A stretch of 64,000 nucleotides of DNA from Aporhodopirellula aestuarii (GTDB lineage: Bacteria > Planctomycetota > Planctomycetia > Pirellulales > Pirellulaceae). Below, in pieces: positions 1 to 64,000 of the stretch. The notes beneath the pieces were generated by a model that was not told the DNA's origin, did no database searches, and was given only the letters and a program-made list of their open reading frames with translations. The position numbers and the translations under genes were made by a program. Numbering within the stretch: the stretch's first letter is position 1; every line of letters begins with the position of its first letter. The stretch is taken from the NCBI RefSeq assembly GCF_023701485.1, contig NZ_JAMQBK010000012.1, positions 62,001 to 126,000 of the forward strand. The letters are read 5' to 3'.

Positions 1-560
1 TCCCGAATATTAATAGTCTCGATCTTCAGACGGGTGGGATCGCGTTCGACAAAGACGGCATCACTGTCGACAAGACGCTTCGTAGTACGACTAACGAGCA
101 CGTTTTTGCCGCGGGTGATTGTGCGGCGAGCGGTGTTCCCCGTTTGACACCAACGGCGAACGAAGAGGCCCGCATCCTCGTGAAAAATTTGTTTTCCGAC
201 CAGCCGGAATCAATCCCAGACTATGGGCCGATCCCCAAAGTTGCGTTCACAACACCCGCGATCGCTGCGGTCGGACTTTCGGAGAAAGATGCTGCGAAGT
301 CATTCGATATCGAAGTGCGTACTGAAGACAGTTCGTCCTGGGGAAGCGTCCGTAAGACCGGAGATGTCGTGGCAGGCTACAAAATTCTTGTCGACAAGCA
401 GACCGATCAAGTCGTTGGCGCCCATCTGCTTGGCCCGGGGGCCGAGGAGACGATCAATCTCTTTGCGTTAGCAATGAAATTCGAGCTGAGTGCGACGGAC
501 ATCAAATCGACATTGTTTGCGTTTCCGACCTATTCCTCGGATGTGCGAAGGATGTTGTGA
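1..560 (+). CDS. FAD-dependent pyridine nucleotide-disulfide oxidoreductase, C-terminal part
   Basis: This is the 3' end of a gene that starts outside the window; the reading frame is open from base 3. The visible part carries the FAD-binding motif FAAGDC near residue 40 and then the dimerisation domain of the glutathione reductase / mercuric reductase / dihydrolipoamide dehydrogenase family (VAFTTPAIAAVGLSE, then HLLGPGAEETINLFALAM). The usual C-terminal HPT(x)SE signature of lipoamide dehydrogenases is replaced by FAFPTYSSD, as in the 'mercuric reductase-like' members whose substrates are mostly unknown. The redox-active CxxxxC pair lies upstream of the window, so the exact reaction cannot be decided. 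A palindromic repeat begins 14 bp after the stop codon and may act as the terminator. Confidence 0.9.
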   Translation, partial: PNINSLDLQTGGIAFDKDGITVDKTLRSTTNEHVFAAGDCAASGVPRLTPTANEEARILVKNLFSDQPESIPDYGPIPKVAFTTPAIAAVGLSEKDAAKSFDIEVRTEDSSSWGSVRKTGDVVAGYKILVDKQTDQVVGAHLLGPGAEETINLFALAMKFELSATDIKSTLFAFPTYSSDVRRML

Positions 561-573
561 TCCATGATGGCGG

Positions 574-695
574 GGGACGTCGATTGTTTTAAGGCAATTT
601 TAGCGGAACGGCGCAAGTCGTCCGGTCTCGCGTTAACGGACGGCGTACGTCGTTCCGCTACGTTTGCAATCCCGCAGTGATCAAATCGACGTCCC
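574..695. repeat. 122-bp MITE-like palindromic element, copy 1
   Basis: The ends are inverted repeats of about 12 bp (GGGACGTCGATT on the left, AAATCGACGTCCC on the right). The centre, 601-660, is a long imperfect hairpin with 24-nt arms beginning TAGCGGAACG and ending CGTTCCGCTA. A second copy with the same ends and centre is at 12973-13095. No coding capacity is visible. It lies directly downstream of a gene and could serve as a terminator. No flanking duplication is obvious at this copy. Confidence 0.75.
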
Positions 696-791
696 GTGCG
701 CTTGATTCGTATTGCTGCGACGCCAGATAGCCTGACGAGCCGATCCGGTGAATGACCTGTGCAGTCGCATTTGTTGAGGAAGAGCGGAAGC

Positions 792-1028
792 CTACTGCGC
801 GACGGGCTCGCTATCGATGCTGTCGTCGACGTCTTCAGCGGCACGATCGATCGTTTGGGCTGCACTATCGACGGCTTCCTTTGATTTCTCGACGATCACG
901 GATGTGTCTTGTCGGACTTTGTCGGTGTCGACCTGGATCGTCGGATCACCGTTTGGAGAGCTGAAGCGAATCCAACCGACGACGACAAGAACTAGCACGA
1001 TTACGGCGATCACGATGATGGCACGCAT
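792..1028 (-). CDS. Small membrane-anchored hypothetical protein
   Basis: The 78-residue product has one N-terminal hydrophobic helix (about residues 3-20, mostly I, V and L) followed by a charged, Asp/Glu/Lys/Ala-rich stretch to the C-terminus that is probably helical (KVRQDTSVIVEKSKEAVDSA). It is expected to be a single-pass membrane protein with an extracytoplasmic or cytoplasmic coiled tail. I do not recognise a named family. It stands alone on the minus strand between two plus-strand genes. The strongly biased composition and good start context favour a real gene over a chance frame. Confidence 0.6.
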   Translation of the reverse strand: MRAIIVIAVIVLVLVVVGWIRFSSPNGDPTIQVDTDKVRQDTSVIVEKSKEAVDSAAQTIDRAAEDVDDSIDSEPVAQ

Positions 1029-1239
1029 GTTGTCACCTCTTTCTGTATTTGGCTTTTAAGGACGTTGGGCGACCAAAGTGATCCGCCCCACGGGTGGATG
1101 CTGTCGCAATTCGCATGCCGCCGGAAAAGTTGCGGTACAGCTTTTGCTATCTCGTTACCGGCTCACGAGCGTGTTTGCTCAAACACCAGAATTGTGGCCT
1201 CAAGTGAACTTCCTTCTTTCAACAGCCGGTTTGCGAAAC

Positions 1240-1575
1240 ATGGATATTCCACAAATCATTCCCAAAGCGTCGCCCGACGTTGGAGACATGGGGCAGACGT
1301 ACCTTGCAAAAGGAAAACACGTCGCGATGCGTCGCTGGGAGGAATCGCCCAGCGGATTCGGTGATGAACATACCCGTGATTATGAAACGGTCGGTTACTT
1401 GGTCAGCGGCGTGCTCGAACTCGATATGTGTGGCGAGCGTGCGCAATTGGCAGCGGGTGACTCGTGGTTGATTCCACAAGGCGCCGCTCATCGTTATCGC
1501 GTCGTGGAACCGATTGTGGCGATCGAAGCGACGTCGCCCCCGGCACGATTTGCGGGGCGTGACCAGCCCGTCTGA
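1240..1575 (+). CDS. Single-domain cupin protein
   Basis: The 111-residue product has the two cupin motifs on one small beta-barrel: the first around DYETVGYLVSGVLELDM and the second around AAGDSWLIPQGAAHRYRV, with a histidine placed to bind a metal. Single-domain cupins of this type act as small enzymes or ligand binders; no substrate can be assigned. An in-frame start at 1078 would add 54 residues that do not look like protein, so the ATG at 1240 is preferred. A compact hairpin lies 21 bp after the stop. Confidence 0.8.
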   Translation: MDIPQIIPKASPDVGDMGQTYLAKGKHVAMRRWEESPSGFGDEHTRDYETVGYLVSGVLELDMCGERAQLAAGDSWLIPQGAAHRYRVVEPIVAIEATSPPARFAGRDQPV

Positions 1576-1596
1576 GCCGCGTCATTACTTGGTTTT

Positions 1597-1615
1597 GGCC
1601 GCGAAATACGCGGCC
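1597..1615 (+). terminator. Short GC-rich stem-loop after the cupin gene
   Basis: A perfect 7-bp inverted repeat, GGCCGCG-AAATA-CGCGGCC, begins 21 bp after the cupin stop and is followed by a weak T-rich run (GGTTTAAATT). It is consistent with a short intrinsic terminator between the cupin and the next gene. Confidence 0.5.
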
Positions 1616-1660
1616 GGTTTAAATTCGTTGGTCGAGCGTCGACCGTTACTTAAGCAATGT

Positions 1661-3610
1661 ATGAAACAAACTAAATCCGATTTGGCGATCATCGCGGCAG
1701 TCGCTCAACTACTCGCTGTGGTTCTCACTGTCGCCGCTCTGTTTTTCGCCCGCGATGTGTTCATTCCACTCGCGTTGGGTTTGTTGTTGTCTTTTTTGCT
1801 CAGCCCGATTGTCAGTCGGGTGCAACGCCTTGGTGTTCCCAACATCGCAGCGGTGATCGCGACCGCGTTGATCGCATTCATCTTTTTGGCCGGTGGAATC
1901 ACGCTACTTGGTCGGGAACTGACCGCTCTGGTTGGTGATCTTCCAAAGCACAAGGGCGAGCTTGTCGAAAAGGCCAGGAGTTTGGCGGGGCTGACGACTG
2001 GCGTCGGTGGGACACTCAATGAGTTAGCGGACGAAGTGACCGAGGCGATGGAAGGAAGGGCACTCTCGGAAGAACCTGTTGCCGAAACGGGTCCCGAAGC
2101 GTCTCCGACTGTGTTGCAGCGGTGGACGGACAAAGTCTTCCCGCCCGAGAAGTCCGCGTCGGATCAATTACCGAATGATGGATCGACGCCGAAGTCGCCG
2201 CTATACATCGTGCCGGTCCAAGATGATCTGCCGCTCGCTTCGTGGGCGAGTACCGCCGGGACTGTCTTGAGTCCGCTCGCGACGGCAGGCCTCGTCACGG
2301 TGTTCGCACTTTTTATGTTGATTCACCGAGAGGATTTGCGTGACCGAATCATCGCCGTGATCAGTCATGGCGACTACGTGACGACCACGGAGGCGCTCGA
2401 CGAAGTCGCGAGCCGGATTAGTCGCTATCTCGTCGCTCAAACGATCATCAACACGTCGTACGGCGTCGTCATGGCCGCAGGCCTCACGATCATCGGGATG
2501 ACGATGACAGAAGACGGCGTCTTTCCCAACGCAATCTTGTGGGGTGTGCTGGCGACATGCTTACGGTTCGTTCCGTATATCGGACCCACCGCGGCAGCCA
2601 TTTTTCCACTCGCAATCGCGCTTTCGGTTTTTCCAGGTTATGGAGTCTTTGTGGCGGCGTTGCTCCTAATTGTTCTGATGGAACTGATCAGCAACAACGT
2701 TGTCGAGCCATGGTTGTATGGAACGAGTACGGGGATATCGGCGGTGGCGGTGATTGTCGCCGCCGTATTTTGGGGATGGTTGTGGGGGCCGGTCGGTTTG
2801 CTGCTCTCGACACCCCTGACGGTTTGCCTTGTCGTTTTAGGTAGGCATGTGCCTCGCTTCCGCATGATGGCGACGTTGTTCGGAGAGGAAGTCGACATCC
2901 GTCCGTCGTTGCGATTTTACCAGCGGTTGCTCGTTGGCGATCAACATGCCGCGACCGAGTTGTTGCACGCCCACTTGGCCGAAACGAATTACAACCAGAC
3001 CTGTGACGAGGTGCTCGTTCCCGCACTCAAACGAATTCGCAAGGATCATAACGCCGATCGGTTGTCCGACGCAGATGCCAATCGTTTGTTCGCGCTGGCG
3101 GGCGGTCTGATTGCCGAGTTCCATCAACGGCAACGACCAGACGAGAACGAAGTCGAGCAAACCGATTCTGATGCGGTCGAGGAAACCTTGCCGCACGTCA
3201 TCGGCTGCGTTTCGCATCACTTCAGTGAATCGCTGATCTTGAACATACTCCGTCACGGCGGAAACGGTGTCTACGACCTGAACTCCGTCGACGATGAGGG
3301 GCTACCGCAAGACGCGGCAAAACAAATAGTGAAAAGCGCTCCCGCGGTTGTGGTCATCGTAGTCCTGCCGACCGGTGGTACGCCGCAGGCAAGTTTTCTC
3401 TGTCGATGCATTCGCAGCGAAGGCTACCGCGGGCCGATCGTGATTTCGTGTCTCGGGAAATTCAAGAACTTCGACAGCCTCTTCGTCAGGCTACGAAAAG
3501 CGGGCGCGACCAGCGTCACGACATCCTACTCACAAACACGCTCCAAACTCGAGTCTTTGGTGAATCGTCACGACCCCATCGCCCGCATCCGGCAACCGGT
3601 TCTGGCCTGA
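1661..3610 (+). CDS. AI-2E family transporter with an extra C-terminal domain
   Basis: The first ~390 residues form an AI-2E/PerM-type permease (DUF20): paired hydrophobic helices from about residue 8, a hydrophilic central insert (residues ~110-200) and later helices including the conserved stretch FVPYIGPTAAAIFPL. Members export small molecules or ions; the substrate here is unknown. Unlike ordinary members of about 350-400 residues, this one has 649. The tail (about 430-649) is soluble and ends in an alternating strand/helix region (VIGCVSHHFSESLILNIL ... APAVVVIVVLPTG ... GPIVISCL) resembling a Rossmann-like or B12-binding-like fold without the cobalamin-ligating DxHxxG. The ATG at 1661 is chosen over a start at 1514, which would overlap the cupin. 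Two genes follow closely on the same strand. Confidence 0.85.
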   Translation: MKQTKSDLAIIAAVAQLLAVVLTVAALFFARDVFIPLALGLLLSFLLSPIVSRVQRLGVPNIAAVIATALIAFIFLAGGITLLGRELTALVGDLPKHKGELVEKARSLAGLTTGVGGTLNELADEVTEAMEGRALSEEPVAETGPEASPTVLQRWTDKVFPPEKSASDQLPNDGSTPKSPLYIVPVQDDLPLASWASTAGTVLSPLATAGLVTVFALFMLIHREDLRDRIIAVISHGDYVTTTEALDEVASRISRYLVAQTIINTSYGVVMAAGLTIIGMTMTEDGVFPNAILWGVLATCLRFVPYIGPTAAAIFPLAIALSVFPGYGVFVAALLLIVLMELISNNVVEPWLYGTSTGISAVAVIVAAVFWGWLWGPVGLLLSTPLTVCLVVLGRHVPRFRMMATLFGEEVDIRPSLRFYQRLLVGDQHAATELLHAHLAETNYNQTCDEVLVPALKRIRKDHNADRLSDADANRLFALAGGLIAEFHQRQRPDENEVEQTDSDAVEETLPHVIGCVSHHFSESLILNILRHGGNGVYDLNSVDDEGLPQDAAKQIVKSAPAVVVIVVLPTGGTPQASFLCRCIRSEGYRGPIVISCLGKFKNFDSLFVRLRKAGATSVTTSYSQTRSKLESLVNRHDPIARIRQPVLA

Positions 3611-3693
3611 GAAGAGCAACCGAACCATTGCCGACAAAAACTTTTCCACCGGCGTCGAATGACACGGCGACATCTCCTCTTTCAGAGCCTGAC

Positions 3694-4071
3694 ATGCCTA
3701 CTCTCCTTGTAGTCGACGACCATGATGACATCCGCGAGATGATGACGTTGCAATTGCAGCGTCGCGGCTTCGCGGTGGTGCCAGCACGTAACGGCATGGA
3801 AGCTGTGCTCGCGGCTGCGAACATCGTCCCAGCGCTGATCTTGATGGACGTCAATATGCCGGAACTCGATGGGTTAGAGGCGACCATGCAGATTCATCAA
3901 GCCAATCAAGAGAATCGTATCCCCATCATCGCGCTGACGGCCTACGCGTTACCGGGTGACAAAGCACGAGCGCTCGCGGCTGGGTGCGACGCGTTTCATC
4001 CCAAACCAATCGACTTTGAAAAGTTAATTGAACAAATCAATGAGTTGATCGGAACCCCGTCCGAAACCTGA
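3694..4071 (+). CDS. Stand-alone response regulator receiver domain
   Basis: The 125-residue product consists of a CheY-like receiver only. The acidic pocket is DDHDD at residues 8-12, the phospho-acceptor is Asp52 (ILMDVNMPELDG), the Thr/Ser switch is in IIALTAYA and the conserved lysine is in FHPKPIDF. There is no output domain, so it must act by protein contact or in a phosphorelay. Longer upstream starts would overlap the end of the transporter; the ATG at 3694 begins the domain exactly. It lies 84 bp after the AI-2E-like gene and 31 bp before the GH13 enzyme, so the three are likely cotranscribed. No histidine kinase is adjacent. Confidence 0.88.
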   Translation: MPTLLVVDDHDDIREMMTLQLQRRGFAVVPARNGMEAVLAAANIVPALILMDVNMPELDGLEATMQIHQANQENRIPIIALTAYALPGDKARALAAGCDAFHPKPIDFEKLIEQINELIGTPSET

Positions 4072-4102
4072 ATTGAAACCAATCCCATAGGAAAACATTA
4101 CG

Positions 4103-5932
4103 ATGAGCCAGACGAGTGTTGCTGACAGACCCGAATCACAAAACCAACCGACCTACATCGAAGGAATGGGGCCGATCATTCTCGAAAACGCCGTCGCGTT
4201 TCGGGTGTGGGCGCCAAATGCCGACGCGGTCAGCGTGATCGGCAATTTCAACGATTGGAACGCCAAGGCCAATCCATTAAACCGTGAAGACAGCGGATGT
4301 TGGATGGGCGTCGTCGAAGGCGCCAAGCCGGGTGACCAGTACAAATACGAAATCACCGCCGGTGAGAATACGTTCCAGCGGATTGATCCACGCGTCCGAG
4401 AAGTGACTAACTCGGTCGGTAATGGGGTCATCCATCAGCCCGACTTTGATTGGCAGGGTGACGATTTTCAAATGCCGGCTTGGAATGAACTCGTTATCTA
4501 CGAATCACATGTGGGCACGTTCTTTCGCGACGGAAAGGAAGGTGTCGGAACGTTCGAGGACTACATCAAAAAATTTGATCACTTGAAGAAGCTCGGTGTG
4601 AACGCATTGCAGATCATGCCCATCGCGGAATTCGCGGGTGACTATTCATGGGGTTACAACCCTGCGCATCCTTTTGCAATTGAAGAGGCCTATGGCGGTC
4701 CGTTGGGTTTTAAGACATTTGTTCGCGAAGCCCACCGGGCCGGGTTCGCGGTGATTCTGGATGTCGTCTACAACCATTTTGGACCGAGCGATTTGGATCT
4801 TTGGCAGTTCGATGGTTGGAGTGAAAACGGTAAAGGCGGCATTTACTTCTACAACGACTATCGAAGCAGCACGCCGTGGGGCGACACCCGTCCCGATTAC
4901 GGACGGGGCGAGGTCCGGTCTTATATTCGTGACAACGCGATGATGTGGATCGAAGATTTTCACGTCGATGGACTCCGCTATGACATGACGCTCTACATTC
5001 GATCCGTCGATGCATCCGGCCAACAGGAAATCCCTGAAGGGTGGGGGCTCACCCAATGGATCAACCGAGAGATCCATAGCTTCAAACCGTCGGCGATCAC
5101 GATCGCCGAAGACTTGCAAAACAACGACTACCTGACCAAGTCAGACATTGAAGGTGGTGCGGCGTTTTCGGCGCAGTGGGATGCGAACTTTGTCCACCCT
5201 ATCCGTGACGTCATCACGCAACCCGATGACGCCGCACGAGACATGGAGAAGGTGCGTCACGCTCTCTATCATTCCTACAACTGCGACCCATTTCAGCGTG
5301 TGATCTATACCGAATCACACGATGAAGTCGCCAACGGGAAATCGCGGATCCCGAGTGAAGTCGACAACGAAGATCCAGGGAACTGGTTCGCTCAAAAACG
5401 AGCCGGGTTGGGGTTAGCACTCGTCATGACTGCGCCTGGAATACCGATGCTGTTTCAAGGTCAATCCATTCTTCAAGACGGCTGGTTTACTGACACGGAA
5501 GAACTCGATTGGGAGAATGCGAAGGAGTACGAGGGGATTTCCAAGCTGACGGCGGATTTGATTGCATTGCGTTTGAATCGTGACGGGATCTCCAAAGGAT
5601 TGACCGGCAAACACGTTGATGTTTTTCATGTGAACAATGACAAGAAGGTCGTTGCGTTTCGACGTCACTTTGACGGTGGTCCTGGTGATGATGTAATCGT
5701 AGTTATCAATTTTGCGAATCAGCATTTCGAGCAATACGAGTTTGGACTCCCGAGTGGGGGCGTCTGGATACGTCGGTTCAGTAGCGATCGGAGTGAATAC
5801 AGCGAAGAGTTTGGTGATGACGCCAGTGGCAACATTCAGGCGATCGTTGAACCCTACGACGGTCAATCCCATCGCGGGCGGATCGAATTGCCGCCGTATA
5901 CGGTGTTGATCTATTCCCAAAACCCCAGCTGA
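4103..5932 (+). CDS. GH13 alpha-glucan branching-type enzyme with CBM48
   Basis: An N-terminal CBM48 module (about residues 30-110, AFRVWAPNADAVSVIGNFNDW) precedes a GH13 barrel. The conserved regions are visible: DVVYNH (220-225), the nucleophile Asp294 in DGLRYD, the general acid Glu336 in IAEDLQ, and the region around ESHDE (404-408). The layout fits 1,4-alpha-glucan branching enzyme (GlgB); malto-oligosyltrehalose trehalohydrolase is the main alternative, because both share CBM48 plus this barrel. The 609-residue length suits either. It probably acts in cytoplasmic glycogen or trehalose metabolism. It is the last gene of a likely operon with a transporter and a receiver protein, and a hairpin 30 bp downstream may end the transcript. 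Confidence 0.85.
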   Translation: MSQTSVADRPESQNQPTYIEGMGPIILENAVAFRVWAPNADAVSVIGNFNDWNAKANPLNREDSGCWMGVVEGAKPGDQYKYEITAGENTFQRIDPRVREVTNSVGNGVIHQPDFDWQGDDFQMPAWNELVIYESHVGTFFRDGKEGVGTFEDYIKKFDHLKKLGVNALQIMPIAEFAGDYSWGYNPAHPFAIEEAYGGPLGFKTFVREAHRAGFAVILDVVYNHFGPSDLDLWQFDGWSENGKGGIYFYNDYRSSTPWGDTRPDYGRGEVRSYIRDNAMMWIEDFHVDGLRYDMTLYIRSVDASGQQEIPEGWGLTQWINREIHSFKPSAITIAEDLQNNDYLTKSDIEGGAAFSAQWDANFVHPIRDVITQPDDAARDMEKVRHALYHSYNCDPFQRVIYTESHDEVANGKSRIPSEVDNEDPGNWFAQKRAGLGLALVMTAPGIPMLFQGQSILQDGWFTDTEELDWENAKEYEGISKLTADLIALRLNRDGISKGLTGKHVDVFHVNNDKKVVAFRRHFDGGPGDDVIVVINFANQHFEQYEFGLPSGGVWIRRFSSDRSEYSEEFGDDASGNIQAIVEPYDGQSHRGRIELPPYTVLIYSQNPS

Positions 5933-5962
5933 TCGGGATTTGTCCGCGGACGCGTTAATGCA

Positions 5963-5995
5963 CTCACCGGCCATCCACTGAGCGATGCCGGTGAG
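5963..5995 (+). terminator. Stem-loop downstream of the GH13 gene
   Basis: A perfect 9-bp inverted repeat (CTCACCGGC ... GCCGGTGAG) with a 15-nt loop starts 30 bp after the GH13 stop codon. There is no clear T-tract, so it is a transcript-end stem-loop rather than a textbook intrinsic terminator. Confidence 0.5.
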
Positions 5996-6762
5996 GTGGG
6001 AGTGGCAGATGAGCAGCTGTCGTTATCTGAGAGAAAGACGGAGTGTCTCTTGCTCATGTGCTTGGGAGGCCGCCGAGTGCATGCGGCGTGGGCACGATCG
6101 GTGTGAAGAATCTTTCCTCGTCTCTCGGAATTGACGGGACACTTTCGTAGGCACGCTGACGAATCGCGAACGGTTCAGTGGAATGAATGCGTGATGACTG
6201 GCCACGTCAGCCCGCCGCGTGGGAACAGAAAGGCGGTGCGCAGAAGTTTGGGCTTCTCTGAAATTTGCTGGAAAACGCCCCTGGACCAATTTGCTTTGCT
6301 GCCGACGAAAATCGGAAAACGACCGATCGCGTTGGCAAAACACGGTGTCCGCCAGTGAGCCGCTGCCACACGAGCGCGGGAGCACGAAGAAAGCCGGTCA
6401 CGACCGCGGAGTTTTACGGGGCAAAGTAAAACGGTTGCGACCGTGACCGGCCATGTTCGTATGCTGCGAAGCGAACGTAGCTCCAAGGCTACCTCGTGTC
6501 ATTTCTTTCGCTCAAACCACACGCGTCAAGTGAACTCAATGGATCAATGCCGCCGGAAAACAGTCTTTTGCCGGTGTTAACCGCACGCTTGCTGGTACCT
6601 CTAGCGGCATCTTTATCCGAGTAAGTTTAGCAGAACTCAGGAGAAAGGCGAATTCTGAAGCCCCTCCGCTGCGCCAGCGAAATCTACCACCCTTACGGGC
6701 GGTACGCAACTATTGAGTCGGTTCAATTGTGAAATTTATCCCGTGATCATAATGAACGCGCT
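5996..6762. other. Long stretch without a recognisable gene
   Basis: About 770 bp between the GH13 terminator and the remains of the Rrf2 gene hold no frame that looks like protein on either strand; the open frames present are short and of arginine- and serine-rich composition typical of antisense or random reading. The one clear structure is the long hairpin at 6393-6451. Confidence 0.5.
6393..6451. repeat. Long two-part hairpin or cruciform
   Basis: Perfect outer arms of 10 bp (GCCGGTCACG and CGTGACCGGC) and perfect inner arms of 7 bp (GTTTTAC and GTAAAAC) are nested around an 8-nt loop, separated by a mostly unpaired middle section. It stands in a non-coding stretch and has no associated gene. 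It could be a small structured RNA, a protein-binding site or an element remnant. Confidence 0.6.
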
Positions 6763-7273
6763 TCAGAGAGCCTCCTCCACAGCACGTCTGGCGTGGAGGC
6801 GGCGCGACTCGACCGCAAAAACACATGGAATCTTGACAAAGTAACCGTAGGTGCCGTGTGACGATCGGTGCCGTGGTCTCGGCAACGTGCGTGTTTCGAT
6901 TGTTGTCGAGCGAAGATATTCGCAATCGAGAAGCACAAGGACGTTAACCGCAGCAGTCATTCGGCCTGCCCGCCCCAGTTGCATGCGATTGCCTTCTTCG
7001 ACTGCATCGTGCAAGAGATCGGGGCCAATCCATCAGGGCGATCACTTCGCCGATTGAAATTTCGTTTGTACCCTGTGCCAGTTCGATTCCCCCGCCAACA
7101 CCGCGAACGCTGCGAACAAACCCGGCGCGGGCCAACAAATTGACGACTTTCGCAACGTGGTTGACGGAAATCCCGAACAGGTTTGCGACGTCCGCAACAT
7201 GCACCCGCTCCTTGCGCGTCGCCAGAACCATGAGCGTCCGCATGGCATAGTCGGTTTGCGTGGTTAACTTCAT
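6763..7273 (-). pseudogene. Rrf2 family (NsrR-like) regulator, frameshifted
   Basis: The first ~82 residues are an intact Rrf2 winged helix: MKLTTQTDYAMRTLMVLATR, then FGISVNHVAKVVNLLARAGF and the wing VRGVGGGIELA. Near 7025 the frame is lost. In the next frame the sequence continues with what looks like the Rrf2 C-terminal helix (DLLHDAVEEGNRMQLGRAG, then ALL-type helix to EYLRSTT), which is where the iron-sulfur cysteines of NsrR/IscR normally sit. Those cysteines are mostly absent. A single-base indel plus loss of the cluster ligands suggests a decaying gene; alternatively the shift is a sequencing error and the regulator is clusterless. It lies 68 bp downstream of a ScdA_N-type gene on the same strand, a typical NO-stress pairing. 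Confidence 0.65.
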
Positions 7274-7341
7274 AGCCTGAATTCTGCGGCGTTGACGACG
7301 TCGTAGGTGGAAATGCGTCTATCGAATGGTTTCGCTCGAGC

Positions 7342-7560
7342 CTAGGGTGATGCGGAATCGGCGTCAATGGACGAGAATTCCACAATCACAGTCCTCACCC
7401 GCAGCAGCATTTCAGCAGGATTCAGCCCGTGCTGGAGACAGACGTATTGAAGCGACTTGCCCGCACAACTGATGTCCAAATTGAATTCGTTGAACACGCC
7501 CGTTGTTTCGGGGTGTTCGATAATCCAGTCCGGGATCGTTGTTTCTAAATTACAGTTCAT
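7342..7560 (-). CDS. ScdA_N (DUF542)-type small protein
   Basis: The 72-residue product matches the N-terminal domain of the RIC/ScdA iron-sulfur repair proteins: an opening TTIPDWIIEHPETTGVFNEF helix pair, then a Cys-containing turn (LDISCAGKSLQ) that corresponds to the usual DYCCGG motif with only one cysteine, and a final helix (GLNPAEMLLRV). The hemerythrin-like di-iron domain of full RIC proteins is missing, which is common for stand-alone copies. A role in repair of nitrosative or oxidative damage to Fe-S centres is inferred from the family. The ATG at 7560 is preferred; an upstream start at 7587 adds nine unlikely residues. It precedes the broken Rrf2 gene. Confidence 0.75.
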   Translation of the reverse strand: MNCNLETTIPDWIIEHPETTGVFNEFNLDISCAGKSLQYVCLQHGLNPAEMLLRVRTVIVEFSSIDADSASP

Positions 7561-7630
7561 GCCTTCATTGTAACGGCTGAGACGCAAGTCCCCAGCCTCG
7601 TTGCGAGAACCACCCGAGGCCAGCCAATCA

Positions 7631-8647
7631 ATGCCGAGTTCGACGCCTTTACATACTCCCTTTTGCGACTTGCTCGGTTGCCGTTATCCGATCTTGCAGG
7701 CGGGCATGGGGGGCGTGGCTCGCGCGGAACTGGTTGTCGCCGTTGCTGGCGCAGGCGGGTTCGGTTGTCTCGGCATGGTTCGCGAGTCACCCGACTTGAT
7801 TCGTCAGCAGGTCGATCAGGTGCGTGCCCTGACCAGCAATCCGTTTGCGGTGAATTTGATTCCATCGGCGACGGATCCGGATTTGTTTCGAGCCGAATTG
7901 GATGAGTGCGTGCGGTTGAGAATCCCCGTGCTGATGTTCTTTTGGGACGTTGTCGCCGATGCCGTTGCTCGGGCCAAGGACGCCGGGTGTTTGGTCATTC
8001 ATCAAGTGGGCAGCGTCGAGCATGCAAAGCGCGCGGAGGCGGCCGGCGCCGACATGATTATCGCTCAAGGCGTGGAAGCGGGCGGTCATGTTCACGGCAT
8101 GGTATCGTCGTTGGTCTTGTTGCCTCAGGTGGTGGACGCCGTTTCCATTCCCGTGGTCGGATCGGGCGGCTTCGCCAGTGGACGCAGTCTAGTCGCGGCA
8201 TTGGCGCTGGGTGCCCACGGGATTCACTGCGGGACAGCGTTTCTGGCGACGAAAGAATCGTTCGCGCACGACGTCCATAAGCAAAAGATTCTCTCGGCAA
8301 CGGAGTGCGACACCATTCACACCGATGCGTTCGCGATCAATTGGCCGCCCCATTCCAACGTCCGGGTTCTTAAAACCGAAGTCACCGAGTCAATCGAGTC
8401 GCAGCCATATGGTCATCTGCCCGATAAGATTCCGCGGCGAGTTGTCGCGGAAGAGCAAGGGCGTCCGATCTATTGGATGAGTACCGACTCGCCGTTGAAG
8501 TCGATGACGGGCGATCTCGAAAAGTTAGCCATGTACGCCGGCCAAGTTACCGGGCAGATCACTCAAATCGAGGACGTTCAAACCGTGATCCATCGAATCG
8601 TGGCCGAGGCAGAAGCAACCCTCCAACAACTGAGTAATCGATCATGA
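7631..8647 (+). CDS. Nitronate monooxygenase / 2-nitropropane dioxygenase family protein
   Basis: The product is an FMN-dependent TIM barrel of the NMO family: an N-terminal YPILQAGMGGVA strand, GAGGFGCLGM, the substrate-side QGVEAGGHVHG with the family histidine, and the phosphate-binding VGSGGFASGRSLVAALALGAHGI. These enzymes oxidise alkyl nitronates to carbonyl compounds and nitrite; some members act on other substrates, so the specific role is open. ATG at 7631 (338 residues) is preferred to an upstream TTG at 7601. The stop overlaps the ATG of the DUF3365 gene (ATGA), so the two are translationally coupled. It is divergent from the ScdA_N/Rrf2 pair. Confidence 0.88.
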   Translation: MPSSTPLHTPFCDLLGCRYPILQAGMGGVARAELVVAVAGAGGFGCLGMVRESPDLIRQQVDQVRALTSNPFAVNLIPSATDPDLFRAELDECVRLRIPVLMFFWDVVADAVARAKDAGCLVIHQVGSVEHAKRAEAAGADMIIAQGVEAGGHVHGMVSSLVLLPQVVDAVSIPVVGSGGFASGRSLVAALALGAHGIHCGTAFLATKESFAHDVHKQKILSATECDTIHTDAFAINWPPHSNVRVLKTEVTESIESQPYGHLPDKIPRRVVAEEQGRPIYWMSTDSPLKSMTGDLEKLAMYAGQVTGQITQIEDVQTVIHRIVAEAEATLQQLSNRS

Positions 8648-9183
8648 AAGCGTTCGGACTGACTTTCCTATTCGTCATCGCTACCGTGCCCCTTTGGGAC
8701 GTGTGGGCCGATGAACCGACCGAATCGTCTGCGGTGGCGTCCGGAGGAATCCAGGCGGCGACCACTGTTGCTGAAGCACGAGCACGAGCGATGCTGTTGC
8801 ACGAATCCATTCGTGGAACGTTGCAGGTGGTCCACCGTGATTTCTTTGACGAAGACAATACGCATGCGATTCCCTCCGCGTCGCTAGAGGATGTCTTCGA
8901 TGAACTGGCCAACAGTTATGACGTCAAACTCAAGTGGTTGATTGTGGAAACGGATCTCATCAATGTGGATCACCAGCCCAAAGATGAATTCGAGCGACGG
9001 GCGGTTACGGCGCTCAAGGACGGCGAGCCAAGGTTTGAATCGGTCGAGGCGGCACGTTATCGATTCGCCGGTCCGATTCGCTTGGCGTCGCAATGTTTGA
9101 AGTGTCACGTCAGGCATCGAACCGATACCGAAGCGCGAACGGCGGGATTGTCGATTTCAATGCCTCTGAAACGAGAGCGTTAG
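8644..9183 (+). CDS. DUF3365-type secreted c-haem protein
   Basis: The 179-residue protein begins with a signal peptide (hydrophobic to about residue 20, cleavage near VWADEP). It ends with a single c-type haem motif, CLKCH at 151-155, directly after the conserved RFAGPIRL stretch typical of DUF3365 (Tll0287-like) haem proteins. Family members are periplasmic haem or redox-sensing domains. The four-base overlap with the nitronate monooxygenase gene indicates one transcript. A role as electron donor, or as a sensor of the same stress, is only inferred. Confidence 0.8.
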   Translation: MKAFGLTFLFVIATVPLWDVWADEPTESSAVASGGIQAATTVAEARARAMLLHESIRGTLQVVHRDFFDEDNTHAIPSASLEDVFDELANSYDVKLKWLIVETDLINVDHQPKDEFERRAVTALKDGEPRFESVEAARYRFAGPIRLASQCLKCHVRHRTDTEARTAGLSISMPLKRER

Positions 9184-9255
9184 CACGTGGTGTTCTGTCG
9201 CCGCCGATTGTTGATGCGTGGTCGCGTGCGAAGATCAATTCCGTTGACGCTCGTC

Positions 9256-10335
9256 TTAGTACGCTGAAGTGGCCGCTTCGCTCGCGCTGATCTGCCAACG
9301 GCCGGCCATCAATTCGGCGATCGGTTTGGTGACTTCAATTCGCTGCAGCATGATTCGCATCGCTGCGGTAATCGGAGTTGCCAGGAACATACCGACAACG
9401 CCCCACATCATCCCCCAGAACATCAGTGCCACAAGAATCGTCACGGGGTGCAGGTCTGAGGAGTTACCCATCAACTTGGGTTCCACCAAATTGCCGCTGA
9501 GCAGCTGAATCAATCCTGTCACGGCGATCACCGAAACCATCCACAGAATGCTGGCGTTGGGATCGAGCAAGATCAGCGGGATTGGCAGTAGGCTTGCGAC
9601 AATCGGCCCGATGTTGGGAACAAAATTCAACAGGAACGCGAGGACTCCGAAGGTAAACGCCATCGGTACACCGAACAGGTATAGCGTCGCCCCGAAGGCT
9701 GCTCCGGTGAATATGGAAATGACGGTTTTCAGCGACAGGTACGATCTGACTTGTTGATCGATTTCTCTCGCCATTGATCCTGAGTCGCCGATGGTTGGTG
9801 TTCCGATCAGGAGAAAGAACACATAGATCAACACAATCGCACTGGTGGAGATCAAGCCGATGAGAGCTTGCGAGAGGAGTGTGATTCCGTCTCGGACAAA
9901 AATGTCAATGAAGTCACTGGCATCATCCGCTGCGGTCTGAGGGAGCGATTTGGCGTGCGAAGGCACCAGCGACTTGGGTAAGACGACCGAGGCACTCTCC
10001 TCCAAATGATTGACGATCTCTTGAACGCGGGTGCGATACGCTTTCGCGTTCCGCGACAGGTCAACCATCGAAACCCAAATCGCAAAACCGAAAATAATCA
10101 TCGCGAGCAATCCGGCAACGATTGTGATCGCCGCCGCCACCAAGCGGTTCACACCCAGTCGAAGTTCGAGGGCGTTGAGCAGCGGTGTGACGCCGCTGAC
10201 GACAAACAATGCGACGACCAGCGGCACGAGGACCGGGCGGAGCCAATAGATCGAGAACGTCACCAGAACAACGGCAATCACCATCAAGCAGACGGTTTGA
10301 ATTTTTTGCCGATCATATCTGTCAGGGAAGTCCAT
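9256..10335 (-). CDS. AI-2E family transporter (PerM-like)
   Basis: A 359-residue permease of ordinary length for the DUF20/AI-2E family. Hydrophobic helices start at about residue 14 (VCLMVIAVVLVTFSIYWL) and 34, followed by a hydrophilic section (about 80-150) and a C-terminal helix set containing the conserved FVPNIGPIVASLLPIPLIL and the proline-glycine turn in VVGMFLATPI. It lacks the soluble tail of its paralogue at 1661-3610. The substrate is unknown. It converges with the DUF3365 gene, with 72 bp between the two stops. Confidence 0.88.
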   Translation of the reverse strand: MDFPDRYDRQKIQTVCLMVIAVVLVTFSIYWLRPVLVPLVVALFVVSGVTPLLNALELRLGVNRLVAAAITIVAGLLAMIIFGFAIWVSMVDLSRNAKAYRTRVQEIVNHLEESASVVLPKSLVPSHAKSLPQTAADDASDFIDIFVRDGITLLSQALIGLISTSAIVLIYVFFLLIGTPTIGDSGSMAREIDQQVRSYLSLKTVISIFTGAAFGATLYLFGVPMAFTFGVLAFLLNFVPNIGPIVASLLPIPLILLDPNASILWMVSVIAVTGLIQLLSGNLVEPKLMGNSSDLHPVTILVALMFWGMMWGVVGMFLATPITAAMRIMLQRIEVTKPIAELMAGRWQISASEAATSAY

Positions 10336-10571
10336 GCGGGCTCAACCAGAAGGAGAAACGCTACTCGTGTCTGTCGACGCAACCCGTCGAATTCTCGACG
10401 CGACGTAGCGAACAGATTAAGCACACGGGACGATTGCGGCAATCGTCCGTCTCATTTGGGGAGCCGATGGGGGGCGGTGATGCTCGCTGGCATCACACAC
10501 TCAATTGTGGCGGAAACGCGGCGTATCGATGCACCGCCGCGTTGTCGTAGCTTGGTTTGGTCTCTTACCGA

Positions 10572-11294
10572 CTATTTCGAAGCCTCGACCGCGGCCACGA
10601 CGTCGGCAGGTTCGGCGCGTTTGGTGTAGTTCGCGTCCAGGAACGCGTACGTGATCGTGCCCGTGCGGTCGATAACGTAGGTCGCCGACAGAGGTAGCTC
10701 CAGATTATCGTTGCCGTTGTAGCTGCCGATTTTGATTTTGTCGCGGTACGTAGGGACGATCGTTTCGGGGAGTTTGAAGACGAGTCCGTACTTTTGGGCC
10801 AACTCGTTGTCCCGGTCGTGCAGTGCCACCATGCTCAGATCATTCGCTTCGGCGGTTTGTTTGGCCTTTTCGGGTAATTCGGGAGTGAGGACGACGAGCT
10901 GCGCACCGGCGCCTTCGATCGACGTGAGTTCCTTTTCCATTGCGCGAAGTTGCAGGTTGCAGTAAGGGCACCATCCGCCGCGGTACCACATCAAAACCAC
11001 GGGACCCTTCTTCCATAGTGCGCTCAGTTGCACGGTCTCGCCATCCCAGCCACTCAGCGTGGCGTCGATCGCTTGGTCGCCGACTTGTTTGGCGTTTTCT
11101 TCGATGCCGCTCGCTTTGACGGTCGCCATGGCGTCTTTGAACGTCTTCAAAACTTCGGCGGGATAACGGGCGGCTGCACCCGCAGCGGTGGCCTCGAGTT
11201 GCTTGGCCAGCGGTCCAGCGGTTTCTTGGGCGCTGACGGCAAGTGGCGTGGATACCAGCGAAGCGAGCATGACGAGTTGGATTGTTCTAAGCAT
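10572..11294 (-). CDS. Secreted peroxiredoxin-like (AhpC/TSA, thioredoxin-fold) protein
   Basis: The 240-residue product has an N-terminal signal peptide (LVMLASLVSTPLAVSAQ) and a thioredoxin-like fold with GGWCPYC (Cys109, Cys112), the arrangement of the AhpC/TSA 'peroxiredoxin-like' family. It is expected to reduce peroxides or disulfides in the periplasm. The ATG at 11294 is preferred, as the start at 11360 places 22 charged residues before the signal. A dead thioredoxin gene lies immediately upstream in the opposite orientation, so a former redox partner may have been lost. Confidence 0.83.
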   Translation of the reverse strand: MLRTIQLVMLASLVSTPLAVSAQETAGPLAKQLEATAAGAAARYPAEVLKTFKDAMATVKASGIEENAKQVGDQAIDATLSGWDGETVQLSALWKKGPVVLMWYRGGWCPYCNLQLRAMEKELTSIEGAGAQLVVLTPELPEKAKQTAEANDLSMVALHDRDNELAQKYGLVFKLPETIVPTYRDKIKIGSYNGNDNLELPLSATYVIDRTGTITYAFLDANYTKRAEPADVVAAVEASK

Positions 11295-11428
11295 TTTGGG
11301 GCTTTGGTGAGGGCTATCAATTGGGAACCGGAAATGGATGCGTGCGAGGTAAGAAACCATCGCGACGTCGCGTCTGAAGGTCCGTAGCGAGTCAATTTCT
11401 TAATCAAATACTCAACGAGAAACTTCAG

Positions 11429-11744
11429 ATGTCTGCAAAAAGTGTCAACGACCGAACGTTCCACGCGGAAGTGCTTGAATCGTCTATACCGGTTTGGGGC
11501 GATTTCTAGGCAGCGTGGTGTGGCCCTTTTCGCATGATGGGGCCTCTCGTCGACGAATTAACCGAAGAGTTGGGTGACGGAGTACGCATCGTAAAGGTAA
11601 ATGTTGACGAAGCGTCTCAAACCGCCACGAAATATGGTATTCCGTCGATACCGACCTTCGCGGTTGTTTAAAGAGGGGGAAATTGTCACTCAGGTGAGTG
11701 GGGTGTTGCCGAAAGAAACGCTTCGCGAGGCGGTCGGTGCCTAA
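11429..11744 (+). pseudogene. Thioredoxin, inactivated
   Basis: Read through its lesions this is a full-length thioredoxin: MSAKSVNDRTFHAEVLESS, then DF-stop-AAWCGPFRM, then the conserved VRIVKVNVDE and YGIPSIPTF, and after a frameshift LFKEGEIVTQVSG to a stop at 11744. Three lesions are visible: the tryptophan before the active site is now a TAG stop, the second active-site cysteine (CGPC) is phenylalanine (CGPF), and one base is missing or extra near 11670, just after AVV. A ribosome-binding-like GAGAAA still precedes the ATG. Nonsense plus catalytic mutation plus frameshift makes a sequencing error unlikely as the whole explanation. Confidence 0.85.
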
Positions 11745-12034
11745 ACAGGCAGGCGGGAATCATTGGGCAGAATCCTACCGGCCGTTTGGGCGTTCACTTG
11801 GGCTGCTAAACCTTGTAAGACGCGGGAACGGAGGGACACAAAACGTCGATCATCATTTTTTTCGAGTCAATGCCTGAAAATTTTGGATGTGCGAGGGGAC
11901 GCTCCGAATTGACTCGCGGGAGGTTATCATAGGCTCCGCTGAGCGATCTCAATTGGATTGTCAGACACATCGCAGCATCCTCGCGGTCTCAGCACACGCG
12001 TTCACCTTTGGCTCAATTATTGATTGATGGCGGT

Positions 12035-12982
12035 ATGACGAAACAATTCACATTCCAATTTGTGCACCCCACGTTCGTTTCACGACAACCCGTTGCCCTG
12101 CGTTTGGCGACGTTCGCAGTGCTGACGGTACTGTCGTTGCCGCCGTTCTTCACTGCCAGGATTGTTGCCGCTCAAGACGCCGCGTCCGAAACCAATGCAG
12201 ATGGAAAGGCTTCGGCTGAGAAGAATGAACCGGCGTATCCGTTAGCGGTTGCGGTCGACGGCGAGGATGTTTACTGCGTCGATCTCGATCTGCCAGGTGT
12301 TTGGGTGGCGGGTGAAGCTCGCGAGCTGTTTTCACGCGGTTCTAAGTTTCTTCGCAAGCCGATGAACCGACCGCGGTGCATTGTGATGCATCCTGGCGGT
12401 GGTGTTTTGGTGGGGGATTCGGCAACCCGCGAAGTTTACAAAATAGATAGCACGGGTGCTGAACCGGTTGGGCTGACCGATGGGCACATTGGGATTCCGA
12501 TGGCGCTGGCGATCGATGCGGACGGCAAAATGTTGTACGTCGGCGATGCGGAAAAACGTGCCACATTTCGATTGCCGATTGAAGGCGGAAAACCGGAATT
12601 GGTCGCACGGGTCAACGCTCGAGGATTGGCCTTTGATGACGATGGGAACCTGTGGGCTGTGACGCCTGATGCGGTTGCGATCGTGCGGATCAATGTCAAA
12701 ACCAAGGCAGTGGATGAAGTCGTCACCGGACGGCCGTACCAATATCCCAACGGGCTCTGTTGGGCCGGAGATCACGGTTACGTGACGGACGGATACGGCA
12801 AATGTATCTGGAGGTTTACCGCCGATGGGAAGACGGAAAAGTGGTATGAAGGCGAGCCGTTGGTCGGACCCGTCGGTATTGCGGTCACGAGCGATTCATT
12901 GTTCGTCGCCGATCCCAAGCAGAAACAGGTCTTTCAGTTTGACCGCGAATCGAAAGAGTACAAAACCCGGTTGGGACGTTGA
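12035..12982 (+). CDS. Secreted NHL/SMP-30-like beta-propeller protein
   Basis: The 315-residue product has a signal region (hydrophobic segment at about residues 23-45, RLATFAVLTVLSLPPFF) and then repeated strand units with the NHL/SMP-30 pattern: NRPRCIVMHPGGGVLVGDS, PMALAIDADGKMLYVGD, GLAFDDDGNLWAV and GPVGIAVTSDSLFVADP. It is likely a periplasmic six-bladed propeller that binds or hydrolyses a small ligand; the function is unknown. The ATG at 12035 is used. The 3' end is unusual: the last codons and the TGA lie inside the left end of the repeat element at 12973, so insertion of that element set the present C-terminus. Confidence 0.75.
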   Translation: MTKQFTFQFVHPTFVSRQPVALRLATFAVLTVLSLPPFFTARIVAAQDAASETNADGKASAEKNEPAYPLAVAVDGEDVYCVDLDLPGVWVAGEARELFSRGSKFLRKPMNRPRCIVMHPGGGVLVGDSATREVYKIDSTGAEPVGLTDGHIGIPMALAIDADGKMLYVGDAEKRATFRLPIEGGKPELVARVNARGLAFDDDGNLWAVTPDAVAIVRINVKTKAVDEVVTGRPYQYPNGLCWAGDHGYVTDGYGKCIWRFTADGKTEKWYEGEPLVGPVGIAVTSDSLFVADPKQKQVFQFDRESKEYKTRLGR

Positions 12983-13095
12983 TTGTTTAAGTGCTCTTTT
13001 TAACAAAACGGCGTGAGCCGTCCGGTAATGCAAGACCGGACGGCTCGCGCCGTTCCGCTACTTTTCAAATCACGCAGTAATTAAATCGACGTCCG
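12973..13095. repeat. MITE-like palindromic element, copy 2, overlapping a gene end
   Basis: This is the second copy of the element at 574-695: left end GGGACGTTGATT, right end AAATCGACGTCC, and a central perfect-looking hairpin at 13008-13053 (ACGGCGTGAGCCGTCCGGT pairing with its near-complement across 8 nt). The motif GGTTG occurs just outside both ends and may be a 5-bp target duplication. The hairpin sits between converging genes and can act as a bidirectional terminator. Confidence 0.75.
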
Positions 13096-13127
13096 GTTGT
13101 AGGACGTTCGCGGACGACAATTGCGAG

Positions 13128-15005
13128 TCAGTCGCTTGCAGGAGCAATGCCGTTGCCTTGCGTAAGCGTGATGGTTTGATCGATCGCATCGACTTCGAAT
13201 TGTTCGGACGAGCCGCCGGGCCAAGTCACGGTGATCGAGTCGACTTGGGACGTCGACCCCAATCCAAACGTGAGTGTCTTTTCACACTGGCTCAAGTAGC
13301 TTCGCGTTGGCATGACGGTACGCGTGAGGGTGCGGTCTCCGAGGGGAAGTTCGGCGATCGCCCCGATGGCATCTCGGTTGCACTCGCTGCCCTGCAGGTT
13401 GATGCGTAGGAAGTGATGTTGCGTCTGTTGGTCGTTTCGAAAGACGGCGGGACGCGAATGACTCGTTGAGATGACAACGTCTTGATCGCCGTCGCCATCG
13501 AAGTCCGCGAAGGCAGCCCCCCGTCCCACGATGGGCTTGTAGAAATCCTTGCCGACATTGGATTCCTCAACCAAGACCAACTCGGTCTTGGCCTCACGTC
13601 CCGCATTCCAAAACAGTTGTGGTGATTGTTCGTATCGCTGGGTCGCTTGGGTTTTAGCGATTTCCTCTTCGAGATGCCCGTTCGCGCCGAGCACATCGAG
13701 CCGCCCGTCCAAATCGACGTCAATGAAGAACAGTCCGAACGTAAGCCCTTTTCGTGTCGGCGGTCCGAAGCCGGTGTACATTGCCGCGTCAATGAACTGG
13801 CTGCGATCGGGCCGAGTCATGTAGAGCGCACTTGCTTCGTTGGCGAAGTTACCGATGCCGATTGCGAGCGTGCCGTCATCGCGGAACGCGGCCGTGTCAA
13901 TTCCCATCGCACCGCGCGCGTTGCCCGTACTGCGGTCGAACGCGATCCCCGACAACCGTCCAATTTCCGAAAACGTTCCGTCTTTATTGTTCTCAAACAA
14001 GAAGTTTCGCACGGTGTCGTTTGCAACCAGAATGTCGATCCAACCGTCGCGATTGACATCCACGGGAGCGAGGCCCATCGCCTTGCCGAGAGGGACGTCG
14101 GTGTTGTCATTGCGTATTTGGATGCCGGCGGACGCGGATACGTCTTCGAAAGAACCATCTCCCCGGTTCTTGTACAGGTATGAAAACGTACCTGCAAACG
14201 CGCGTGGAGGGCCGTACGCCCGGGTCTCGCCGTCGAGCGTGAAGTCTTGGCTGAGATCGTTCTCTTTGCTCCACGACACGTAGTTGCAGACGAAAAGGTC
14301 CAGTAGCCCGTCGTTGTCGTAGTCAAAAAATCCGCAGCTCGTACTCCAAGCGTCATCGGCACCTCCCACGCCCGACTCGGCCGTCACATCACTGAATACG
14401 CCGCCATCGTTGCGGAACATGCGATTGGTTCCGACTGCGGAGAGGAATACGTCGCAATCACCGTCGTTGTCATAGTCGCCTACGGCAACGCCCATTCCGT
14501 AAAGAGTGACGTCGAGGCCTGTTTGTTCAGAAACATCAGAGAAGTGAAAGTCACCGTCGCCGGCCAGCAGTTGGCAGGGCGAAGGTTCATCATGGCGGTC
14601 ATCCCACGGCCAATAGCAGGAATTGACCAACAGGAGATCTTGATGTCCGTCGTTGTTGAAATCGAGTGCCGCGACACCGCTGCCCATGGTCTCAGGCAGC
14701 AAGCGATCGCCATAGCGGCCGGACTGGTGCGTGAAATCGATTCCGCTTTCGTCCCCGACTTCGGTCATCACGAGTGAGGGGATCGTAACATCGTTAATCT
14801 CGCGGACTTCCGGAAGCGTGACTTCCGTCTCGATCGACTGCTGCGTCTGTTTGCTCATATTCAGGTAAACAACAAACGCGAGGACGGGGACCCCTACCAC
14901 AGCGAAAAGAATCAAGGATCCTCGCAGCGCGGTACCGATCACCGCATCATTTTCCACGTCAGGGTGATCGTCGGCGAGTTCGTGAGAGGGTGGCAATTCG
15001 GTCAT
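13128..15005 (-). CDS. CRTAC1-family protein (FG-GAP repeats, ASPIC/UnbV C-terminus)
   Basis: The 625-residue protein has one transmembrane helix near the N-terminus (about residues 30-48, LILFAVVGVPVLAFVVYL) and an extracytoplasmic series of FG-GAP/VCBS repeats with calcium-loop patterns: ALDFNNDGHQDLLLVN, VGDYDNDGDCDVFLS, FFDYDNDGLLDLFVCN, FIDVDLDGRLDVLGANG and FADFDGDGDQDVVIS. The end (VTWPGGSSEQFEV) is the ASPIC/UnbV module. CRTAC1 proteins are beta-propellers of unclear function. It lies downstream of a multihaem cytochrome and a giant FG-GAP protein on the same strand (116 and 269 bp gaps), so the three probably work together at the cell envelope. Confidence 0.87.
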   Translation of the reverse strand: MTELPPSHELADDHPDVENDAVIGTALRGSLILFAVVGVPVLAFVVYLNMSKQTQQSIETEVTLPEVREINDVTIPSLVMTEVGDESGIDFTHQSGRYGDRLLPETMGSGVAALDFNNDGHQDLLLVNSCYWPWDDRHDEPSPCQLLAGDGDFHFSDVSEQTGLDVTLYGMGVAVGDYDNDGDCDVFLSAVGTNRMFRNDGGVFSDVTAESGVGGADDAWSTSCGFFDYDNDGLLDLFVCNYVSWSKENDLSQDFTLDGETRAYGPPRAFAGTFSYLYKNRGDGSFEDVSASAGIQIRNDNTDVPLGKAMGLAPVDVNRDGWIDILVANDTVRNFLFENNKDGTFSEIGRLSGIAFDRSTGNARGAMGIDTAAFRDDGTLAIGIGNFANEASALYMTRPDRSQFIDAAMYTGFGPPTRKGLTFGLFFIDVDLDGRLDVLGANGHLEEEIAKTQATQRYEQSPQLFWNAGREAKTELVLVEESNVGKDFYKPIVGRGAAFADFDGDGDQDVVISTSHSRPAVFRNDQQTQHHFLRINLQGSECNRDAIGAIAELPLGDRTLTRTVMPTRSYLSQCEKTLTFGLGSTSQVDSITVTWPGGSSEQFEVDAIDQTITLTQGNGIAPASD

Positions 15006-15121
15006 GCGATTATCTATCGGTGGAGTTTTGTTCTTGCGTCGAATAAAAGGCGAGGACGCAAGCCAATCGTGATTTGTTCAAGCAAGTCAGACGCCGTATC
15101 CAATCACGCAAATATCTTGGC

Positions 15122-17890
15122 TCAGGGAGCTAGATCATAGATGACAAGGGCTTCGGCGGCGTGGTTGGCGGCGGGATATCTTCGACGCGCCGCCGGGATT
15201 GCAACCTCTGCCGCGTTGTCATCGGGCTTAAATTTGGCGTGAAGCGTTCTGTGATACTGTTCCTTTTCGCCGTCCCCACTCCACGCAAAAATTTCCGCGA
15301 GATTCGCGTGAGCGGTCACGTTTTCTGAGTCGATTTCCAATACCTTCTCGAAGTGCCTTTGGGCTTCGGCGAGAAGATCACGAGAGGCTGCTTCGTCGCC
15401 CTGCACTTCTGCACGCTGGGCCAAATCGATGAGGGTTAAGCCGAGTTCGTTTCGCACTTCGTAGTCGAGTGAAAAGTCGAAACCGCGTTCAACGATTTTG
15501 GTTTCGAGGACGTTTCGGAGCGATTCCGCGGCGGTGTCAAGGTTTCCTTGTTGTCGATTGACGATCCCGCTCAGCCAACTGTGTGTCCATGATGGAGGGA
15601 GAGGATCCATCGTGGCGGCGCGATGCAGCGATTCGGTGGCACCGTCGAGATCTCCTTCAGCGAATTGTACACGCGCCAGGTTGAGAGGCCCGTCAAAGCG
15701 ACCCAGTTCCTCGACGGCGTGAAACGCTTCGGCTGCCTGTTTGAGTTCCGCCTTCCCTTTGAGCAGCATGCCGATTCCGTAATCGTTCCAGCGTTGCCAT
15801 AGCGGGAAGGAGTCGGTGTCGGCAGAGTCAGATGGATCTTCATCAACTTCGTCAAAAACCAGTACGAGTTTGTCGCTGGCGATCTCAACAATTGGCAGAT
15901 CATTCGGGTCACCGGGACGGCCCAAGTTAAGTTTGTCGCGTTCGGGGTCGCGGTCGCGGCGGATGTAGTCGAGGTATTCGGTGTCAAACTTCCGGTATAG
16001 CAGTTTGGCTGAAATCTCGATCGGCTCGTTCGAGTCCGACGGCGTGGTCAGCCGGTAGTGGACGGTCTGGCCAGCCCCTGGAGGAATTTGGTGGCTGTAC
16101 AGCGGAGTGAATATGTCCTGGGCGTTGCGACGGTTGATGCGATTGCCTTCTCGATCCAGCATGAACGTATTGACGAAATGAGAATCAGGATAGACCGCTT
16201 CCCGTTCGTCGCGATGCCCGCTGCGACCGATCACTTTGCCCGACTGCGTGGCGGTCAACTCGATCCAGATTTCGTTCGAATCCGTTGTTCCTTGCGTAAA
16301 GTGGTGCCCGAGCTTCATCGTCCGCAAAACAGTTTCGATGAGGTATGTTTCTCCCGGGGCGATTTGCGTGCGATCGCCCAACGGTGCGACCAGTTCGCCG
16401 CTAACGGACCCGCCCTGCCTTAATCCGAAGAGATCAACACGCAGCGTGCCTTGCAAGTATTCGCGATGTTTCTCAACGCCTTCGGAATCGCCCATCCAAT
16501 AAGCGAGCGCCGTATTGGCACTCGGGAAAAAGTGACTGTGGACGCCAAGACGGCCGAGTTCGTCCATGTACTTAGCACCGAACTCGTCGGTGGCGAGCGC
16601 CGGCATATGGCATTCGTTGCAGTTGGTTTGAGCTTTGGGCGGGTAATAGAAACTACGTGCACCGTGGCCCGAAACCCCGGATAGCAAATAGCTGTCGTAG
16701 TGGTTTTGTCCGCGAAGGAATTCCTTGTAGTTGGTCACTTCACCGGGCAGAGAGACTTTGTGGCATACGCTGCAGAATTCCGCTTCCTTATGAAACGGTT
16801 TCAACATTTCGTGCTTGTGGAAGGTCGGCTTGGCTTTGACCATCAACGAATTCAATTCTTGCAAGAGCGGGTTGTCGCTGTAGGCAAACGGGTAATGCTC
16901 CGGTTCAGCGATGGTGTAGTCTGCATTGCCGACGTTACTGTTGACTGACTGGATGGAGTGACAGACGACGCAGGTCAGTCCCGCGTGTGCCGTCGGGTTA
17001 TCGACATCGTCGTAGTTCGGATCATCAAACTCGCCCGAGAAAAACGGCACCGGATCGTGGCAGCCGGCACACCAGCGTGAGGCTTGGACGGATCCCATTC
17101 GTTCGAGGGAAACTTGCCGCGTTTCTCGCACCGATGCACGGTAGGCCGGGTTGTTGAAACTGCTCAGGCGGTGTGCGCTGTGGAATGCTGACTTGGAAAG
17201 ATCCGCGTGGCAGCGCAGGCAGTAATCGTCGTTCATCAGCGTTTCGGCGGCGATGAATTTTCCAGTGGTGGTGCGAGCCAATGACGGTTGAAAATACTTC
17301 TCGCCCTGAAGCGGCGCTTTGCCATCGCTGATACGAGGATCGGAAGCTTGGAACGCGACCATCGCGGCAACGATGACTGTGATCGCGAGGACAACGCGTT
17401 TCCCAATATCCCACTTGATCCGAGGACCCACCAAGCGGTGCAGCCAATACAACCAAATCACGGCCAGCGGGGCGATGAGGTGTGCCCAATACACGAAACT
17501 CCGACTGGTGGGATCCACGATCGCGATCGATCCCACACGCATGAGGAGCAGACCCGTTACCAAGATCGCGATCGCGACGGCAAAGAGTGCGTATCCGATC
17601 TTCACAGCGCGGCGGTTTCGGCGCTTGCGACTGCGGACCATGTGCAACAAACCAAACCCGATCGTTGGAACGATCAACAACAGTCCCAATCCGAGGTGCA
17701 CCAAAAACATCAATTGGTAGAAGTGGTCCTCGTAGATTCGCCCGGTAAAGTGTTGCAGCCAAGTGATCGCGGTGAGGTAGAGTCCGTTGGCCAGCAAAAC
17801 ACCAAACAGGATCAACACCAAGTGCAAGACGAGTCGTAGGCGGGGAGTAACTGGGCGAATGGGCGGTTTGGGCGAGGCAGCAGTGGGCAT
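15122..17890 (-). CDS. Membrane multihaem cytochrome c with TPR domain
   Basis: The 922-residue protein combines three parts. (1) Five transmembrane helices in residues ~18-180, with histidines in or next to helices (His23, His65, His83, His137, His151) that could ligate b-type haems. (2) A periplasmic region with five CxxCH sites: CLRCH 224, CAGCH 274, CVVCH 307, CSVCH 373 and CNECH 424, followed by a beta-rich section. (3) C-terminal TPR helices from about 690 to 900. The arrangement suggests a quinol-linked electron conduit from the membrane to extracytoplasmic partners held by the TPRs. The b-haem idea is inference. No catalytic module is recognised. It sits between two FG-GAP proteins in a likely operon. 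Confidence 0.85.
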   Translation of the reverse strand: MPTAASPKPPIRPVTPRLRLVLHLVLILFGVLLANGLYLTAITWLQHFTGRIYEDHFYQLMFLVHLGLGLLLIVPTIGFGLLHMVRSRKRRNRRAVKIGYALFAVAIAILVTGLLLMRVGSIAIVDPTSRSFVYWAHLIAPLAVIWLYWLHRLVGPRIKWDIGKRVVLAITVIVAAMVAFQASDPRISDGKAPLQGEKYFQPSLARTTTGKFIAAETLMNDDYCLRCHADLSKSAFHSAHRLSSFNNPAYRASVRETRQVSLERMGSVQASRWCAGCHDPVPFFSGEFDDPNYDDVDNPTAHAGLTCVVCHSIQSVNSNVGNADYTIAEPEHYPFAYSDNPLLQELNSLMVKAKPTFHKHEMLKPFHKEAEFCSVCHKVSLPGEVTNYKEFLRGQNHYDSYLLSGVSGHGARSFYYPPKAQTNCNECHMPALATDEFGAKYMDELGRLGVHSHFFPSANTALAYWMGDSEGVEKHREYLQGTLRVDLFGLRQGGSVSGELVAPLGDRTQIAPGETYLIETVLRTMKLGHHFTQGTTDSNEIWIELTATQSGKVIGRSGHRDEREAVYPDSHFVNTFMLDREGNRINRRNAQDIFTPLYSHQIPPGAGQTVHYRLTTPSDSNEPIEISAKLLYRKFDTEYLDYIRRDRDPERDKLNLGRPGDPNDLPIVEIASDKLVLVFDEVDEDPSDSADTDSFPLWQRWNDYGIGMLLKGKAELKQAAEAFHAVEELGRFDGPLNLARVQFAEGDLDGATESLHRAATMDPLPPSWTHSWLSGIVNRQQGNLDTAAESLRNVLETKIVERGFDFSLDYEVRNELGLTLIDLAQRAEVQGDEAASRDLLAEAQRHFEKVLEIDSENVTAHANLAEIFAWSGDGEKEQYHRTLHAKFKPDDNAAEVAIPAARRRYPAANHAAEALVIYDLAP

Positions 17891-18159
17891 TGATCTGGAA
17901 TACTAATGATGAATGGCGATCAACTGCTAGGGCTCATTCCGCTGACCGTCTGGCGTTGGATCCCATTTGAGATGACAGAGATTTTCGACGAATTGCGGGG
18001 CAATCCTCAACGCATGCAGATGGCGCATGATGGAGCCAGCGCTACAGAAAACATTCTGTTTTCGAGTTGGGGGGACGTTTCGAATGGAGGCGGGAAATCG
18101 TTGCCCCCAATTTAACCGATATCTCGCCTTTGATATGTCCATTTGCGTTCGCGAAGATG

Positions 18160-21100
18160 CTATTTCGCGAAACGCATCGGGGGGGCATTGGGTTCCCGGA
18201 ACCAAAAGGATCGAAACGTCTGTTCTCGGCCGAGATGATTTTGGTTGAGCTGAACGACCGCTGCGGTTTTAGACGTTTGGTCCACCCCCGGGGGATATTG
18301 TTTCATTTCGCGAAACGGGAGTGGCCCGATCTGTTGTCCGGTCAACGTGTTGAGGTCGGCGTCTTTGTCCCAACCAACGCTGTGCAAGACAAAGTCTCGC
18401 GTCCATCCAGCGGGTGGGTCATTGGGAGGAACCGCAAATTCCAAGCGGATTTCATCACCGCCACTGATGACGGCCATCCGGTCGTCCCATTCTTTCACCA
18501 ACTCGACGCAATCTCCTTCGCGAGAAAGTTTGCCTCGCAGTGGAGGCCAACGGGATGCAGAGGAAGCGTCTTGGTAGTCGTAGACTTCGGGTTGAAGTGG
18601 GCCGTCTTTGATGCGGCGTGAGAAACCGTGGAAGGTGATGCCCGCGGTCAGGAGTTCACATTCTTGGGTCACCAAGTCAGCGACTTGGGATTGCGTCACC
18701 ACCTCGGCACTGTCCCAGTAGATTTGGGCGGATGTGCGTACGCGGAATCGCGGGTCGTCTGGGTTCACGATATCGGTGACATCGACCACGATCGTTTTAG
18801 TTTTTCCGCCAGGAAAACCCATGAAAGGAATCGCTTGTTTCCATCCCGATTCGCTGGCATTGTCGGGGACCCAGACTGAAGGAAACTCGATCGGTGCCAA
18901 GTCAGGGTTTTGGTCGATTTGAATGTTCAACGACGCGTCCGTCGGCATGATCCACCCGGTGAGAACCAGATAGATCGCGGGCGAGGCTTCGTCGATTGAA
19001 TCGGTTTGCAGGCCAGTCAGTTTGTCGCCGAAGTCGAGATCGATCCAGTGAGGTTCGCACAAACCTTGGCGTAGACGGCGATCGAAACCTTGTACGAAGT
19101 CTTGATCAATTCGAGCGAGTTTCGCCGTCACGTCGTTTCCGGATGTGTCCATCGCCTTGCGAACGGGGTGTCGATCGCGAGGTGCGAAGGCGAACGTGGT
19201 GGGGGTGGCGATATTGTCGGGGCCAACTTTTTCATTGGTCCAAATTTCGACATCGGCCGGATGGTCGATCGCATTGAGTTGAACTTCGTCGAAGTACGCC
19301 ACCTCCCAAAGTTCTTCGGTGATCCGCAATTCGTACTTACCGTCTTTGGGGGCAATCTTCTTGCCGTCGAGTTTGAGGTATTCCCACGGGCGGTCTTTTG
19401 CAACGACACCGTGTGCGACCTGCAGTCCGAGGGGCGCGGCCCACAAGCAATCTGTCACAAACGCGAATTTTTCTCCATCCCAAGCATACAAATAGGGACA
19501 CGAACCTTTCAGCGTCTGTTCTTCTTCGACCAGCGAATCGATGGGTGGGTTGGTGACCGTTTGGGTCAGTCCGTTTGGTAAAATCGCGCGCACGCTGCCG
19601 GCTTGATCGAGGCCATCGAGGCCGAAATGGGTAGAGGGAGACGTGACGATTCGGGCGCGGTAGTGCGGGCCGAATCGGGTTTCCAGAACGCTGCCGATGG
19701 CGTAGTGGTTCACCCGTCCGCTCGCGTTATCGTCGATCCCCTTAAACCGCAAGTTGAGATAGTGTCCCATCGGCGTGCTGCGATTGTTCATCACCATGAT
19801 GCCGTCGGCGGATACCGATGATAGGTCAATGCTCCCGTCGCGGTCGAAGTCCGCATGCGTGAGTGCTTTAGACGGTTCGATCGGCTCGATTGCTTCCCAG
19901 GAGGTCCATCCCCAAGGACCCATTCGAGAAAACTCACCGTCGGCGATCATCTCCATCCATGAATCATTGTCGATATCCGCGACGATGCCGTTTTCCGCAC
20001 CGTGATCGCTCATTTCTACGCGGTCGACGACCCAGACGCCGGCGTCGGAGGTGTGTGAAAACACGATTGCCGACGATGAACTTCCTCCGACGACAAGGTC
20101 CCACGAAACGTTGCCATCAATGTCTTCAATCGCGAGCGAGGCTGCCCCATCGATCGCGGGGATATCTTCGAAGACCCGGCCACGGAACTGCAGGTGCAGC
20201 ATGTTTTCGAGGATTCCGACGCGACCGGACGAGGCGTGTGTCGTGATCACGTCGAGGTCCAAATCTCGGTCGAGATCCGCGATTGCGAGTGATGAAATAG
20301 GGTCATCGGTACCAAATTGTTTTCCGGTTCCGGGCAGTTCAAAGAATGTTCGATTGCCGCGATTGATAAACATCCGGACGCCGTGTTCTTTGGTTGCGAA
20401 GACCAGGTCGAGGTCACCGTCGGCTTCCAAATCGCCGGCGACGGCGGCCGTGATTCCTTGTAGGTCTCCGAGCCCTAGGTCTTTTTCGACCAGTTGTAGA
20501 CGCTCTTCGTTGGCTGTCGTCGTTCGACCGTCGATACTGATCACACGCACGCCATCATCGCCATAAGCGAGCAGGTGCAGGAACGTATCGTGCCGCGAAC
20601 TGGAGATCCACTCGCTCCCTTCGGAGTTTGCCCGGTCTGCCCGCAAACGCCCCGGCGAACTGCTGTCAACGACAAACAGATCGGCAACCAGCATCCCGGA
20701 GGGAACGACGTCGAGTTCAATCTGGCCGGCTTTCTGCCAACCGTCCGACGCGTTTTGCCAAAGCGAGATGTTGCCTTTGTCATCCGCACTGACGAGGTCG
20801 GCGTCGAGATCGAGGTCAAAGTCAATCGCTTGGACGATTTGGCTGTTGGCGGAATCCGCGAGCGAAACGCTTGCGTACTGAATCTTGGCGGTGCCCTTTC
20901 CGATCGGGGATTTCTGAGCTGCTTTCGCCGAGAGTTCCCGAAGCGAGTCGAAGTTCAAACGATCCAACGGATGTGGCATGGCGCGACGGCGATCGGTCTT
21001 CATGATCTCGCTACTGTTGAGCACGTTGAACCACAGCAGGTTGCGATTTTCAGCCGTCGCCCAGTCGTTCGCCTCGATGGCCGCAACGATTTGCTCGACG

Positions 21101-22038
21101 AGTTCTTCCGGGGTTAAGCCGATTGTTTTGGTGTCTGCACTGATCAACGGTTCGATCGCGGAGGTTAGTTCGCGTGAACGTTTGATGTAGTCGGCCGCAC
21201 GCGGGTTGCGATCTTCGATATTGAGCCGGGCGGCTCTGAGTGCGAAGAACAAGTTGTCGGGATGGTTGTCTGACAACGCGGCAAAGGCTTGTCCCGCATC
21301 AGCCAGTACCGCGCGGGGAAGACCGTCGATGGGGTCTTCCATCTGATCGACAACTTTCGCGATCACCCCTCCGAGAATCATCGAGCGAGGATCGGCTCCG
21401 AGGTCGCTTTGAATCGTCTTGGATAATCGATCGTATACCTCGCGCCGGATGGACTTGGTCATCGAGCCCGGGAGCAGTGACGCTTCGTGCAAGTCGACTT
21501 CTGATCCGAGCCACTGGGAAGTGATCGGATCGTTGGAGACGTTTGCAAACGAATCAATCGCCGCGCGGGCGCCCGAAATAGCGTCAGGTAGTTTTGATCT
21601 CGCTTCCTTTTTCTCTGCTGCGTCGAGGGCCGCGTTGGTCGCTTGAGATGCCAACGCGTCCACTCTCAAGACACGATTGAGTGCTCGGTTGAGTGTGATC
21701 GAAACGTCCTCGGGCGATTGCTCGTGAAGCGTGTTCCAGCTTGCGTCCGCACTCACCAGTTGCAGGTTTTCGGTTTCGGCTAGTGCGCGACGTGTGAGTT
21801 CGAGCTGTTCGTCGTCAGCCGGTGCGGCGGTGCCGTCTTGTTCGTTTGCCTGTTCCCCAATCTTTCCGTCTTGAAACATCACGATCGCTGTGATGATCGC
21901 GAGAACGACAAGCCCAGCGGCACTAACAACGATTCGACGTGATTGTGATACAACCGCTGATTTTTTGACGTTTTGATCTGGAGCTGATTTGTCGTCGTGA
22001 GAAGGGCCGCCACCCAGGTTGAATTTCTTTTTACGCAT
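18160..22038 (-). CDS. Giant membrane-anchored FG-GAP/VCBS repeat protein
   Basis: The 1292-residue product has a short basic cytoplasmic start, one transmembrane helix (about residues 35-54) and an alpha-helical section to ~370. FG-GAP units follow (VQAIDFDLDLDADLVSADD, GDLEADGDLDLVFATKE, ADLDRDLDLDVITTHA, EDIDGNVSWDLVVGGSS, HADFDRDGSIDLSSVS), then an ASPIC-like segment (HFGLDGLDQAGSVRAILPNG). The last ~430 residues form a separate domain beginning SCPYLYAWDGEKFAFVTDCL, known from other CRTAC1-like proteins but of unknown function. It is the first gene of the minus-strand block with the multihaem cytochrome and the smaller CRTAC1 protein, and lies just downstream of hypE. Confidence 0.83.
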   Translation of the reverse strand: MRKKKFNLGGGPSHDDKSAPDQNVKKSAVVSQSRRIVVSAAGLVVLAIITAIVMFQDGKIGEQANEQDGTAAPADDEQLELTRRALAETENLQLVSADASWNTLHEQSPEDVSITLNRALNRVLRVDALASQATNAALDAAEKKEARSKLPDAISGARAAIDSFANVSNDPITSQWLGSEVDLHEASLLPGSMTKSIRREVYDRLSKTIQSDLGADPRSMILGGVIAKVVDQMEDPIDGLPRAVLADAGQAFAALSDNHPDNLFFALRAARLNIEDRNPRAADYIKRSRELTSAIEPLISADTKTIGLTPEELVEQIVAAIEANDWATAENRNLLWFNVLNSSEIMKTDRRRAMPHPLDRLNFDSLRELSAKAAQKSPIGKGTAKIQYASVSLADSANSQIVQAIDFDLDLDADLVSADDKGNISLWQNASDGWQKAGQIELDVVPSGMLVADLFVVDSSSPGRLRADRANSEGSEWISSSRHDTFLHLLAYGDDGVRVISIDGRTTTANEERLQLVEKDLGLGDLQGITAAVAGDLEADGDLDLVFATKEHGVRMFINRGNRTFFELPGTGKQFGTDDPISSLAIADLDRDLDLDVITTHASSGRVGILENMLHLQFRGRVFEDIPAIDGAASLAIEDIDGNVSWDLVVGGSSSSAIVFSHTSDAGVWVVDRVEMSDHGAENGIVADIDNDSWMEMIADGEFSRMGPWGWTSWEAIEPIEPSKALTHADFDRDGSIDLSSVSADGIMVMNNRSTPMGHYLNLRFKGIDDNASGRVNHYAIGSVLETRFGPHYRARIVTSPSTHFGLDGLDQAGSVRAILPNGLTQTVTNPPIDSLVEEEQTLKGSCPYLYAWDGEKFAFVTDCLWAAPLGLQVAHGVVAKDRPWEYLKLDGKKIAPKDGKYELRITEELWEVAYFDEVQLNAIDHPADVEIWTNEKVGPDNIATPTTFAFAPRDRHPVRKAMDTSGNDVTAKLARIDQDFVQGFDRRLRQGLCEPHWIDLDFGDKLTGLQTDSIDEASPAIYLVLTGWIMPTDASLNIQIDQNPDLAPIEFPSVWVPDNASESGWKQAIPFMGFPGGKTKTIVVDVTDIVNPDDPRFRVRTSAQIYWDSAEVVTQSQVADLVTQECELLTAGITFHGFSRRIKDGPLQPEVYDYQDASSASRWPPLRGKLSREGDCVELVKEWDDRMAVISGGDEIRLEFAVPPNDPPAGWTRDFVLHSVGWDKDADLNTLTGQQIGPLPFREMKQYPPGVDQTSKTAAVVQLNQNHLGREQTFRSFWFREPNAPPMRFAK

Positions 22039-22300
22039 CCGTTCCTCAAGATAATGGCGATAGCATGGGAATGCCGGTCAGTACTACGGCACCGAGAGAC
22101 CGCATTTTTGACCTAGAAAGGTCTTTGGTCGATGCGGGGCCAGCGTCGTGAAAGGCATTGGACGCTGATTCGCCTATCGTGGCAGAGTGGCACCGAATTG
22201 CAAGCATCGTACAGGATCCGAACGGCTCTCATCTCGGCGTTTGATGTTTCAACTCGTCGATTCCCGGGCATGAAGAGGCCGTTGGGTTGTCCAAGCCATC

Positions 22301-23356
22301 TCAGCAGATTCTTGGCAACATTGCAGCGATGGGTTCATCAAGAGGTTGGTCGGCGCCCAAGCCCCGAGAGACCAAAACGGGAGAAAGTTCGCGGGCTCGG
22401 GCGTGTCCGATTTGTGCCGGCTGCCCGCACCGCGAATGAGATCGCATGACCGATAGGGCGTCGTCGACCCGATGTGGGGCGATGGCAGCGACGAAAGTGC
22501 CTTCGTTGGCAACCAATAGCGGATCGAGACCTAACAATTCACAGACGCCGCGGCTTTCGGGAAGGAGTGGCAGTTGGCTCTCGTCAATCCACATGGCGTT
22601 GGCGGATTCCTCGGCCCATTCGTGCATCACCGCAGCAATTCCGCCGCGGGTTGCGTCACGCATTGTTCGCAGATCGTCTCCAAGCGTTTCGAGAAGTTCT
22701 GCGGCGATCCGGTGGAGCGGGGCGGAGTCGGATTCCGGTGGCGGATCGAACCCGAGCGATTCACGCGCCGCGAGCACGGCGAGCCCGTGACGTGCGATCG
22801 GTCCCGAGACCAGCAAAGCGTCACCCGGTTGGATACGAGACGCGGTCATCCGCTGACCCGTTGAATGCACGCCGACTCCGGTCGTATTAATGAAAATACC
22901 ATCAGCGGCCCCTTTGGGAACCACCTTCGTATCGCCCGCGACGATTTTGACGTCGCAGTTACTCGCCGCTTCCGCGACGCTGTCGATGACCCGGCCGAGT
23001 GTGGCCAAGGGCAGTCCTTCTTCTAGAATGAGCGAGAGGGTCAAGTAGCAAGGAGTGGCGCCGGCCATGGCGAGATCATTCACGGTCCCGTGTACGGCCA
23101 AAGAACCAATATCGCCACCAGGAAAAAACAGCGGCGAAACCACATAGCTATCGGTGGTGATCGCGATTTCTTTCGTAATCCGGCCCAAGCATGCGGCATC
23201 GCTGTGCAGTTGCACATTTCCCCTGCCGAGCTTTGCCGCAATCTGGTCGCGGATCAACCGACGCATCGCCCTTCCCCCTTCGCCGTGCGAAAGCGTAACC
23301 GTTTCATTGGATACAGGCACAGCAGGGCAAGCCGCGCCTCGAGCGACCGGCTTCAT
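22301..23356 (-). CDS. hypE: Hydrogenase maturation protein HypE
   Basis: HypE dehydrates the carbamoyl group delivered by HypF to a thiocyanate on its C-terminal cysteine, making the cyanide ligands of the [NiFe] site. The 351-residue product shows the family hallmarks: LSHGEGGRAMRRLI near residue 23, TTDSYVVSPLFFPGGDIGSLAVHGTVNDLAMAG-type AIR-synthase fold (split here by its glycines), the loop VAGDTKVVPKGAADG, and the obligatory C-terminal ending PRIC. Its start overlaps the end of hypD by four bases (ATGA). It is the last gene of the hydrogenase operon. Confidence 0.96.
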   Translation of the reverse strand: MKPVARGAACPAVPVSNETVTLSHGEGGRAMRRLIRDQIAAKLGRGNVQLHSDAACLGRITKEIAITTDSYVVSPLFFPGGDIGSLAVHGTVNDLAMAGATPCYLTLSLILEEGLPLATLGRVIDSVAEAASNCDVKIVAGDTKVVPKGAADGIFINTTGVGVHSTGQRMTASRIQPGDALLVSGPIARHGLAVLAARESLGFDPPPESDSAPLHRIAAELLETLGDDLRTMRDATRGGIAAVMHEWAEESANAMWIDESQLPLLPESRGVCELLGLDPLLVANEGTFVAAIAPHRVDDALSVMRSHSRCGQPAQIGHARARELSPVLVSRGLGADQPLDEPIAAMLPRIC

Positions 23357-24459
23357 TGGCGGGCCTCAATCGTGATCGGGTCAAAGCGATAGTAGGCTGC
23401 ACAGGCTCCTTCGCTCGATACCATCGGTGCACCGAGTGGCGATTCCGGGGAACAGGTTTTTCCGAAGGCGGGGCATTGTTTGGGTTTGATCTTACCCGAC
23501 ATCACATCTGCACCACGGCACTCCGAGTCTTTCCGCGCACTAGGCGGGAGTAACCTCGCGAATTTGCGGCATGCATCCATCTGAGCGTATTCGTCTCGCA
23601 ATCGGTAACCTCCGCCGGAAATCGTGCCGAAGCCCCTCCAGTCACGATCGTCGATTTCGTAAACACGATCGATGAGCGCTTGTGCGTTGGGGTTCCCATG
23701 TCGCTGGACGTTGCGGCTGTACCGATTCTCGATGACCGCTTTGCCCGCTTCCAGCAGCGTGACGGCTTGTAAAATTCCTTCCAGCAAATCGACCGGTTCG
23801 AACCCGGTGACGACCACGGGAACGCGATGTTTTGCGACAAACGATTCGTAAACGTCATAGCCCGTGATGCTGCAAACATGCCCCGCCGCGAGGAAACCTT
23901 CGACGCGGTTTTCAGGTAGTTGCATGATCGTCTCCATCGCTGGCAAGACGCGGACGTGAGCCGGTACGATGGAAAAATTCTGTAGTCCGAGCTGGGTGGC
24001 CTGCAGCACGGCGAGCGCCGTCGACGGTGTGGTCGTTTCAAAGCCGACCGCAAGAAAGACAATTTGTGAATCAGGATTCCGCTGGGCGAGCGCGATCGCG
24101 TCGATGGGGGTGTAAACGATCTTGAGTCGGCCACCGCAACTGCGTGCTTGCATCAGCGATTGGTCGCTGCCCGGCACGCGGATCATGTCACCAAAACTGG
24201 CGACGATCGTGTCGGGTTGCATCGCAAGAGCCACGGCAAAATCGATCAGTTCCGTCGACGTGACGCATACCGGGCATCCCGGGCCGTGGATCAGTTCGAC
24301 CTGACCGGCCAATTCTCGTTCGATGCCGTATCGAACGAGGCTATGTGTTTGCCCACCACAGACATCCATAAGCACCCACGGCCGCGTGACACGCTGGCGG
24401 ATTTTTTCGAGCAAGGATTGCGATGCGCGTCCGTCCCGGAACTCATCAAGGTATTTCAT
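23353..24459 (-). CDS. hypD: Hydrogenase maturation protein HypD
   Basis: HypD is the Fe-S scaffold on which, with HypC, the Fe(CN)2CO unit is assembled. The 368-residue product has the signature MDVCGGQTHSLVRYGI, then HGPGCPVCVT with the conserved cysteine pair, and near the C-terminus the cysteines of KPKQCPAFGKTCSPESPLGAPMVS-type cluster ligands in shortened form (KQCPAFGKTC, GACAAYYRF). Length and cysteine pattern are normal. It overlaps hypC by 14 bases and hypE by four. Confidence 0.97.
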   Translation of the reverse strand: MKYLDEFRDGRASQSLLEKIRQRVTRPWVLMDVCGGQTHSLVRYGIERELAGQVELIHGPGCPVCVTSTELIDFAVALAMQPDTIVASFGDMIRVPGSDQSLMQARSCGGRLKIVYTPIDAIALAQRNPDSQIVFLAVGFETTTPSTALAVLQATQLGLQNFSIVPAHVRVLPAMETIMQLPENRVEGFLAAGHVCSITGYDVYESFVAKHRVPVVVTGFEPVDLLEGILQAVTLLEAGKAVIENRYSRNVQRHGNPNAQALIDRVYEIDDRDWRGFGTISGGGYRLRDEYAQMDACRKFARLLPPSARKDSECRGADVMSGKIKPKQCPAFGKTCSPESPLGAPMVSSEGACAAYYRFDPITIEARQ

Positions 24460-24691
24460 CGGATAACTCTTCGATCGATTTCAGATCTGCCAGTGTCTTG
24501 GCGGCTTCGGCTTCATCGAGAATGCAGATCGCGATGCCCGCGTGCACAACGACGTAATCACCGACCGAAGCTTCGGGGACGCAGGCCATGTGAATCTCAC
24601 GTCGCACGCCCGCGAATTCGATCTCCGCTTTAGCAAACGTCGGATCGTGATTGATCCAGCGTACGATTTTTCCAGGGATCCCTAAGCACAT
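24446..24691 (-). CDS. hypC: Hydrogenase maturation chaperone HypC
   Basis: HypC is the small chaperone that carries the iron centre with HypD and binds the large-subunit precursor. The 81-residue product starts MCLGIPGKIV, with the essential Cys2, and has the beta-barrel segment SVGDYVVVHAGIAICILDEAEA. It overlaps hypF at its start by 10 bases and hypD at its end. Confidence 0.96.
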   Translation of the reverse strand: MCLGIPGKIVRWINHDPTFAKAEIEFAGVRREIHMACVPEASVGDYVVVHAGIAICILDEAEAAKTLADLKSIEELSDEIP

Positions 24692-26979
24692 GGCATTTCT
24701 CCGAGGCCAAGTTCCGCGAGTGGCTCTCGCGAAGTGGAATCATCGCTGGACTCCGTGGTTCGCTCCTTCAAAGAGGATGCCACCACCAATTGACCGATCG
24801 CCAGCCCGCCGTCATTGATAGGAATCGCACCGGGCATGCGAATGTCGAGTGAATTGATTTCACTCAGTGTTTGAATCAGTTCAGACAGCGTGCGGTTTTG
24901 AAAAACGCCTCCCGTTATCACGCATGGTAGTTCTCGATGTCGGTCGGCCATTTTGATAACGAGCTCAGCGACAGCGCGATGAAACCGCATCGCAATGCGA
25001 TCGCGTGAGACGTGGGGCAGATCGTTCTCAACATCGATGAGAACAGGACGCCAATCGAACTGCAAAGGATCGTCGTTGGTGATTTGGAATTCGTAGGAAT
25101 TGGTTTCTGCACGGTCGCAGGCGGCTTCGAGTCGCATCGCCGCTTCGCCTTCGAAGGCGACCGATTCGATGTCTAAAACGATGGAAGCAATCGCATCAAA
25201 CAGACGACCCATGCTTGATGTGATCGGTCCCTGCTCGATCGCAACACGGAGTGGTTGCGATGCCACCGTTTGTTCATTGATCTGCGAGCGGAGCGATGCT
25301 GCGATTCGCCACGGTTGTTTGATCGCGGATTCCCCGCCGGGAAGTCGGAATGGACGCAGGTGACCGATTCTTTGATAGGAAGAACGCCTCGCCAACAGCA
25401 CTTCGCCACCCCAGATCGTCTCGTCGCGACCAAAACCGGTGCCATCAAATGAAATGCCGAGTACCGATCGGTCGAGCAATTGGTGTTCATGCATCGCGGC
25501 CGCGACGTGGGCGTGGTGGTGTTGCACGGCCTCAGCCGAGTCAGAATGCTGGACCGCCCAATCGGTCGCAAAATAGTTTGGATGAGCGTCGTGAGCGACC
25601 AAAGATGGATGGAATTGGTAGAGCGACTGCAAGCGATCAATGGATTCAATGAATCGTACGCGGCCAGACTCGGAATCCATGTCACCGATGTGGGGCATTA
25701 GAACCAATGACTCGTTTGTCTGGATCGCCGGCGCGACCTTTTGATGTCCTCCGACAGCCAACATGGGGCGAGACATCGACGTTGAAAGCGTCATTGGCGC
25801 AATTCCACGGGCAGCCCGAATGGTGACGACCTGTTCGCCGACGCATTGGACAACACTGTCATCGATCGGATTGGAAATTTCTCGGTCGTGATGCAGGAAC
25901 ACGTCTGCGATGTCCCCCAGTTTGCATGCGGCGACGGAGTTTTGAAAAACGAGTGGTGAACCATGAACATTGCCACTCGTCACGACCAACGGCCTGCCCG
26001 CGAAATCGAGGAGGAGAGCGTGGAGAGCAGACGTCGGAAGCATCACGCCGATCGTGTTGAGGTTGGGTGATATCCAACGACAGAGAGATCGATTTTCGAG
26101 TCCACGTAGCAGTACGATTGGATTGGCGGTGCTTTGCAACGCATCGCGTTCGGTGGCATTGATCGACGCGAATTGTTGGGCTGAATCGACATCCCCCACC
26201 ATCACCGGGAGCGGTTTAGTGGGCCGGAGTTTGCGTCGTCGCAGTTCGCTGACCGCGTGGCCGTTCGTGGCGTCGCAAATGAACTGGTAGCCGCCGATTC
26301 CTTTGACCGCGGCGATGTCACCTCGCCTGATTCGCTCGGCGACGTGCTGTAGAGCCTCTGCCTTGTCCGCAATTGTGTGCCCGTTTCGATCGGCAGTCCA
26401 ACATTGAGGGCCGCAATCGGGGCATGCAATCGTTTGAGCGTGAAAGCGACGGTTCCTCGGATCGCGATACTCAGACGCGCACCGCGTACACATCGGGAAC
26501 GCCGACATGCTTGTGGAATCACGATCAAATGGCATTGCGTTGAGCATCGAATACCGCGGTCCACACCGTGTGCAGGTTGTGAAAGGGTAGCCATGTCTGC
26601 GGTCGGCCGAGTTCCGTACTTCGGTGAGGCAATCGCTGCAAATGGCGAGGTCAAGCGGTACGGTTGTGTGGAGTTGCGGGCCCGATGTGCTCTCGATGAT
26701 TCGGAAGTGATCCGGAGCGGTCAGGCCGTCTGTCTTCAGTTTCCACTGTCGCAAGACTGCGTTTGCGAAAGTGGTTTGCAGCATCTTTTTGAAGTTCGTG
26801 ATTACCGGTTCATCGCCCCAAGCCTGGATTTCGACGCCACTGGGGGAATTTCGAACGTGTCCTTTGATGCCATTGCTGGTTGCCAAATTGGCGATCGTTG
26901 GACGGATGCCTTGGCCTTGAACCAAGCCTTGCAATCGAAATCTTCTTGCCGTTATGCCGATGGAGCCTAAGTCGAACAT
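24682..26979 (-). CDS. hypF: Carbamoyltransferase HypF
   Basis: HypF converts carbamoyl phosphate and transfers the carbamoyl group to HypE. All four domains are present in 765 residues: an N-terminal acylphosphatase domain (about 14-95), two zinc-finger blocks (CSDC, CTRCGPRYS, CTRCASEY, CPDCGPQC, about 113-190), a YrdC-like domain (about 210-390, beginning AVKGIGGYQFICDAT) and a Kae1-like domain with the metal motif VQHHHAHVAAAM. The acylphosphatase loop reads VQGQGIRP instead of the usual VQGVGFRP but keeps the arginine. It overlaps hypB by 13 bases. Confidence 0.95.
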   Translation of the reverse strand: MFDLGSIGITARRFRLQGLVQGQGIRPTIANLATSNGIKGHVRNSPSGVEIQAWGDEPVITNFKKMLQTTFANAVLRQWKLKTDGLTAPDHFRIIESTSGPQLHTTVPLDLAICSDCLTEVRNSADRRHGYPFTTCTRCGPRYSMLNAMPFDRDSTSMSAFPMCTRCASEYRDPRNRRFHAQTIACPDCGPQCWTADRNGHTIADKAEALQHVAERIRRGDIAAVKGIGGYQFICDATNGHAVSELRRRKLRPTKPLPVMVGDVDSAQQFASINATERDALQSTANPIVLLRGLENRSLCRWISPNLNTIGVMLPTSALHALLLDFAGRPLVVTSGNVHGSPLVFQNSVAACKLGDIADVFLHHDREISNPIDDSVVQCVGEQVVTIRAARGIAPMTLSTSMSRPMLAVGGHQKVAPAIQTNESLVLMPHIGDMDSESGRVRFIESIDRLQSLYQFHPSLVAHDAHPNYFATDWAVQHSDSAEAVQHHHAHVAAAMHEHQLLDRSVLGISFDGTGFGRDETIWGGEVLLARRSSYQRIGHLRPFRLPGGESAIKQPWRIAASLRSQINEQTVASQPLRVAIEQGPITSSMGRLFDAIASIVLDIESVAFEGEAAMRLEAACDRAETNSYEFQITNDDPLQFDWRPVLIDVENDLPHVSRDRIAMRFHRAVAELVIKMADRHRELPCVITGGVFQNRTLSELIQTLSEINSLDIRMPGAIPINDGGLAIGQLVVASSLKERTTESSDDSTSREPLAELGLGEMPCA

Positions 26980-27653
26980 GGAACGTCGACCTCGGAAAAA
27001 AGTTGCTCACGCCGTCGTTCCAACATTTGGCACCAATTATGGATTCCTTCATCATGCAGCGAACAGACCGTGATGACTTCCATCGAATCCCGAATCAGAT
27101 GTGAGTCTACCGTTGCCCGGTCAACGTCGAACGGGACATGTGGCAAGAGATCCATTTTGGTGATCACCATCACCTCGCTGGTGCGGAACATCTTGGGGTA
27201 CTTGCCGGGCTTGTCATCGCCCTCAGTCGTACTGAGCAATACGACGCGAAGGTGCTCGGCAAGATCATGTGAAGCGGGACATACCAAGTTTCCTACGTTC
27301 TCGATGAACAGGAAATCGAAGTGTTCTTGGGGTAGCTTGGCGAGGCCTTTCTCGACGAGCGATAATTCGAGGTGACACGCCCCGCCGGTGGTCAGTTGCT
27401 GCACCGGAACGAATGGGCGAAGTCGATCGGCATCACGTTGGGTTGCCAAATCGCCCACCAGAACGGCGATCTTCCAACGGTCTTTCCAGTATCGGCAGGT
27501 CGCTTCGAGTAGTGTCGTTTTACCTGCCCCGGGAGATGAGACGAGGTTGACAACAAAGGTTTTCTGACGCGTGAATTCTTGGCGACGATGTTCCGCCGCG
27601 GCACGACGTTCGGATTGGATATCGCGATTGATGACGATGGTTCGTTCAGGCAT
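26967..27653 (-). CDS. hypB: Nickel-insertion GTPase HypB
   Basis: HypB is the GTPase that drives nickel delivery together with HypA. Seen are the P-loop SSPGAGKTTLLE, VGDLATQRDADRL, the metal- and switch-associated GGACHLE, the FIENVGNLVCP segment with its conserved cysteine, and ITKMDLLPHVPFD for guanine recognition. No histidine-rich nickel-storage N-terminus is present. The ATG at 27653 (228 residues) is preferred to a start 18 bases upstream; it overlaps hypA by eight bases. Confidence 0.95.
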   Translation of the reverse strand: MPERTIVINRDIQSERRAAAEHRRQEFTRQKTFVVNLVSSPGAGKTTLLEATCRYWKDRWKIAVLVGDLATQRDADRLRPFVPVQQLTTGGACHLELSLVEKGLAKLPQEHFDFLFIENVGNLVCPASHDLAEHLRVVLLSTTEGDDKPGKYPKMFRTSEVMVITKMDLLPHVPFDVDRATVDSHLIRDSMEVITVCSLHDEGIHNWCQMLERRREQLFSEVDVPCST

Positions 27654-28005
27654 GAGTAACCCTTTCATCAAGCGTGATCGACGCGATCCGAAATTCGTCG
27701 CCGCGGATCACACGCACGTGACCGGAACCGCAGCGGAGGCAACGAAAAATGAAATTGTCGATCTCGCAGTCATCTTCACATTGCAGACAGTGGACGACGA
27801 GCGGCGTTTCTCGAATGGTGAGCGTCATCGGACTTTCGTGCGATTCGGCGATCACTTGATCAAATGCGCTCTGCACCAATTCGCTTTCGACACCTGAAAG
27901 CGGTCCGATTTCGACGGAAACCTCACGAACCGAACCGCCACCATTTTCTGCTGCGATGAGATCGACTTGGCGAATCAGACTTCTAACAAGCGACATTTCG
28001 TGCAT
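27646..28005 (-). CDS. hypA: Nickel metallochaperone HypA
   Basis: HypA binds nickel through its N-terminal MHE motif and zinc through two CxxC pairs. The 119-residue product begins MHEMSLVRSL and has CLQCEDDC and CLRCGSG (the zinc site). It is of normal length. It overlaps the endopeptidase gene by 23 bases and hypB by eight, so translation is tightly coupled. Confidence 0.95.
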   Translation of the reverse strand: MHEMSLVRSLIRQVDLIAAENGGGSVREVSVEIGPLSGVESELVQSAFDQVIAESHESPMTLTIRETPLVVHCLQCEDDCEIDNFIFRCLRCGSGHVRVIRGDEFRIASITLDERVTHA

Positions 28006-28447
28006 CGCTGAGTTCCTCCGCTATCAGTGTAGCGCATCGAATCGCCGCTTGCTCGGTTGGTGCTGTTAATCCAGCGAGCCGGTCGAATGATCGCCCATTT
28101 CCGATCCAAATGGTGACATGATCGGTGGGCTTTTGGAGCGACTGAGCCATTTGCAGTACGGAGGCAAGTCCCATATCGTGCGTTCCACGATGACGTATAG
28201 TTTGGATCAAATTACGATCGTGAGCATCGGCAAAACACAGCTTGCGAAACGGAACATCCACCGGCAAACCCACTCCGGCGTCAACGAGGACGACACGGTC
28301 GTTCGCCTCTAGCGACCCAATCAAATCGATGGGGTGACCGACTTTGGCGAGCGTGACATCTTGCAGGCCGATGTTTGCGATGTGATCCACAACCGACCAT
28401 CCAAACTGATCGTCGCCGTGTGGACTGCCGATTCCAATCACCGTCAT
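27983..28447 (-). CDS. Hydrogenase maturation endopeptidase (HyaD/HupD family)
   Basis: The protease removes the C-terminal peptide of the large subunit after nickel insertion. The 154-residue product starts at the ATG at 28447 with MTVIGIGSPHGDDQFGW, the family's nickel-sensing loop (usually GIGN, here GIGS), followed by VVLVDAGVG with the second metal-site Asp and a histidine in RHRGTHDMGL. A longer frame to 28582 would run back into the large-subunit gene. It lies 17 bp after the large-subunit stop, its probable substrate. Confidence 0.88.
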   Translation of the reverse strand: MTVIGIGSPHGDDQFGWSVVDHIANIGLQDVTLAKVGHPIDLIGSLEANDRVVLVDAGVGLPVDVPFRKLCFADAHDRNLIQTIRHRGTHDMGLASVLQMAQSLQKPTDHVTIWIGNGRSFDRLAGLTAPTEQAAIRCATLIAEELSDARNVAC

Positions 28448-28464
28448 GCGAGCTTGATTGCCGT

Positions 28465-29760
28465 TCACGATCGTTCCATCGTGAGCGTCAGGAAATGTGT
28501 CGAGCAACTGATGCAGGGATCGTAATTGCGGATCAGTTTTTCGGCTTCGGCTGCGATCTTTTCGTCCGATTCGTTTAACCAACGGGGCAGATACGCGAGC
28601 AAGTCTGATTCAATTTGCAATTGGTTCTGAGAAGTCGGTGGAACGATCTTAGACGAGGCAACCGTACCGTCATCGTTGATTTCGTAGTGGTGGTAGATCA
28701 TGCCTCGTGGCGCCTCGGTCGCGGCGCATCCGGCGCCGGCGCGGGCAACATAGGGAGCAAACGGCTCGTTTGGCGGCGAGTAGGTCTCAATCAATTCAAT
28801 CGCCTCTTCCAATGCGTGGACGACTTCGACACTGCGGGCGATGATCGAGTGGAACCGATTTCGCATCGGCAGAGGCGGACAGTCTGTCTCGAGTAATTGT
28901 TTTGCCGCCGCAGACAACTGCGTGTGATTGAGTTCGAGGCGCGAGAGCGGCCCGAGGAAATACGGCGTTTGTCCGTCGCGACGCACCGATTGCAACGCCG
29001 TGCTGTGTTCGACGTGATGTTCGCCAAAGTGGTCTTCATATTGATCGACGTCGATCGCCGGGTAACGGGTCGACGCGATGACGCCCTCATTCATCGGATA
29101 CTCATCGTTGTGTTGGAGGGCGACGAGCTCGCAATCGACGTTGAATTCGGGGAATTCGATCCCCGAGATCCAGCGGGCGGAATCGATAGCTGACTTGAAT
29201 GCCCATCGCAGATCTGGCAGTTGCGATTGCAATTCATCCCGCGTCGGCAGGTGGTAAAACCCGCCAATCCTCACGTTGACGGGATGGATCGCGCGGCCGC
29301 CGAGTATTTCGAGCAATCGGTTGCCGATCTTTTTGATTCGTAATCCGTTGTTAACGCGATCAGGGAATCGTGCGGCCAGTTCGATGCCACTGTGGCAATC
29401 AAAGAAGTCGGGCGCATTGAGCATGAACATATGCAGCACGTGACTCTCGATCCACTCGCCGCAGTACAGCAGGCGACGCAGCCGCCTGATTCCGGGATCG
29501 ATCTTGATTCCGAGTGCCTTCTCGATCGCATGGACGGAAGTCATTTGATATGCAACCGGGCAAATGCCACAGATGCGTGCCGTGATGTCCGGAACTTCCT
29601 CGATCGCGCGGCCTCGTAGAAACGCTTCGAAGAATCGTGGCGGCTCGTAAATCGCGAGACGCACGTTTTCGATACGGTCGCCGCTGACGCGTACATGCAG
29701 GGCCCCTTCACCTTCCACTCGGGTCAATGCATTGACGGTAATTTTTCGTTCGGAGGTCAC
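28465..29760 (-). CDS. [NiFe] hydrogenase large (alpha) subunit, group 3b-like
   Basis: This is the catalytic subunit. All four active-site cysteines are present: Cys64 and Cys67 in ARICGICPVA, and Cys416 and Cys419 in DPCISCSTH. After His422 a nine-residue tail (FLTLTMERS) remains for removal by the endopeptidase. The short length (431), absence of a signal sequence, the partner FAD subunit and the separate 4Fe-4S subunit all point to the bidirectional cytoplasmic NAD(P)-linked group 3b (sulfhydrogenase-type) enzymes. They can oxidise H2 or dispose of reductant as H2. Its start overlaps the small-subunit stop by four bases. Confidence 0.93.
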   Translation of the reverse strand: MTSERKITVNALTRVEGEGALHVRVSGDRIENVRLAIYEPPRFFEAFLRGRAIEEVPDITARICGICPVAYQMTSVHAIEKALGIKIDPGIRRLRRLLYCGEWIESHVLHMFMLNAPDFFDCHSGIELAARFPDRVNNGLRIKKIGNRLLEILGGRAIHPVNVRIGGFYHLPTRDELQSQLPDLRWAFKSAIDSARWISGIEFPEFNVDCELVALQHNDEYPMNEGVIASTRYPAIDVDQYEDHFGEHHVEHSTALQSVRRDGQTPYFLGPLSRLELNHTQLSAAAKQLLETDCPPLPMRNRFHSIIARSVEVVHALEEAIELIETYSPPNEPFAPYVARAGAGCAATEAPRGMIYHHYEINDDGTVASSKIVPPTSQNQLQIESDLLAYLPRWLNESDEKIAAEAEKLIRNYDPCISCSTHFLTLTMERS

Positions 29761-30548
29761 GTTTTGTCTTGGGGTTGACGAGACTCGATACGATCACTTT
29801 CGATTTGGAACACGTTGGCGGCGGCGGACATGTTGCGAAGGGCGTGAATCATCACGGTTTCTGTCGTGTCTCCGGCAAGATAATGCTCCGACAATGTCTT
29901 GCAGTTCGCTTGTGCGGCCGGACCAAAACAACCATAGCAGGGGCGGTCGTACGCCGGGCAAATCGCACCGCAGCCCGCCTGGGTGACGGGACCGAGACAT
30001 GGCAAGTGTTTCGTGACGGCAATGCACACCGTTCCACGGCGTTTGCACTCCATGCAGACGCTGTGACGAGGCGTTCTCGGCACGCGATCGGCAATCATGG
30101 CGGCGAGTACTTCGAGCAACTGATGCTTGTCGATCGGACATCCTCGCAGTTCGAAGTCGACGGAAACATGGTCGGCGATCGATGTGCTAGTTGCGAGGGT
30201 GTTGATGTACTGGGGGCTGGCGTAGACCGCGGCGATGAACTCGTGGTGGTCGGCCCAATTTCGCAGAGCTTGGATGCCACCTGAGCTTGCGCACGCGCCG
30301 ATGGCGACGAGAATCTTGGATTGTTGGCGAATGTGGCGGATCCGCTCCACGTCTGCGGGCGTCGTGATAGAACCTTCAACCAGCGCGATATCAAACGGCC
30401 CTTCCTGGATGAGGCTGGTTGCTTCTAAGAAATGAGCGATCTCGATCGTGTCTGCCAATTCGAGTAGTTCATCTTCGCACGACAGCAGTTGCAATTGGCA
30501 ACCGTCGCAGGAAGCGAACTTGAAGACGCCGAGTCGCTTTTTGGTCAT
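29757..30548 (-). CDS. [NiFe] hydrogenase small (delta) subunit, group 3b-like
   Basis: The small subunit carries the proximal Fe-S cluster. The 263-residue product has CDGCQLQLLSCEDE near its N-terminus (Cys14, Cys17), GACASSGGI, the Cys in LRGCPIDK, and a late cysteine-rich section (CMECKRRGTVC, CGAICPAYDRPCYGCFGP) for more clusters. There is no Tat signal, which fits a cytoplasmic enzyme. The ATG at 30548 is chosen because it overlaps the stop of the upstream FAD-subunit gene (ATGA) and begins with the conserved domain; a start at 30686 would lie deep in that gene. Confidence 0.92.
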   Translation of the reverse strand: MTKKRLGVFKFASCDGCQLQLLSCEDELLELADTIEIAHFLEATSLIQEGPFDIALVEGSITTPADVERIRHIRQQSKILVAIGACASSGGIQALRNWADHHEFIAAVYASPQYINTLATSTSIADHVSVDFELRGCPIDKHQLLEVLAAMIADRVPRTPRHSVCMECKRRGTVCIAVTKHLPCLGPVTQAGCGAICPAYDRPCYGCFGPAAQANCKTLSEHYLAGDTTETVMIHALRNMSAAANVFQIESDRIESRQPQDKT

Positions 30549-31390
30549 AGCGAATCCACATGCATCCAGTTTTTGACTTGGTCGTATCTCAGGACGGGCC
30601 CTTCTTTGCAAATGAAATGGGGGCCGAGTTGACAGTGGCCGCACTGTCCGATCGCGCAGTTCATGTTGCGCTCGAGTGAGACCCAAAGGTTTTCGCGCGG
30701 TACGCCGCGTTCACGGACGGCCCGAATCGCGTAGGTCATCATGACTTCGGGACCACACGTGAAGATCATTGTTTGTAGTGGTGAGGTGATTCCCAAGCGA
30801 TTGAGCAGCAACGTCACGACGCCAACATTTCCCTTCCAGTCAGCGGCGGCGCGATCGACGGTCGTCTGAACCTCGATGTCAGCTGTTCGCCACGATTCGT
30901 AATCGTCCGTATACAACAAGTCCGATGGGGTGCGGGCTCCGATTAACAAACTGACGCGGCCGAACTGTTGCCGATGCGATAGAATTTCGTCGACGAGCGG
31001 TCGCAGCGGTGCCAGACCGATGCCACCGGCAACGAGAATGAGGTCCTTCCCGATTCCACGCTCCAGTGGCCAGTACGAACCGAACGGTCCGCGTACGCCC
31101 AGGGAATCGCCCGCTTTCGTGACTGCCAAAGCACGCGTGACATTTCCGACCGAGCGTACCGTATGCACGAGTTGCCCGCCCGGCGAAGGAAGGTGACTGA
31201 GTGAAATCGCGGCTTCACCCACACCGGGCATGTACAGCATGTTGAACTGACCGGGCTTGGCGGCGTATGTCTCTCGATCGCCGGCCTCTGAAAGTTCGAT
31301 CCAGTAAGTCTGCACGCCTGGCGCTTCGTCCTTCACGTCACGAACGCGGGCGGCCGCCACCGCCCACGGTTCAGTTCGCGGCGACAGCAT
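30545..31390 (-). CDS. Hydrogenase FAD/NAD(P)-binding (gamma) subunit
   Basis: This ferredoxin-reductase-type subunit passes electrons between NAD(P)H and the Fe-S chain. The 281-residue product has an FAD domain (KPGQFNMLYMPGVGEAAISLS), an NAD(P) domain opening with VAGGIGLAPLRPLV, the FTCGPEVMM motif, and a PyrK-like C-terminal 2Fe-2S site (MNCAIGQCGHCQLGPHFIC). It resembles the gamma subunit of sulfhydrogenase and the B subunit of anaerobic sulfite reductase. The ATG at 31390 is chosen; it lies 20 bases inside the end of the universal stress protein gene, so the two are coupled. Confidence 0.9.
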   Translation of the reverse strand: MLSPRTEPWAVAAARVRDVKDEAPGVQTYWIELSEAGDRETYAAKPGQFNMLYMPGVGEAAISLSHLPSPGGQLVHTVRSVGNVTRALAVTKAGDSLGVRGPFGSYWPLERGIGKDLILVAGGIGLAPLRPLVDEILSHRQQFGRVSLLIGARTPSDLLYTDDYESWRTADIEVQTTVDRAAADWKGNVGVVTLLLNRLGITSPLQTMIFTCGPEVMMTYAIRAVRERGVPRENLWVSLERNMNCAIGQCGHCQLGPHFICKEGPVLRYDQVKNWMHVDSL

Positions 31391-32291
31391 CAGCCACCTC
31401 GTTGGATTTCGATTCGGAATTCCAGTGGTGTCGGGAAATCCAAACGCTGCACGGCGCATGTCGGAGCACGTACTTCGAAGTGCTACCGAGCAAAACACGA
31501 CTGAGCAAACTGTGGCCGGTATCGCCGACAACGATCATGCTTGCTTTGTAGTCTTCCGCTGCGGTGACGATAGCGTCGCCGACATGATCCGAAACCGTCG
31601 TTTGGGCTCGCGTGTGCGGGAAGTGATCGGCGATTTGACTCGCCATCCGCTCCGCGGATTTGTCGATCTTGTCCACGAGTGCCGGATCGACCGTGATCGG
31701 CGGACCCGCGTAGCCCTCGCCGACAAAGACATAGGGTTGCAAGGCGACACTGATAACGTTGACCTCGCAGTCTTTCGCCAAATTCCACTGCATGAGTTCG
31801 GCGACCGCTTCGCGAGACGCAACCGATTGGTCAAAGCCGACGATGATTTTCTGGAGATCGAAGTCGGATTGATCGCCGCGTCGTACCACGACGACCGAGC
31901 ATTCCGCACTCGAGGCGACGCTGTCCGAGACACTACCGAGCAAGACACGCCGCAGCGCGGAATGCCCTTTCGCTCCGAGGACAATCAAATCAACTTTTGA
32001 TTTTTTCGCTTGTGCCAAGATATACGGAGCCGCCGATCCGGCCCCGTGGATGACACTCACGGATTGGCAAGTCGTCTGAAGTGTTTGCTTGGCCTTATCG
32101 AGAATGGCCTGCGTCCGGTCGCCTACATGCTGCTTCAATTGCGGGCTCCAGGGATACATCGGATAGTGTTCGGGATCGAACGAAACGGTCAGCACGACTG
32201 CTTCGACGGGGACGTTCTTTGCCAAATTCGCGACGAACTCAGTGGCATCTTGCGAAGCGGCAGAGCCATCGGTAGCCAATAGAATTTTCAT
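31371..32291 (-). CDS. Tandem universal stress protein
   Basis: Two UspA domains are fused in 306 residues. Both keep the ATP-binding signature: GAKGHSALRRVLLGS in domain 1 and GDTGHSLLSRVLLGS in domain 2. The protein starts MKILLATDGSAAS at the ATG at 32291; an upstream start at 32360 is unlikely. It is the first gene of the hydrogenase/maturation operon and overlaps the next gene by 20 bases. Tandem Usp proteins are typical of hypoxia and dormancy regulons. A sigma54-type promoter candidate lies about 43 bp upstream of the start. Confidence 0.92.
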   Translation of the reverse strand: MKILLATDGSAASQDATEFVANLAKNVPVEAVVLTVSFDPEHYPMYPWSPQLKQHVGDRTQAILDKAKQTLQTTCQSVSVIHGAGSAAPYILAQAKKSKVDLIVLGAKGHSALRRVLLGSVSDSVASSAECSVVVVRRGDQSDFDLQKIIVGFDQSVASREAVAELMQWNLAKDCEVNVISVALQPYVFVGEGYAGPPITVDPALVDKIDKSAERMASQIADHFPHTRAQTTVSDHVGDAIVTAAEDYKASMIVVGDTGHSLLSRVLLGSTSKYVLRHAPCSVWISRHHWNSESKSNEVADAVAAN

Positions 32292-32343
32292 TGTTACATC
32301 TCCTCGTCGGCCGGTTGTGAACGAATCAATCGATAACGTGAAA

Positions 32344-32359
32344 CGCAGTTTGCGTACCA
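32344..32359 (-). promoter_or_regulatory. Candidate sigma54 promoter of the Usp-hydrogenase operon
   Basis: Read on the minus strand: TGGTACG-N4-CTGCG, against the consensus TGGCACR-N4-TTGCW. The GG and GC are spaced by exactly 10 bp. The expected start point is near 32334, about 43 nt before the Usp ATG. An NtrC-type activator is encoded at 36699. Confidence 0.5.
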
Positions 32360-32391
32360 ATCAAGCAATCGTGTGTTTTTGGTCCGGAGTT

Positions 32392-32405
32392 GTGCATACG
32401 AGCAC
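32392..32405. promoter_or_regulatory. GTGC-N6-GCAC palindrome, candidate activator site 1
   Basis: Perfect half-sites around ATACGA, 33 bp upstream of the -24 element of the candidate Usp-operon promoter. The same palindrome occurs at 36522-36535 and 41655-41668. Confidence 0.4.
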
Positions 32406-32617
32406 GGGTGTTTCCGTTTGATGTGCGATCAAGGCGCACTTGATGCGCAAGCATCGTTTGACGGATGCCGGTTTATGTTCAAAACGATCCCGTTAAGTTG
32501 CTGAGCGTTTATGAGGTGCCATCGCGATGCGAGTTTTGAGCGTCGTGTTGTGGCTTAAGGACGCATTGAGTCCGGTCGGAAATTCCGGGGAATACCTGTG
32601 ATTCGCGGTACTTAAGG

Positions 32618-32633
32618 GGGCACGTCGTAGGCA
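32618..32633 (+). promoter_or_regulatory. Weak sigma54-like promoter upstream of the first histidine kinase
   Basis: GGGCACG-N4-AGGCA keeps the GG-N10-GC core and the CAC, but the -12 element is poor. The expected start would be about 110 nt before the kinase ATG. Such cores occur often by chance. Confidence 0.25.
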
Positions 32634-32754
32634 ACGAGAGGTGACAGCCAGATTACGTGAGAATGGCGGGTTTGCTATGATAAGGCGACGGTCTATTCGC
32701 GTTTATTTTGACTGCGATTGTGCCGCTACGCTTCTTTCGCGAATGGGCTGATGC

Positions 32755-34251
32755 ATGAACGATGAGTTAAAAGTGTTGCTCGTCGAAGACGATCCAGATT
32801 GTCGAGCCAACCTCGCTCAACTCTTGCAGCAAGATGGTCATCTTGTTCGCGTCGCGGGGAGTTACGGTGAAGTCCGTGATTCCGGCATGCAACCCGATGT
32901 CTCGTTGGTGGTTCTCGATCGCCAGCTTCCAGACGGTGTGGCGGAGGAGATTCTTCCCGAGATGAAGAAGCTGCTTCCCCAAGCCGAGTTCGTCATTGTG
33001 ACCGGCTACGCTGATTTGGATAACTCGATTGCGGCGATGAAGTTGGGTGTCGTCGATTACATTGTCAAACCGATTCATGCCGGAGTCTTCCGGGCCAGTG
33101 TCGCTCGGATCGTGCGCCAACGGCGGATGCAGAACCAGTTGTGCAAAGAGCACGAATTTGCGTCACAGGTGCTCAAGACCGCTGAGGCGGTCATTCTTGT
33201 GTTGGATCTTGAAGGCCGGATTCAACGGTTCAATGAGTACTTCACGCAAATCACCGGGTGGCGACTCGAAGACATCGGAGGGAAGGATTGGTTTGCGACA
33301 TGCATACCGGGTGATGAGCGAGATCGGATTCGTGAGGTGTTCATGGCGACGGCTCATTGCGTGGAAAGTTCCGGCGTGATGAACTCCGTCATGACCTGTA
33401 CCGGGCGACAACGACACATCCGATGGTCCAACACGACGTTACAAGCTGAGGGCGGTGACGTCAGTTCGATCCTGGCTATCGGCGTGGACGTTACTGATCT
33501 GATCGCCGCGCAAAAAGATGCCCTGCAATCACAGCGTTTGGCGGCGATCGGACAAACCGTCGCGCGGCTGGCCCATGAAAGTCGAAACGCATTGCAGAGA
33601 ATCCAATCGAGCGTGGACATCTTGCAACTCGACATTCCCTTGGAGTCGGACCTGCGGGAGGAAGTCGACTCGATTTATCGCGCCTCCAATGAGTTGAAGG
33701 AGACGCTCGAGGAGGTTCGCCAATATGCGGCACCGATCCTATTGAGCCGTGAGGCCGTGTTGTTACAGGATGTATGGCGACGCGTTTGGGGGGATCTTGC
33801 ATTCTCTCGTACGGGGCGTGATGCGGAACTGGTCGAAACGTTATGCGGCTGTGACAACCTTGTGGACGTCGACGTGATGCGACTCGAACACATGTTTCGA
33901 AACTTGTTCGAAAACGCGTTGGCTGCCTGTCCGGATCCCGTGCGAATCCACATCGATTGTCAGTGTGACGGAGCCGATTGGATTCTTGTGGAAGTTCAAG
34001 ACAATGGCCCCGGACTGTCAGCCGAACAGCGGGAGAAGCTTTTTGAGCCGTTCTTTACGACCAAGACTCGAGGTACCGGATTGGGGATGTCAATCGTGCG
34101 GCGGATTGTCGAAGCCCATGGGGGGAGTATCGAACTTGGCGATGCAGATGGAGGCGGTGCGAAATTCGTGATCCGAATCGCGAAGCACGACCATGTTCGC
34201 GGTAACGTGTGCGTGTTGGCTTCGCAGGCTGAGAACGTTAGTTCTTTCTGA
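32755..34251 (+). CDS. Hybrid sensor histidine kinase: receiver-PAS-HisKA-HATPase
   Basis: The order of domains in 498 residues is an N-terminal receiver (acidic EDDPD at 11-15, phospho-acceptor Asp55, lysine in YIVKPIHA), a PAS domain (about 135-250, NEYFTQITGWRLEDIGG), a HisKA box with His274 in LAHESRNALQRIQ, and an HATPase_c domain (FENALAA, DNGPGLS, GTGLGMSIVRRIVEAHGG). There are no membrane helices, so it senses a cytoplasmic signal. The H-box is nearly identical to that of the kinase at 35310. It probably feeds the NtrC-type regulator at 36699. It is divergent from the Usp-hydrogenase operon. Confidence 0.92.
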   Translation: MNDELKVLLVEDDPDCRANLAQLLQQDGHLVRVAGSYGEVRDSGMQPDVSLVVLDRQLPDGVAEEILPEMKKLLPQAEFVIVTGYADLDNSIAAMKLGVVDYIVKPIHAGVFRASVARIVRQRRMQNQLCKEHEFASQVLKTAEAVILVLDLEGRIQRFNEYFTQITGWRLEDIGGKDWFATCIPGDERDRIREVFMATAHCVESSGVMNSVMTCTGRQRHIRWSNTTLQAEGGDVSSILAIGVDVTDLIAAQKDALQSQRLAAIGQTVARLAHESRNALQRIQSSVDILQLDIPLESDLREEVDSIYRASNELKETLEEVRQYAAPILLSREAVLLQDVWRRVWGDLAFSRTGRDAELVETLCGCDNLVDVDVMRLEHMFRNLFENALAACPDPVRIHIDCQCDGADWILVEVQDNGPGLSAEQREKLFEPFFTTKTRGTGLGMSIVRRIVEAHGGSIELGDADGGGAKFVIRIAKHDHVRGNVCVLASQAENVSSF

Positions 34252-34314
34252 GGCCGGGTTTTGCCAGTCGGATCGCAAACGTCGGTGAGATCACGGAAGT
34301 GTACTCGTTCGCCT

Positions 34315-34953
34315 TTATTGCAATTCAGACACTTTGCTTTGGCCCGTAACACGTCCCCAAGGACGTCGATTCGCATCAGGATTCCATCTGCCGGGCAGGT
34401 CCGGCCGAAGCGTGTGTTTGACGAGTTCTGCAAATTCCGTTGCAAAATCCTCCACAGCCTTCCAATCCGTGAATTCGTGGTCGTCGTTGAGTCGCGTATC
34501 GCATCCGTATTTCTTAGCGATCCAACGCATCATGTGTTTTTTCAGCCATCCGTACTCGGAATAACGAAGCGCTCCGGCAAAGGTGGCTCTGCGTGAAGGG
34601 GTATAGTTGATGCGTGAGAAGAGCTTGCTGACGGCTTCGTCCACCGTCTTTTGTTCGTCGGGGCGTTCATCGAGAATCCTCAAGCAGACCGTAAAAAACG
34701 CGTTCGGGATTTTTGATAAATAGTGATGGTTTTCTTGGATGCACCATACGACTCGGCGATCATGCTCGCCGTAGTGCAGCGGCGAACCGAGCACGACGGC
34801 TTCGTAGGATTCGATGGCCAGCTCGGTAACCGAGGTCTTGGTCACATCGAATGTGTCAGCAGCCACCCCATGCTCATTCAGCGTCAATGCAATCCGCTTA
34901 GCGATCCGCTCGGTTTGCCCTTCGCAGGTGGCATAGATGACGACAGCTCGCAT
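34315..34953 (-). CDS. Flavodoxin-fold, HemG-like protein
   Basis: The 212-residue product begins with a flavodoxin FMN loop (MRAVVIYATCEGQTERIAKRI) and has VVLGSPLHYGEHDRRV and the HemG-type end (AGALRYSEYGWLKKHMMRWIAKKYG). HemG is a menaquinone-linked protoporphyrinogen oxidase used under low oxygen; family members also act as general flavodoxin reductases, so this assignment is by similarity. The ATG at 34953 is chosen. A minus-strand sigma54-type promoter candidate lies at 35201-35216, giving a leader of about 240 nt. Confidence 0.8.
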   Translation of the reverse strand: MRAVVIYATCEGQTERIAKRIALTLNEHGVAADTFDVTKTSVTELAIESYEAVVLGSPLHYGEHDRRVVWCIQENHHYLSKIPNAFFTVCLRILDERPDEQKTVDEAVSKLFSRINYTPSRRATFAGALRYSEYGWLKKHMMRWIAKKYGCDTRLNDDHEFTDWKAVEDFATEFAELVKHTLRPDLPGRWNPDANRRPWGRVTGQSKVSELQ

Positions 34954-35200
34954 GGTTTCGACTCCGAGTGAATGCAACGGTCACGGTGAACATCTGGTAT
35001 TTACATAACCACGATCCAGGCGGACGTCGTTGCCCAATGATTAGATGTCGTGTGGCGTTTCGAATTCAGCTGACATCGCGTGGCGGCGGATCCGACGCCA
35101 TCTGAGATGACGCGACGCACGTCCGGCCAGCCCGGATTCACTGTGTTATCGAACGTCCAGGTGAGCGACAACAAAATTGAGATCAACGTGGGCAATTACG

Positions 35201-35216
35201 TGCGAAAGATGTGCCG
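35201..35216 (-). promoter_or_regulatory. Candidate sigma54 promoter towards the HemG-like gene
   Basis: On the minus strand: CGGCACA-N4-TCGCA, two mismatches from the consensus with correct 10-bp core spacing. The distance to the coding start is long, about 240 bp. Confidence 0.45.
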
Positions 35217-35248
35217 AAGCTGAGATGGCGATACGCCCTCAGCAGTTG

Positions 35249-35264
35249 TGGCACTCCGGTTGCT
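35249..35264 (+). promoter_or_regulatory. Perfect sigma54 promoter of the second histidine kinase
   Basis: TGGCAC-N5-TTGCT matches the -24/-12 consensus TGGCAC-N5-TTGCW at every conserved base. The predicted start is near 35275, 35 bp before the ATG at 35310, with GGCAGGAAG as ribosome-binding site between. Confidence 0.8.
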
Positions 35265-35309
35265 TTGGAATAGGCACTGATACGAAGCGTTTTGAGAGGG
35301 CAGGAAGAT

Positions 35310-36401
35310 ATGCATACTAAGACCAGCCCAGTACGTCGTAACCACTTGGCCAACGTCCTGATCGAAGCTTCTCCCGTGGCGATTGTTTTGTCAACGCCCA
35401 ACGGGACCATCGAGGTTGTTAATCGTGTCGCGCAGACGTGTTTCGGCTACCGTGAATCCGAGTTGGCAGGAGCGTCGCTCGACCTGCTCTTTCCCGATCG
35501 TGAGTCTCGACGCATTGGGACAGAACAGGTGCATTTTTTGTCACACCTGCGCCATCCTGATCCAGCAACGGAGTGGTGTTTGGCGGGCCGCCGAAGTGAC
35601 GGTTCGAATTTTCCGGCAAAAGTTTCGCTGTACCCGTTGGCGACGACGGACGGCGACAAACGGCTCGTCAACGTCGTCTGTCTCTCAGAAAACGACGCTT
35701 GCAGTGAGAAGCATGTTCAGTGTGAACGTTTGGCGGCCATCCTGCAGATGGCTTCGGGGCTCTCACACGAGTCTCGTAATGCGCTCCAACGGGCAGAGTC
35801 GTGTCTCGATCTGTTGGAGTTAGATCTCACGGACCGAACCGAATTATTGGGGCTGACCGACCGGATCCGCGATTCGTTGCATCACATCCACAAAACCTAC
35901 GAAGAAGTCAGAGACTACGCGGCTCCGATTTCCCTCCACCGGGTCGATACCAATTTGCCTCGTTTCCTCCAGGCGGTGGTCGATGCATGGACCGCCGATC
36001 GGTCCTGCGTCGTCCCCGAAATTCGAATTCGATGTGACCGCCAGTGTGAATGGGGAGTTCTCGACGAAAAATCCGTTGGCCAGCTGTTAAACCATCTTCT
36101 CGACAACGCAGCCGCGGCCAGCCCTCCTGATCAGGCCATCGAGCTCCGGTGTCGCCGGATCGTGACTACAGAGTCAGGTGGGATTGAACTTTCCGTGCGG
36201 GACTATGGATCGGGTTTCGATGAGCAACTCGAGCGATGTCTGTTCGAACCGTTTTTTACGACCAAACAACACGGCACGGGGTTGGGACTGGCGGTCTGTC
36301 GTAGGATCGTCGATGCCCACGACGGCACGATTACGCTGGCAAATCATCCCGCTGGGGGAGCAGTCGTTCACGTCGCACTCCCCCAGAGTCGGTCGAGGTG
36401 A
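35310..36401 (+). CDS. PAS-domain sensor histidine kinase
   Basis: The 363-residue soluble kinase has a PAS domain (about 14-125, IEASPVAIVLSTPNGTIEVV), a HisKA box with His153 in LSHESRNALQRAE, and an HATPase_c domain (LLDNAAAAS, RDYGSGFDE, GTGLGLAVCRRIVDAHDG). The ATG at 35310 is preferred over a start 18 bp upstream because of the GGCAGGAAG spacing. It has a consensus sigma54 promoter, so it is itself likely activated by the NtrC-type regulator encoded next, giving positive feedback. The H-box sequence is shared with the kinase at 32755. Confidence 0.92.
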   Translation: MHTKTSPVRRNHLANVLIEASPVAIVLSTPNGTIEVVNRVAQTCFGYRESELAGASLDLLFPDRESRRIGTEQVHFLSHLRHPDPATEWCLAGRRSDGSNFPAKVSLYPLATTDGDKRLVNVVCLSENDACSEKHVQCERLAAILQMASGLSHESRNALQRAESCLDLLELDLTDRTELLGLTDRIRDSLHHIHKTYEEVRDYAAPISLHRVDTNLPRFLQAVVDAWTADRSCVVPEIRIRCDRQCEWGVLDEKSVGQLLNHLLDNAAAASPPDQAIELRCRRIVTTESGGIELSVRDYGSGFDEQLERCLFEPFFTTKQHGTGLGLAVCRRIVDAHDGTITLANHPAGGAVVHVALPQSRSR

Positions 36402-36521
36402 CGCGCAATATCAACACTACACTCGTGATTCCAAAAAAATACGTCTCCCTGTGAATTTCGAAACCGGTAAGTTGATTCGCGCAATGATTGCATGTGCGTC
36501 CGTGCTCGTTTGCGCTCATCT

Positions 36522-36535
36522 GTGCGATCGTGCAC
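36522..36535. promoter_or_regulatory. GTGC-N6-GCAC palindrome, candidate activator site 2
   Basis: Perfect half-sites around GATCGT, upstream of the NtrC-type regulator gene. A one-mismatch relative (GTGC-N6-GCTC) lies at 36494-36507. It is placed for autoregulation. Confidence 0.4.
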
Positions 36536-36579
36536 ACAGGAACGTGCCGTTCGGTACCGGATTCTGCCACGTTGGGGTG

Positions 36580-36595
36580 CGGAACATCATTCGCA
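36580..36595 (+). promoter_or_regulatory. Possible sigma54 promoter of the NtrC-type regulator
   Basis: CGGAACA-N4-TCGCA keeps the GG-N10-GC core with three mismatches elsewhere. The expected start is about 93 nt before the ATG at 36699, and a GTGC-N6-GCAC palindrome lies 45 bp upstream. Confidence 0.3.
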
Positions 36596-36698
36596 CGCGG
36601 GTTCCCTGATGTGCGCTCTGCACGCATGACTGTCTCGGCAGCTTGCTCGTCGCGACGGTCAGCCGACATGGTCTGGCTTTCTTCCGCGAGGTTCTGCG

Positions 36699-38144
36699 AT
36701 GACCGAATCACCGATCAAGTTATTGCTCGTCGATGACGACGAAGACGCGCGGCGATCCGCGGCGAAGTGGATGCGGCGAAAAGGGCATGACGTTTCAGAT
36801 GTGTCGAATGCCGCGGAAGCTCTCAGCCTGCTCCAGCGTGAGACGTTCGAGGTTGGTGTCTTTGACATGAACATGCCCGGAATGTCTGGATTGGAGTTGC
36901 TCCAGCGGATTCATCAAGAGCACCTCGAGATCGAAGTGATCATGTTGACGGGCCAAGGGACCGTTGAGACGGCGGTGTCCGCGATGAAGATGGGGGCCTG
37001 CGAATTCTTGAGTAAGCCTTGTTCGTTAGGCGATTTGGAACACCACTGCTTCCGCGCCCGTGAGCGATGTCAGCTCAAGAAAGAAAACAAGCAACTCAAG
37101 GCGGTTATTTCGCGAGCACGTCCCGCTGCCGAATTGATTGGTGAGTCGCCATCGCTGCGGCACGTCGTGCACATGATCGAGAAAGTCGCGCCGACCAGTA
37201 AGCCCGTCTTAATTCAAGGTGAGAGTGGCACCGGGAAAGAGGTCGTCGCGCAAGCGATTCAGCAGGCAAGTCAATTTGCGGACAATCCGTTCGTCACCGT
37301 TAATTGTGCGGCGTTTCCTGAAAATCTTGTCGAGAGTGAATTGTTTGGGCACTTGAAGGGCGCCTTTACTGGGGCGAGTTCCGAAAAGCCCGGACTGTTT
37401 GAGATCGCAGACGGCGGGACGTTGTTCATCGACGAAGTCGGCGAACTACCGCTCGCCTTGCAGCCCAAATTACTGCGTGTTCTCGAAGACGGAACGATGC
37501 GGCGTGTCGGGTGTCACCGAGAGCGAAAGGTGAAAGTCCGCATCATTGCGGCCACCAATCGCGACGTGCAATCGGAAGTCGATGCCGGCAACTTCCGTGA
37601 AGACCTATTCTATCGCATCAACGTTTTTCTGATTCATCTGCCAACGCTACGGGAGCGTGAGGGTGATATCGATCGGTTGATCGATCATTTCTTGCCAAAG
37701 ACACACCATATCGATCCGGACGCGAGAGACGTTCTGAATCGTTATCCGTGGCCAGGTAACATTCGGCAACTTATCAATGTGCTCGAACGCGCGATGATCT
37801 TGTCGGATAATTGTGAGATCACATTAGATGACCTGCCCCATGAAATCGTTGACTACGATCAGGTGTCGATGATGCGAGCAAGACGCGATCGAGAGTCGTC
37901 CCATCATGAAGCCATCGATGAGTTCCACCACATCGAGAAATTGGGCGATGCGAGGTTTAAACTCGACGACATTGTTCGTGTCCACGTCGAAGAAGTCTTG
38001 GCGAAAGAGCATGGAAACAAAGCCAGCGCGGCACGCAAGTTGGGAATTCATCGACGCAAATTGTATCGTTTGCTAGACCGATTTCAGTGCAGTGATCGCG
38101 ATTCACACCGAGAGGTTGCGCCTGCGTGTCAGTCCACCGTATGA
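36699..38144 (+). CDS. Sigma54-dependent NtrC-family response regulator
   Basis: The 481-residue protein has a receiver (acidic VDDDED at 11-16, phospho-acceptor Asp56, lysine in FLSKPCS), an AAA+ domain with Walker A GESGTGKE (174-181), the sigma54-contact loop GAFTGA (221-226), Walker B LFIDEVGEL and the WPGNIRQL segment, and a C-terminal Fis-type helix-turn-helix (KASAARKLGIHRRKLYRLL). It activates sigma54-RNA polymerase at enhancer sites. It is the only such activator in the window and sits among several sigma54-type promoters. The potassium-channel gene follows after 16 bp. Confidence 0.95.
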   Translation: MTESPIKLLLVDDDEDARRSAAKWMRRKGHDVSDVSNAAEALSLLQRETFEVGVFDMNMPGMSGLELLQRIHQEHLEIEVIMLTGQGTVETAVSAMKMGACEFLSKPCSLGDLEHHCFRARERCQLKKENKQLKAVISRARPAAELIGESPSLRHVVHMIEKVAPTSKPVLIQGESGTGKEVVAQAIQQASQFADNPFVTVNCAAFPENLVESELFGHLKGAFTGASSEKPGLFEIADGGTLFIDEVGELPLALQPKLLRVLEDGTMRRVGCHRERKVKVRIIAATNRDVQSEVDAGNFREDLFYRINVFLIHLPTLREREGDIDRLIDHFLPKTHHIDPDARDVLNRYPWPGNIRQLINVLERAMILSDNCEITLDDLPHEIVDYDQVSMMRARRDRESSHHEAIDEFHHIEKLGDARFKLDDIVRVHVEEVLAKEHGNKASAARKLGIHRRKLYRLLDRFQCSDRDSHREVAPACQSTV

Positions 38145-38160
38145 ATGTGCGGGCTAGAGC

Positions 38161-39228
38161 GTGAGAGCAAACTCATCCAAGACGCCTCTTCAACGGACCG
38201 CCCATGGCGGCGTGCTGCTGTTTTTCGTGTTCGTTATTGCGGTGGCGGGTTACCAGATCCTCGGCAACTATGGATTGCTCGAAGCCGTCTGGATGGTCGT
38301 GATTACGATTTCAACGGTTGGATACAGCGAGGCGAGTTCGCTGTCGCCAACCTTGCAAGTTTTCACGGTGCTGGTAATCCTCGTCGGAATGTCGGCGGCC
38401 GCTTACACTTTCGGTGGGTTGATTCAATTACTCTTAGCGGGCGAGATCGATCGCCTCATCGGACTCCGACGAATGACCGCAGAAATTGCCACGATGAAAG
38501 ACCACATCATCATTTGTGGATTCGGAAGGATGGGACAGAGTTTGGCCGTCGATCTGCGGTCGCAGGGCAAAACCGTCGTCATTATCGAACTCGATGCGGA
38601 TCGGATTCGCGAAGCCGATATTCTCGAGTTCGCGTGCTTAACCGGCGACGCCACCGAAGAAGGTACGCTTGAGTCGGTGGGGATCGTTCGCGCGGGAACT
38701 TTGGTAGCGGCGTTGTCGGGTGATGCTGAAAACGTTTTCTTGACACTTACCGCTCGCAACCTGAATCCGGAAATACAAATCGTTGCACGTGCCGATCAAC
38801 GCAGCAGCGAGAAGAAGCTGCGACAGGCAGGAGCGAATCGCGTCGTCATGCCGACGGTGGTCGGCTCGCGTCAAATGTCGCGTTTTATCACTCGCCCAAC
38901 GACCGCAGACGTGATCGAGCTTGTTTCCCAACGAGACTTTGCCGATTTGGAGCTAGATGAGGTTTTCGTTTCCGAAACTAACGCGCTGGCGGGACTGACG
39001 GTGTCGGCAACGGACGCCCATCGTGAAAATAAACTGCTGATCATTGCGATTCAAACCGGCGAAGGGAAGTTGCTGTTCAATCCGGTCGCGACACATAAGA
39101 TTCAGACGGGGGACACGCTGATCGTAATGGGGCATCTCTGCGATATCAGGTCGTTTCGCGAGCGATTTGTTCAAAGTGATGATTTGAAGGGACAGAAAGA
39201 TCCCAATTGCCGCGGCGCCGAGTCGTGA
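38161..39228 (+). CDS. Two-TM potassium channel-like protein with TrkA-N/TrkA-C domains
   Basis: The 355-residue product has two N-terminal membrane helices (about 18-36 and 65-90) flanking a pore loop with filter TVGYSE (52-57), close to the canonical TVGYGD. A RCK/TrkA-N domain follows (IIICGFGRMGQSLAVDL, VVIIELDADRI) and then a TrkA-C domain (about 265-330). Such proteins are K+ channels gated by nucleotides or ions. The GD to SE change at the end of the filter may alter selectivity. A GTG start is used. It is likely cotranscribed with the sigma54 activator. Confidence 0.88.
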   Translation: MRANSSKTPLQRTAHGGVLLFFVFVIAVAGYQILGNYGLLEAVWMVVITISTVGYSEASSLSPTLQVFTVLVILVGMSAAAYTFGGLIQLLLAGEIDRLIGLRRMTAEIATMKDHIIICGFGRMGQSLAVDLRSQGKTVVIIELDADRIREADILEFACLTGDATEEGTLESVGIVRAGTLVAALSGDAENVFLTLTARNLNPEIQIVARADQRSSEKKLRQAGANRVVMPTVVGSRQMSRFITRPTTADVIELVSQRDFADLELDEVFVSETNALAGLTVSATDAHRENKLLIIAIQTGEGKLLFNPVATHKIQTGDTLIVMGHLCDIRSFRERFVQSDDLKGQKDPNCRGAES

Positions 39229-39238
39229 ATCATTCCGG

Positions 39239-39826
39239 CTATTTAATCGAGCTCTGTTGACGCATCGCAGTGCTGATCTGATGGATGATAGCCGACTCCT
39301 TTTTGGAGACCTTGCCGAATCCGAAGTGCCCACCAGAAGCTTTGGCGACCTGATTCATTTGGGTTTCCGTCAGATGAATGAGACGGCTTTTGGCCACATC
39401 GGACATGCCACCAAACAATCCGTGCGTGTAGCGTTTCCACGCGTCGACGCACAATCCGGGGGGACGTTTGGTGAGCCATTGTTGGAGCAAAATCCACGCG
39501 GTGGTATCCTGTGTGATGCCGATTTTGAAAGCTTGCGAGAGGACTTCGAATCGTTCGTTGGCGTCGACGTCTTCCTGCGCCCATGCGACCAGTACCAGAG
39601 GTAACAATCTCAATGCGATCAGGCCGTCTGCGGTGACGCCAAGTTTGCTCAACTCTTCTAGCAAGATTTCGTCTCGAACTCCGGTGCTGCGGAGCAATTC
39701 GGCGCGTCCGCGGTCGCTACTCGCTTCGTTGTGAATTCGCTGCAGAAGTTGTTCTTCGAGCTCCTCAAAGAACTCATGCGTTTTGGCTTTGCGTGCAAGA
39801 GCCGATTCGTGGGTGGGCCGAGTCAT
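39239..39826 (-). CDS. Conserved-looking hypothetical protein after the hydrogenase beta subunit gene
   Basis: The 195-residue soluble protein is mostly alpha-helical, with charged N-terminal helices ([19 protein letters not shown]), a central helix pair ([28 protein letters not shown], broken into two) and a tail rich in Gly and Lys ([13 protein letters not shown]). The [13 protein letters not shown] segment recalls TerB-like stress proteins, but I cannot assign it. It lies 71 bp downstream of the 4Fe-4S subunit gene on the same strand and ends 10 bp from the converging channel gene. Confidence 0.7.
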
Positions 39827-39897
39827 GTGGTTAGATTTCCTACAAGAATGAAAGTCGGTTCAAAGGTTCCGCCTTGCGATTTCGTCTCGTGTGTCGA

Positions 39898-41016
39898 TCA
39901 AGTGGTCACGGTTTCACGCAGGGCTGCGACTTCGTCAGTGAGATCAATTCCGACGGGACACCAGGTGATGCAACGACCACACCCGACACAGCCGGAAACA
40001 TCGAATTGATCTTCCCACGTCGCCATTTTGTGTATGAGCCATTGTCTGTATCGGCTGCGAATGTCGTTGCGAACGACGCCCCCAGCGGTGTGACTGAAAT
40101 CGATGTTGAAGCAACTGTCCCATTGGCGGACCCGCGAGACCTCGGTGTTCGAGAGATTGGCTACTTCGTCAACGGTTGAGCAAAAGCACGTGGGGCAAAC
40201 CATCGTGCAATTGGCACACGAAAGGCAGCGTTCGGCGACCTCCGCCCAGCGAGGATGTTCGAGGTTGTTCAACAACAAGTCGTGTACGCCCGCTTTGTCA
40301 AATTGCTTGGAAAGACTGTCTCGTGCGTTTTGAACTTCGGCGTCGGATTCTTCGATTTGAGTTGGGGTGGCCTGTGTGGTGGTGATACTCGAAAGTATCT
40401 TTCGCCCCGATTGGGAGCCTGCATGGATGACAAATCCATCGGCTGTTTCGGTCAACACGAGATCGAATCCGTTTTCGCAATTGGGGCCCGTGTCCATCGC
40501 GTTGCAGAAGCACGTGTTCGCCGCGGTGACACAATTGACCGCGACGATAAACGCGGCTTCGCGTCGACGACGGTAGGCCGCGTCGACGTATTCGTTGTCG
40601 CGAAAGACCCGGTCCTGCACCGCGATCGCGGCCAAGTCGCAGGCACGAACACCAAGTAGCGCGTATCGCGGAGTCGGTTCGTCAGGTGTTTTGAATATCC
40701 AGCCGTCGTCCGTCAGCGTCGCGGTGCCGATTTCGCTTGATGACGGGAAAAAGAATCGTTTCCAGGAATCGGGGCTGGAGTTGAATCGAAAGAGTCGGTC
40801 GTGTGGATCGTGTTGGAGTTCGTAAACGGCGGGTTCTTGATGATCCGTCCAGCCGCGGGGCAGTTCCGCAACATCACGAACGCTTCGGTAGACCACGGCA
40901 CCCTGTTGGACGGTCGGCCCGACAACGTCGTATCCGAACTCTACCAATTGATCGAGGAGTATTTGCAACTCTTCACGAGGAAGAAAGAAAGCGGGAGGCT
41001 GCGTGGTCGACTTCAT
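39898..41016 (-). CDS. Hydrogenase beta subunit, 4Fe-4S dicluster protein
   Basis: The 372-residue protein corresponds to the beta subunit of sulfhydrogenase and to subunit A of anaerobic sulfite reductase. The first part includes [20 protein letters not shown] and cysteines around [10 protein letters not shown]. The C-terminal part has two 4Fe-4S motifs, [12 protein letters not shown] and [12 protein letters not shown]. It should complete the electron chain of the hydrogenase encoded at 28465-31390. It is not in that operon but about 8.5 kb upstream on the same strand, coupled to a cNMP-domain gene by a four-base overlap. Confidence 0.9.
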
Positions 41017-41492
41017 CGGATGTCCTCGCGTGGGTGCCCGAACAGATCCAGCAGTTGCAAGCGTGTCGCCAGCAGACGCTGGGCGAGCTGTCGGGCAAGG
41101 TGCTCCATCACCCGATAGCCGATTTCATGATTCAACGCACACAGATCAAGCAGTCGCTGCGAGTCGTATCTCAGCAAACAAGAATCTCGCACCACCTTGG
41201 CGGTCGCGGTCATCCGCCCTCGGGCGAGCAACGCCGACCAGGCCAATGCATCTCCTCGGCCGAGGGTCAGCAGGGGGCGCAGCGATTGAGTCCCCGCTGT
41301 CATCTCGAGTGAAACATCCCCCTCGATGATCCAATAAATGTAAGTGTGTTTATCGCCTTCGCGAAAAACGACGTCGCCTGTGTCAAAACGCACAAGATCT
41401 CCTGCGTCCGCCAAGCTGATTTGATCGGCCTCGCAAAGCAGGTTTCCGAGTTGAAGTTCTCGCAGCGTTTGGAAAATCGCCATATCGTTCAC
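41013..41492 (-). CDS. Cyclic nucleotide-binding-domain protein without DNA-binding domain
   Basis: The 159-residue product is a single cNMP-binding beta-roll (RFDTGDVVFREGDKHTYIYWIIEGDVSLE ... LGRGDALAWSALLARGRMTATAKV, given in parts here) ending in helices, with no helix-turn-helix. The domain resembles the sensor half of Crp/Fnr proteins. Genes of this kind often precede the 4Fe-4S subunit in group 3b hydrogenase clusters, which supports a role in controlling that enzyme rather than in transcription. A sigma54-type promoter candidate and a 14-bp tandem repeat lie just upstream. Confidence 0.85.
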   Translation of the reverse strand: MNDMAIFQTLRELQLGNLLCEADQISLADAGDLVRFDTGDVVFREGDKHTYIYWIIEGDVSLEMTAGTQSLRPLLTLGRGDALAWSALLARGRMTATAKVVRDSCLLRYDSQRLLDLCALNHEIGYRVMEHLARQLAQRLLATRLQLLDLFGHPREDIR

Positions 41493-41509
41493 GATGGTGT
41501 TCCTACGAG

Positions 41510-41577
41510 AGGAAGGTATCGCCAGGAAGGTACCGCCTGGGCAGTGTCACCTGAGCAGTATTACCTGTCAGTGTCGC
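41510..41577. repeat. 14-bp imperfect tandem repeats in the leader of the cNMP-beta-subunit operon
   Basis: Four full units of exactly 14 bp (starting at 41510, 41524, 41538 and 41552) and a partial fifth. Units 1-2 share AGGAAGGTAYCGCC and units 3-4 share TGRGCAGTRTYACC; each unit ends in -CC. They lie between the candidate sigma54 start point (about 41564) and the coding start, so most would be in the 5' leader. Confidence 0.6.
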
Positions 41578-41590
41578 AATCGCCGTTCCA
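41575..41590 (-). promoter_or_regulatory. Candidate sigma54 promoter of the cNMP-beta-subunit operon
   Basis: On the minus strand: TGGAACG-N4-TTGCG, differing from the consensus at one base of the -24 box and the last base of the -12 box, with correct spacing. The expected leader is about 72 nt. Confidence 0.5.
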
Positions 41591-41654
41591 TCGTCGAACA
41601 TGTGCAATATGGCTGAATGAGGCGCAACATTGCGTGATTTGTGCGTGATTGCGA

Positions 41655-41668
41655 GTGCGTATGAGCAC
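41655..41668. promoter_or_regulatory. GTGC-N6-GCAC palindrome, candidate activator site 3
   Basis: Perfect half-sites around GTATGA, 65 bp upstream of the -24 element at 41589 and between two divergent genes. The central bases resemble those of site 1 (ATACGA). Confidence 0.4.
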
Positions 41669-41786
41669 GTTGCGCGTTCGTGCACGCATCGACGTGCCGT
41701 TTTCAAACAAATCTCAAACGGTATGGGGTTTGCCTTTTCAGAAACGTACGTGCGGAGATGACCATGCCCTCAATGGAGACACCGTG

Positions 41787-42239
41787 ATGCGACTAATCAA
41801 GCTCCTCTTCGTTTCTTTCGTGCTGGGGGCTGCTCTTGGAGCCGACGGCGACAGCCACACTCCGGGTGATTCTGAAGTTCCTGAACAAGCCGACGAGCAA
41901 CAGCTCGATTTTTGGATGCAAAAGAAGCTCGACTATTCGGGTGGGATTTTGCGAGGGCTCTCAATGGGTGACTTTGACGTCATCGAAACGAGTGCGAACC
42001 AGATGCGGGTGCTGAACAGGATTGAGGGCTTCGTTCGCAGTCGACACGAAGGCTATCGCGCTCACGTGAGATCCTTTGAACGCGTCACCGAAGAGATCAT
42101 ACGTCAGGCGGAACAGAAAAACATCGACGGCGTCACACTGGCATACCATCAAATGGTCGTCAGTTGTGTCCGTTGCCATCAATCGATTCGTGAAACCAAC
42201 CCTACCGATACGCTCCCCGCGACAGGGGCACAGAAGTAG
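41787..42239 (+). CDS. Secreted c-type cytochrome (c556/c'-like)
   Basis: The 150-residue product has a signal peptide (LLFVSFVLGAALGA) and a helical body ending in a single haem motif CVRCH close to the C-terminus (VSCVRCHQSIRE), the layout of four-helix-bundle cytochromes c'/c556. It may carry electrons in the periplasm or bind small gases such as NO. The start ATG at 41787 gives the signal peptide exactly. It is divergent from the cNMP-beta-subunit operon and may share its regulatory region. Confidence 0.8.
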   Translation: MRLIKLLFVSFVLGAALGADGDSHTPGDSEVPEQADEQQLDFWMQKKLDYSGGILRGLSMGDFDVIETSANQMRVLNRIEGFVRSRHEGYRAHVRSFERVTEEIIRQAEQKNIDGVTLAYHQMVVSCVRCHQSIRETNPTDTLPATGAQK

Positions 42240-42320
42240 CTGGTTCGCCATCTGATTGGATGTTGTTGCCTCGTCGAAAGCGTCTGTTGGACCTGTTCAA
42301 ATTTTGCATTTTATAGGCAG

Positions 42321-42336
42321 CGGCACACGGTCTGCA
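42321..42336 (+). promoter_or_regulatory. Candidate sigma54 promoter of the small membrane peptide and ppsA
   Basis: CGGCACA-N4-CTGCA differs from the consensus at the first base and one T of the -12 box. The expected start is near 42347, about 31 nt before the ATG of the 37-residue peptide. Confidence 0.6.
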
Positions 42337-42377
42337 TTTCAGTCAAACGCCTATCACGCTGGAAGGAGAATTTAGTT

Positions 42378-42491
42378 ATGTCCAATCAACGTATACCACG
42401 TTTTCGTCACGAGGTCGCTTTCTGGGTGGCCGCTTCGATCATTGCGGTCATTCTCTTTATTCTCTTGATGCAGACTGCCGTAGGGCTTTGA
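42378..42491 (+). CDS. 37-residue membrane peptide upstream of ppsA
   Basis: A strong ribosome-binding site (GGAAGGAG) precedes the ATG at 42378. The peptide has a basic, histidine-containing start (MSNQRIPRFRHE) and one clear membrane helix (VAFWVAASIIAVILFILLM), ending in QTAVGL. It lies 40 bp before ppsA and directly after a sigma54-type promoter. The composition, with charges confined to the N-terminus and a clean hydrophobic segment, argues for a real protein. It could be a small accessory subunit of a membrane complex, for example an oxidase or transporter; I do not recognise it. Confidence 0.7.
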   Translation: MSNQRIPRFRHEVAFWVAASIIAVILFILLMQTAVGL

Positions 42492-42531
42492 TGACGTAGC
42501 CGATTTTCGTCTTACTCAAGGGAATCTTTTA

Positions 42532-44958
42532 ATGAGCGTCGCAACCGAAAATTCGTTAGATCTCGTGCGCTGGTTCGAACAAATCAGCATGGATGATGTG
42601 GCCATCGTTGGTGGTAAAAACGCGTCGCTGGGCGAGATGTACCGTGAACTCACGCCGCAAGGCATTCGCATTCCCAACGGGTTCGCAACCACCGCGGCGG
42701 CGTATCGCACGTTCCTGGCTGAGTCGGGGTTGGATGAGAAAATCCCTCAAATTCTAAGCGGGATGAACGTCAGCGACGTCGGCAATCTGCAGCATCACGC
42801 GATGATCATTCGGCACATGATTCTCGAAACGCCGCTGCCCGATCTACTCTCGCATGCCATCGTTGCCGCATATCATCAACTCTGTGACGCGAGCAGCCAT
42901 CAATTGGCAGACGTCGCCGTTCGCAGCAGCGCAACGGCAGAAGATTTGCCGGATGCGAGTTTTGCTGGTCAGCAGGAAACGTATCTCAATGTCCGCGGTC
43001 AAGCCACGTTGCTCGACGCGTGCCGACGTTGTTTTGCATCACTATTCACGGACCGTGCGATCTCGTACCGGGCTCACCACGGTTACGATCACATGCAAGT
43101 CGCATTGTCGATCGGCGTACAGAAAATGGTTCGTTCGGATCTCGCGAGTTCAGGCGTGATGTTTTCCATCGACACCGAGAGTGGATTTCGAAACGCCGTG
43201 CTGATCAACGCCGCCTACGGCCTCGGCGAAAATGTCGTGCAGGGGAGCGTCAACCCTGACGAATACTATGTCTTCAAACCGACATTGCTCAAAGGTCATC
43301 GTCCGATCCTTAAAAAGTCGCTTGGTTCGAAATCGATGAAATTGGTCTATGACGCTGGCGGCAGCAAAATGACCAAGAACATTCCCGTCTCGCCTGAGCA
43401 ATCTGCTCAATATGCGATTTCGGACGACGACATCTTGCAACTCGCTCAGTGGGCTTGTGCGATCGAGAATCACTACAGCCAACGCAAAGGTTCCGATTGT
43501 CCAATGGACATGGAGTGGGCGAAGGACGGTAATACCGGTGAACTTTTCATCGTGCAGGCGAGACCTGAAACCGTTCAATCACGACGCAGCGTGAATACGC
43601 TCGAACGCTATCACTTAAAGGGGCATGGAAAGCTGCTGCTCAAGGGACGTTCGATCGGCGAAAAAATTGCATCGGGGCCCGTACGTTTGATTCGCGACAT
43701 TCATGAGTTGGCGACGTTCCAGCAAGGCGAGATTTTGGTGACTGACAAAACCGATCCCGATTGGGAACCGGTTATGAAGCAAGCGGCCGGGATCATTACC
43801 AATCGCGGTGGACGTACCTGTCACGCGGCAATTGTCAGCCGTGAAATCGGTCTTCCCGCGATTGTGGGCACAGGCAATGCGACCGACATTCTGCAGGATG
43901 GACAAGTCGTGACCATCAGTTGTGCGGAAGGTGATGCCGGAATCGTTTACGAAGGAGAGTTAGGTTTCGACGTCGAAAGCATCGACCTGGGCGCGCTCAG
44001 ACGTCCAAAAACCAAGATCATGATGAATGTTGCTTCGCCAGACGAAGCGTTTGCGTTTTCAATGATTCCCAATGACGGCGTCGGCTTGGCACGGGAAGAG
44101 TTCATCATCGGCAAATATGTCAAAGTCCACCCGCAAGCGTTGCTGGGATTTGACGACCTTGATGAAACGACACGTCTCGAAGTCGAAACGGTGACGCGTG
44201 GTTATGAGGATAAGCCACAGTTTTATATCGATAAGCTCGCCGAAGGCATTGCGATGATTTGCGCCGCATTTTATCCCAAGGATGTCATCGTGCGTCTGAG
44301 TGACTTCAAGACGAACGAGTATGCCGGACTCATTGGAGGCGCCTCATTTGAACCTTCCGAAGCCAACCCGATGATCGGTTTCCGTGGTGCCTCCCGCTAT
44401 TACCACCCGTCGTTTCAAGAGGCGTTTGGTCTCGAATGCAAGGCGGTCCAAAAGGTCCGTCATGAAATGGGACTGAATAATCTAAAACTAATGGTGCCGT
44501 TCTGCCGCACAATCGAGGAAGGTCAAAAAGTCCAAGCGGAGATGTCGAAGTACGGATTGGTTCGTGGCCAAGATGGTCTGGAAATTTACGTGATGTGTGA
44601 AATTCCAAGCAACGTGATTTTGGCAGATCAGTTCGCAGAGATCTTTGACGGATTCTCGATCGGATCCAATGACCTCACTCAGTTGACTCTCGGCGTGGAT
44701 CGCGATTCCGAAATCGTCGCTCATGTGTTCGACGAACGTAACGAAGCGGTCAAACGAATGATCCACAATGTGATCGGAACAGCGAAATCGGCGGGAGCAA
44801 AAATTGGAATCTGTGGGCAAGCCCCGAGTGACTATCCCGACTTTGCCGAGTTCTTGGTGCGCGAAGGAATCGACAGCATTTCGCTGACCCCGGACGCGGT
44901 GCTGAAAACCACAATCGACATCCTGCAAGTGGAAGAGCAACTCAGCACCAAAACCTAG
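42532..44958 (+). CDS. ppsA: Phosphoenolpyruvate synthase
   Basis: The 808-residue enzyme converts pyruvate, ATP and water to PEP, AMP and phosphate. It aligns along its length with the bacterial PpsA type: GGKNASLGEM and VRSSATAEDLPDASFAGQQET in the ATP-grasp domain, the phospho-histidine loop GGRTCHAAIVSRE, and the C-terminal PEP-binding barrel with ICGQAPSDY carrying the catalytic cysteine. It feeds gluconeogenesis. Expression from a sigma54-type promoter with a small membrane peptide is unusual and links it to the hydrogenase regulon. Confidence 0.96.
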   Translation: MSVATENSLDLVRWFEQISMDDVAIVGGKNASLGEMYRELTPQGIRIPNGFATTAAAYRTFLAESGLDEKIPQILSGMNVSDVGNLQHHAMIIRHMILETPLPDLLSHAIVAAYHQLCDASSHQLADVAVRSSATAEDLPDASFAGQQETYLNVRGQATLLDACRRCFASLFTDRAISYRAHHGYDHMQVALSIGVQKMVRSDLASSGVMFSIDTESGFRNAVLINAAYGLGENVVQGSVNPDEYYVFKPTLLKGHRPILKKSLGSKSMKLVYDAGGSKMTKNIPVSPEQSAQYAISDDDILQLAQWACAIENHYSQRKGSDCPMDMEWAKDGNTGELFIVQARPETVQSRRSVNTLERYHLKGHGKLLLKGRSIGEKIASGPVRLIRDIHELATFQQGEILVTDKTDPDWEPVMKQAAGIITNRGGRTCHAAIVSREIGLPAIVGTGNATDILQDGQVVTISCAEGDAGIVYEGELGFDVESIDLGALRRPKTKIMMNVASPDEAFAFSMIPNDGVGLAREEFIIGKYVKVHPQALLGFDDLDETTRLEVETVTRGYEDKPQFYIDKLAEGIAMICAAFYPKDVIVRLSDFKTNEYAGLIGGASFEPSEANPMIGFRGASRYYHPSFQEAFGLECKAVQKVRHEMGLNNLKLMVPFCRTIEEGQKVQAEMSKYGLVRGQDGLEIYVMCEIPSNVILADQFAEIFDGFSIGSNDLTQLTLGVDRDSEIVAHVFDERNEAVKRMIHNVIGTAKSAGAKIGICGQAPSDYPDFAEFLVREGIDSISLTPDAVLKTTIDILQVEEQLSTKT

Positions 44959-45277
44959 TCCTTCGTCAGCAGTAAAACTTGCTGAGTCACGCCGTTCCGC
45001 TAAGCTTTCTAGCGGAAGGGCATGAACGCAATGCCATCTACTTCGGTAGCGCGGTGAGGCGGAAGCCGCCCGGTTGTAGCAAGTAAGATGTTCGAAATTT
45101 ACCGGGCGACGTGCGCCGCTCCGCGATGAATACCACCCGGTGAGTGCGAGAGTAGATGGTATTGAACGCAAGCCGTCAGGTTGAAGCAATTCTTAAGTTG
45201 AAATCAAACAACACGCTAATGTGCAAACGAGAAGCGGGGGCGATACACGCACTCGCTTCTCGGACCAACACTTGTTG
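44959..45277. other. Convergent intergenic region with inverted repeats
   Basis: 319 bp between converging genes, with no credible frame. It contains a short hairpin at 44993-45016 (TTCCGCTA...TAGCGGAA), a long imperfect inverted repeat over about 45020-45175 (ATGCCATCTACT pairing with AGTAGATGGTAT, and GCCCGGT with ACCGGGC), a degenerate direct repeat of its edge, and the terminator-like hairpin at 45228. Confidence 0.55.
45228..45262. terminator. Hairpin between ppsA and the nitroreductase gene
   Basis: A perfect 9-bp inverted repeat, CGAGAAGCG ... CGCTTCTCG, with a 17-nt spacer lies 15 bp beyond the nitroreductase stop. It can end transcripts from either side. Confidence 0.5.
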
Positions 45278-46288
45278 TTAGATCAACATTTCTTCGATAT
45301 TACGACGCGGGGTGGGCTGCACTTCGCGGCCGTATCCCCACCGCAGCAGAATCTGCGAGAAACCTTCGTTTTCACACAGCTCATTGAGCTGCGGCCGCAG
45401 TGAAGCGACTTCAATCGGTTGATTCAGGAACGACGCAGACAATCCGCGGGACGTACCACGCAGCAACATTTTCGCGAGCGTCTGACCACACGCGATCCAG
45501 TCAGCCGGTGTGTCTCGAGGGGTGCCGATAATGACAAGCAACGGAGATCCCTCGGCCAACTGACGGTCCTTGGCGGCTTGGCCCTCGCCCCAGTCGAATG
45601 TGCGTACGAGCACGGGGCCTAAGTAAGATGCCAAAGTACCAACGCCGTGCGCATAACCGGGCATGCCGTCGCGACACGCGCTGCGGTTTGAGTGAACCCA
45701 TTTCGCCAATTCATGACGGAAGGCTTTGTCGCTGCCTTGAATGAGGTCGCCTTCGGTCACTAAATCGGCGATGGCGTGTTTTGTTTCCTCTTCGTCGAAT
45801 AGTTGGATCCAGCATCCTTCCGACTTTGCGTCCAAGTACCATTCGTCGTGAACCGAAGGCGGCACCGGTGCCGCGTCGAAGACGTTGCGGTTCGTTCGCC
45901 GTTTCGGAATCGCCCGGAATAGTTCCGCTTCGTCTTCGTCTGAAGTATGTGGTCCACTGATCCGAACTCGCGCTAACAAATCGGAATTGGCTGGATCGGG
46001 TAGAACGCGAACCAGCGTTGACAGAGCGTCGTGATGCAACGCGAGTCTCAAGTGAAACAAGGCCGCACCGCAACTGATTGTCAATTCCCGGTCGTCTGGA
46101 TCGACAACCGGCAGGGATCGATTGCGATCGGCAAGGATGTCAACGCTATCTCGATGCATCCGAAATTTCCAAGGTTGGGCGTTGTGCCCCGAGGGTGCCA
46201 TCACCGCATGTTCAATGGCCTGCCTGATCCGTTTTTTCAAACAAGCGGTGCGCTGATGCATGGCAGCGTCGTTGTAGGTGATAGTCAT
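45278..46288 (-). CDS. Acg-like nitroreductase-family FMN protein
   Basis: The 336-residue protein has a divergent two-lobed nitroreductase fold: APSGHNAQPWKFRMHRD near the N-terminus is the classic flavin-contact motif, RRTNRNVFDAAPVP lies mid-way and GCWIQLFDEEETKHAIADL after it, ending with WGYGREVQPTPRRNIEEML. This matches the Acg/putative-nitroreductase group, which in mycobacteria is induced by hypoxia and may bind rather than turn over flavin. ATG at 46288, with 46261 as alternative. A strong sigma54-type promoter candidate lies 55 bp upstream. Confidence 0.88.
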   Translation of the reverse strand: MTITYNDAAMHQRTACLKKRIRQAIEHAVMAPSGHNAQPWKFRMHRDSVDILADRNRSLPVVDPDDRELTISCGAALFHLRLALHHDALSTLVRVLPDPANSDLLARVRISGPHTSDEDEAELFRAIPKRRTNRNVFDAAPVPPSVHDEWYLDAKSEGCWIQLFDEEETKHAIADLVTEGDLIQGSDKAFRHELAKWVHSNRSACRDGMPGYAHGVGTLASYLGPVLVRTFDWGEGQAAKDRQLAEGSPLLVIIGTPRDTPADWIACGQTLAKMLLRGTSRGLSASFLNQPIEVASLRPQLNELCENEGFSQILLRWGYGREVQPTPRRNIEEMLI

Positions 46289-46342
46289 TGCATGATTCCC
46301 GGTAGTTGAGGTCCATTTCTAAACGAGATCTGCGAAAAGGCT

Positions 46343-46358
46343 TGCAAGGATCATGCCG
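46343..46358 (-). promoter_or_regulatory. Candidate sigma54 promoter of the Acg-like gene
   Basis: On the minus strand: CGGCATG-N4-TTGCA, two mismatches from the consensus with a perfect -12 box and correct spacing. The leader would be about 45 nt. A near-copy of the GTGC-N6-GCAC palindrome with one inserted base is at 46447-46461. Confidence 0.55.
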
Positions 46359-46556
46359 GGGCTAAAAACACCGTAAATGGTCGATCGCCGTATGCGAAAT
46401 GGCCCGGTGACCGAGCAATACCGCACAATGTGTGTGGAAAAAGTGTGTGCATTCGTGTCACGAAGAACACCCACTCGACTTGGCCGCCGAGGCGTTTGGT
46501 GACCTGAACGTGTTGGTGAACATTGTCTTGGGGCGACGTCTCGATCGATTCGAGGT

Positions 46557-48818
46557 TCAGACTTTGAGGCGTTTCTGGAACCGGAACACACTCAGCGTGA
46601 TGACGAGCACTCCACAAACGATGAGGCCGAAGATCCACGGGATCAGGTCGATGAAATCGGCGCCACGCAAAACGACTCCGCGGAGGATTTCGATGTAGTA
46701 GGTGGCAGGGATAGCGAAAGTGATCAAGTAAATCGGAAACGGCATTTCGCTGCGAGGGAAAACAAACCCCGACAGCAATACCGATGGCAGCATGATGACA
46801 AAGGCGAACTGCATCGCTTCGAGTTGTGTTTTTGCTAACGTCGAGACGAGTAATCCCAATCCGAGCGAGCAGATCATGAACAGCATCGACAACACGAACA
46901 GCAACGAGATGCTGCCCCGGATCTCGACGCCAAACACGTAAATCATCACCACCAACACGGTCAAGAATGCCACGAATCCGACCAATGCGTACGGGAGGAG
47001 TTTTCCGAGCAGCAACCCGGTACGACCAACCGGTGTGACGAACAGTTGTTCAAGGGTTCCGATTTCTCGCTCACGCACGACGGCGAACGAGGTGAGGAAA
47101 AGCGTCACCAACTGCAGAATAATACCGACGAGTCCGGGGACGAAGAAATGCGAACTCTCCAGATCAGGGTTGTAGAGCAAGCGGGTTCGCACTTCGATCG
47201 GCAAGGCGGATTGCCCCGAGGCGGTTCGTGCCGGAGCCAGTTGCAAGGCTTCACCTTTTGCGGTCGCCATTTGGATGGACAGATTTTTGCCGAGCAGTTG
47301 TGCGGTGCTCTGGGCCGTGGTAGCGACCTGGGAGTCACTCCCGTCAATGAGCACCTGCAGTCGTGTTTGTTCACCACGGAGCAATTGATCGACGTAGTTC
47401 GGCGGAATCCGCACGCCGACCTTGGCGCGTCCCGATGACAACGCACGCTGAAACGATTCTTCATCCCAAACGTGACCGATGATTTGAAAACGACGAGTGT
47501 TTTCAAAGGCGGAGGTCAATTCCCTCGAGACTTGACGGCCGTCCATGTTGAACACCACGGTCGGAATGTGTTCGATTTGGGTGTCGATCGCGTAACCAAA
47601 GATGATCGTTTGCATGACCGGTACCACCAGCATGAAAAACAGCGTGGTGGGTTGGCGGCGGATATGCACCAGCTCCTTTAACAGCACCGCCCAGAGGCCG
47701 TTCCAAGTTCCCTGGTCGTTTCGCTCGGTGGGATCGATGGGCGTGAAATCGTCGTCGTCGTCGGCTGTGGATGTTGGTTGAGATTCATCTTCACCGGACG
47801 ATTCTTGGAATGCCGATTGACCTGATGGAGCAGGGTCGCGGGCGGACGGTTCCGTTTTAGGGGTTACCAAGCTGCTTTCGGCACGCTCTTCGGCGTTTCG
47901 AGTAAGGGTAACGAACACGTCTTCCAGACTCGGTGCGATCTCGCGTGCTTCGTCGTGTGCGACTAAACCGAGTCCGGCTAAGACTTCCTCGGGTGAACGA
48001 GTGTCGTCGAGCAACAGGTGGATGGATTCGCCAAACAACGTCGCGTCGTGTACTTCGGGGAGATCACGCAGCGCTGGAAGATGGCGAGCGGGATTGGGAA
48101 GACGAATCTCGTATCGTCGAGTGCCCGAAGGGTTCACTGCGGGAAGTCTTTTGAGTTCGTGCGGTTTGCCCAATACCAACAATTGCGACTCGAAGATGTA
48201 ACCTACTTCGCTGCAACGTTCGGCTTCGTCCATGTAGTGCGTGGTCACGAACAGCGTCACGCCCCGGCCAGACAGTTCGAACAGCAAGTCCCATAGATCG
48301 CGCCGGGCGACCGGATCGATTCCGGCGGTGGGCTCATCGAGAAACAGCACGTCGGGTTCGTGGATCAAGGAACACGCCAGAGCCAGTCGTTGTTTCCAGC
48401 CGCCCGATAGCGTTCCGGCGAGTTGTTCGACTCGATCGTGCAAACCCGTCAGACTGAGCACGACGTCGCGTCGATGCGACAAACGGTTCCGATCGAGGCC
48501 GTAGATGCGGCCGTAGAAATCGATGTTTTCCTGTACCGAAAGGTCGCCATACAAGCTGAATTGCTGCGACATGTATCCGACTCGCGGCTTGATCTGCTCC
48601 GCCTCGTCTTTCACGTTCATGCCCAATACCGAGGCATCGCCATCGGATGGCGGGAGGATACCCAGCAGCATGCGGATGATTGTCGATTTACCGCTACCGT
48701 TGGGACCGAGCAGACCAAAGATCGAGCCACGGTGAACTTGAAAGCTGACATCGCGGACCGCCGTGAGCGTCCCGAACGACCGAGAGAGCGACCGGACATC
48801 GATGATCGGATGTCTCAT
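46557..48818 (-). CDS. ABC exporter, ATPase-permease fusion (ABC-2 type)
   Basis: The first ~310 residues are an ABC ATPase: Walker A GPNGSGKS (38-45), LSGGW (137-141), Walker B VLFLDEP and the switch histidine in FVTTHYMDEAE. A long acidic linker (about 315-375, with DDDDDF) leads to an ABC-2 permease with six hydrophobic helices (TLFFMLVVPVMQTIIFGYA ... LVGIILQLVTLFL ... LMLPSVLLSGFVFP-like core). Related proteins export drugs or lipids with an HlyD partner. The ATG at 48818 (753 residues) is used because it overlaps the HlyD stop as ATGA. The substrate is unknown. Confidence 0.9.
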   Translation of the reverse strand: MRHPIIDVRSLSRSFGTLTAVRDVSFQVHRGSIFGLLGPNGSGKSTIIRMLLGILPPSDGDASVLGMNVKDEAEQIKPRVGYMSQQFSLYGDLSVQENIDFYGRIYGLDRNRLSHRRDVVLSLTGLHDRVEQLAGTLSGGWKQRLALACSLIHEPDVLFLDEPTAGIDPVARRDLWDLLFELSGRGVTLFVTTHYMDEAERCSEVGYIFESQLLVLGKPHELKRLPAVNPSGTRRYEIRLPNPARHLPALRDLPEVHDATLFGESIHLLLDDTRSPEEVLAGLGLVAHDEAREIAPSLEDVFVTLTRNAEERAESSLVTPKTEPSARDPAPSGQSAFQESSGEDESQPTSTADDDDDFTPIDPTERNDQGTWNGLWAVLLKELVHIRRQPTTLFFMLVVPVMQTIIFGYAIDTQIEHIPTVVFNMDGRQVSRELTSAFENTRRFQIIGHVWDEESFQRALSSGRAKVGVRIPPNYVDQLLRGEQTRLQVLIDGSDSQVATTAQSTAQLLGKNLSIQMATAKGEALQLAPARTASGQSALPIEVRTRLLYNPDLESSHFFVPGLVGIILQLVTLFLTSFAVVREREIGTLEQLFVTPVGRTGLLLGKLLPYALVGFVAFLTVLVVMIYVFGVEIRGSISLLFVLSMLFMICSLGLGLLVSTLAKTQLEAMQFAFVIMLPSVLLSGFVFPRSEMPFPIYLITFAIPATYYIEILRGVVLRGADFIDLIPWIFGLIVCGVLVITLSVFRFQKRLKV

Positions 48819-49951
48819 TTTGACTCGCCGATCGAATCCAGCCACACGTCCGCAGTCATTCCCGGTCGCAGCCTATCACCGGAGTCCTGGATCGTAATCT
48901 TGATGCGGTAGACTTGTTGGGACCGTTCTTCGGGCGTTTGCACGTTGCTCGGCGTGAACTCGGATTGTCGGGCTACGAATACGACCACACCTTCGAATAC
49001 CTCACCGTGAAAACTGTCGATACTGAGGGGAAGCGTCTGACCGACCTTCACGGCGACTCGGTTTTGCGGAATGTAGGCACGGACCCAAAGGTTGCTACGA
49101 TCCAAAATCGAGAGCACCGGTGCGCCGGCGGCGACCATGTCACCGGGCTGTAAATCGAGTGCTTCCACGGTGCCATCGGTAGGGCTTTTAATCTTCAGTT
49201 CTTGCTTTTGTTTTCGGATCGCATCCAGGGCAGCTTGCGCTGCGTCTCGCGACGCCTCGGCCTTTTCGACCTCTTCGCGGCGATATCCATTTTCCATCAA
49301 CAGCAACGCCTGAGCAGCTTGTTCGGTTCGGGCGGCGGCTTCGCGAATTTCCTCTTCACGTGTCCCAGCGTCCAACAGGGCGAGTTCCTGTCTCCGAACT
49401 TCGACGTTGGCAATCGCGGCTTCGAGACGCTCCCTCGCTGCGTCCCGTTCTTGCTCGGATGTCGCATTGGAGCGGGCGAGTTTGGTCAGGCGTTGTTCGT
49501 TTTCTTCGGCAAGTCTTCGTTCGGCTTCGGCAAGAGAGAGTCGGGCACGCGCCGCTTCGATTTCCTGTTTGCGAGGTCCCGCGCGCAAGAGATCCAAGCG
49601 GGCCTGGAGTTGCGCGAGGTTGGCTTTGGCTTGGGCGATTTCTTCAGGACGATACCCGGCGACAAAGCGTCGATATTCAGCTTCTCTTGACGCTAGAGAT
49701 AACTCCAGCTCTTTTTCTCGCTCGAGCAGATCGTAGGGTTCGAGCTCAACGAGGACCATGTCCGCAGTGACTTCCTGTCCCTCCTCGACGTGCACCTGGG
49801 CGACGCGACCGCCCAGCCGTGAACCAAGCCGTATCTCGTCGGCTTCGATAAATCCCGATACTCGGATCGGACCTTCATCCCATTTGCTGTAGGCGATCAG
49901 GCCTAACAACACGCAGACAAATGCGATCAAAGGAACGATTCGCGTCGTCAT
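48815..49951 (-). CDS. HlyD-family membrane fusion protein
   Basis: This is the periplasmic adaptor of the ABC exporter. It has an N-terminal membrane anchor (IVPLIAFVCVLLGLIAY), a lipoyl-like half (GSRLGGRVAQVHVEEGQEVTADMVLVELE split over the turn), a long coiled-coil hairpin rich in Glu, Ala, Arg and Leu (about 75-235), and the second lipoyl half (IKSPTDGTVEALDLQPGDMV). The ATG at 49951 gives 378 residues; a GTG at 50044 would add 31. The stop overlaps the ATPase-permease start. No outer-membrane channel gene is adjacent. Confidence 0.88.
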   Translation of the reverse strand: MTTRIVPLIAFVCVLLGLIAYSKWDEGPIRVSGFIEADEIRLGSRLGGRVAQVHVEEGQEVTADMVLVELEPYDLLEREKELELSLASREAEYRRFVAGYRPEEIAQAKANLAQLQARLDLLRAGPRKQEIEAARARLSLAEAERRLAEENEQRLTKLARSNATSEQERDAARERLEAAIANVEVRRQELALLDAGTREEEIREAAARTEQAAQALLLMENGYRREEVEKAEASRDAAQAALDAIRKQKQELKIKSPTDGTVEALDLQPGDMVAAGAPVLSILDRSNLWVRAYIPQNRVAVKVGQTLPLSIDSFHGEVFEGVVVFVARQSEFTPSNVQTPEERSQQVYRIKITIQDSGDRLRPGMTADVWLDSIGESK

Positions 49952-50144
49952 GAGGATGGCATCTCGAACGAGGCTTTTTGTTTTAGTTTCGGGTTTGACC
50001 GCTGAGTCGGGTTCGGTATGTCTGAAAACGAGGCGGTCAGGCACTCATTCCAGAATACTCGATCGCAGATTCTTGATCGATGCGCCTTCGAATTCGAATC
50101 GGTCAACAATAGAACTACGGAAGTTGACGGTCGCCTGCGTGTCG

Positions 50145-51593
50145 TTAGAGGCCAACCCCGGTTCCCTGTACTTGGCTTTCGTTGTTCCACATGATCTGCC
50201 ACGGGTCTTTGGTTTCAAGTTGGAACGTCTTCAACTTTTCTTTTAGCCGGTCGAGCAGTTCGGAATTGGCGTCGTCCATGGCCAGGTTTTTGAGTTCGTG
50301 AGGATCGGATTTGAGATCGTAGAGTTCAAACTCGGGACGGAAGAGATAATCCTTCACCAACCGGTTTCCAAAGCGGGTTTCTTGGGCGCGATGGATTCCC
50401 TGCCATGTCGAAGACGCCCACAGGTCCGAGGCGAACGGATAGCTCAATCCGTAGGCGATGTTCCAAATCAATTTGTGATCGCCTTCCCGGATGACTCGCA
50501 TGGGATAGTACATCGTCAATTCGTGAAAGTTGTGGGCGGCGTATATCTCATTCCATCCTTTGGGAGATCTTTGACCGAGGATGCCGGCAAAGCTGCGACC
50601 CTGGAAGTGCGTTGGCTCAACATTGGTTCCCGTCATTTCGAGGATGGTTGGCGTGAGGTCCGCCCACGTAACCATGGCGTCGTTAACGGTTCCAGATGTT
50701 TTCGATCGAGGGTCCTTTACGATCAACGGCAGATGGATGCCGGGTTCGTACACGGTTGTCTTCGCACCGGGAAAAGCGATGCCGTTATCGGATAGATAGA
50801 TGACGATGGTGTTATCCGATTTGCCCGCTTCCGCGATCAAGTGCACTAGTCGTCCGAGTCCCTGATCGATCCTAGAAACCGATTGGTAGTATTGAGCCAA
50901 CTCTTCGCGACATTCTTTAGTGTCCGGCAAGAACGCTGGTACCCGCACGTCGGATGGACTATAGGCGACGGTTTCGACACCGGGGTAACCCTCAAGGCGA
51001 TTACCAAACGAATTAGGATCGCTCCAAACCGCCGGCGTGAAGGGGTGGCCGCGATGCGGGTCGTCGGGGCAGAAGTAGAGAAAGAATGGCTTTTCCGATG
51101 TGATCGTTTCTTCGCAGGCGTCCGCCATCTCGACGGTGCTGCGTGGATCGACATCGAGGACGGTATTGAACCGGTAAACTGACTCAGGAGCGAGATGATA
51201 CTTCCCGATTCGCGTGGTTTGATAACCTTCGTTTTCCAGCAGCACAGGGAGTGACTCAACCGAGTCAAATGTGCTGAAGTGATGGTAGTCGTGAACGTGG
51301 CCATAGGATCCGGTTGCGTGTCCGTACTGTCCGGTCAAGATGACACTTCGACTGGCGGCGCAACTCGCACTCGTGCAATAGGCCCGCGTGAAACGAACAC
51401 CCTCGGTTGCCAATTGATCCATATTCGGCGTCTGGATCACCGGGTTGCCATAGCATCCCAATGCGTCGAGACCGTGGTCATCGGTGACAAAGAGAACGAC
51501 GTTGGGGCGCGTTTGTTTGGCATCGGCATCGGCAGCGGAGGTTAAGGCCAGCCCTGATAACACCAGAAGAGTCAGTGTGAGAATCTGTCGCAT
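50145..51593 (-). CDS. Secreted sulfatase with CxAxR formylglycine motif
   Basis: The 482-residue alkaline-phosphatase-fold sulfatase has a signal peptide (LTLTLLVLSGLALTSA) and metal-site motif FVTDDHGLDALGCYGN. The activation motif is CAASR (78-82), an alanine variant of the usual CxPxR, still accepted as a substrate of formylglycine-generating enzyme in known families. Late motifs are YLSDNGIAFPGAKTT and FELYDLKSDPHELKNLA. It resembles heparan N-sulfatase-like proteins. Its substrate is presumably a marine sulfated polysaccharide. It precedes the HlyD/ABC genes but is separated by about 190 bp. Confidence 0.9.
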   Translation of the reverse strand: MRQILTLTLLVLSGLALTSAADADAKQTRPNVVLFVTDDHGLDALGCYGNPVIQTPNMDQLATEGVRFTRAYCTSASCAASRSVILTGQYGHATGSYGHVHDYHHFSTFDSVESLPVLLENEGYQTTRIGKYHLAPESVYRFNTVLDVDPRSTVEMADACEETITSEKPFFLYFCPDDPHRGHPFTPAVWSDPNSFGNRLEGYPGVETVAYSPSDVRVPAFLPDTKECREELAQYYQSVSRIDQGLGRLVHLIAEAGKSDNTIVIYLSDNGIAFPGAKTTVYEPGIHLPLIVKDPRSKTSGTVNDAMVTWADLTPTILEMTGTNVEPTHFQGRSFAGILGQRSPKGWNEIYAAHNFHELTMYYPMRVIREGDHKLIWNIAYGLSYPFASDLWASSTWQGIHRAQETRFGNRLVKDYLFRPEFELYDLKSDPHELKNLAMDDANSELLDRLKEKLKTFQLETKDPWQIMWNNESQVQGTGVGL

Positions 51594-52339
51594 GATCGCA
51601 TTTCAGTGGTGAGAAGACACGCTGTCGAAGACGACTCATCTTATCAGAAACCCGATCGAGTGTTGCCGCAGCAAAGGTACAGTTGAAGGGAGTTCGACCG
51701 CGGACGCATGTCTGCGTTTGCGAAACGATTGGAAGGCCTCGGACTCGAACATATTCGCCGCCGAAAGTTCGCTTTGAACAGTTCGTCAATGCGACCGGTC
51801 GAGTCGCCGTGAGACGCGTTGTTCACGCCCAAGCCTTGCAGCGTGCCGAGCCAAAGGTTGCAGTGAAGTGTTTTGGTTGTTCATGACGAGGCGTCGTCCC
51901 TGTTTCAATCCGGCGCCACCGCTCGCGATCAGAGTCGTGCGACTCGTCAACGTCTGCACGCTGCTGAGGTTGGTTCCCATGCTCCCCGCGAGATTATCGA
52001 ACAAACCCGCTCCGTTGGATTCTATAGAGACTTGCGCTTTGTCAGTGGCATCGATGTGAATGGCGTTTGCTTGCCAAGAACTTCGGCGGCAACCTGAGCG
52101 ATGAAAGGCGAGCCGGGAATCTCAAACCGGTTCGCTCTCTCACTCAAAACGTCTTCCCGCTGTGTGCTTCATCCGTAAGTCCCGCCGGCATCTTGAACGG
52201 GAAATTGCCAGGAAATCAGCGAAAAAGTGTGCAGATTGCCGGCCTTGGCGGAATATCATCCTAGCCCCGTAGCTTCGGCGGTAGAATCAAAATCCCCACA
52301 TGCAACCAGTCGCCTTAACTGGAATTAAGGAGTCGTCCC
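51594..52339. other. Long intergenic region with a possible gene remnant
   Basis: 746 bp between divergent genes with no full-length credible frame. On the minus strand at 51897-52067 one frame reads protein-like (NAIHIDATDKAQVSIE, then LFDNLAGSMGTNLSSVQTL and TTLIASGGAGL), compatible with a decayed secreted repeat protein. At 52313-52330 a 6-bp hairpin (CCTTAA ... TTAAGG) overlaps the ribosome-binding site of the DUF1552 gene. Confidence 0.45.
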
Positions 52340-53620
52340 ATGGCTTTTTCTCGCCGCTCTATCCTGCAAGGACTCGGGGGAGCGTTGGCCTTGCCAGCTC
52401 TGGAGTCCACCGTCCATGCCGAAGCTACCAAAGGCGGGGGCAGTTCCAGCAATGGCCAAACGCCATTGCGATTTCTGGTTGTCGGAAATCCGCTGGGCAT
52501 GCATCCGCCGAATTTCTTCCCCCAGGATTTTGGACGCGATTACACGATCTCTCGGACGCTGCAGCCGTTGGAATGGGCAAAGGATCGGTTTACGATCTTT
52601 TCGCACACTGATCACGGCATGAAGAGCGGCCACGGTCGCGAACTCGCGTTCTTGAGTGGCGTGTTGCCGGAAACGAGCCATGCGTTTGCTGAGAAGAATA
52701 TGTCGATCGATCAGTTGATCGCAAAGCATATCGGCGGCGATGTTCGCTATCCGTCGATTCATGCTTCTTTGCAAACGGGAATTCGGATGGTGTGGAACGC
52801 CAACGGCGTCGAGTTAGAGCCGTTTACCGATCCGCAGAAACTGTTCGATTACCTCTTCTTGAATCTGAGCGACGAGGAGAAAAAAACGCAGCGTCAAACG
52901 CTCGCGCGGAACCGTAGTATTCTCGACGCCGTCGCCGAGCAGTTTGCGGGCGTGAAGGCCAAGACGGGGGCCGCCGACCGAGAGCGTTTGGATCAATTTG
53001 GTACCTCAATTCGCGAATTGGAAGACCGAATGGAGACGCGGCGAAATTGGGTGGACCGTGATAAACCTCAATTCGATATCTCACATCACTTCGAAGGCGA
53101 AGCCACGATTATCAATCGCTACAACGCGATCTTTGATATGGTCGCGTACGCCTTTCAAACCGATTTGACTCGTGTTGCCACCGTCGCGTTTCCTAATGAG
53201 CTCGGTTACACCGACGTTAACGGAGTGAATCGTGGCTACCACGCTTGCACACACAATGGCAAAGACGAGCAGGTCGTGGCCGAATTGGTTGCGATCGAAT
53301 CGTTCCAGATCGAGCAATTGTCGAGGTTCATGAAGAAGCTAGATGATGTCGACGAGCCCAACGCTAACGGTTCCATGCTGGATCACACCGTGATCTTGTT
53401 CGGCAGTGGAATGGGTTATGGAGGAACACACTCTAATCGAAACTTGCCAATCTTAGTGGCCGGCGGTGGTTTCAAACATCTTGGCCACGTCGACACTCGC
53501 AACGCAGCCGGGAACAACATGCCGCTGTGTAATTTGTACGTGACGTTGATGCAGCGTTTTGGCATCGAGCGAGATCGCTTTAACTTGAGCACCGGAGCCT
53601 TCGAACTTAGCTATGCGTAG
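52340..53620 (+). CDS. DUF1552 family protein with Tat-like signal
   Basis: The 426-residue protein starts with a twin-arginine-type signal (SRRSILQGLGGALALPAL) and continues as DUF1552: FLVVGNPLGMHPPNFFP, the FSHTDHGMKSGHGRELAFLSG block, and late GSGMGYGGTHSNRNLPILVAGGGF. DUF1552 proteins have a phosphatase-like fold of unknown function and occur with DUF1592 cytochromes in planctomycetes. The next gene starts eight bases before this stop. A strong AAGGAG lies 11 bp before the ATG. Confidence 0.92.
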   Translation: MAFSRRSILQGLGGALALPALESTVHAEATKGGGSSSNGQTPLRFLVVGNPLGMHPPNFFPQDFGRDYTISRTLQPLEWAKDRFTIFSHTDHGMKSGHGRELAFLSGVLPETSHAFAEKNMSIDQLIAKHIGGDVRYPSIHASLQTGIRMVWNANGVELEPFTDPQKLFDYLFLNLSDEEKKTQRQTLARNRSILDAVAEQFAGVKAKTGAADRERLDQFGTSIRELEDRMETRRNWVDRDKPQFDISHHFEGEATIINRYNAIFDMVAYAFQTDLTRVATVAFPNELGYTDVNGVNRGYHACTHNGKDEQVVAELVAIESFQIEQLSRFMKKLDDVDEPNANGSMLDHTVILFGSGMGYGGTHSNRNLPILVAGGGFKHLGHVDTRNAAGNNMPLCNLYVTLMQRFGIERDRFNLSTGAFELSYA

Positions 53621-56123
53621 TCTGTTTTATTCCAATCGGATCGCGAAAGCGTTCGTCGCTTTGTCGCTGGTTTTGTTTGTCTCGTATTCCACCGTATCGG
53701 CCACTGATCACGCGATCTTGCAGCAGCACTGTGGTAAATGTCATACCGGGGAAGAACCCGAGGGTGGCTTCCATCTCGAGTTGCTCGGCGATGGTGTGAC
53801 GGCCGAGAGTCAAGAATATTGGCAAGCGAGCATGGATTACGTTTCACTCGGTGACATGCCTCCGAGCGAAGAATCAAACGTAACCGACGCGGACCGGCTG
53901 CAGATTGCGGAGTACATTCGTGAGATGATTTTGAAACAATCGCGGACGCCAAATGATCGCTTCCGCTACCCAACTCGTCGTCTCAACAACCGAGAATTTG
54001 CCAACAGCATCAGCGACGCGTTGGGAATCGAGGATCCCGGGACGCACTTCCCGCTCGGGAATCTGTTGGGTGATACGCTGCACGACGGATTTGACACCAA
54101 CGGTGACGCGCTCGGCATTAGCGAGTATCACCTCGAACAATACGTCGAGTCGGTTCGAAAGGTAGTCGACGCGACTGTGCTGTCGGGAGAACAGTCGCCG
54201 CCGCAGCATTACGATGTTCCCGCTCGTTTGTTGCGGATGTCTTCATTGGGGCAGCGGACGACTCGGCAAGAATCGGCGATTCGCAACGAAGACAGTCTCG
54301 AGTTTCGTGACATGCGTGTTCGTATGTACTTCGACAATTTTCGCGAGGTTCCTGTTACCGGATACTACCGGATCAAAATCCGCGCTACTGGTATCGATCG
54401 TGGATATTACGATTCGGCGGAAACTGGGGTTTACGACGGCGATCCGATTTCGCTGGCGATTCACTTCGGCGATCGAAAACGTACGTATGAATTGCCGGAC
54501 AACGAAGTGATGGAAATTGAACTGACCGAGTGGCTCGCCAAAGGCACTCGGGTTGAACTGTCGTATCCGACCGATGGATTGCGGAACCGAGGCAATGGCA
54601 ACTTTAAGTTTCAACAATCGATTGCGCATGATCACATCAAAGAGCATGATCCCGACCTTTATGCCAAAGTCGTCGCGTCGATCAAGCCCAAGAGAGGTGG
54701 TGGCCGAGTTCTTTCAGTTTCGCACTGGAGCCATTGGGTCGATTATTGGCGAGGCCCACGTCCACGCGTTTATGGAGCCGAAATCGACGGACCGATTTAT
54801 CAAACGTGGCCGCCGAAACGTCAATTTTCACTCGTTGGTGAGTCGCCCATATCGGGTGACGCTGAAGCAATCTTAACGCCAATCGCCGAGCGAGCATGGC
54901 GACGGAAGGTTCGCGAAGGTGAACTCGATCCCATCGTTCGATTGGTGCATGATCTTCAGCCAGATATCGGTGATTTGGAGGCGATGAAGGAGGGCATTGT
55001 TGCGATCTTTGTTTCGCCCTCGTTCTTGTTAATCAATCCGGAAGACGGTTCACCCGCGGAACGGTTTGCCACGAAGTTGGCGTATTTCTTCGAAAGCACG
55101 TTGCCAAGCGAACGCGTTCACAGTTCGATCGCCGCAGGTAAGGCGGATGATTTTGATGCGTTATGTGATTCGGTCGCGCGGTATTTCACCAGCGGCCATG
55201 CGGACGAGTTTTTAATAGAGTTCCCGCATGCTTGGTTGCAACTGGATCGCATCAATTTCATGGCTCCGGATCCCGATCGTTACCCTCACTACCATCGCAA
55301 AGACGTTAGTGCCGACATGATCGCTGAGGCGAAACATTTCTTTCGCCATGCCGTGGAAACTAACATGTCGGTGCCAGAAATGTTGACGGCGAATTACTCG
55401 TTTATCAACGCGGACCTCGCGAAGGTGTACGGCGTCGACGATGTGCCTGAAGACTCCAAATTGCGGAAATACGAGTTCGCAGATCATCGGCGGGGCGGAT
55501 TGCTCGGCATGGCCGCGTTCCTGACGTTAACGGCGGACACGATGGGAACCTCGCCAATCCATCGAGCCGTCTACGTGATGGAAAACTTCATGGGGATTCA
55601 CCCCGCTCCGCCACCGGGGGACGTCGAGATTCAGGAACCGGATGTTCGCCAAGCAAAAACGATTAAAGAAATTTTGAAAGCGCATGTAGCCCAAGAAACC
55701 TGCGCATCGTGCCATCGAAGCATCGATCCGTATGGCTACGCGTTCGAAAACTTTGATCCCGTAGGGGCGTGGCGTGATCAATACGTGCAGTCGGTCACCG
55801 AACCTGAACGCGAAGCGAAGGTCACCAACAAGAGTAGGAAAACTGCTCCACCGATTCAGTTGCCGATCGATGCGTCTGCGACGTTTCGAAATGGCAAAGC
55901 GTACGATGACATCGTCGGCTTTCGGAAGTTGATGCAAAGCAAAGCGAACCAGGAACAGTTTGTTCGTTGCTTTATCAAAAAACTGTTGATTTACGCCAAC
56001 GGCACCGAACCGCAAAATGCCGCTGAGGTTGAGAAGATCCTGTTGAAATCTGCAGAGCATGATTACCGGATCGTCGAGACCATTGCAGCCGTCCTCGACA
56101 GCCCACTTTTTCGCGAGCCGTAG
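53613..56123 (+). CDS. Planctomycete-type cytochrome (DUF1587/1592/1588/1585)
   Basis: The 836-residue secreted protein has a signal peptide (FVALSLVLFVSYSTVSA), an N-terminal c-haem motif CGKCH near residue 40, and then the typical domain series: DUF1587 (about 120-185, YPTRRLNNREFANSISDAL), DUF1595/1592 (about 425-640, with FESTLPSE and LTANYSFINADLAKVYGV), DUF1588 (RRGGLLGMAAFLTLTA) with the second haem motif CASCH near 700, and DUF1585 at the end. These proteins are thought to act in periplasmic oxidation of polysaccharide-derived compounds. It is coupled to the DUF1552 gene by an 8-base overlap. Confidence 0.92.
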   Translation: MRSLFYSNRIAKAFVALSLVLFVSYSTVSATDHAILQQHCGKCHTGEEPEGGFHLELLGDGVTAESQEYWQASMDYVSLGDMPPSEESNVTDADRLQIAEYIREMILKQSRTPNDRFRYPTRRLNNREFANSISDALGIEDPGTHFPLGNLLGDTLHDGFDTNGDALGISEYHLEQYVESVRKVVDATVLSGEQSPPQHYDVPARLLRMSSLGQRTTRQESAIRNEDSLEFRDMRVRMYFDNFREVPVTGYYRIKIRATGIDRGYYDSAETGVYDGDPISLAIHFGDRKRTYELPDNEVMEIELTEWLAKGTRVELSYPTDGLRNRGNGNFKFQQSIAHDHIKEHDPDLYAKVVASIKPKRGGGRVLSVSHWSHWVDYWRGPRPRVYGAEIDGPIYQTWPPKRQFSLVGESPISGDAEAILTPIAERAWRRKVREGELDPIVRLVHDLQPDIGDLEAMKEGIVAIFVSPSFLLINPEDGSPAERFATKLAYFFESTLPSERVHSSIAAGKADDFDALCDSVARYFTSGHADEFLIEFPHAWLQLDRINFMAPDPDRYPHYHRKDVSADMIAEAKHFFRHAVETNMSVPEMLTANYSFINADLAKVYGVDDVPEDSKLRKYEFADHRRGGLLGMAAFLTLTADTMGTSPIHRAVYVMENFMGIHPAPPPGDVEIQEPDVRQAKTIKEILKAHVAQETCASCHRSIDPYGYAFENFDPVGAWRDQYVQSVTEPEREAKVTNKSRKTAPPIQLPIDASATFRNGKAYDDIVGFRKLMQSKANQEQFVRCFIKKLLIYANGTEPQNAAEVEKILLKSAEHDYRIVETIAAVLDSPLFREP

Positions 56124-56281
56124 CCAGCGGTTCACTTTTGTTATCAGTAGCTCACCGCAGAACGCACATGTTGCCTCTGCGGTGGCTATATTTTCTATGG
56201 TTGCTCCCTTTTCAGGATGCACCACGGGACCTTTTCGCAGGTTCTCGCTCCCCACCCACCAACCCACCCACTCACACGAAC

Positions 56282-57865
56282 ATGATGAAACGTCTTTTTC
56301 AAAACCTCTTGTGCTTGATTCCATTGATTTTTGTGATCGACACGAGCACGTCATGCCATGGAGAGGAACCGGGAACCGCTCGGCCAAATATTCTATGGAT
56401 TACGATCGAGGACTGGTCCGCGGACTTGTCGTGTTATGGAACCAAAGGTTTGCACACGCCGCACGTCGATCAGTTGGCGTCCGAAGGGATTCGATACGAA
56501 CGTGCTTTCACGACGTCGCCAGTCTGTTCGACGTCACGTTCAGCGATGATGACCGGGTTTCATCAGAACTACATCCGTGCCAACCAACACCGTGAGTACA
56601 ACAAACAACCGTTACCGCATGGCATCAAACCGATACCGCACCTATTAAAGGACGGCGGGTACTTCACCGCCTTGATGAGCTGGAAGACGGATTGCAATTT
56701 TGTTCCAAACACGAAAGAGGAGTTATTCGAAGGGGGAGACTGGAGTGAACGGGCGCCGGGGCAGCCGTTTTTTGCTCGAATCACTTTTGGTGGAACACAC
56801 CGGGCTTGGAATCGCGACCCAGAACGGCCCATCGATATCGCCGACGTGGAGCTGCCACCTTACTATGTCGACACTCCGTTCGTGCGTCGTGACTGGGCAA
56901 ACGGATTTGAACAGATGCAGTTGGTTGATCGAGAAGTGGGAGCAATTCTCAAACGATTAGAAGACGAGGGCCTCGCTGACAATACGATCGTCTTTTTCAT
57001 CGGCGATCACGGACGATGCCACATCCGGGGCAAACAGTTTCTCTATGACGGCGGCATCCGGATCCCGATGATCATGCGGTGGCCCGGCAAAGTACAACCG
57101 GGACAGGTCGACGATTCGATGGTAATGTCGATCGATATCTGTGCGACCATTTTGGACGCTGCCGGTGTCACGCCGCCTGTACCGCTGCATGGTGCCAATT
57201 TGCTCGGTGATGAAGTCGCAAAACGTGAATACGTCTTCGCCGCACGTGACAAAATGGACGAGACTCATGACGCCATGCGGGCGATTCGTTCGAAAGACTA
57301 CAAGCTGATTCTCAATCTCATGCCTGAGCGTCCTTGGTGCCAGTACAACCGTTACAAGGAAAGCTCGTATCCTGTGCTAGCGGAAATGAATGTGCTGCAC
57401 CTCACCGGGAAGCTCACGCCTGAACAGGATCGTTTTTTTGCACCGACGAAACCACAGGTCGAGCTGTTTGACCTCCGCCAGGATCCGCACGAAGTGCACA
57501 ACGTCGCCGACGACCCGACGTACCAAGACGTTAAGTCGAAGATGTTAGCAGAGCTTGAAAACTGGAGGACCAACGTGATCGATGACCAAGGGGTCAGCGA
57601 CGAGTTTCGAGCCGTTGGCGTCTTCCCCGATCACTGCCCGACCGCGACCGTGGATGAATGGACCGTGGCAAACGAAACCAATTACGATTTCGAAGCGAGC
57701 GGATGGCCAGCCTGGTATCCGACGCGAACTCTTGAAGAATGGCAAAAGGCGCGTGCGGCTTGGGAGCCTTGGGTGTTTCGCGATCCTGAGTCGAAGATGA
57801 AACGTCCCAGCGTCTCGGTTGAGACTAAGAAAGCCAAAAAGAAAGCAGCCAGGATGAGTCGCTAG
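56282..57865 (+). CDS. Secreted sulfatase with an atypical CxTxR motif
   Basis: The 527-residue sulfatase has a signal peptide (LLCLIPLIFVIDTSTS, possibly lipoprotein-like, with Cys25), the metal motif ITIEDWSADLSCYG, and the activation motif CSTSR (82-86), with threonine in the place normally held by proline or alanine. GDHGRCHIRGKQFLYDGGIRIPM, given here as one family motif, follows in two parts around residue 245. The C-terminus ends in a lysine-rich tail (TKKAKKKAARM). It resembles N-sulfoglucosamine sulfohydrolase-like proteins. The lactonase-PhoD gene starts one base after the stop. Confidence 0.87.
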   Translation: MMKRLFQNLLCLIPLIFVIDTSTSCHGEEPGTARPNILWITIEDWSADLSCYGTKGLHTPHVDQLASEGIRYERAFTTSPVCSTSRSAMMTGFHQNYIRANQHREYNKQPLPHGIKPIPHLLKDGGYFTALMSWKTDCNFVPNTKEELFEGGDWSERAPGQPFFARITFGGTHRAWNRDPERPIDIADVELPPYYVDTPFVRRDWANGFEQMQLVDREVGAILKRLEDEGLADNTIVFFIGDHGRCHIRGKQFLYDGGIRIPMIMRWPGKVQPGQVDDSMVMSIDICATILDAAGVTPPVPLHGANLLGDEVAKREYVFAARDKMDETHDAMRAIRSKDYKLILNLMPERPWCQYNRYKESSYPVLAEMNVLHLTGKLTPEQDRFFAPTKPQVELFDLRQDPHEVHNVADDPTYQDVKSKMLAELENWRTNVIDDQGVSDEFRAVGVFPDHCPTATVDEWTVANETNYDFEASGWPAWYPTRTLEEWQKARAAWEPWVFRDPESKMKRPSVSVETKKAKKKAARMSR

Positions 57866-57866
57866 A

Positions 57867-60347
57867 ATGTTGCTCTCATCAGAACTACGTCGAGCACTTT
57901 GCGGAGTGATATTCGTGTCGATCTCGATTTGGGGTGGCAACCTGTTTGCGGGTGATCCAACCCTGGTGGTGTCGGTCAGCGGCGAACAACGTCTCGACGT
58001 GTTTACGATCGCGGACGAAGGAAAGCTCAAGCTGCAAACGCAGGAAACACTAACGGCGAAGCCGGGGACGTCTTGTTATGACCTCACGGGTCGACATCTT
58101 TACGTGGGCTGCAGCGACCCGGAATGCATTCTCGTTTTGCGAGTCGAAGAGAATGAGCTGACGCAATTGCAGCGAGTCCTCGTGCCGGCAAAGCCGAGCT
58201 TCTTCGCGATTGCTCCCTCCGGTGATTTTTTGATCTCGTGCTACTATTCGACCGGGCAAGTTACGGTGCACCGGATCGTTGGCGAAGGACGTCTGTCGGA
58301 TGATCCCGTACAGACGCTGCAGCTCGACGAACGGGCTCACGGAATCACGATCGACCCCAGCGGCTGGTTTGTATTTGTGGCCCATACGCGTCCCAACTGC
58401 ATCACCCAACTGCGAATGGATGTCCGCACCGGTCAGCTGACGCCAAACGAGCCGGCTAAGTTGGTACGTGCGGGAATCGTGGGACCGCGGCATCTATGGT
58501 TTCACCCGACCGAGAATTTTGTTTACGGAAGCAACGAACAGGGGAAAAGTGTCAGCGTGTACCGATTGGATTCGCAGTCGGGCACGCTTAGCGAGCTGCA
58601 AACTCTTTCCAGCGTTCCGGACGATTTCGAGGGTCCGGGAAGCACGTCGCATATCGAGGGCCACCCGTCAGGCAAGTACGTTTATGTTGCTAATCGGGGC
58701 CATGGAAGCATCGCCGCGTTCAGCGTGGATTCAGGATCGGGGAAGCTCACGCTCATGCATCGTGCGCCGACAGGCGCGACGGCGCGTTCGTTCAGTTTAT
58801 CTCCGGATGGTCGATTTCTCGTTGCGTCGGGCCAGCGATCAGGCAGACTGCACTGTTACCGTATCGACGACGAAGGGAAATTGACAGCGACCGATTCGGT
58901 TGACGCCGGTAGGTCGCCGTGGTGGGTCTCATTCTCGCCGGTTGAAGGCGTCGGCAACGACTTTGTAGCCGAGGCCCAAGCACAAACACCTCGTCGTCGC
59001 CTGACGCTGGGGCAAGGTACGATGGCCGGTGAGGTGAGTGACTCGTCGGTATTGCTGCAAACCCGACTGACCGCTGGCACGACGCTCGATTCCAAAGGTG
59101 ATTTACCCGGCTCTCCTGGTGTGGCCGCATTCGAATGGTCGCTTCGGAACGATTTCGCCGATGCGGTCCGCACGCCCTTGCAAGTCGCCTCGCCGGATCG
59201 CGACTTTATCGTCCGCGCGTCGGTGACCGGACTGACGCCAGACACAAAGTACAACTACCGCGCCCTCTTTGGTGAGACGAACGATCAGCTCAAGTCAGGC
59301 CCCACGTGTTCGTTTCGTACGTTGCCAGGTGAGCAGGGGGCACGTCCGGTGAAGTTCATAATCGGAAGTTGCATGAACTACATCAAATTCATGCATGGTC
59401 GTGCCGGGAAAGCCAGCGGACCGTTGACGGCAACGGATGAGGACAAGCGGTTGGGATTTCCCTCTTTTGTGTCGATGAAAGAAATGGAGCCGGAGTTTTT
59501 TGTCGGCACGGGTGACATCGTGTACTACGACAACCCTTTCCGTGTCGCTGAGACGGTGGAGGAGTTGCGGCGTTGCTGGCACGAGCAGTTTCGCTTTCCC
59601 CGGATGATCGAATTCTTCCGCGACGTGCCCGCGTATTGGTCAAAGGACGATCACGACTTTCGATTCAACGACTCGGATCCACAGTCAAAGAAAGAGCCCT
59701 CTGCCGCCACAGGGATCGAGTTATTTCAAGAGCAGTTGCCGATCGTTTCGGTAGATGATCCGTCGCCGCGTACCTATCGCACGATCCGGGTGAGTCGTGA
59801 TTTGCAGATCTGGTTGACCGAAGGTCGTGATTACCGTTCGGCAAATAGGTCACCCGACGGTCCCGAAAAAACAATGTGGGGCCGTGAGCAACGGGAATGG
59901 TTGAAGTCCACACTCGCCGGTAGCGACGCGAAGTGGAAATTGCTGATCAGCCCCACGCCGATGGTCGGTCCTGATGACGGCTACAAGAGCGACAACCACG
60001 CAAACTTGAAGGGGTTCCGGCACGAAGCCGATGCGTTTTTCCAATGGGTCAAGGATGCTCAACTGGAGAACCTATTTCTGATCTGCGGCGATCGTCATTG
60101 GCAATACCACAGTATCCATCCGTCAGGGATCAACGAGTTTTCATGTGGCGCTCTCAACGATGAGAACTCACGCATGGGCGTTGCTCCAGGAGCGAAATTT
60201 GGATCCGACCCGCACGGGCTTGTCCGTCAACCGTTCACGTCAGCGGAACCCAGTGGTGGCTTTCTGCAAGTTATCGCCGGCGACACGTTGGGGGTGACGT
60301 TTTTTGACGATCGGGCAAAAGAGTTGTATCGCGTTTCGTTTCCCTAA
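57867..60347 (+). CDS. Fusion of a lactonase-type beta-propeller and a PhoD-like phosphatase
   Basis: The 826-residue secreted protein (signal peptide about 1-28) has two enzymatic parts. Residues ~30-365 are a seven-bladed lactonase/YVTN-like propeller (AHGITIDPSGWFVFVAH, IEGHPSGKYVYVANRG, FSLSPDGRFLVASG). Residues ~385-480 form a beta-sandwich, and ~490-826 a PhoD-type metallophosphatase with GTGDIVYYDNPF, KDDHDFRFND and ICGDRHWQYHS as metal ligands. PhoD enzymes are Fe/Ca phosphodiesterases; this subgroup in planctomycetes has no proven substrate. It is tightly linked to the preceding sulfatase gene. Confidence 0.85.
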   Translation: MLLSSELRRALCGVIFVSISIWGGNLFAGDPTLVVSVSGEQRLDVFTIADEGKLKLQTQETLTAKPGTSCYDLTGRHLYVGCSDPECILVLRVEENELTQLQRVLVPAKPSFFAIAPSGDFLISCYYSTGQVTVHRIVGEGRLSDDPVQTLQLDERAHGITIDPSGWFVFVAHTRPNCITQLRMDVRTGQLTPNEPAKLVRAGIVGPRHLWFHPTENFVYGSNEQGKSVSVYRLDSQSGTLSELQTLSSVPDDFEGPGSTSHIEGHPSGKYVYVANRGHGSIAAFSVDSGSGKLTLMHRAPTGATARSFSLSPDGRFLVASGQRSGRLHCYRIDDEGKLTATDSVDAGRSPWWVSFSPVEGVGNDFVAEAQAQTPRRRLTLGQGTMAGEVSDSSVLLQTRLTAGTTLDSKGDLPGSPGVAAFEWSLRNDFADAVRTPLQVASPDRDFIVRASVTGLTPDTKYNYRALFGETNDQLKSGPTCSFRTLPGEQGARPVKFIIGSCMNYIKFMHGRAGKASGPLTATDEDKRLGFPSFVSMKEMEPEFFVGTGDIVYYDNPFRVAETVEELRRCWHEQFRFPRMIEFFRDVPAYWSKDDHDFRFNDSDPQSKKEPSAATGIELFQEQLPIVSVDDPSPRTYRTIRVSRDLQIWLTEGRDYRSANRSPDGPEKTMWGREQREWLKSTLAGSDAKWKLLISPTPMVGPDDGYKSDNHANLKGFRHEADAFFQWVKDAQLENLFLICGDRHWQYHSIHPSGINEFSCGALNDENSRMGVAPGAKFGSDPHGLVRQPFTSAEPSGGFLQVIAGDTLGVTFFDDRAKELYRVSFP

Positions 60348-60416
60348 ACACTTCACTTTTGGCTGAGGTATCATGCAACAACTTCGTTATGTTTCGCACG
60401 TGGGAGAGGCTCGGTA

Positions 60417-61625
60417 GTGTCCATTGGTAAAACGCTCTGTCAGATCGCTCATCTCGTCTTGTACGGAATGATCGCGTTGGCGATCCCCTGCAACGACTCC
60501 AGCGTCTGTCTCGGCCAAGAGTCGGATGATGCGATGGCGGTCGTTGACGAAAGCGAGCTTGCAGAATGGTTTGGGCCTGACGGAACTTGCGATCACAAAG
60601 CGTTTCGACGTCACCTGCGAGAGGCCTTTCCCGAAATCCAGGTGCCCGTGAGGAGGCTGTTTCGCGTCCTCGATGCGGACGGTGACAAGTTGCTCGATGC
60701 GAGCGAACTGGGCGCGTTGCGCGAACTGTTGGAGCAAATGGGGTTAGGCCAACCCGAGTTGCCGATCGATCCGGGGAAAGACTATGTCGTGTTGCGATCG
60801 CTGCGTGATGGGATCGACGACCTGATGGTGGAAGGGGCCATTTACCATCGCCATTTGGAGTGCGTGAAACGTGATGAGTCGATCGAACAGTTCGACTTGA
60901 ATGAGGTTCCGTTAACCTGTGGACTTCGATTGGAAAACGCGGATGCACCTCAGGCCTCCGTCGAAGAACTGATGCGTGCGACGGTGATTCTCGCGGGAGG
61001 TGAAGGAGACGATTTCTTTACCAGCGGAGGAGTTCTCGTCAGTTCGAATGGACTCGTGTTAACGAATTACCACGTGGCCGAAGCGTTCGAAACTGGGATG
61101 ACGGCACTGACGAGCGGAGGGGCGTGTCATCGTGTGGCTGAGTTCGTCGCCGGGAATCGATTGTCCGATGTGGCGCTCGTGCGACTCGAAGGAAATGATT
61201 TTCCTTTTGTTGGAGTTGCTACGACGCCGCCCGAAGTTGGTGATGATCTTGTGATGATTCACCATACCGAGAACCGCTTCTATACCTACGACCGAGGCTA
61301 CTTACAGAGGAATCCGATCATCGATGGGCTTCCGTGGATGGAGGTGTCATTGAATTTCGGTCCCGGTGGTAGCGGCTGTGGGATCTTCAATCGGAATCAT
61401 GAACTCGTCGGGTTGGTCTCGATCGTGATGCTAGGAGACGGCCCTTCGCTGGCGCGTCTTGGGCATGGACTGGGCGAGGTCAATCCAGAAGGCGACGTTG
61501 ATGATTCGGCGTTGTTGCTAGATGATTCGGAAGACTTGGGCGCAGACGGTTTTGAATTGGTTGTGCGTCACGCGGTGGCGTTGCCGGCGATTCGCTCACT
61601 CTTTCAATCACAGAAGCGTCCGTGA
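60417..61625 (+). CDS. Secreted trypsin-like serine protease with EF-hand
   Basis: The 402-residue product has an N-terminal hydrophobic segment (LVLYGMIALAIPC), an EF-hand calcium loop (DADGDKLLDASEL, about 86-98) and a trypsin-like domain whose catalytic triad is visible: His219 (TNYHVAE), Asp251 (NRLSDVALV) and Ser319 (GPGGSGCGIF). There is no PDZ domain, unlike HtrA/DegP. A GTG start is used, preceded by GGGAGAGG. The target is unknown. Confidence 0.8.
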   Translation: MSIGKTLCQIAHLVLYGMIALAIPCNDSSVCLGQESDDAMAVVDESELAEWFGPDGTCDHKAFRRHLREAFPEIQVPVRRLFRVLDADGDKLLDASELGALRELLEQMGLGQPELPIDPGKDYVVLRSLRDGIDDLMVEGAIYHRHLECVKRDESIEQFDLNEVPLTCGLRLENADAPQASVEELMRATVILAGGEGDDFFTSGGVLVSSNGLVLTNYHVAEAFETGMTALTSGGACHRVAEFVAGNRLSDVALVRLEGNDFPFVGVATTPPEVGDDLVMIHHTENRFYTYDRGYLQRNPIIDGLPWMEVSLNFGPGGSGCGIFNRNHELVGLVSIVMLGDGPSLARLGHGLGEVNPEGDVDDSALLLDDSEDLGADGFELVVRHAVALPAIRSLFQSQKRP

Positions 61626-61738
61626 TCGGGTGACACTTCATAGACGTATTGCGATGTTTTGTTGTTGCGCGGTCGGTTTTTTGCGTTGGCAACAATCGCC
61701 TACCGTTTTCACATTTAAGTAAGTTCAGTTTCCCAGCT

Positions 61739-63268
61739 ATGAATTCGTTTTTCTCTCGCTCGCTCGTCGTGACTGTTCGGATCGTGATCTTGCTGGCCTT
61801 TGGAGCGGGGACGTCGATGGTTTGTGGACAGAGCTCCTCCGAGACAGCAAGTCCGCCGAACATTGTCTTGATGATTGCCGATGACATGAACTGGGACGAC
61901 TGCGGTGCCTACGGTCATCCTGCGATTCGGACGCCGAACATTGACCGATTAGCCGTCGATGGGCTGTTGTTTCATCATGCGTATCTGACGACCAATTCAT
62001 GCAGTCCGTCACGGGCGAGCATGATTACCGGGAAATACCCTCACAATACGGGTGCCGAACAACTGCATTGGCCTATTCCAGAAGGCAGTCAGACACTCCC
62101 TCAGCAATTGCGAAAGCTCGGTTACTACACCGCCGCGGCGGGCAAGTGGCACATGGGCGATGCGATTCGCGATCACTTTGACCGAATCTACGAAGCCTCG
62201 ACGGCTGGGTTTGTGCTTCCTGCGGGTGAGGACGGTGAAGCCCCCAAGATGATCGCCGAACAACCTAGCGGTTGTGAAGATTGGGAACGCGCGATTGACG
62301 AACGCGAGCCGAACAAACCGTTCTTCATGTGGTTGGCGGCTCTCGATCCGCATCGCGAGTACACCGAAGGATCTCTTGATCCGCCCCACGTCGTCGACGA
62401 CGTGATTGTGCCGCCCCACTTGCCGGATACGCCGGATGTTCGCGAAGACTTGAGACTTTATTACGACGAGATCGGACGGCTCGATGTCTACGTGGGAAAA
62501 GTGATCGCGAAGCTGGAAGAACAAGGCGTTGCTGAAAACACGATCGTGCTGTTCATCAGTGATAACGGTCGACCGTTTCCGAGAGACAAGACGACACTCT
62601 ACGATGGTGGAATTCGCACGCCTTGGATCGTCCGCTGGCCGGCCCAAATTGCCGCCGGTGTGACGACGGATGCACTGGTGAGCGCCGTGGATATTGCGCC
62701 CACGTTCTTGCAGTTGGCGGGTGGTCGGGCGGATGCAATCGCATCCGAAGGCCGTAGTTTCGCGGCGGTGCTGCGTGACCCGACGCTCGGGCATCGTGCG
62801 TTTGCGTTCGGCGAAGATCACTGGCACGACTATGAAGATCACGCTCGCTGCGTCGTCGATGGCCGGTTTAAATTGATTCGAAACGACTACGTTGACTTGC
62901 CATCGACACCGTCGGCAGATGCGGGGCGTGGATTGAGTTGGCAGGCGATGTTGAAGCTGCAAGAAAGCGGAAATCTGACGGAAGATCAACAAGCGTGTTT
63001 CCGTTCGCCTCGTCCGCAATGGGAATTATTCGATCTGCGTCGGGACCCCGGCGAACTGAACAACCGAATCAGCGATCCCGCGTATGCGTCGGTCAGGAAT
63101 CGTCTGCAGGCGGCTTTGGACGATTGGACGTCAAGGACCGCTGACTACATCCCGAGCAAACGCACTCCGGATGAGTTTGACCGTCTCACCGGCGAGCCCG
63201 ACCATCGCGTCCGCGTTCGACCTCGACCGTCCAAGAAAGAAATGTTCGGGACGAACGGAAAATACTGA
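61739..63268 (+). CDS. Secreted sulfatase with canonical CSPSR motif
   Basis: The 509-residue sulfatase has a signal peptide (VTVRIVILLAFGAGTSMVCG), the metal motif MIADDMNWDDCGAYGH and the canonical activation motif CSPSR (88-92) followed by ASMITGKYPHNTG. Later motifs are FISDNGRPFPRDKTTLYDGG and WELFDLRRDPGELNN. The ATG at 61739 gives the signal peptide; a frame to 61649 adds 30 unlikely residues. It resembles choline- or heparan-sulfatase-like enzymes. It lies 113 bp after the serine protease gene and 42 bp before the next gene. Confidence 0.9.
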   Translation: MNSFFSRSLVVTVRIVILLAFGAGTSMVCGQSSSETASPPNIVLMIADDMNWDDCGAYGHPAIRTPNIDRLAVDGLLFHHAYLTTNSCSPSRASMITGKYPHNTGAEQLHWPIPEGSQTLPQQLRKLGYYTAAAGKWHMGDAIRDHFDRIYEASTAGFVLPAGEDGEAPKMIAEQPSGCEDWERAIDEREPNKPFFMWLAALDPHREYTEGSLDPPHVVDDVIVPPHLPDTPDVREDLRLYYDEIGRLDVYVGKVIAKLEEQGVAENTIVLFISDNGRPFPRDKTTLYDGGIRTPWIVRWPAQIAAGVTTDALVSAVDIAPTFLQLAGGRADAIASEGRSFAAVLRDPTLGHRAFAFGEDHWHDYEDHARCVVDGRFKLIRNDYVDLPSTPSADAGRGLSWQAMLKLQESGNLTEDQQACFRSPRPQWELFDLRRDPGELNNRISDPAYASVRNRLQAALDDWTSRTADYIPSKRTPDEFDRLTGEPDHRVRVRPRPSKKEMFGTNGKY

Positions 63269-63310
63269 CTCACATCCACGCAAACAGATCGTATTCAAAT
63301 TAGGAGATGT

Positions 63311-63979
63311 ATGGCCGTGTTTAACAGAAAGATTTTGATGGTTGCTTTGTCGGCGATCCTGGTCACGCCCTCATTGGGAGACCACGGAGATGCAGCCAAA
63401 AAAGAAGTCTTTACCGACAACTTTTCGTCCTCGCATCTCGACGGGCGTGACGAGAATTACGCTCGTGGTCAGTGGACCTATCGCGACAACGTCGCAACGG
63501 CGGTTTGTGATCCTGAACTGTATGCCAAGCACAAAAACCACGGTCCGATGTTGAGTTGGCCGGTGACGTTCAAAGAAGGTCAGATCGAATTCGAAATGAA
63601 AGCGACCGATTGCCAGCGAGTTGTCTTCACGCTCAATGGTGACGGACACGTCTTTCGAGTCACATTGGCGGACGAGACCGATGCGTGCCAAGCGGGAGCG
63701 TCGCGCGTTCCGACGAGGTTAATTGCGTGGGAAACCAAATCGTCTAAGCAAAACAAGGGCGACACGATCAAGCCGAAGGGGCTTCCTGATTTGCCTGCGA
63801 TTCAAGACCAATGGGTTCGGCTGAATTTGGACATCGAAGGCGAACACGCTAAGCTTTCGATTGGTGATTTCCAAACCAGCCTGGACCATCCTGCGTTGGC
63901 TCGTGATAAATCGGCGATCACCCTCACATTCGCGCACGGAAGCCTCGCCGTTCGCAACTATCGCATGGCGGTGCGATAG
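63311..63979 (+). CDS. Secreted protein with jelly-roll-like fold (DUF1080-like)
   Basis: The 222-residue product has a signal peptide (ILMVALSAILVTPSLG) and a beta-rich body: VFTDNFSSSHLDGRDENYARGQWTYRDN resembles the opening of DUF1080/concanavalin-like glycan-binding domains (here broken into shorter pieces: FTDNFSS, GQWTYRDN), then GQIEFEMKATDCQRVVFTL and WVRLNLDIEGEHAKLSIGD. It may bind or process a carbohydrate in the periplasm. It follows a sulfatase gene after 42 bp and could share its transcript. The assignment is by fold pattern only. Confidence 0.72.
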   Translation: MAVFNRKILMVALSAILVTPSLGDHGDAAKKEVFTDNFSSSHLDGRDENYARGQWTYRDNVATAVCDPELYAKHKNHGPMLSWPVTFKEGQIEFEMKATDCQRVVFTLNGDGHVFRVTLADETDACQAGASRVPTRLIAWETKSSKQNKGDTIKPKGLPDLPAIQDQWVRLNLDIEGEHAKLSIGDFQTSLDHPALARDKSAITLTFAHGSLAVRNYRMAVR

Positions 63980-64000
63980 ACAGGCCATTCACGTTTTGAT

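Follow-up and report, generated by a model that had tools for sequence, protein, structure and literature searches.

A predicted oxygen-limitation gene cluster under a sigma54-dependent NtrC-type activator in Aporhodopirellula aestuarii

Gene content of the locus

The window is a 64,000-nt stretch of the Aporhodopirellula aestuarii genome (assembly GCF_023701485.1, contig NZ_JAMQBK010000012.1, positions 62,001 to 126,000, forward strand), and all coordinates are window positions. The locus under study spans 32344 to 46358, plus the hydrogenase and Hyp genes down to 22301. On the minus strand lie a tandem Usp gene (31371..32291; Pfam PF00582), the gamma (FAD/NAD; 30545..31417) and delta (small; 29757..30611) hydrogenase subunit genes, both with approximate starts, the gene for a sulfhydrogenase-type NiFe alpha (large) subunit (28465..29760), a maturation protease-like gene (27983..28459, start approximate; TIGR00072 at 45.0 bits against a cut-off of 47.45), and Hyp genes coding for HypA, HypB (CobW/HypB/UreG domain), HypF, HypD, and a HypE-like (AIRS) protein (22301..28005; Pfam). 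The beta (4Fe-4S) subunit gene is at 39898..41016, also on the minus strand. All four subunits, assigned with Pfam and NCBIfam, match HydA/B/G/D and Shy models below the equivalog cut-offs, and for beta and gamma there are further matches to models of anaerobic sulfite reductase; we take this NAD(P)-linked sulfhydrogenase-type NiFe enzyme to be group 3b. The alpha subunit is present in only 2 of 13 genus genomes, so the hydrogenase is accessory rather than part of the regulon core.

The other genes include a HemG-like flavodoxin-fold gene (34315..34953, minus; PF12724, with the NCBIfam HemG model at 120 bits against a cut-off of 142), a TrkA-N ion channel gene (38161..39228, plus; Pfam), and a gene for a conserved 195-aa protein assigned to no family (39239..39826, minus), which in relatives lies behind sigma54-plus-operator modules. 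A cNMP-binding domain protein (41013..41492, minus; PF00027) is encoded divergently from a cytochrome c-like protein (41787..42239, plus), recognized by reading from a CVRCH motif, whose enclosing open reading frame matches no Pfam family. Phosphoenolpyruvate synthase PpsA (42532..44958, plus) and an Acg family FMN oxidoreductase (45278..46288, minus; NF047509) both score above their NCBIfam cut-offs. An earlier note on this DNA had named the Usp, hydrogenase alpha, delta, and gamma, Hyp, HemG-like flavodoxin, cNMP, beta-subunit, PpsA, and Acg genes as well as two kinases, and these calls were confirmed.

Activator, kinases, and FixL

The NtrC-type response regulator (copy A; 36699..38144, plus), assigned from Pfam and its PDB relatives NtrC1 and ZraR, has a receiver, an AAA+ domain with GAFTGA at residue 221, as the earlier note had reported for an activator among these genes, and a Fis-type HTH. 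Its recognition helix, IHRRKLYR, is identical in all 20 A and B rows that include the C-terminus; the tree leaves out the partial rows G018 and G012B. Two kinases are encoded on the plus strand, both placed by Pfam and alignment: a hybrid with receiver-PAS-HisKA-HATPase order, similar to that of NmpS (32755..34251), and a PAS histidine kinase (35310..36401) that lacks the FixL heme His in an alignment from which the G009 row was left out.

Eleven of the 13 genus genomes encode a FixL-type heme-PAS kinase, and precisely these 11 also have an activator match at 60% identity or above. In 8 of the 13, this genome among them, the kinase gene lies within ~4 kb of the activator gene or its paralogue. 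Here it is at the paralogous (B) locus, away from locus A, as in G000, G003, and G012; in G001, G002, and G009 it is at the A locus. The heme His (HDxY) is kept in 14 of 15 aligned FixL proteins, including that of this genome; the IIGIGR motif is also present, and the G001 protein matches PDB 1d06 with E=1.4e-34. Outside the genus, FixL and the activator are not always paired, with G018 and G023 having no FixL. The two local kinases that the earlier note had proposed as inputs are both present, but a third, FixL, is the likely oxygen sensor.

Sigma54 promoters and their conservation

An approximate sigma54 matrix based on the literature was run on both strands of the window, with TGGCAC-N5-TTGCW as the consensus. 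All six sigma54-like sequences listed in the earlier note are present where it had placed them, including the perfect match at 35249. They rank 1 (35249), 3 (46343), 4 (42321), 5 (41575), 13 (35201), and 18 (32344, with three mismatches to the consensus); thus, four of the window's top five matches sit 5' of genes. A perfect match by itself is weak evidence, since there are 16 in the genome versus 7 with the reversed pattern, and across the whole window there are 50 sites with two or fewer mismatches where 28 are expected.

The 16 positions of each site were aligned with G003, and with G012 where it is syntenic. The sites for the usp-hydrogenase-hyp operon (32344..32359, minus; TGGTACGCAAACTGCG; 15/16 identical in G003 and 16/16 in G012), the flavodoxin gene (35201..35216, minus; 14/16 and 13/16), the PAS kinase (35249..35264, plus; 13/16 and 11/16), the cNMP-beta operon (41575..41590, minus; 15/16 in G003), and acg (46343..46358, minus; 15/16 in both) are all conserved. 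Two further conserved sites were absent from the earlier list: one serves the activator gene (36580..36595, plus; CGGAACATCATTCGCA; 15/16 in G003 and 13/16 in G012), and one the cytochrome-like gene (41719..41734, plus), which is weak here and modestly conserved (11/16 versus 46% for the rest of the alignment), with a strong counterpart in G003 (TGGCACAGGCTTTGCC). Sites are thus conserved at 11 to 16 of 16 positions at seven of the eight promoters tested, whereas the remainder of the alignments around the conserved sites is 17 to 52% identical.

The exception is the site claimed for ppsA (42321..42336, plus), which despite being one of the four top-ranked sites is conserved at only 7/16 positions in G003, with 46% identity in the surrounding alignment. 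It was dropped as the ppsA promoter, leaving five of the six proposed promoters conserved in syntenic relatives; ppsA may instead be transcribed from the cytochrome promoter. Upstream of the hybrid kinase gene the best sigma54 score is 7.9, at 32618, and this site is not evident in the G003/G012 alignment. The conserved sites, together with a single-copy rpoN in this genome, are consistent with a sigma54 regulon.

A candidate operator

An inverted repeat, GTGC-N6-GCAC, lies 32 to 81 bp 5' of five promoters in the locus (Usp, activator, cNMP, cytochrome-like, and Acg) and is probably the operator to which the NtrC-type activator is predicted to bind; the earlier note had not listed it. The copy at the usp promoter (32392..32405) is 32 bp from the -24 box, and that at the activator promoter (36522..36535) is perfect, as are its counterparts at the matching position in G003 and in G012, although the center has diverged. 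The divergent cNMP and cytochrome promoters have a copy in common (41655..41668), and a second with one mismatch (41672..41685) 17 bp from the first, a tandem also seen in G003 and G001. The acg copy (46413..46426), with one mismatch, is 54 bp from the -24 box and has the same place and one mismatch in G003 and G012. All five operators are matched by a counterpart in one or more relatives, although the usp promoter of G003 lacks an exact copy. The flavodoxin and PAS-kinase promoters have no operator, even with one mismatch allowed, and inverted repeats in the intergenic regions yielded nothing beyond this palindrome. A further perfect palindrome, at 45600, lies inside the acg coding region.

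Exact copies are strongly tied to the N6 spacer. In 16 non-window loci there are 15 exact intergenic copies at N6 versus 0 to 4 at spacers 0 to 5 and 7 to 12. Modules, defined as a sigma54 site (score of at least 8) with a palindrome copy 15 to 180 bp upstream, were counted as sigma54 sites, several of which share one palindrome, in 11 non-window loci, a set without G009, which nearly duplicates G002, and without four short loci (L056, L057, L060, and L061); a module scan of the G009 locus found none. The 11 loci contain 21 exact-copy modules at N6, with 0 to 4 at other spacers and 0 to 8 for 23 other half-sites. Allowing one mismatch all but erases this contrast: N6 then has 53 modules, the other spacers 15 to 48, and other half-sites as many as 75. 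One-mismatch operators were dropped as stand-alone evidence; those at acg, the second cNMP copy, and most at DsrE thus rest solely on their kept position. The phase of the operator-promoter gaps is suggestive only, as the 21 gaps were hand-picked, with long or alternative gaps (e.g., 76, 115, 154, and 177) left out.

The palindrome by itself did not pick out regulon members genome-wide: of 116 exact copies examined (of 141), 6 have a sigma54 site scoring at least 10 within 15 to 180 bp, no better than chance given 66 of 1,200 random positions in the same loci. A longer operator, GTGCNTANGAGCAC, has three genomic copies, all within the locus, and is not relied upon; the triple was picked post hoc, relatives keep just GTGC/GCAC, and by rough estimate chance triples of such likeness are expected in 13 kb.

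Targets outside the locus

The regulon probably extends past the locus to pyruvate formate-lyase (PFL), an oxidase, and a DsrE-like gene, as judged from upstream modules. A module precedes PFL in all four genus genomes having the gene, with an exact operator in three and one mismatch in the other. A module with two operators precedes a cbb3-like oxidase in 4 of 13 genus genomes and is missing before the oxidase gene in the other 9. For targets outside the locus, the exact N6 operator is found in 5 of 15 relatives' upstream regions versus 0 to 1 for controls. PFL and the oxidase were chosen among six genome hits, partly for their identity; another of the six, C78:886 (L229), is overlain by an open reading frame that is AraC-like by reading. 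Modules in relatives also precede Usp, Hsp20, an aldolase, and a PPK2-like gene.

Interpretation and alternatives

To our knowledge, low-oxygen sensing and survival in planctomycetes are little studied, and the system described here, with its defined operator, promoter type, and activator and a candidate sensor, opens them to experiment. The locus is, we think with good but incomplete confidence, a cluster of an oxygen-limitation regulon under a sigma54-dependent NtrC-type activator, a reading for which the promoters, operator, conservation, and gene families have sequence support. Binding, the order of phosphotransfer, and oxygen as the signal are what we infer in the following scheme. Falling oxygen would change the state of the FixL-type kinase encoded at the paralogous locus, and the signal would pass via receiver-PAS-kinase hybrids, perhaps also the PAS kinase, to the activator, both copy A (here) and copy B. 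Once phosphorylated, the activator would occupy GTGC-N6-GCAC 32 to 81 bp (up to ~140 bp) 5' of -24/-12 promoters and open RNA polymerase-sigma54. Targets in the locus would be Usp, the NAD(P)-linked hydrogenase and the genes for its maturation, the beta subunit, the cytochrome-like gene, Acg, the activator itself, and perhaps ppsA; those elsewhere would be PFL, the cbb3-like oxidase, and the DsrE-like gene. The earlier note had placed all six of its promoters in one regulon for hypoxia or reductant overflow. Comparison favors its sigma54, NtrC-type activator, and kinase inputs, but just Usp, cNMP, and Acg of the six carry the operator, so the flavodoxin and PAS-kinase genes are left out of the activator's predicted targets. 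Hypoxia is favored over overflow because of FixL and the PFL, oxidase, and DsrE-like targets.

The same activator-run regulon could instead respond to general energy or redox stress through the pair of PAS kinases encoded here, FixL being confined to copy B. The absence of the FixL heme His from the local PAS kinase, the stress-type assortment behind relatives' modules (Usp, Hsp20, aldolase, PPK2-like), and the placement of FixL at the B locus in G000, G003, and G012 agree with such a signal, but the PFL and oxidase modules, the A-locus FixL of G001, G002, and G009, and a recognition helix common to A and B make it unlikely. It is also rather improbable that several activators act at the locus, with real sigma54 sites, GTGC-N6-GCAC marking some promoters, and no single regulon. 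Such activators are numerous here, the genome having 22 or more places that match this one at E≤1e-60, and both the operator-free flavodoxin/PAS-kinase pair and the lack of genome-wide palindrome enrichment fit this reading; against it stand the operators at five promoters, each with counterparts, and the N6 peak of exact copies. That the -24/-12 matches and palindromes are functionless and picked by eye is scarcely credible. In favor of chance, the window has many weak matches, 42321 is not conserved, and one-mismatch palindromes hardly exceed controls; against it are the conservation at seven of eight promoters well above their flanks and, for exact copies, the control counts with other spacers and other half-sites.

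A wider proposal, going beyond the oxygen-limitation reading, is about as likely as not. In Rhodopirellula and its kin, a FixL-driven sigma54-dependent NtrC-type activator, duplicated as A and B with the same operator, would fill the role of FNR, FixK, or DosR; it would be a master switch from aerobic life to microaerobic respiration (cbb3), fermentation (PFL), a redox valve in the form of H2 evolution, and dormancy of the Usp/Acg kind. The load of target genes would be interchangeable between species.

Relation to known systems

In the FixLJ-FixK system of rhizobia, FixL is a heme-PAS kinase and the cbb3 oxidase is under low-oxygen control. The FixL-type kinase and cbb3-like oxidase here are similar, but the regulator adjoining FixL is an AAA+ sigma54 activator of the NtrC type rather than a two-domain FixJ. 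The mycobacterial DosR dormancy regulon includes Usp and Acg-type genes and, in some species, a hydrogenase; the resemblance to this locus is one of gene content only, as DosR is a LuxR/NarL-type regulator and its regulon uses no sigma54. HoxA/HupR control is H2-responsive and drives uptake hydrogenases, and it likewise has an NtrC-type activator and sigma54 before a NiFe hydrogenase, but the enzyme here is NAD(P)-linked, of the sulfhydrogenase type, and grouped with stress genes.

The NmpRSTU system of Myxococcus xanthus, according to the available text of its description (PMC11841059), comprises a heme-dependent kinase held to sense oxygen, a hybrid kinase, and an NtrC-type activator that acts at sigma54 promoters with paired dyad enhancers, is self-regulated, and has Usp and a cbb3 oxidase among its targets. 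As far as that text allows comparison, the predicted system here has counterparts of these parts, paired operators and self-regulation among them; both systems have a hybrid kinase with an N-terminal receiver and C-terminal HisKA-HATPase, and the predicted targets here also include Usp and a cbb3-like oxidase (oxidase module in 4 of 13 genomes). They differ in that the candidate sensor here is a heme-PAS (FixL) protein whereas NmpU is a protoglobin heme kinase, the hybrid kinase here has a PAS domain, there is an extra PAS kinase, the activator is duplicated, and hydrogenase, PFL, and Acg are among the targets predicted (PMC11841059). The operator also differs, GTGC-N6-GCAC here versus GCGCA-N5-TGCGC for NmpR (PMC11841059), and the NmpR consensus has one exact match in 16 loci (the window's included, G009 left out). 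If the proposed regulon is real, the NmpRSTU logic of heme kinase, hybrid kinase, NtrC-type activator, and sigma54 would recur in a phylum far from the myxobacteria, with sensor and operator both different, and an NAD(P)-linked hydrogenase would be under sigma54 alongside dormancy-type genes. The available text of a study of matrix-based sigma54 predictions gives neither an operator nor a link to oxygen nor a hydrogenase for Planctomycetia; UspA (COG0589), NtrC/ZraR (COG2204), and kinases are already among its predicted targets in Planctomycetia and Planctomycetota (PMC12316311).

Organization of the locus

The window (G000:C24:62001-126000, in the 9.07-Mb genome G000 of 165 contigs, where rpoN has one match) contains a gene cluster whose leftward genes begin at 32291 with a tandem Usp, followed by hydrogenase gamma, delta, and alpha, in that order, a maturation protease-like protein, and HypA, HypB, HypF, HypD, and HypE-like proteins. 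To the right lie genes for a receiver-PAS-kinase hybrid, a HemG-like flavodoxin-fold protein, a PAS kinase, and an NtrC-type activator; next come those for a TrkA-type channel, a conserved 195-aa protein that has no Pfam family (39239-39826), and hydrogenase beta with a cNMP-domain protein (41013-41492); the last four encode a cytochrome-like protein, a membrane peptide of 37 aa (42378-42491), PpsA, and an Acg-family protein. These assignments come from Pfam/NCBIfam, except that the cytochrome-like protein and the 37-aa peptide were identified by reading; the latter is apparently single-span, and the DNA overlying it aligns well to the relative G003. Relatives of the activator include proteins of Planctomycetes bacterium SV_7m_r, Rhodopirellula sp. 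SM50, and Roseiconus nitratireducens, which makes membership of G000 in the Pirellulaceae probable.

Sigma54 sites and their conservation

The six sigma54 sites claimed in the earlier note, ahead of the usp-hydrogenase operon (32344), the flavodoxin gene (35201), the PAS kinase gene (35249), the cNMP-beta pair (41575), ppsA (42321), and acg (46343), are all present, ranking 18, 13, 1, 5, 4, and 3, respectively, when both strands of the 64-kb window are scored with an approximate matrix. Rank alone is unconvincing, because the window has 50 sites with two or fewer mismatches, compared with 28 expected. The orthologous loci, syntenic in G003 over the entire cluster and in G012 over part of it, conserve 11 to 16 positions of the 16-base sites ahead of the usp, flavodoxin, PAS-kinase, cNMP, and acg genes, in intergenic DNA that elsewhere is 17 to 52% identical. 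The observation is confirmed, with one of the six sites not conserved: the ppsA site keeps 7 of 16 positions, about the level of its surroundings. Two unclaimed sites are also conserved, one at 36580 ahead of the activator gene (15/16 and 13/16 positions kept) and one at 41719 ahead of the cytochrome-like gene (11/16), whose G003 counterpart is strong (TGGCACAGGCTTTGCC). Since ppsA lies downstream of 41719 in the same direction, it may be controlled from there.

A putative operator

An inverted repeat, GTGC-N6-GCAC, was spotted by reading upstream regions, and its four perfect copies in the window all fall within 32.4-45.6 kb: before Usp, before the activator gene, between the cNMP and cytochrome-like genes, and inside acg. 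The activator copy is perfect and equally positioned in G003 and G012 with six differing central bases, as expected of a protein-binding site. At the acg promoter, a copy with one mismatch is found, and both relatives have it in the corresponding position. In G003 and a further relative, G001, as in the window, tandem operators 17 bp apart precede the cytochrome-like gene. No operator with one or fewer mismatches was found at the flavodoxin and PAS-kinase promoters in the window, nor an exact copy at the G003 usp promoter. The palindrome within the acg coding region (45600-45613, GTGCGTACGAGCAC) is near-identical to the promoter copies at 32392 and 41655.

With 141 perfect copies genome-wide, the motif by itself is common. 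The spacing is distinctive among 16 loci besides that of the window (relatives plus the locus of the activator paralogue B in G000), which have 15 exact intergenic copies at N6 versus 0 to 4 at spacers of 0-5 and 7-12. Likewise, 21 sigma54 sites in 11 loci of this kind have an exact N6 copy 15-180 bp upstream, compared with 0 to 4 for other spacers and 0 to 8 for 23 other half-sites of equal make-up. This contrast is nearly gone once one mismatch is allowed, with 54 intergenic copies at N6 versus 18 to 45 at other spacers, and 53 modules of operator plus sigma54 site versus 15 to 48 at other spacers and up to 75 for other half-sites. Gaps from operator to -24 box are often ∼32, 43, 54, or 64 bp, and a list of 21 gaps shows a common 10.5-bp phase (R 0.82); this is suggestive only, as the list is hand-picked, long gaps are omitted, and the rows are related.

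Modules outside the locus

The DNA flanking 116 of the 141 palindromes was scanned for a sigma54 site scoring at least 10 within 15-180 bp. Six had one, and so did 66 of 1200 positions drawn at random from these loci; the rate is that of chance, which counts against relying on the operator motif alone. Two of the six cases are in this locus, and the others accompany genes for pyruvate formate-lyase (PFL), an oxidase subunit I that Pfam assigns to COX1 and that was labeled cbb3 by reading its sequence, a DsrE-like protein, and an AraC-like protein. The PFL gene is present in 4 of the 13 genus genomes (G000 included), all four with the module at a gap of 107-126 bp, an operator that is exact in three and has one mismatch in one, and sigma54 scores of 11.0, 13.2, 7.7, and 13.7. 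The oxidase gene is in all 13, and four (G000, G003, G012, and G010) have a module of two operators 28-29 bp apart and a sigma54 site scoring 9.1-11.5, with the sequence TGGCAC-N5-TTGTT in three and TGGCACTGCGGGTGTA in G010. The 300-bp upstream regions of the remaining nine contain no exact operator and no sigma54 site above 7.2; the G001 oxidase upstream has two one-mismatch operator copies. Across 15 upstream regions of relatives (3 PFL and 12 oxidase), 5 have an exact N6 operator, compared with 0 to 1 when control spacers or half-sites are used. Seven of the 13 genus genomes have the DsrE-like gene, and in five of these the upstream region gives a clear picture: the G000 copy (L214, G000:C144:270737) has an exact operator and a sigma54 site scoring 16.0 (TGGCACAGCGAATGCA), and in four genomes a one-mismatch operator lies 43 bp from a sigma54 site scoring 13.9 (n = 2) or only 7.0 (n = 2). 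A DsrE gene is ∼1 kb or less from the activator gene in G001 and at locus L053.

Candidate sensor kinases and activator copies

Both local kinases contain PAS domains. The PAS kinase, which lacks the heme His, aligns only weakly with the FixL PAS (1d06, E 1.8e-7). A third kinase, near the G001 activator, is FixL-like (1d06, E 1.4e-34), and such kinases are found in 18 of 60 relatives searched and 11 of 13 genus genomes, with the heme His present in 14 of 15 aligned. In G000, FixL is at C148:96390, adjoining activator B at C148:99429. The 11 genus genomes with FixL are the same 11 with an activator match of at least 60% identity, G006 and G008 having neither, and in 8 of the 11 FixL is within ∼4 kb of an activator gene. 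The association is less strict in genomes outside the genus, with both in G025 and an activator without FixL in G018 and G023. Sequences of activator A, the window copy, form a separate clade (n = 7, support 100/100), with long branches elsewhere in the tree, and the recognition helix IHRRKLYR is identical across A and B (n = 20). Activator B has its own operator, followed 167 bp on by a weak sigma54 site like that of A (CGGAACGCACTTCGCT, score 7.3). The acidic residues of the hybrid kinase receiver are kept in 8 of 9 aligned rows. The exception is G012 (L038 region), in which E replaces the likely phospho-acceptor D and A occupies the acidic pocket, which suggests a receiver locked in one state.

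Comparison with NmpRSTU

In the Myxococcus NmpRSTU system (PMC11841059), an oxygen-active heme kinase keeps a hybrid kinase off by phosphorylating its receiver; at low oxygen, the hybrid phosphorylates an NtrC-type activator, which binds paired dyads and activates sigma54 promoters, its targets being Usp, a cbb3 oxidase, and its own genes. A low-oxygen-activated Burkholderia locus is also cited in the same paper. The parts predicted from sequence here match that model: FixL would take the place of the heme kinase and the receiver-PAS kinase that of the hybrid, with activators A and B as the output. The candidate sensor is FixL rather than a protoglobin, the operator differs (the NmpR consensus has one exact match in 16 loci), the PAS kinase is additional, the activator is duplicated, and the target set is another one; the locus is therefore described as working like NmpRSTU and not filed as a member. 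The earlier proposal of a hypoxia or reductant-overflow regulon with two kinase inputs is partly supported and can be sharpened, in that the locus is probably a FixL-NtrC-sigma54 oxygen-limitation regulon.

Among the open-literature matches listed, judged by title and start of abstract, none describes this combination, NmpRSTU apart. UspA, NtrC/ZraR, and kinases are already reported among the sigma54 targets in Planctomycetia/Planctomycetota by a matrix study (PMC12316311).

Place of the hydrogenase

The hydrogenase subunits match HydABGD and Shy sulfhydrogenase models, all below equivalog cut-offs, and we take the enzyme to be group 3b. Of 60 relatives, 17 have its alpha subunit; within the genus it is limited to 2 of 13 genomes, compared with 11 of 13 for the activator. 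Behind modules or within the cluster, relatives have several Usp, Hsp20, DHOD-like, DeoC/LacD-type aldolase, phosphofructokinase, and (by reading) PPK2-like proteins. This distribution points to a core of the regulator set plus Usp, with the hydrogenase as an accessory, plausibly serving as a redox valve. The cNMP-binding protein has no DNA-binding domain according to Pfam, and its gene adjoins that of hydrogenase beta in G003 and G025 as well; it might gate the enzyme.

The 195-aa protein gene is also present in the loci of G003, G001, G002, and G009, and by eye in L053, and is behind a module in G001, G002, and L053, making it a candidate for a new low-oxygen protein family. The ppsA-acg intergenic region (44987-45262) contains several long imperfect inverted repeats with arms of up to 25 nt.
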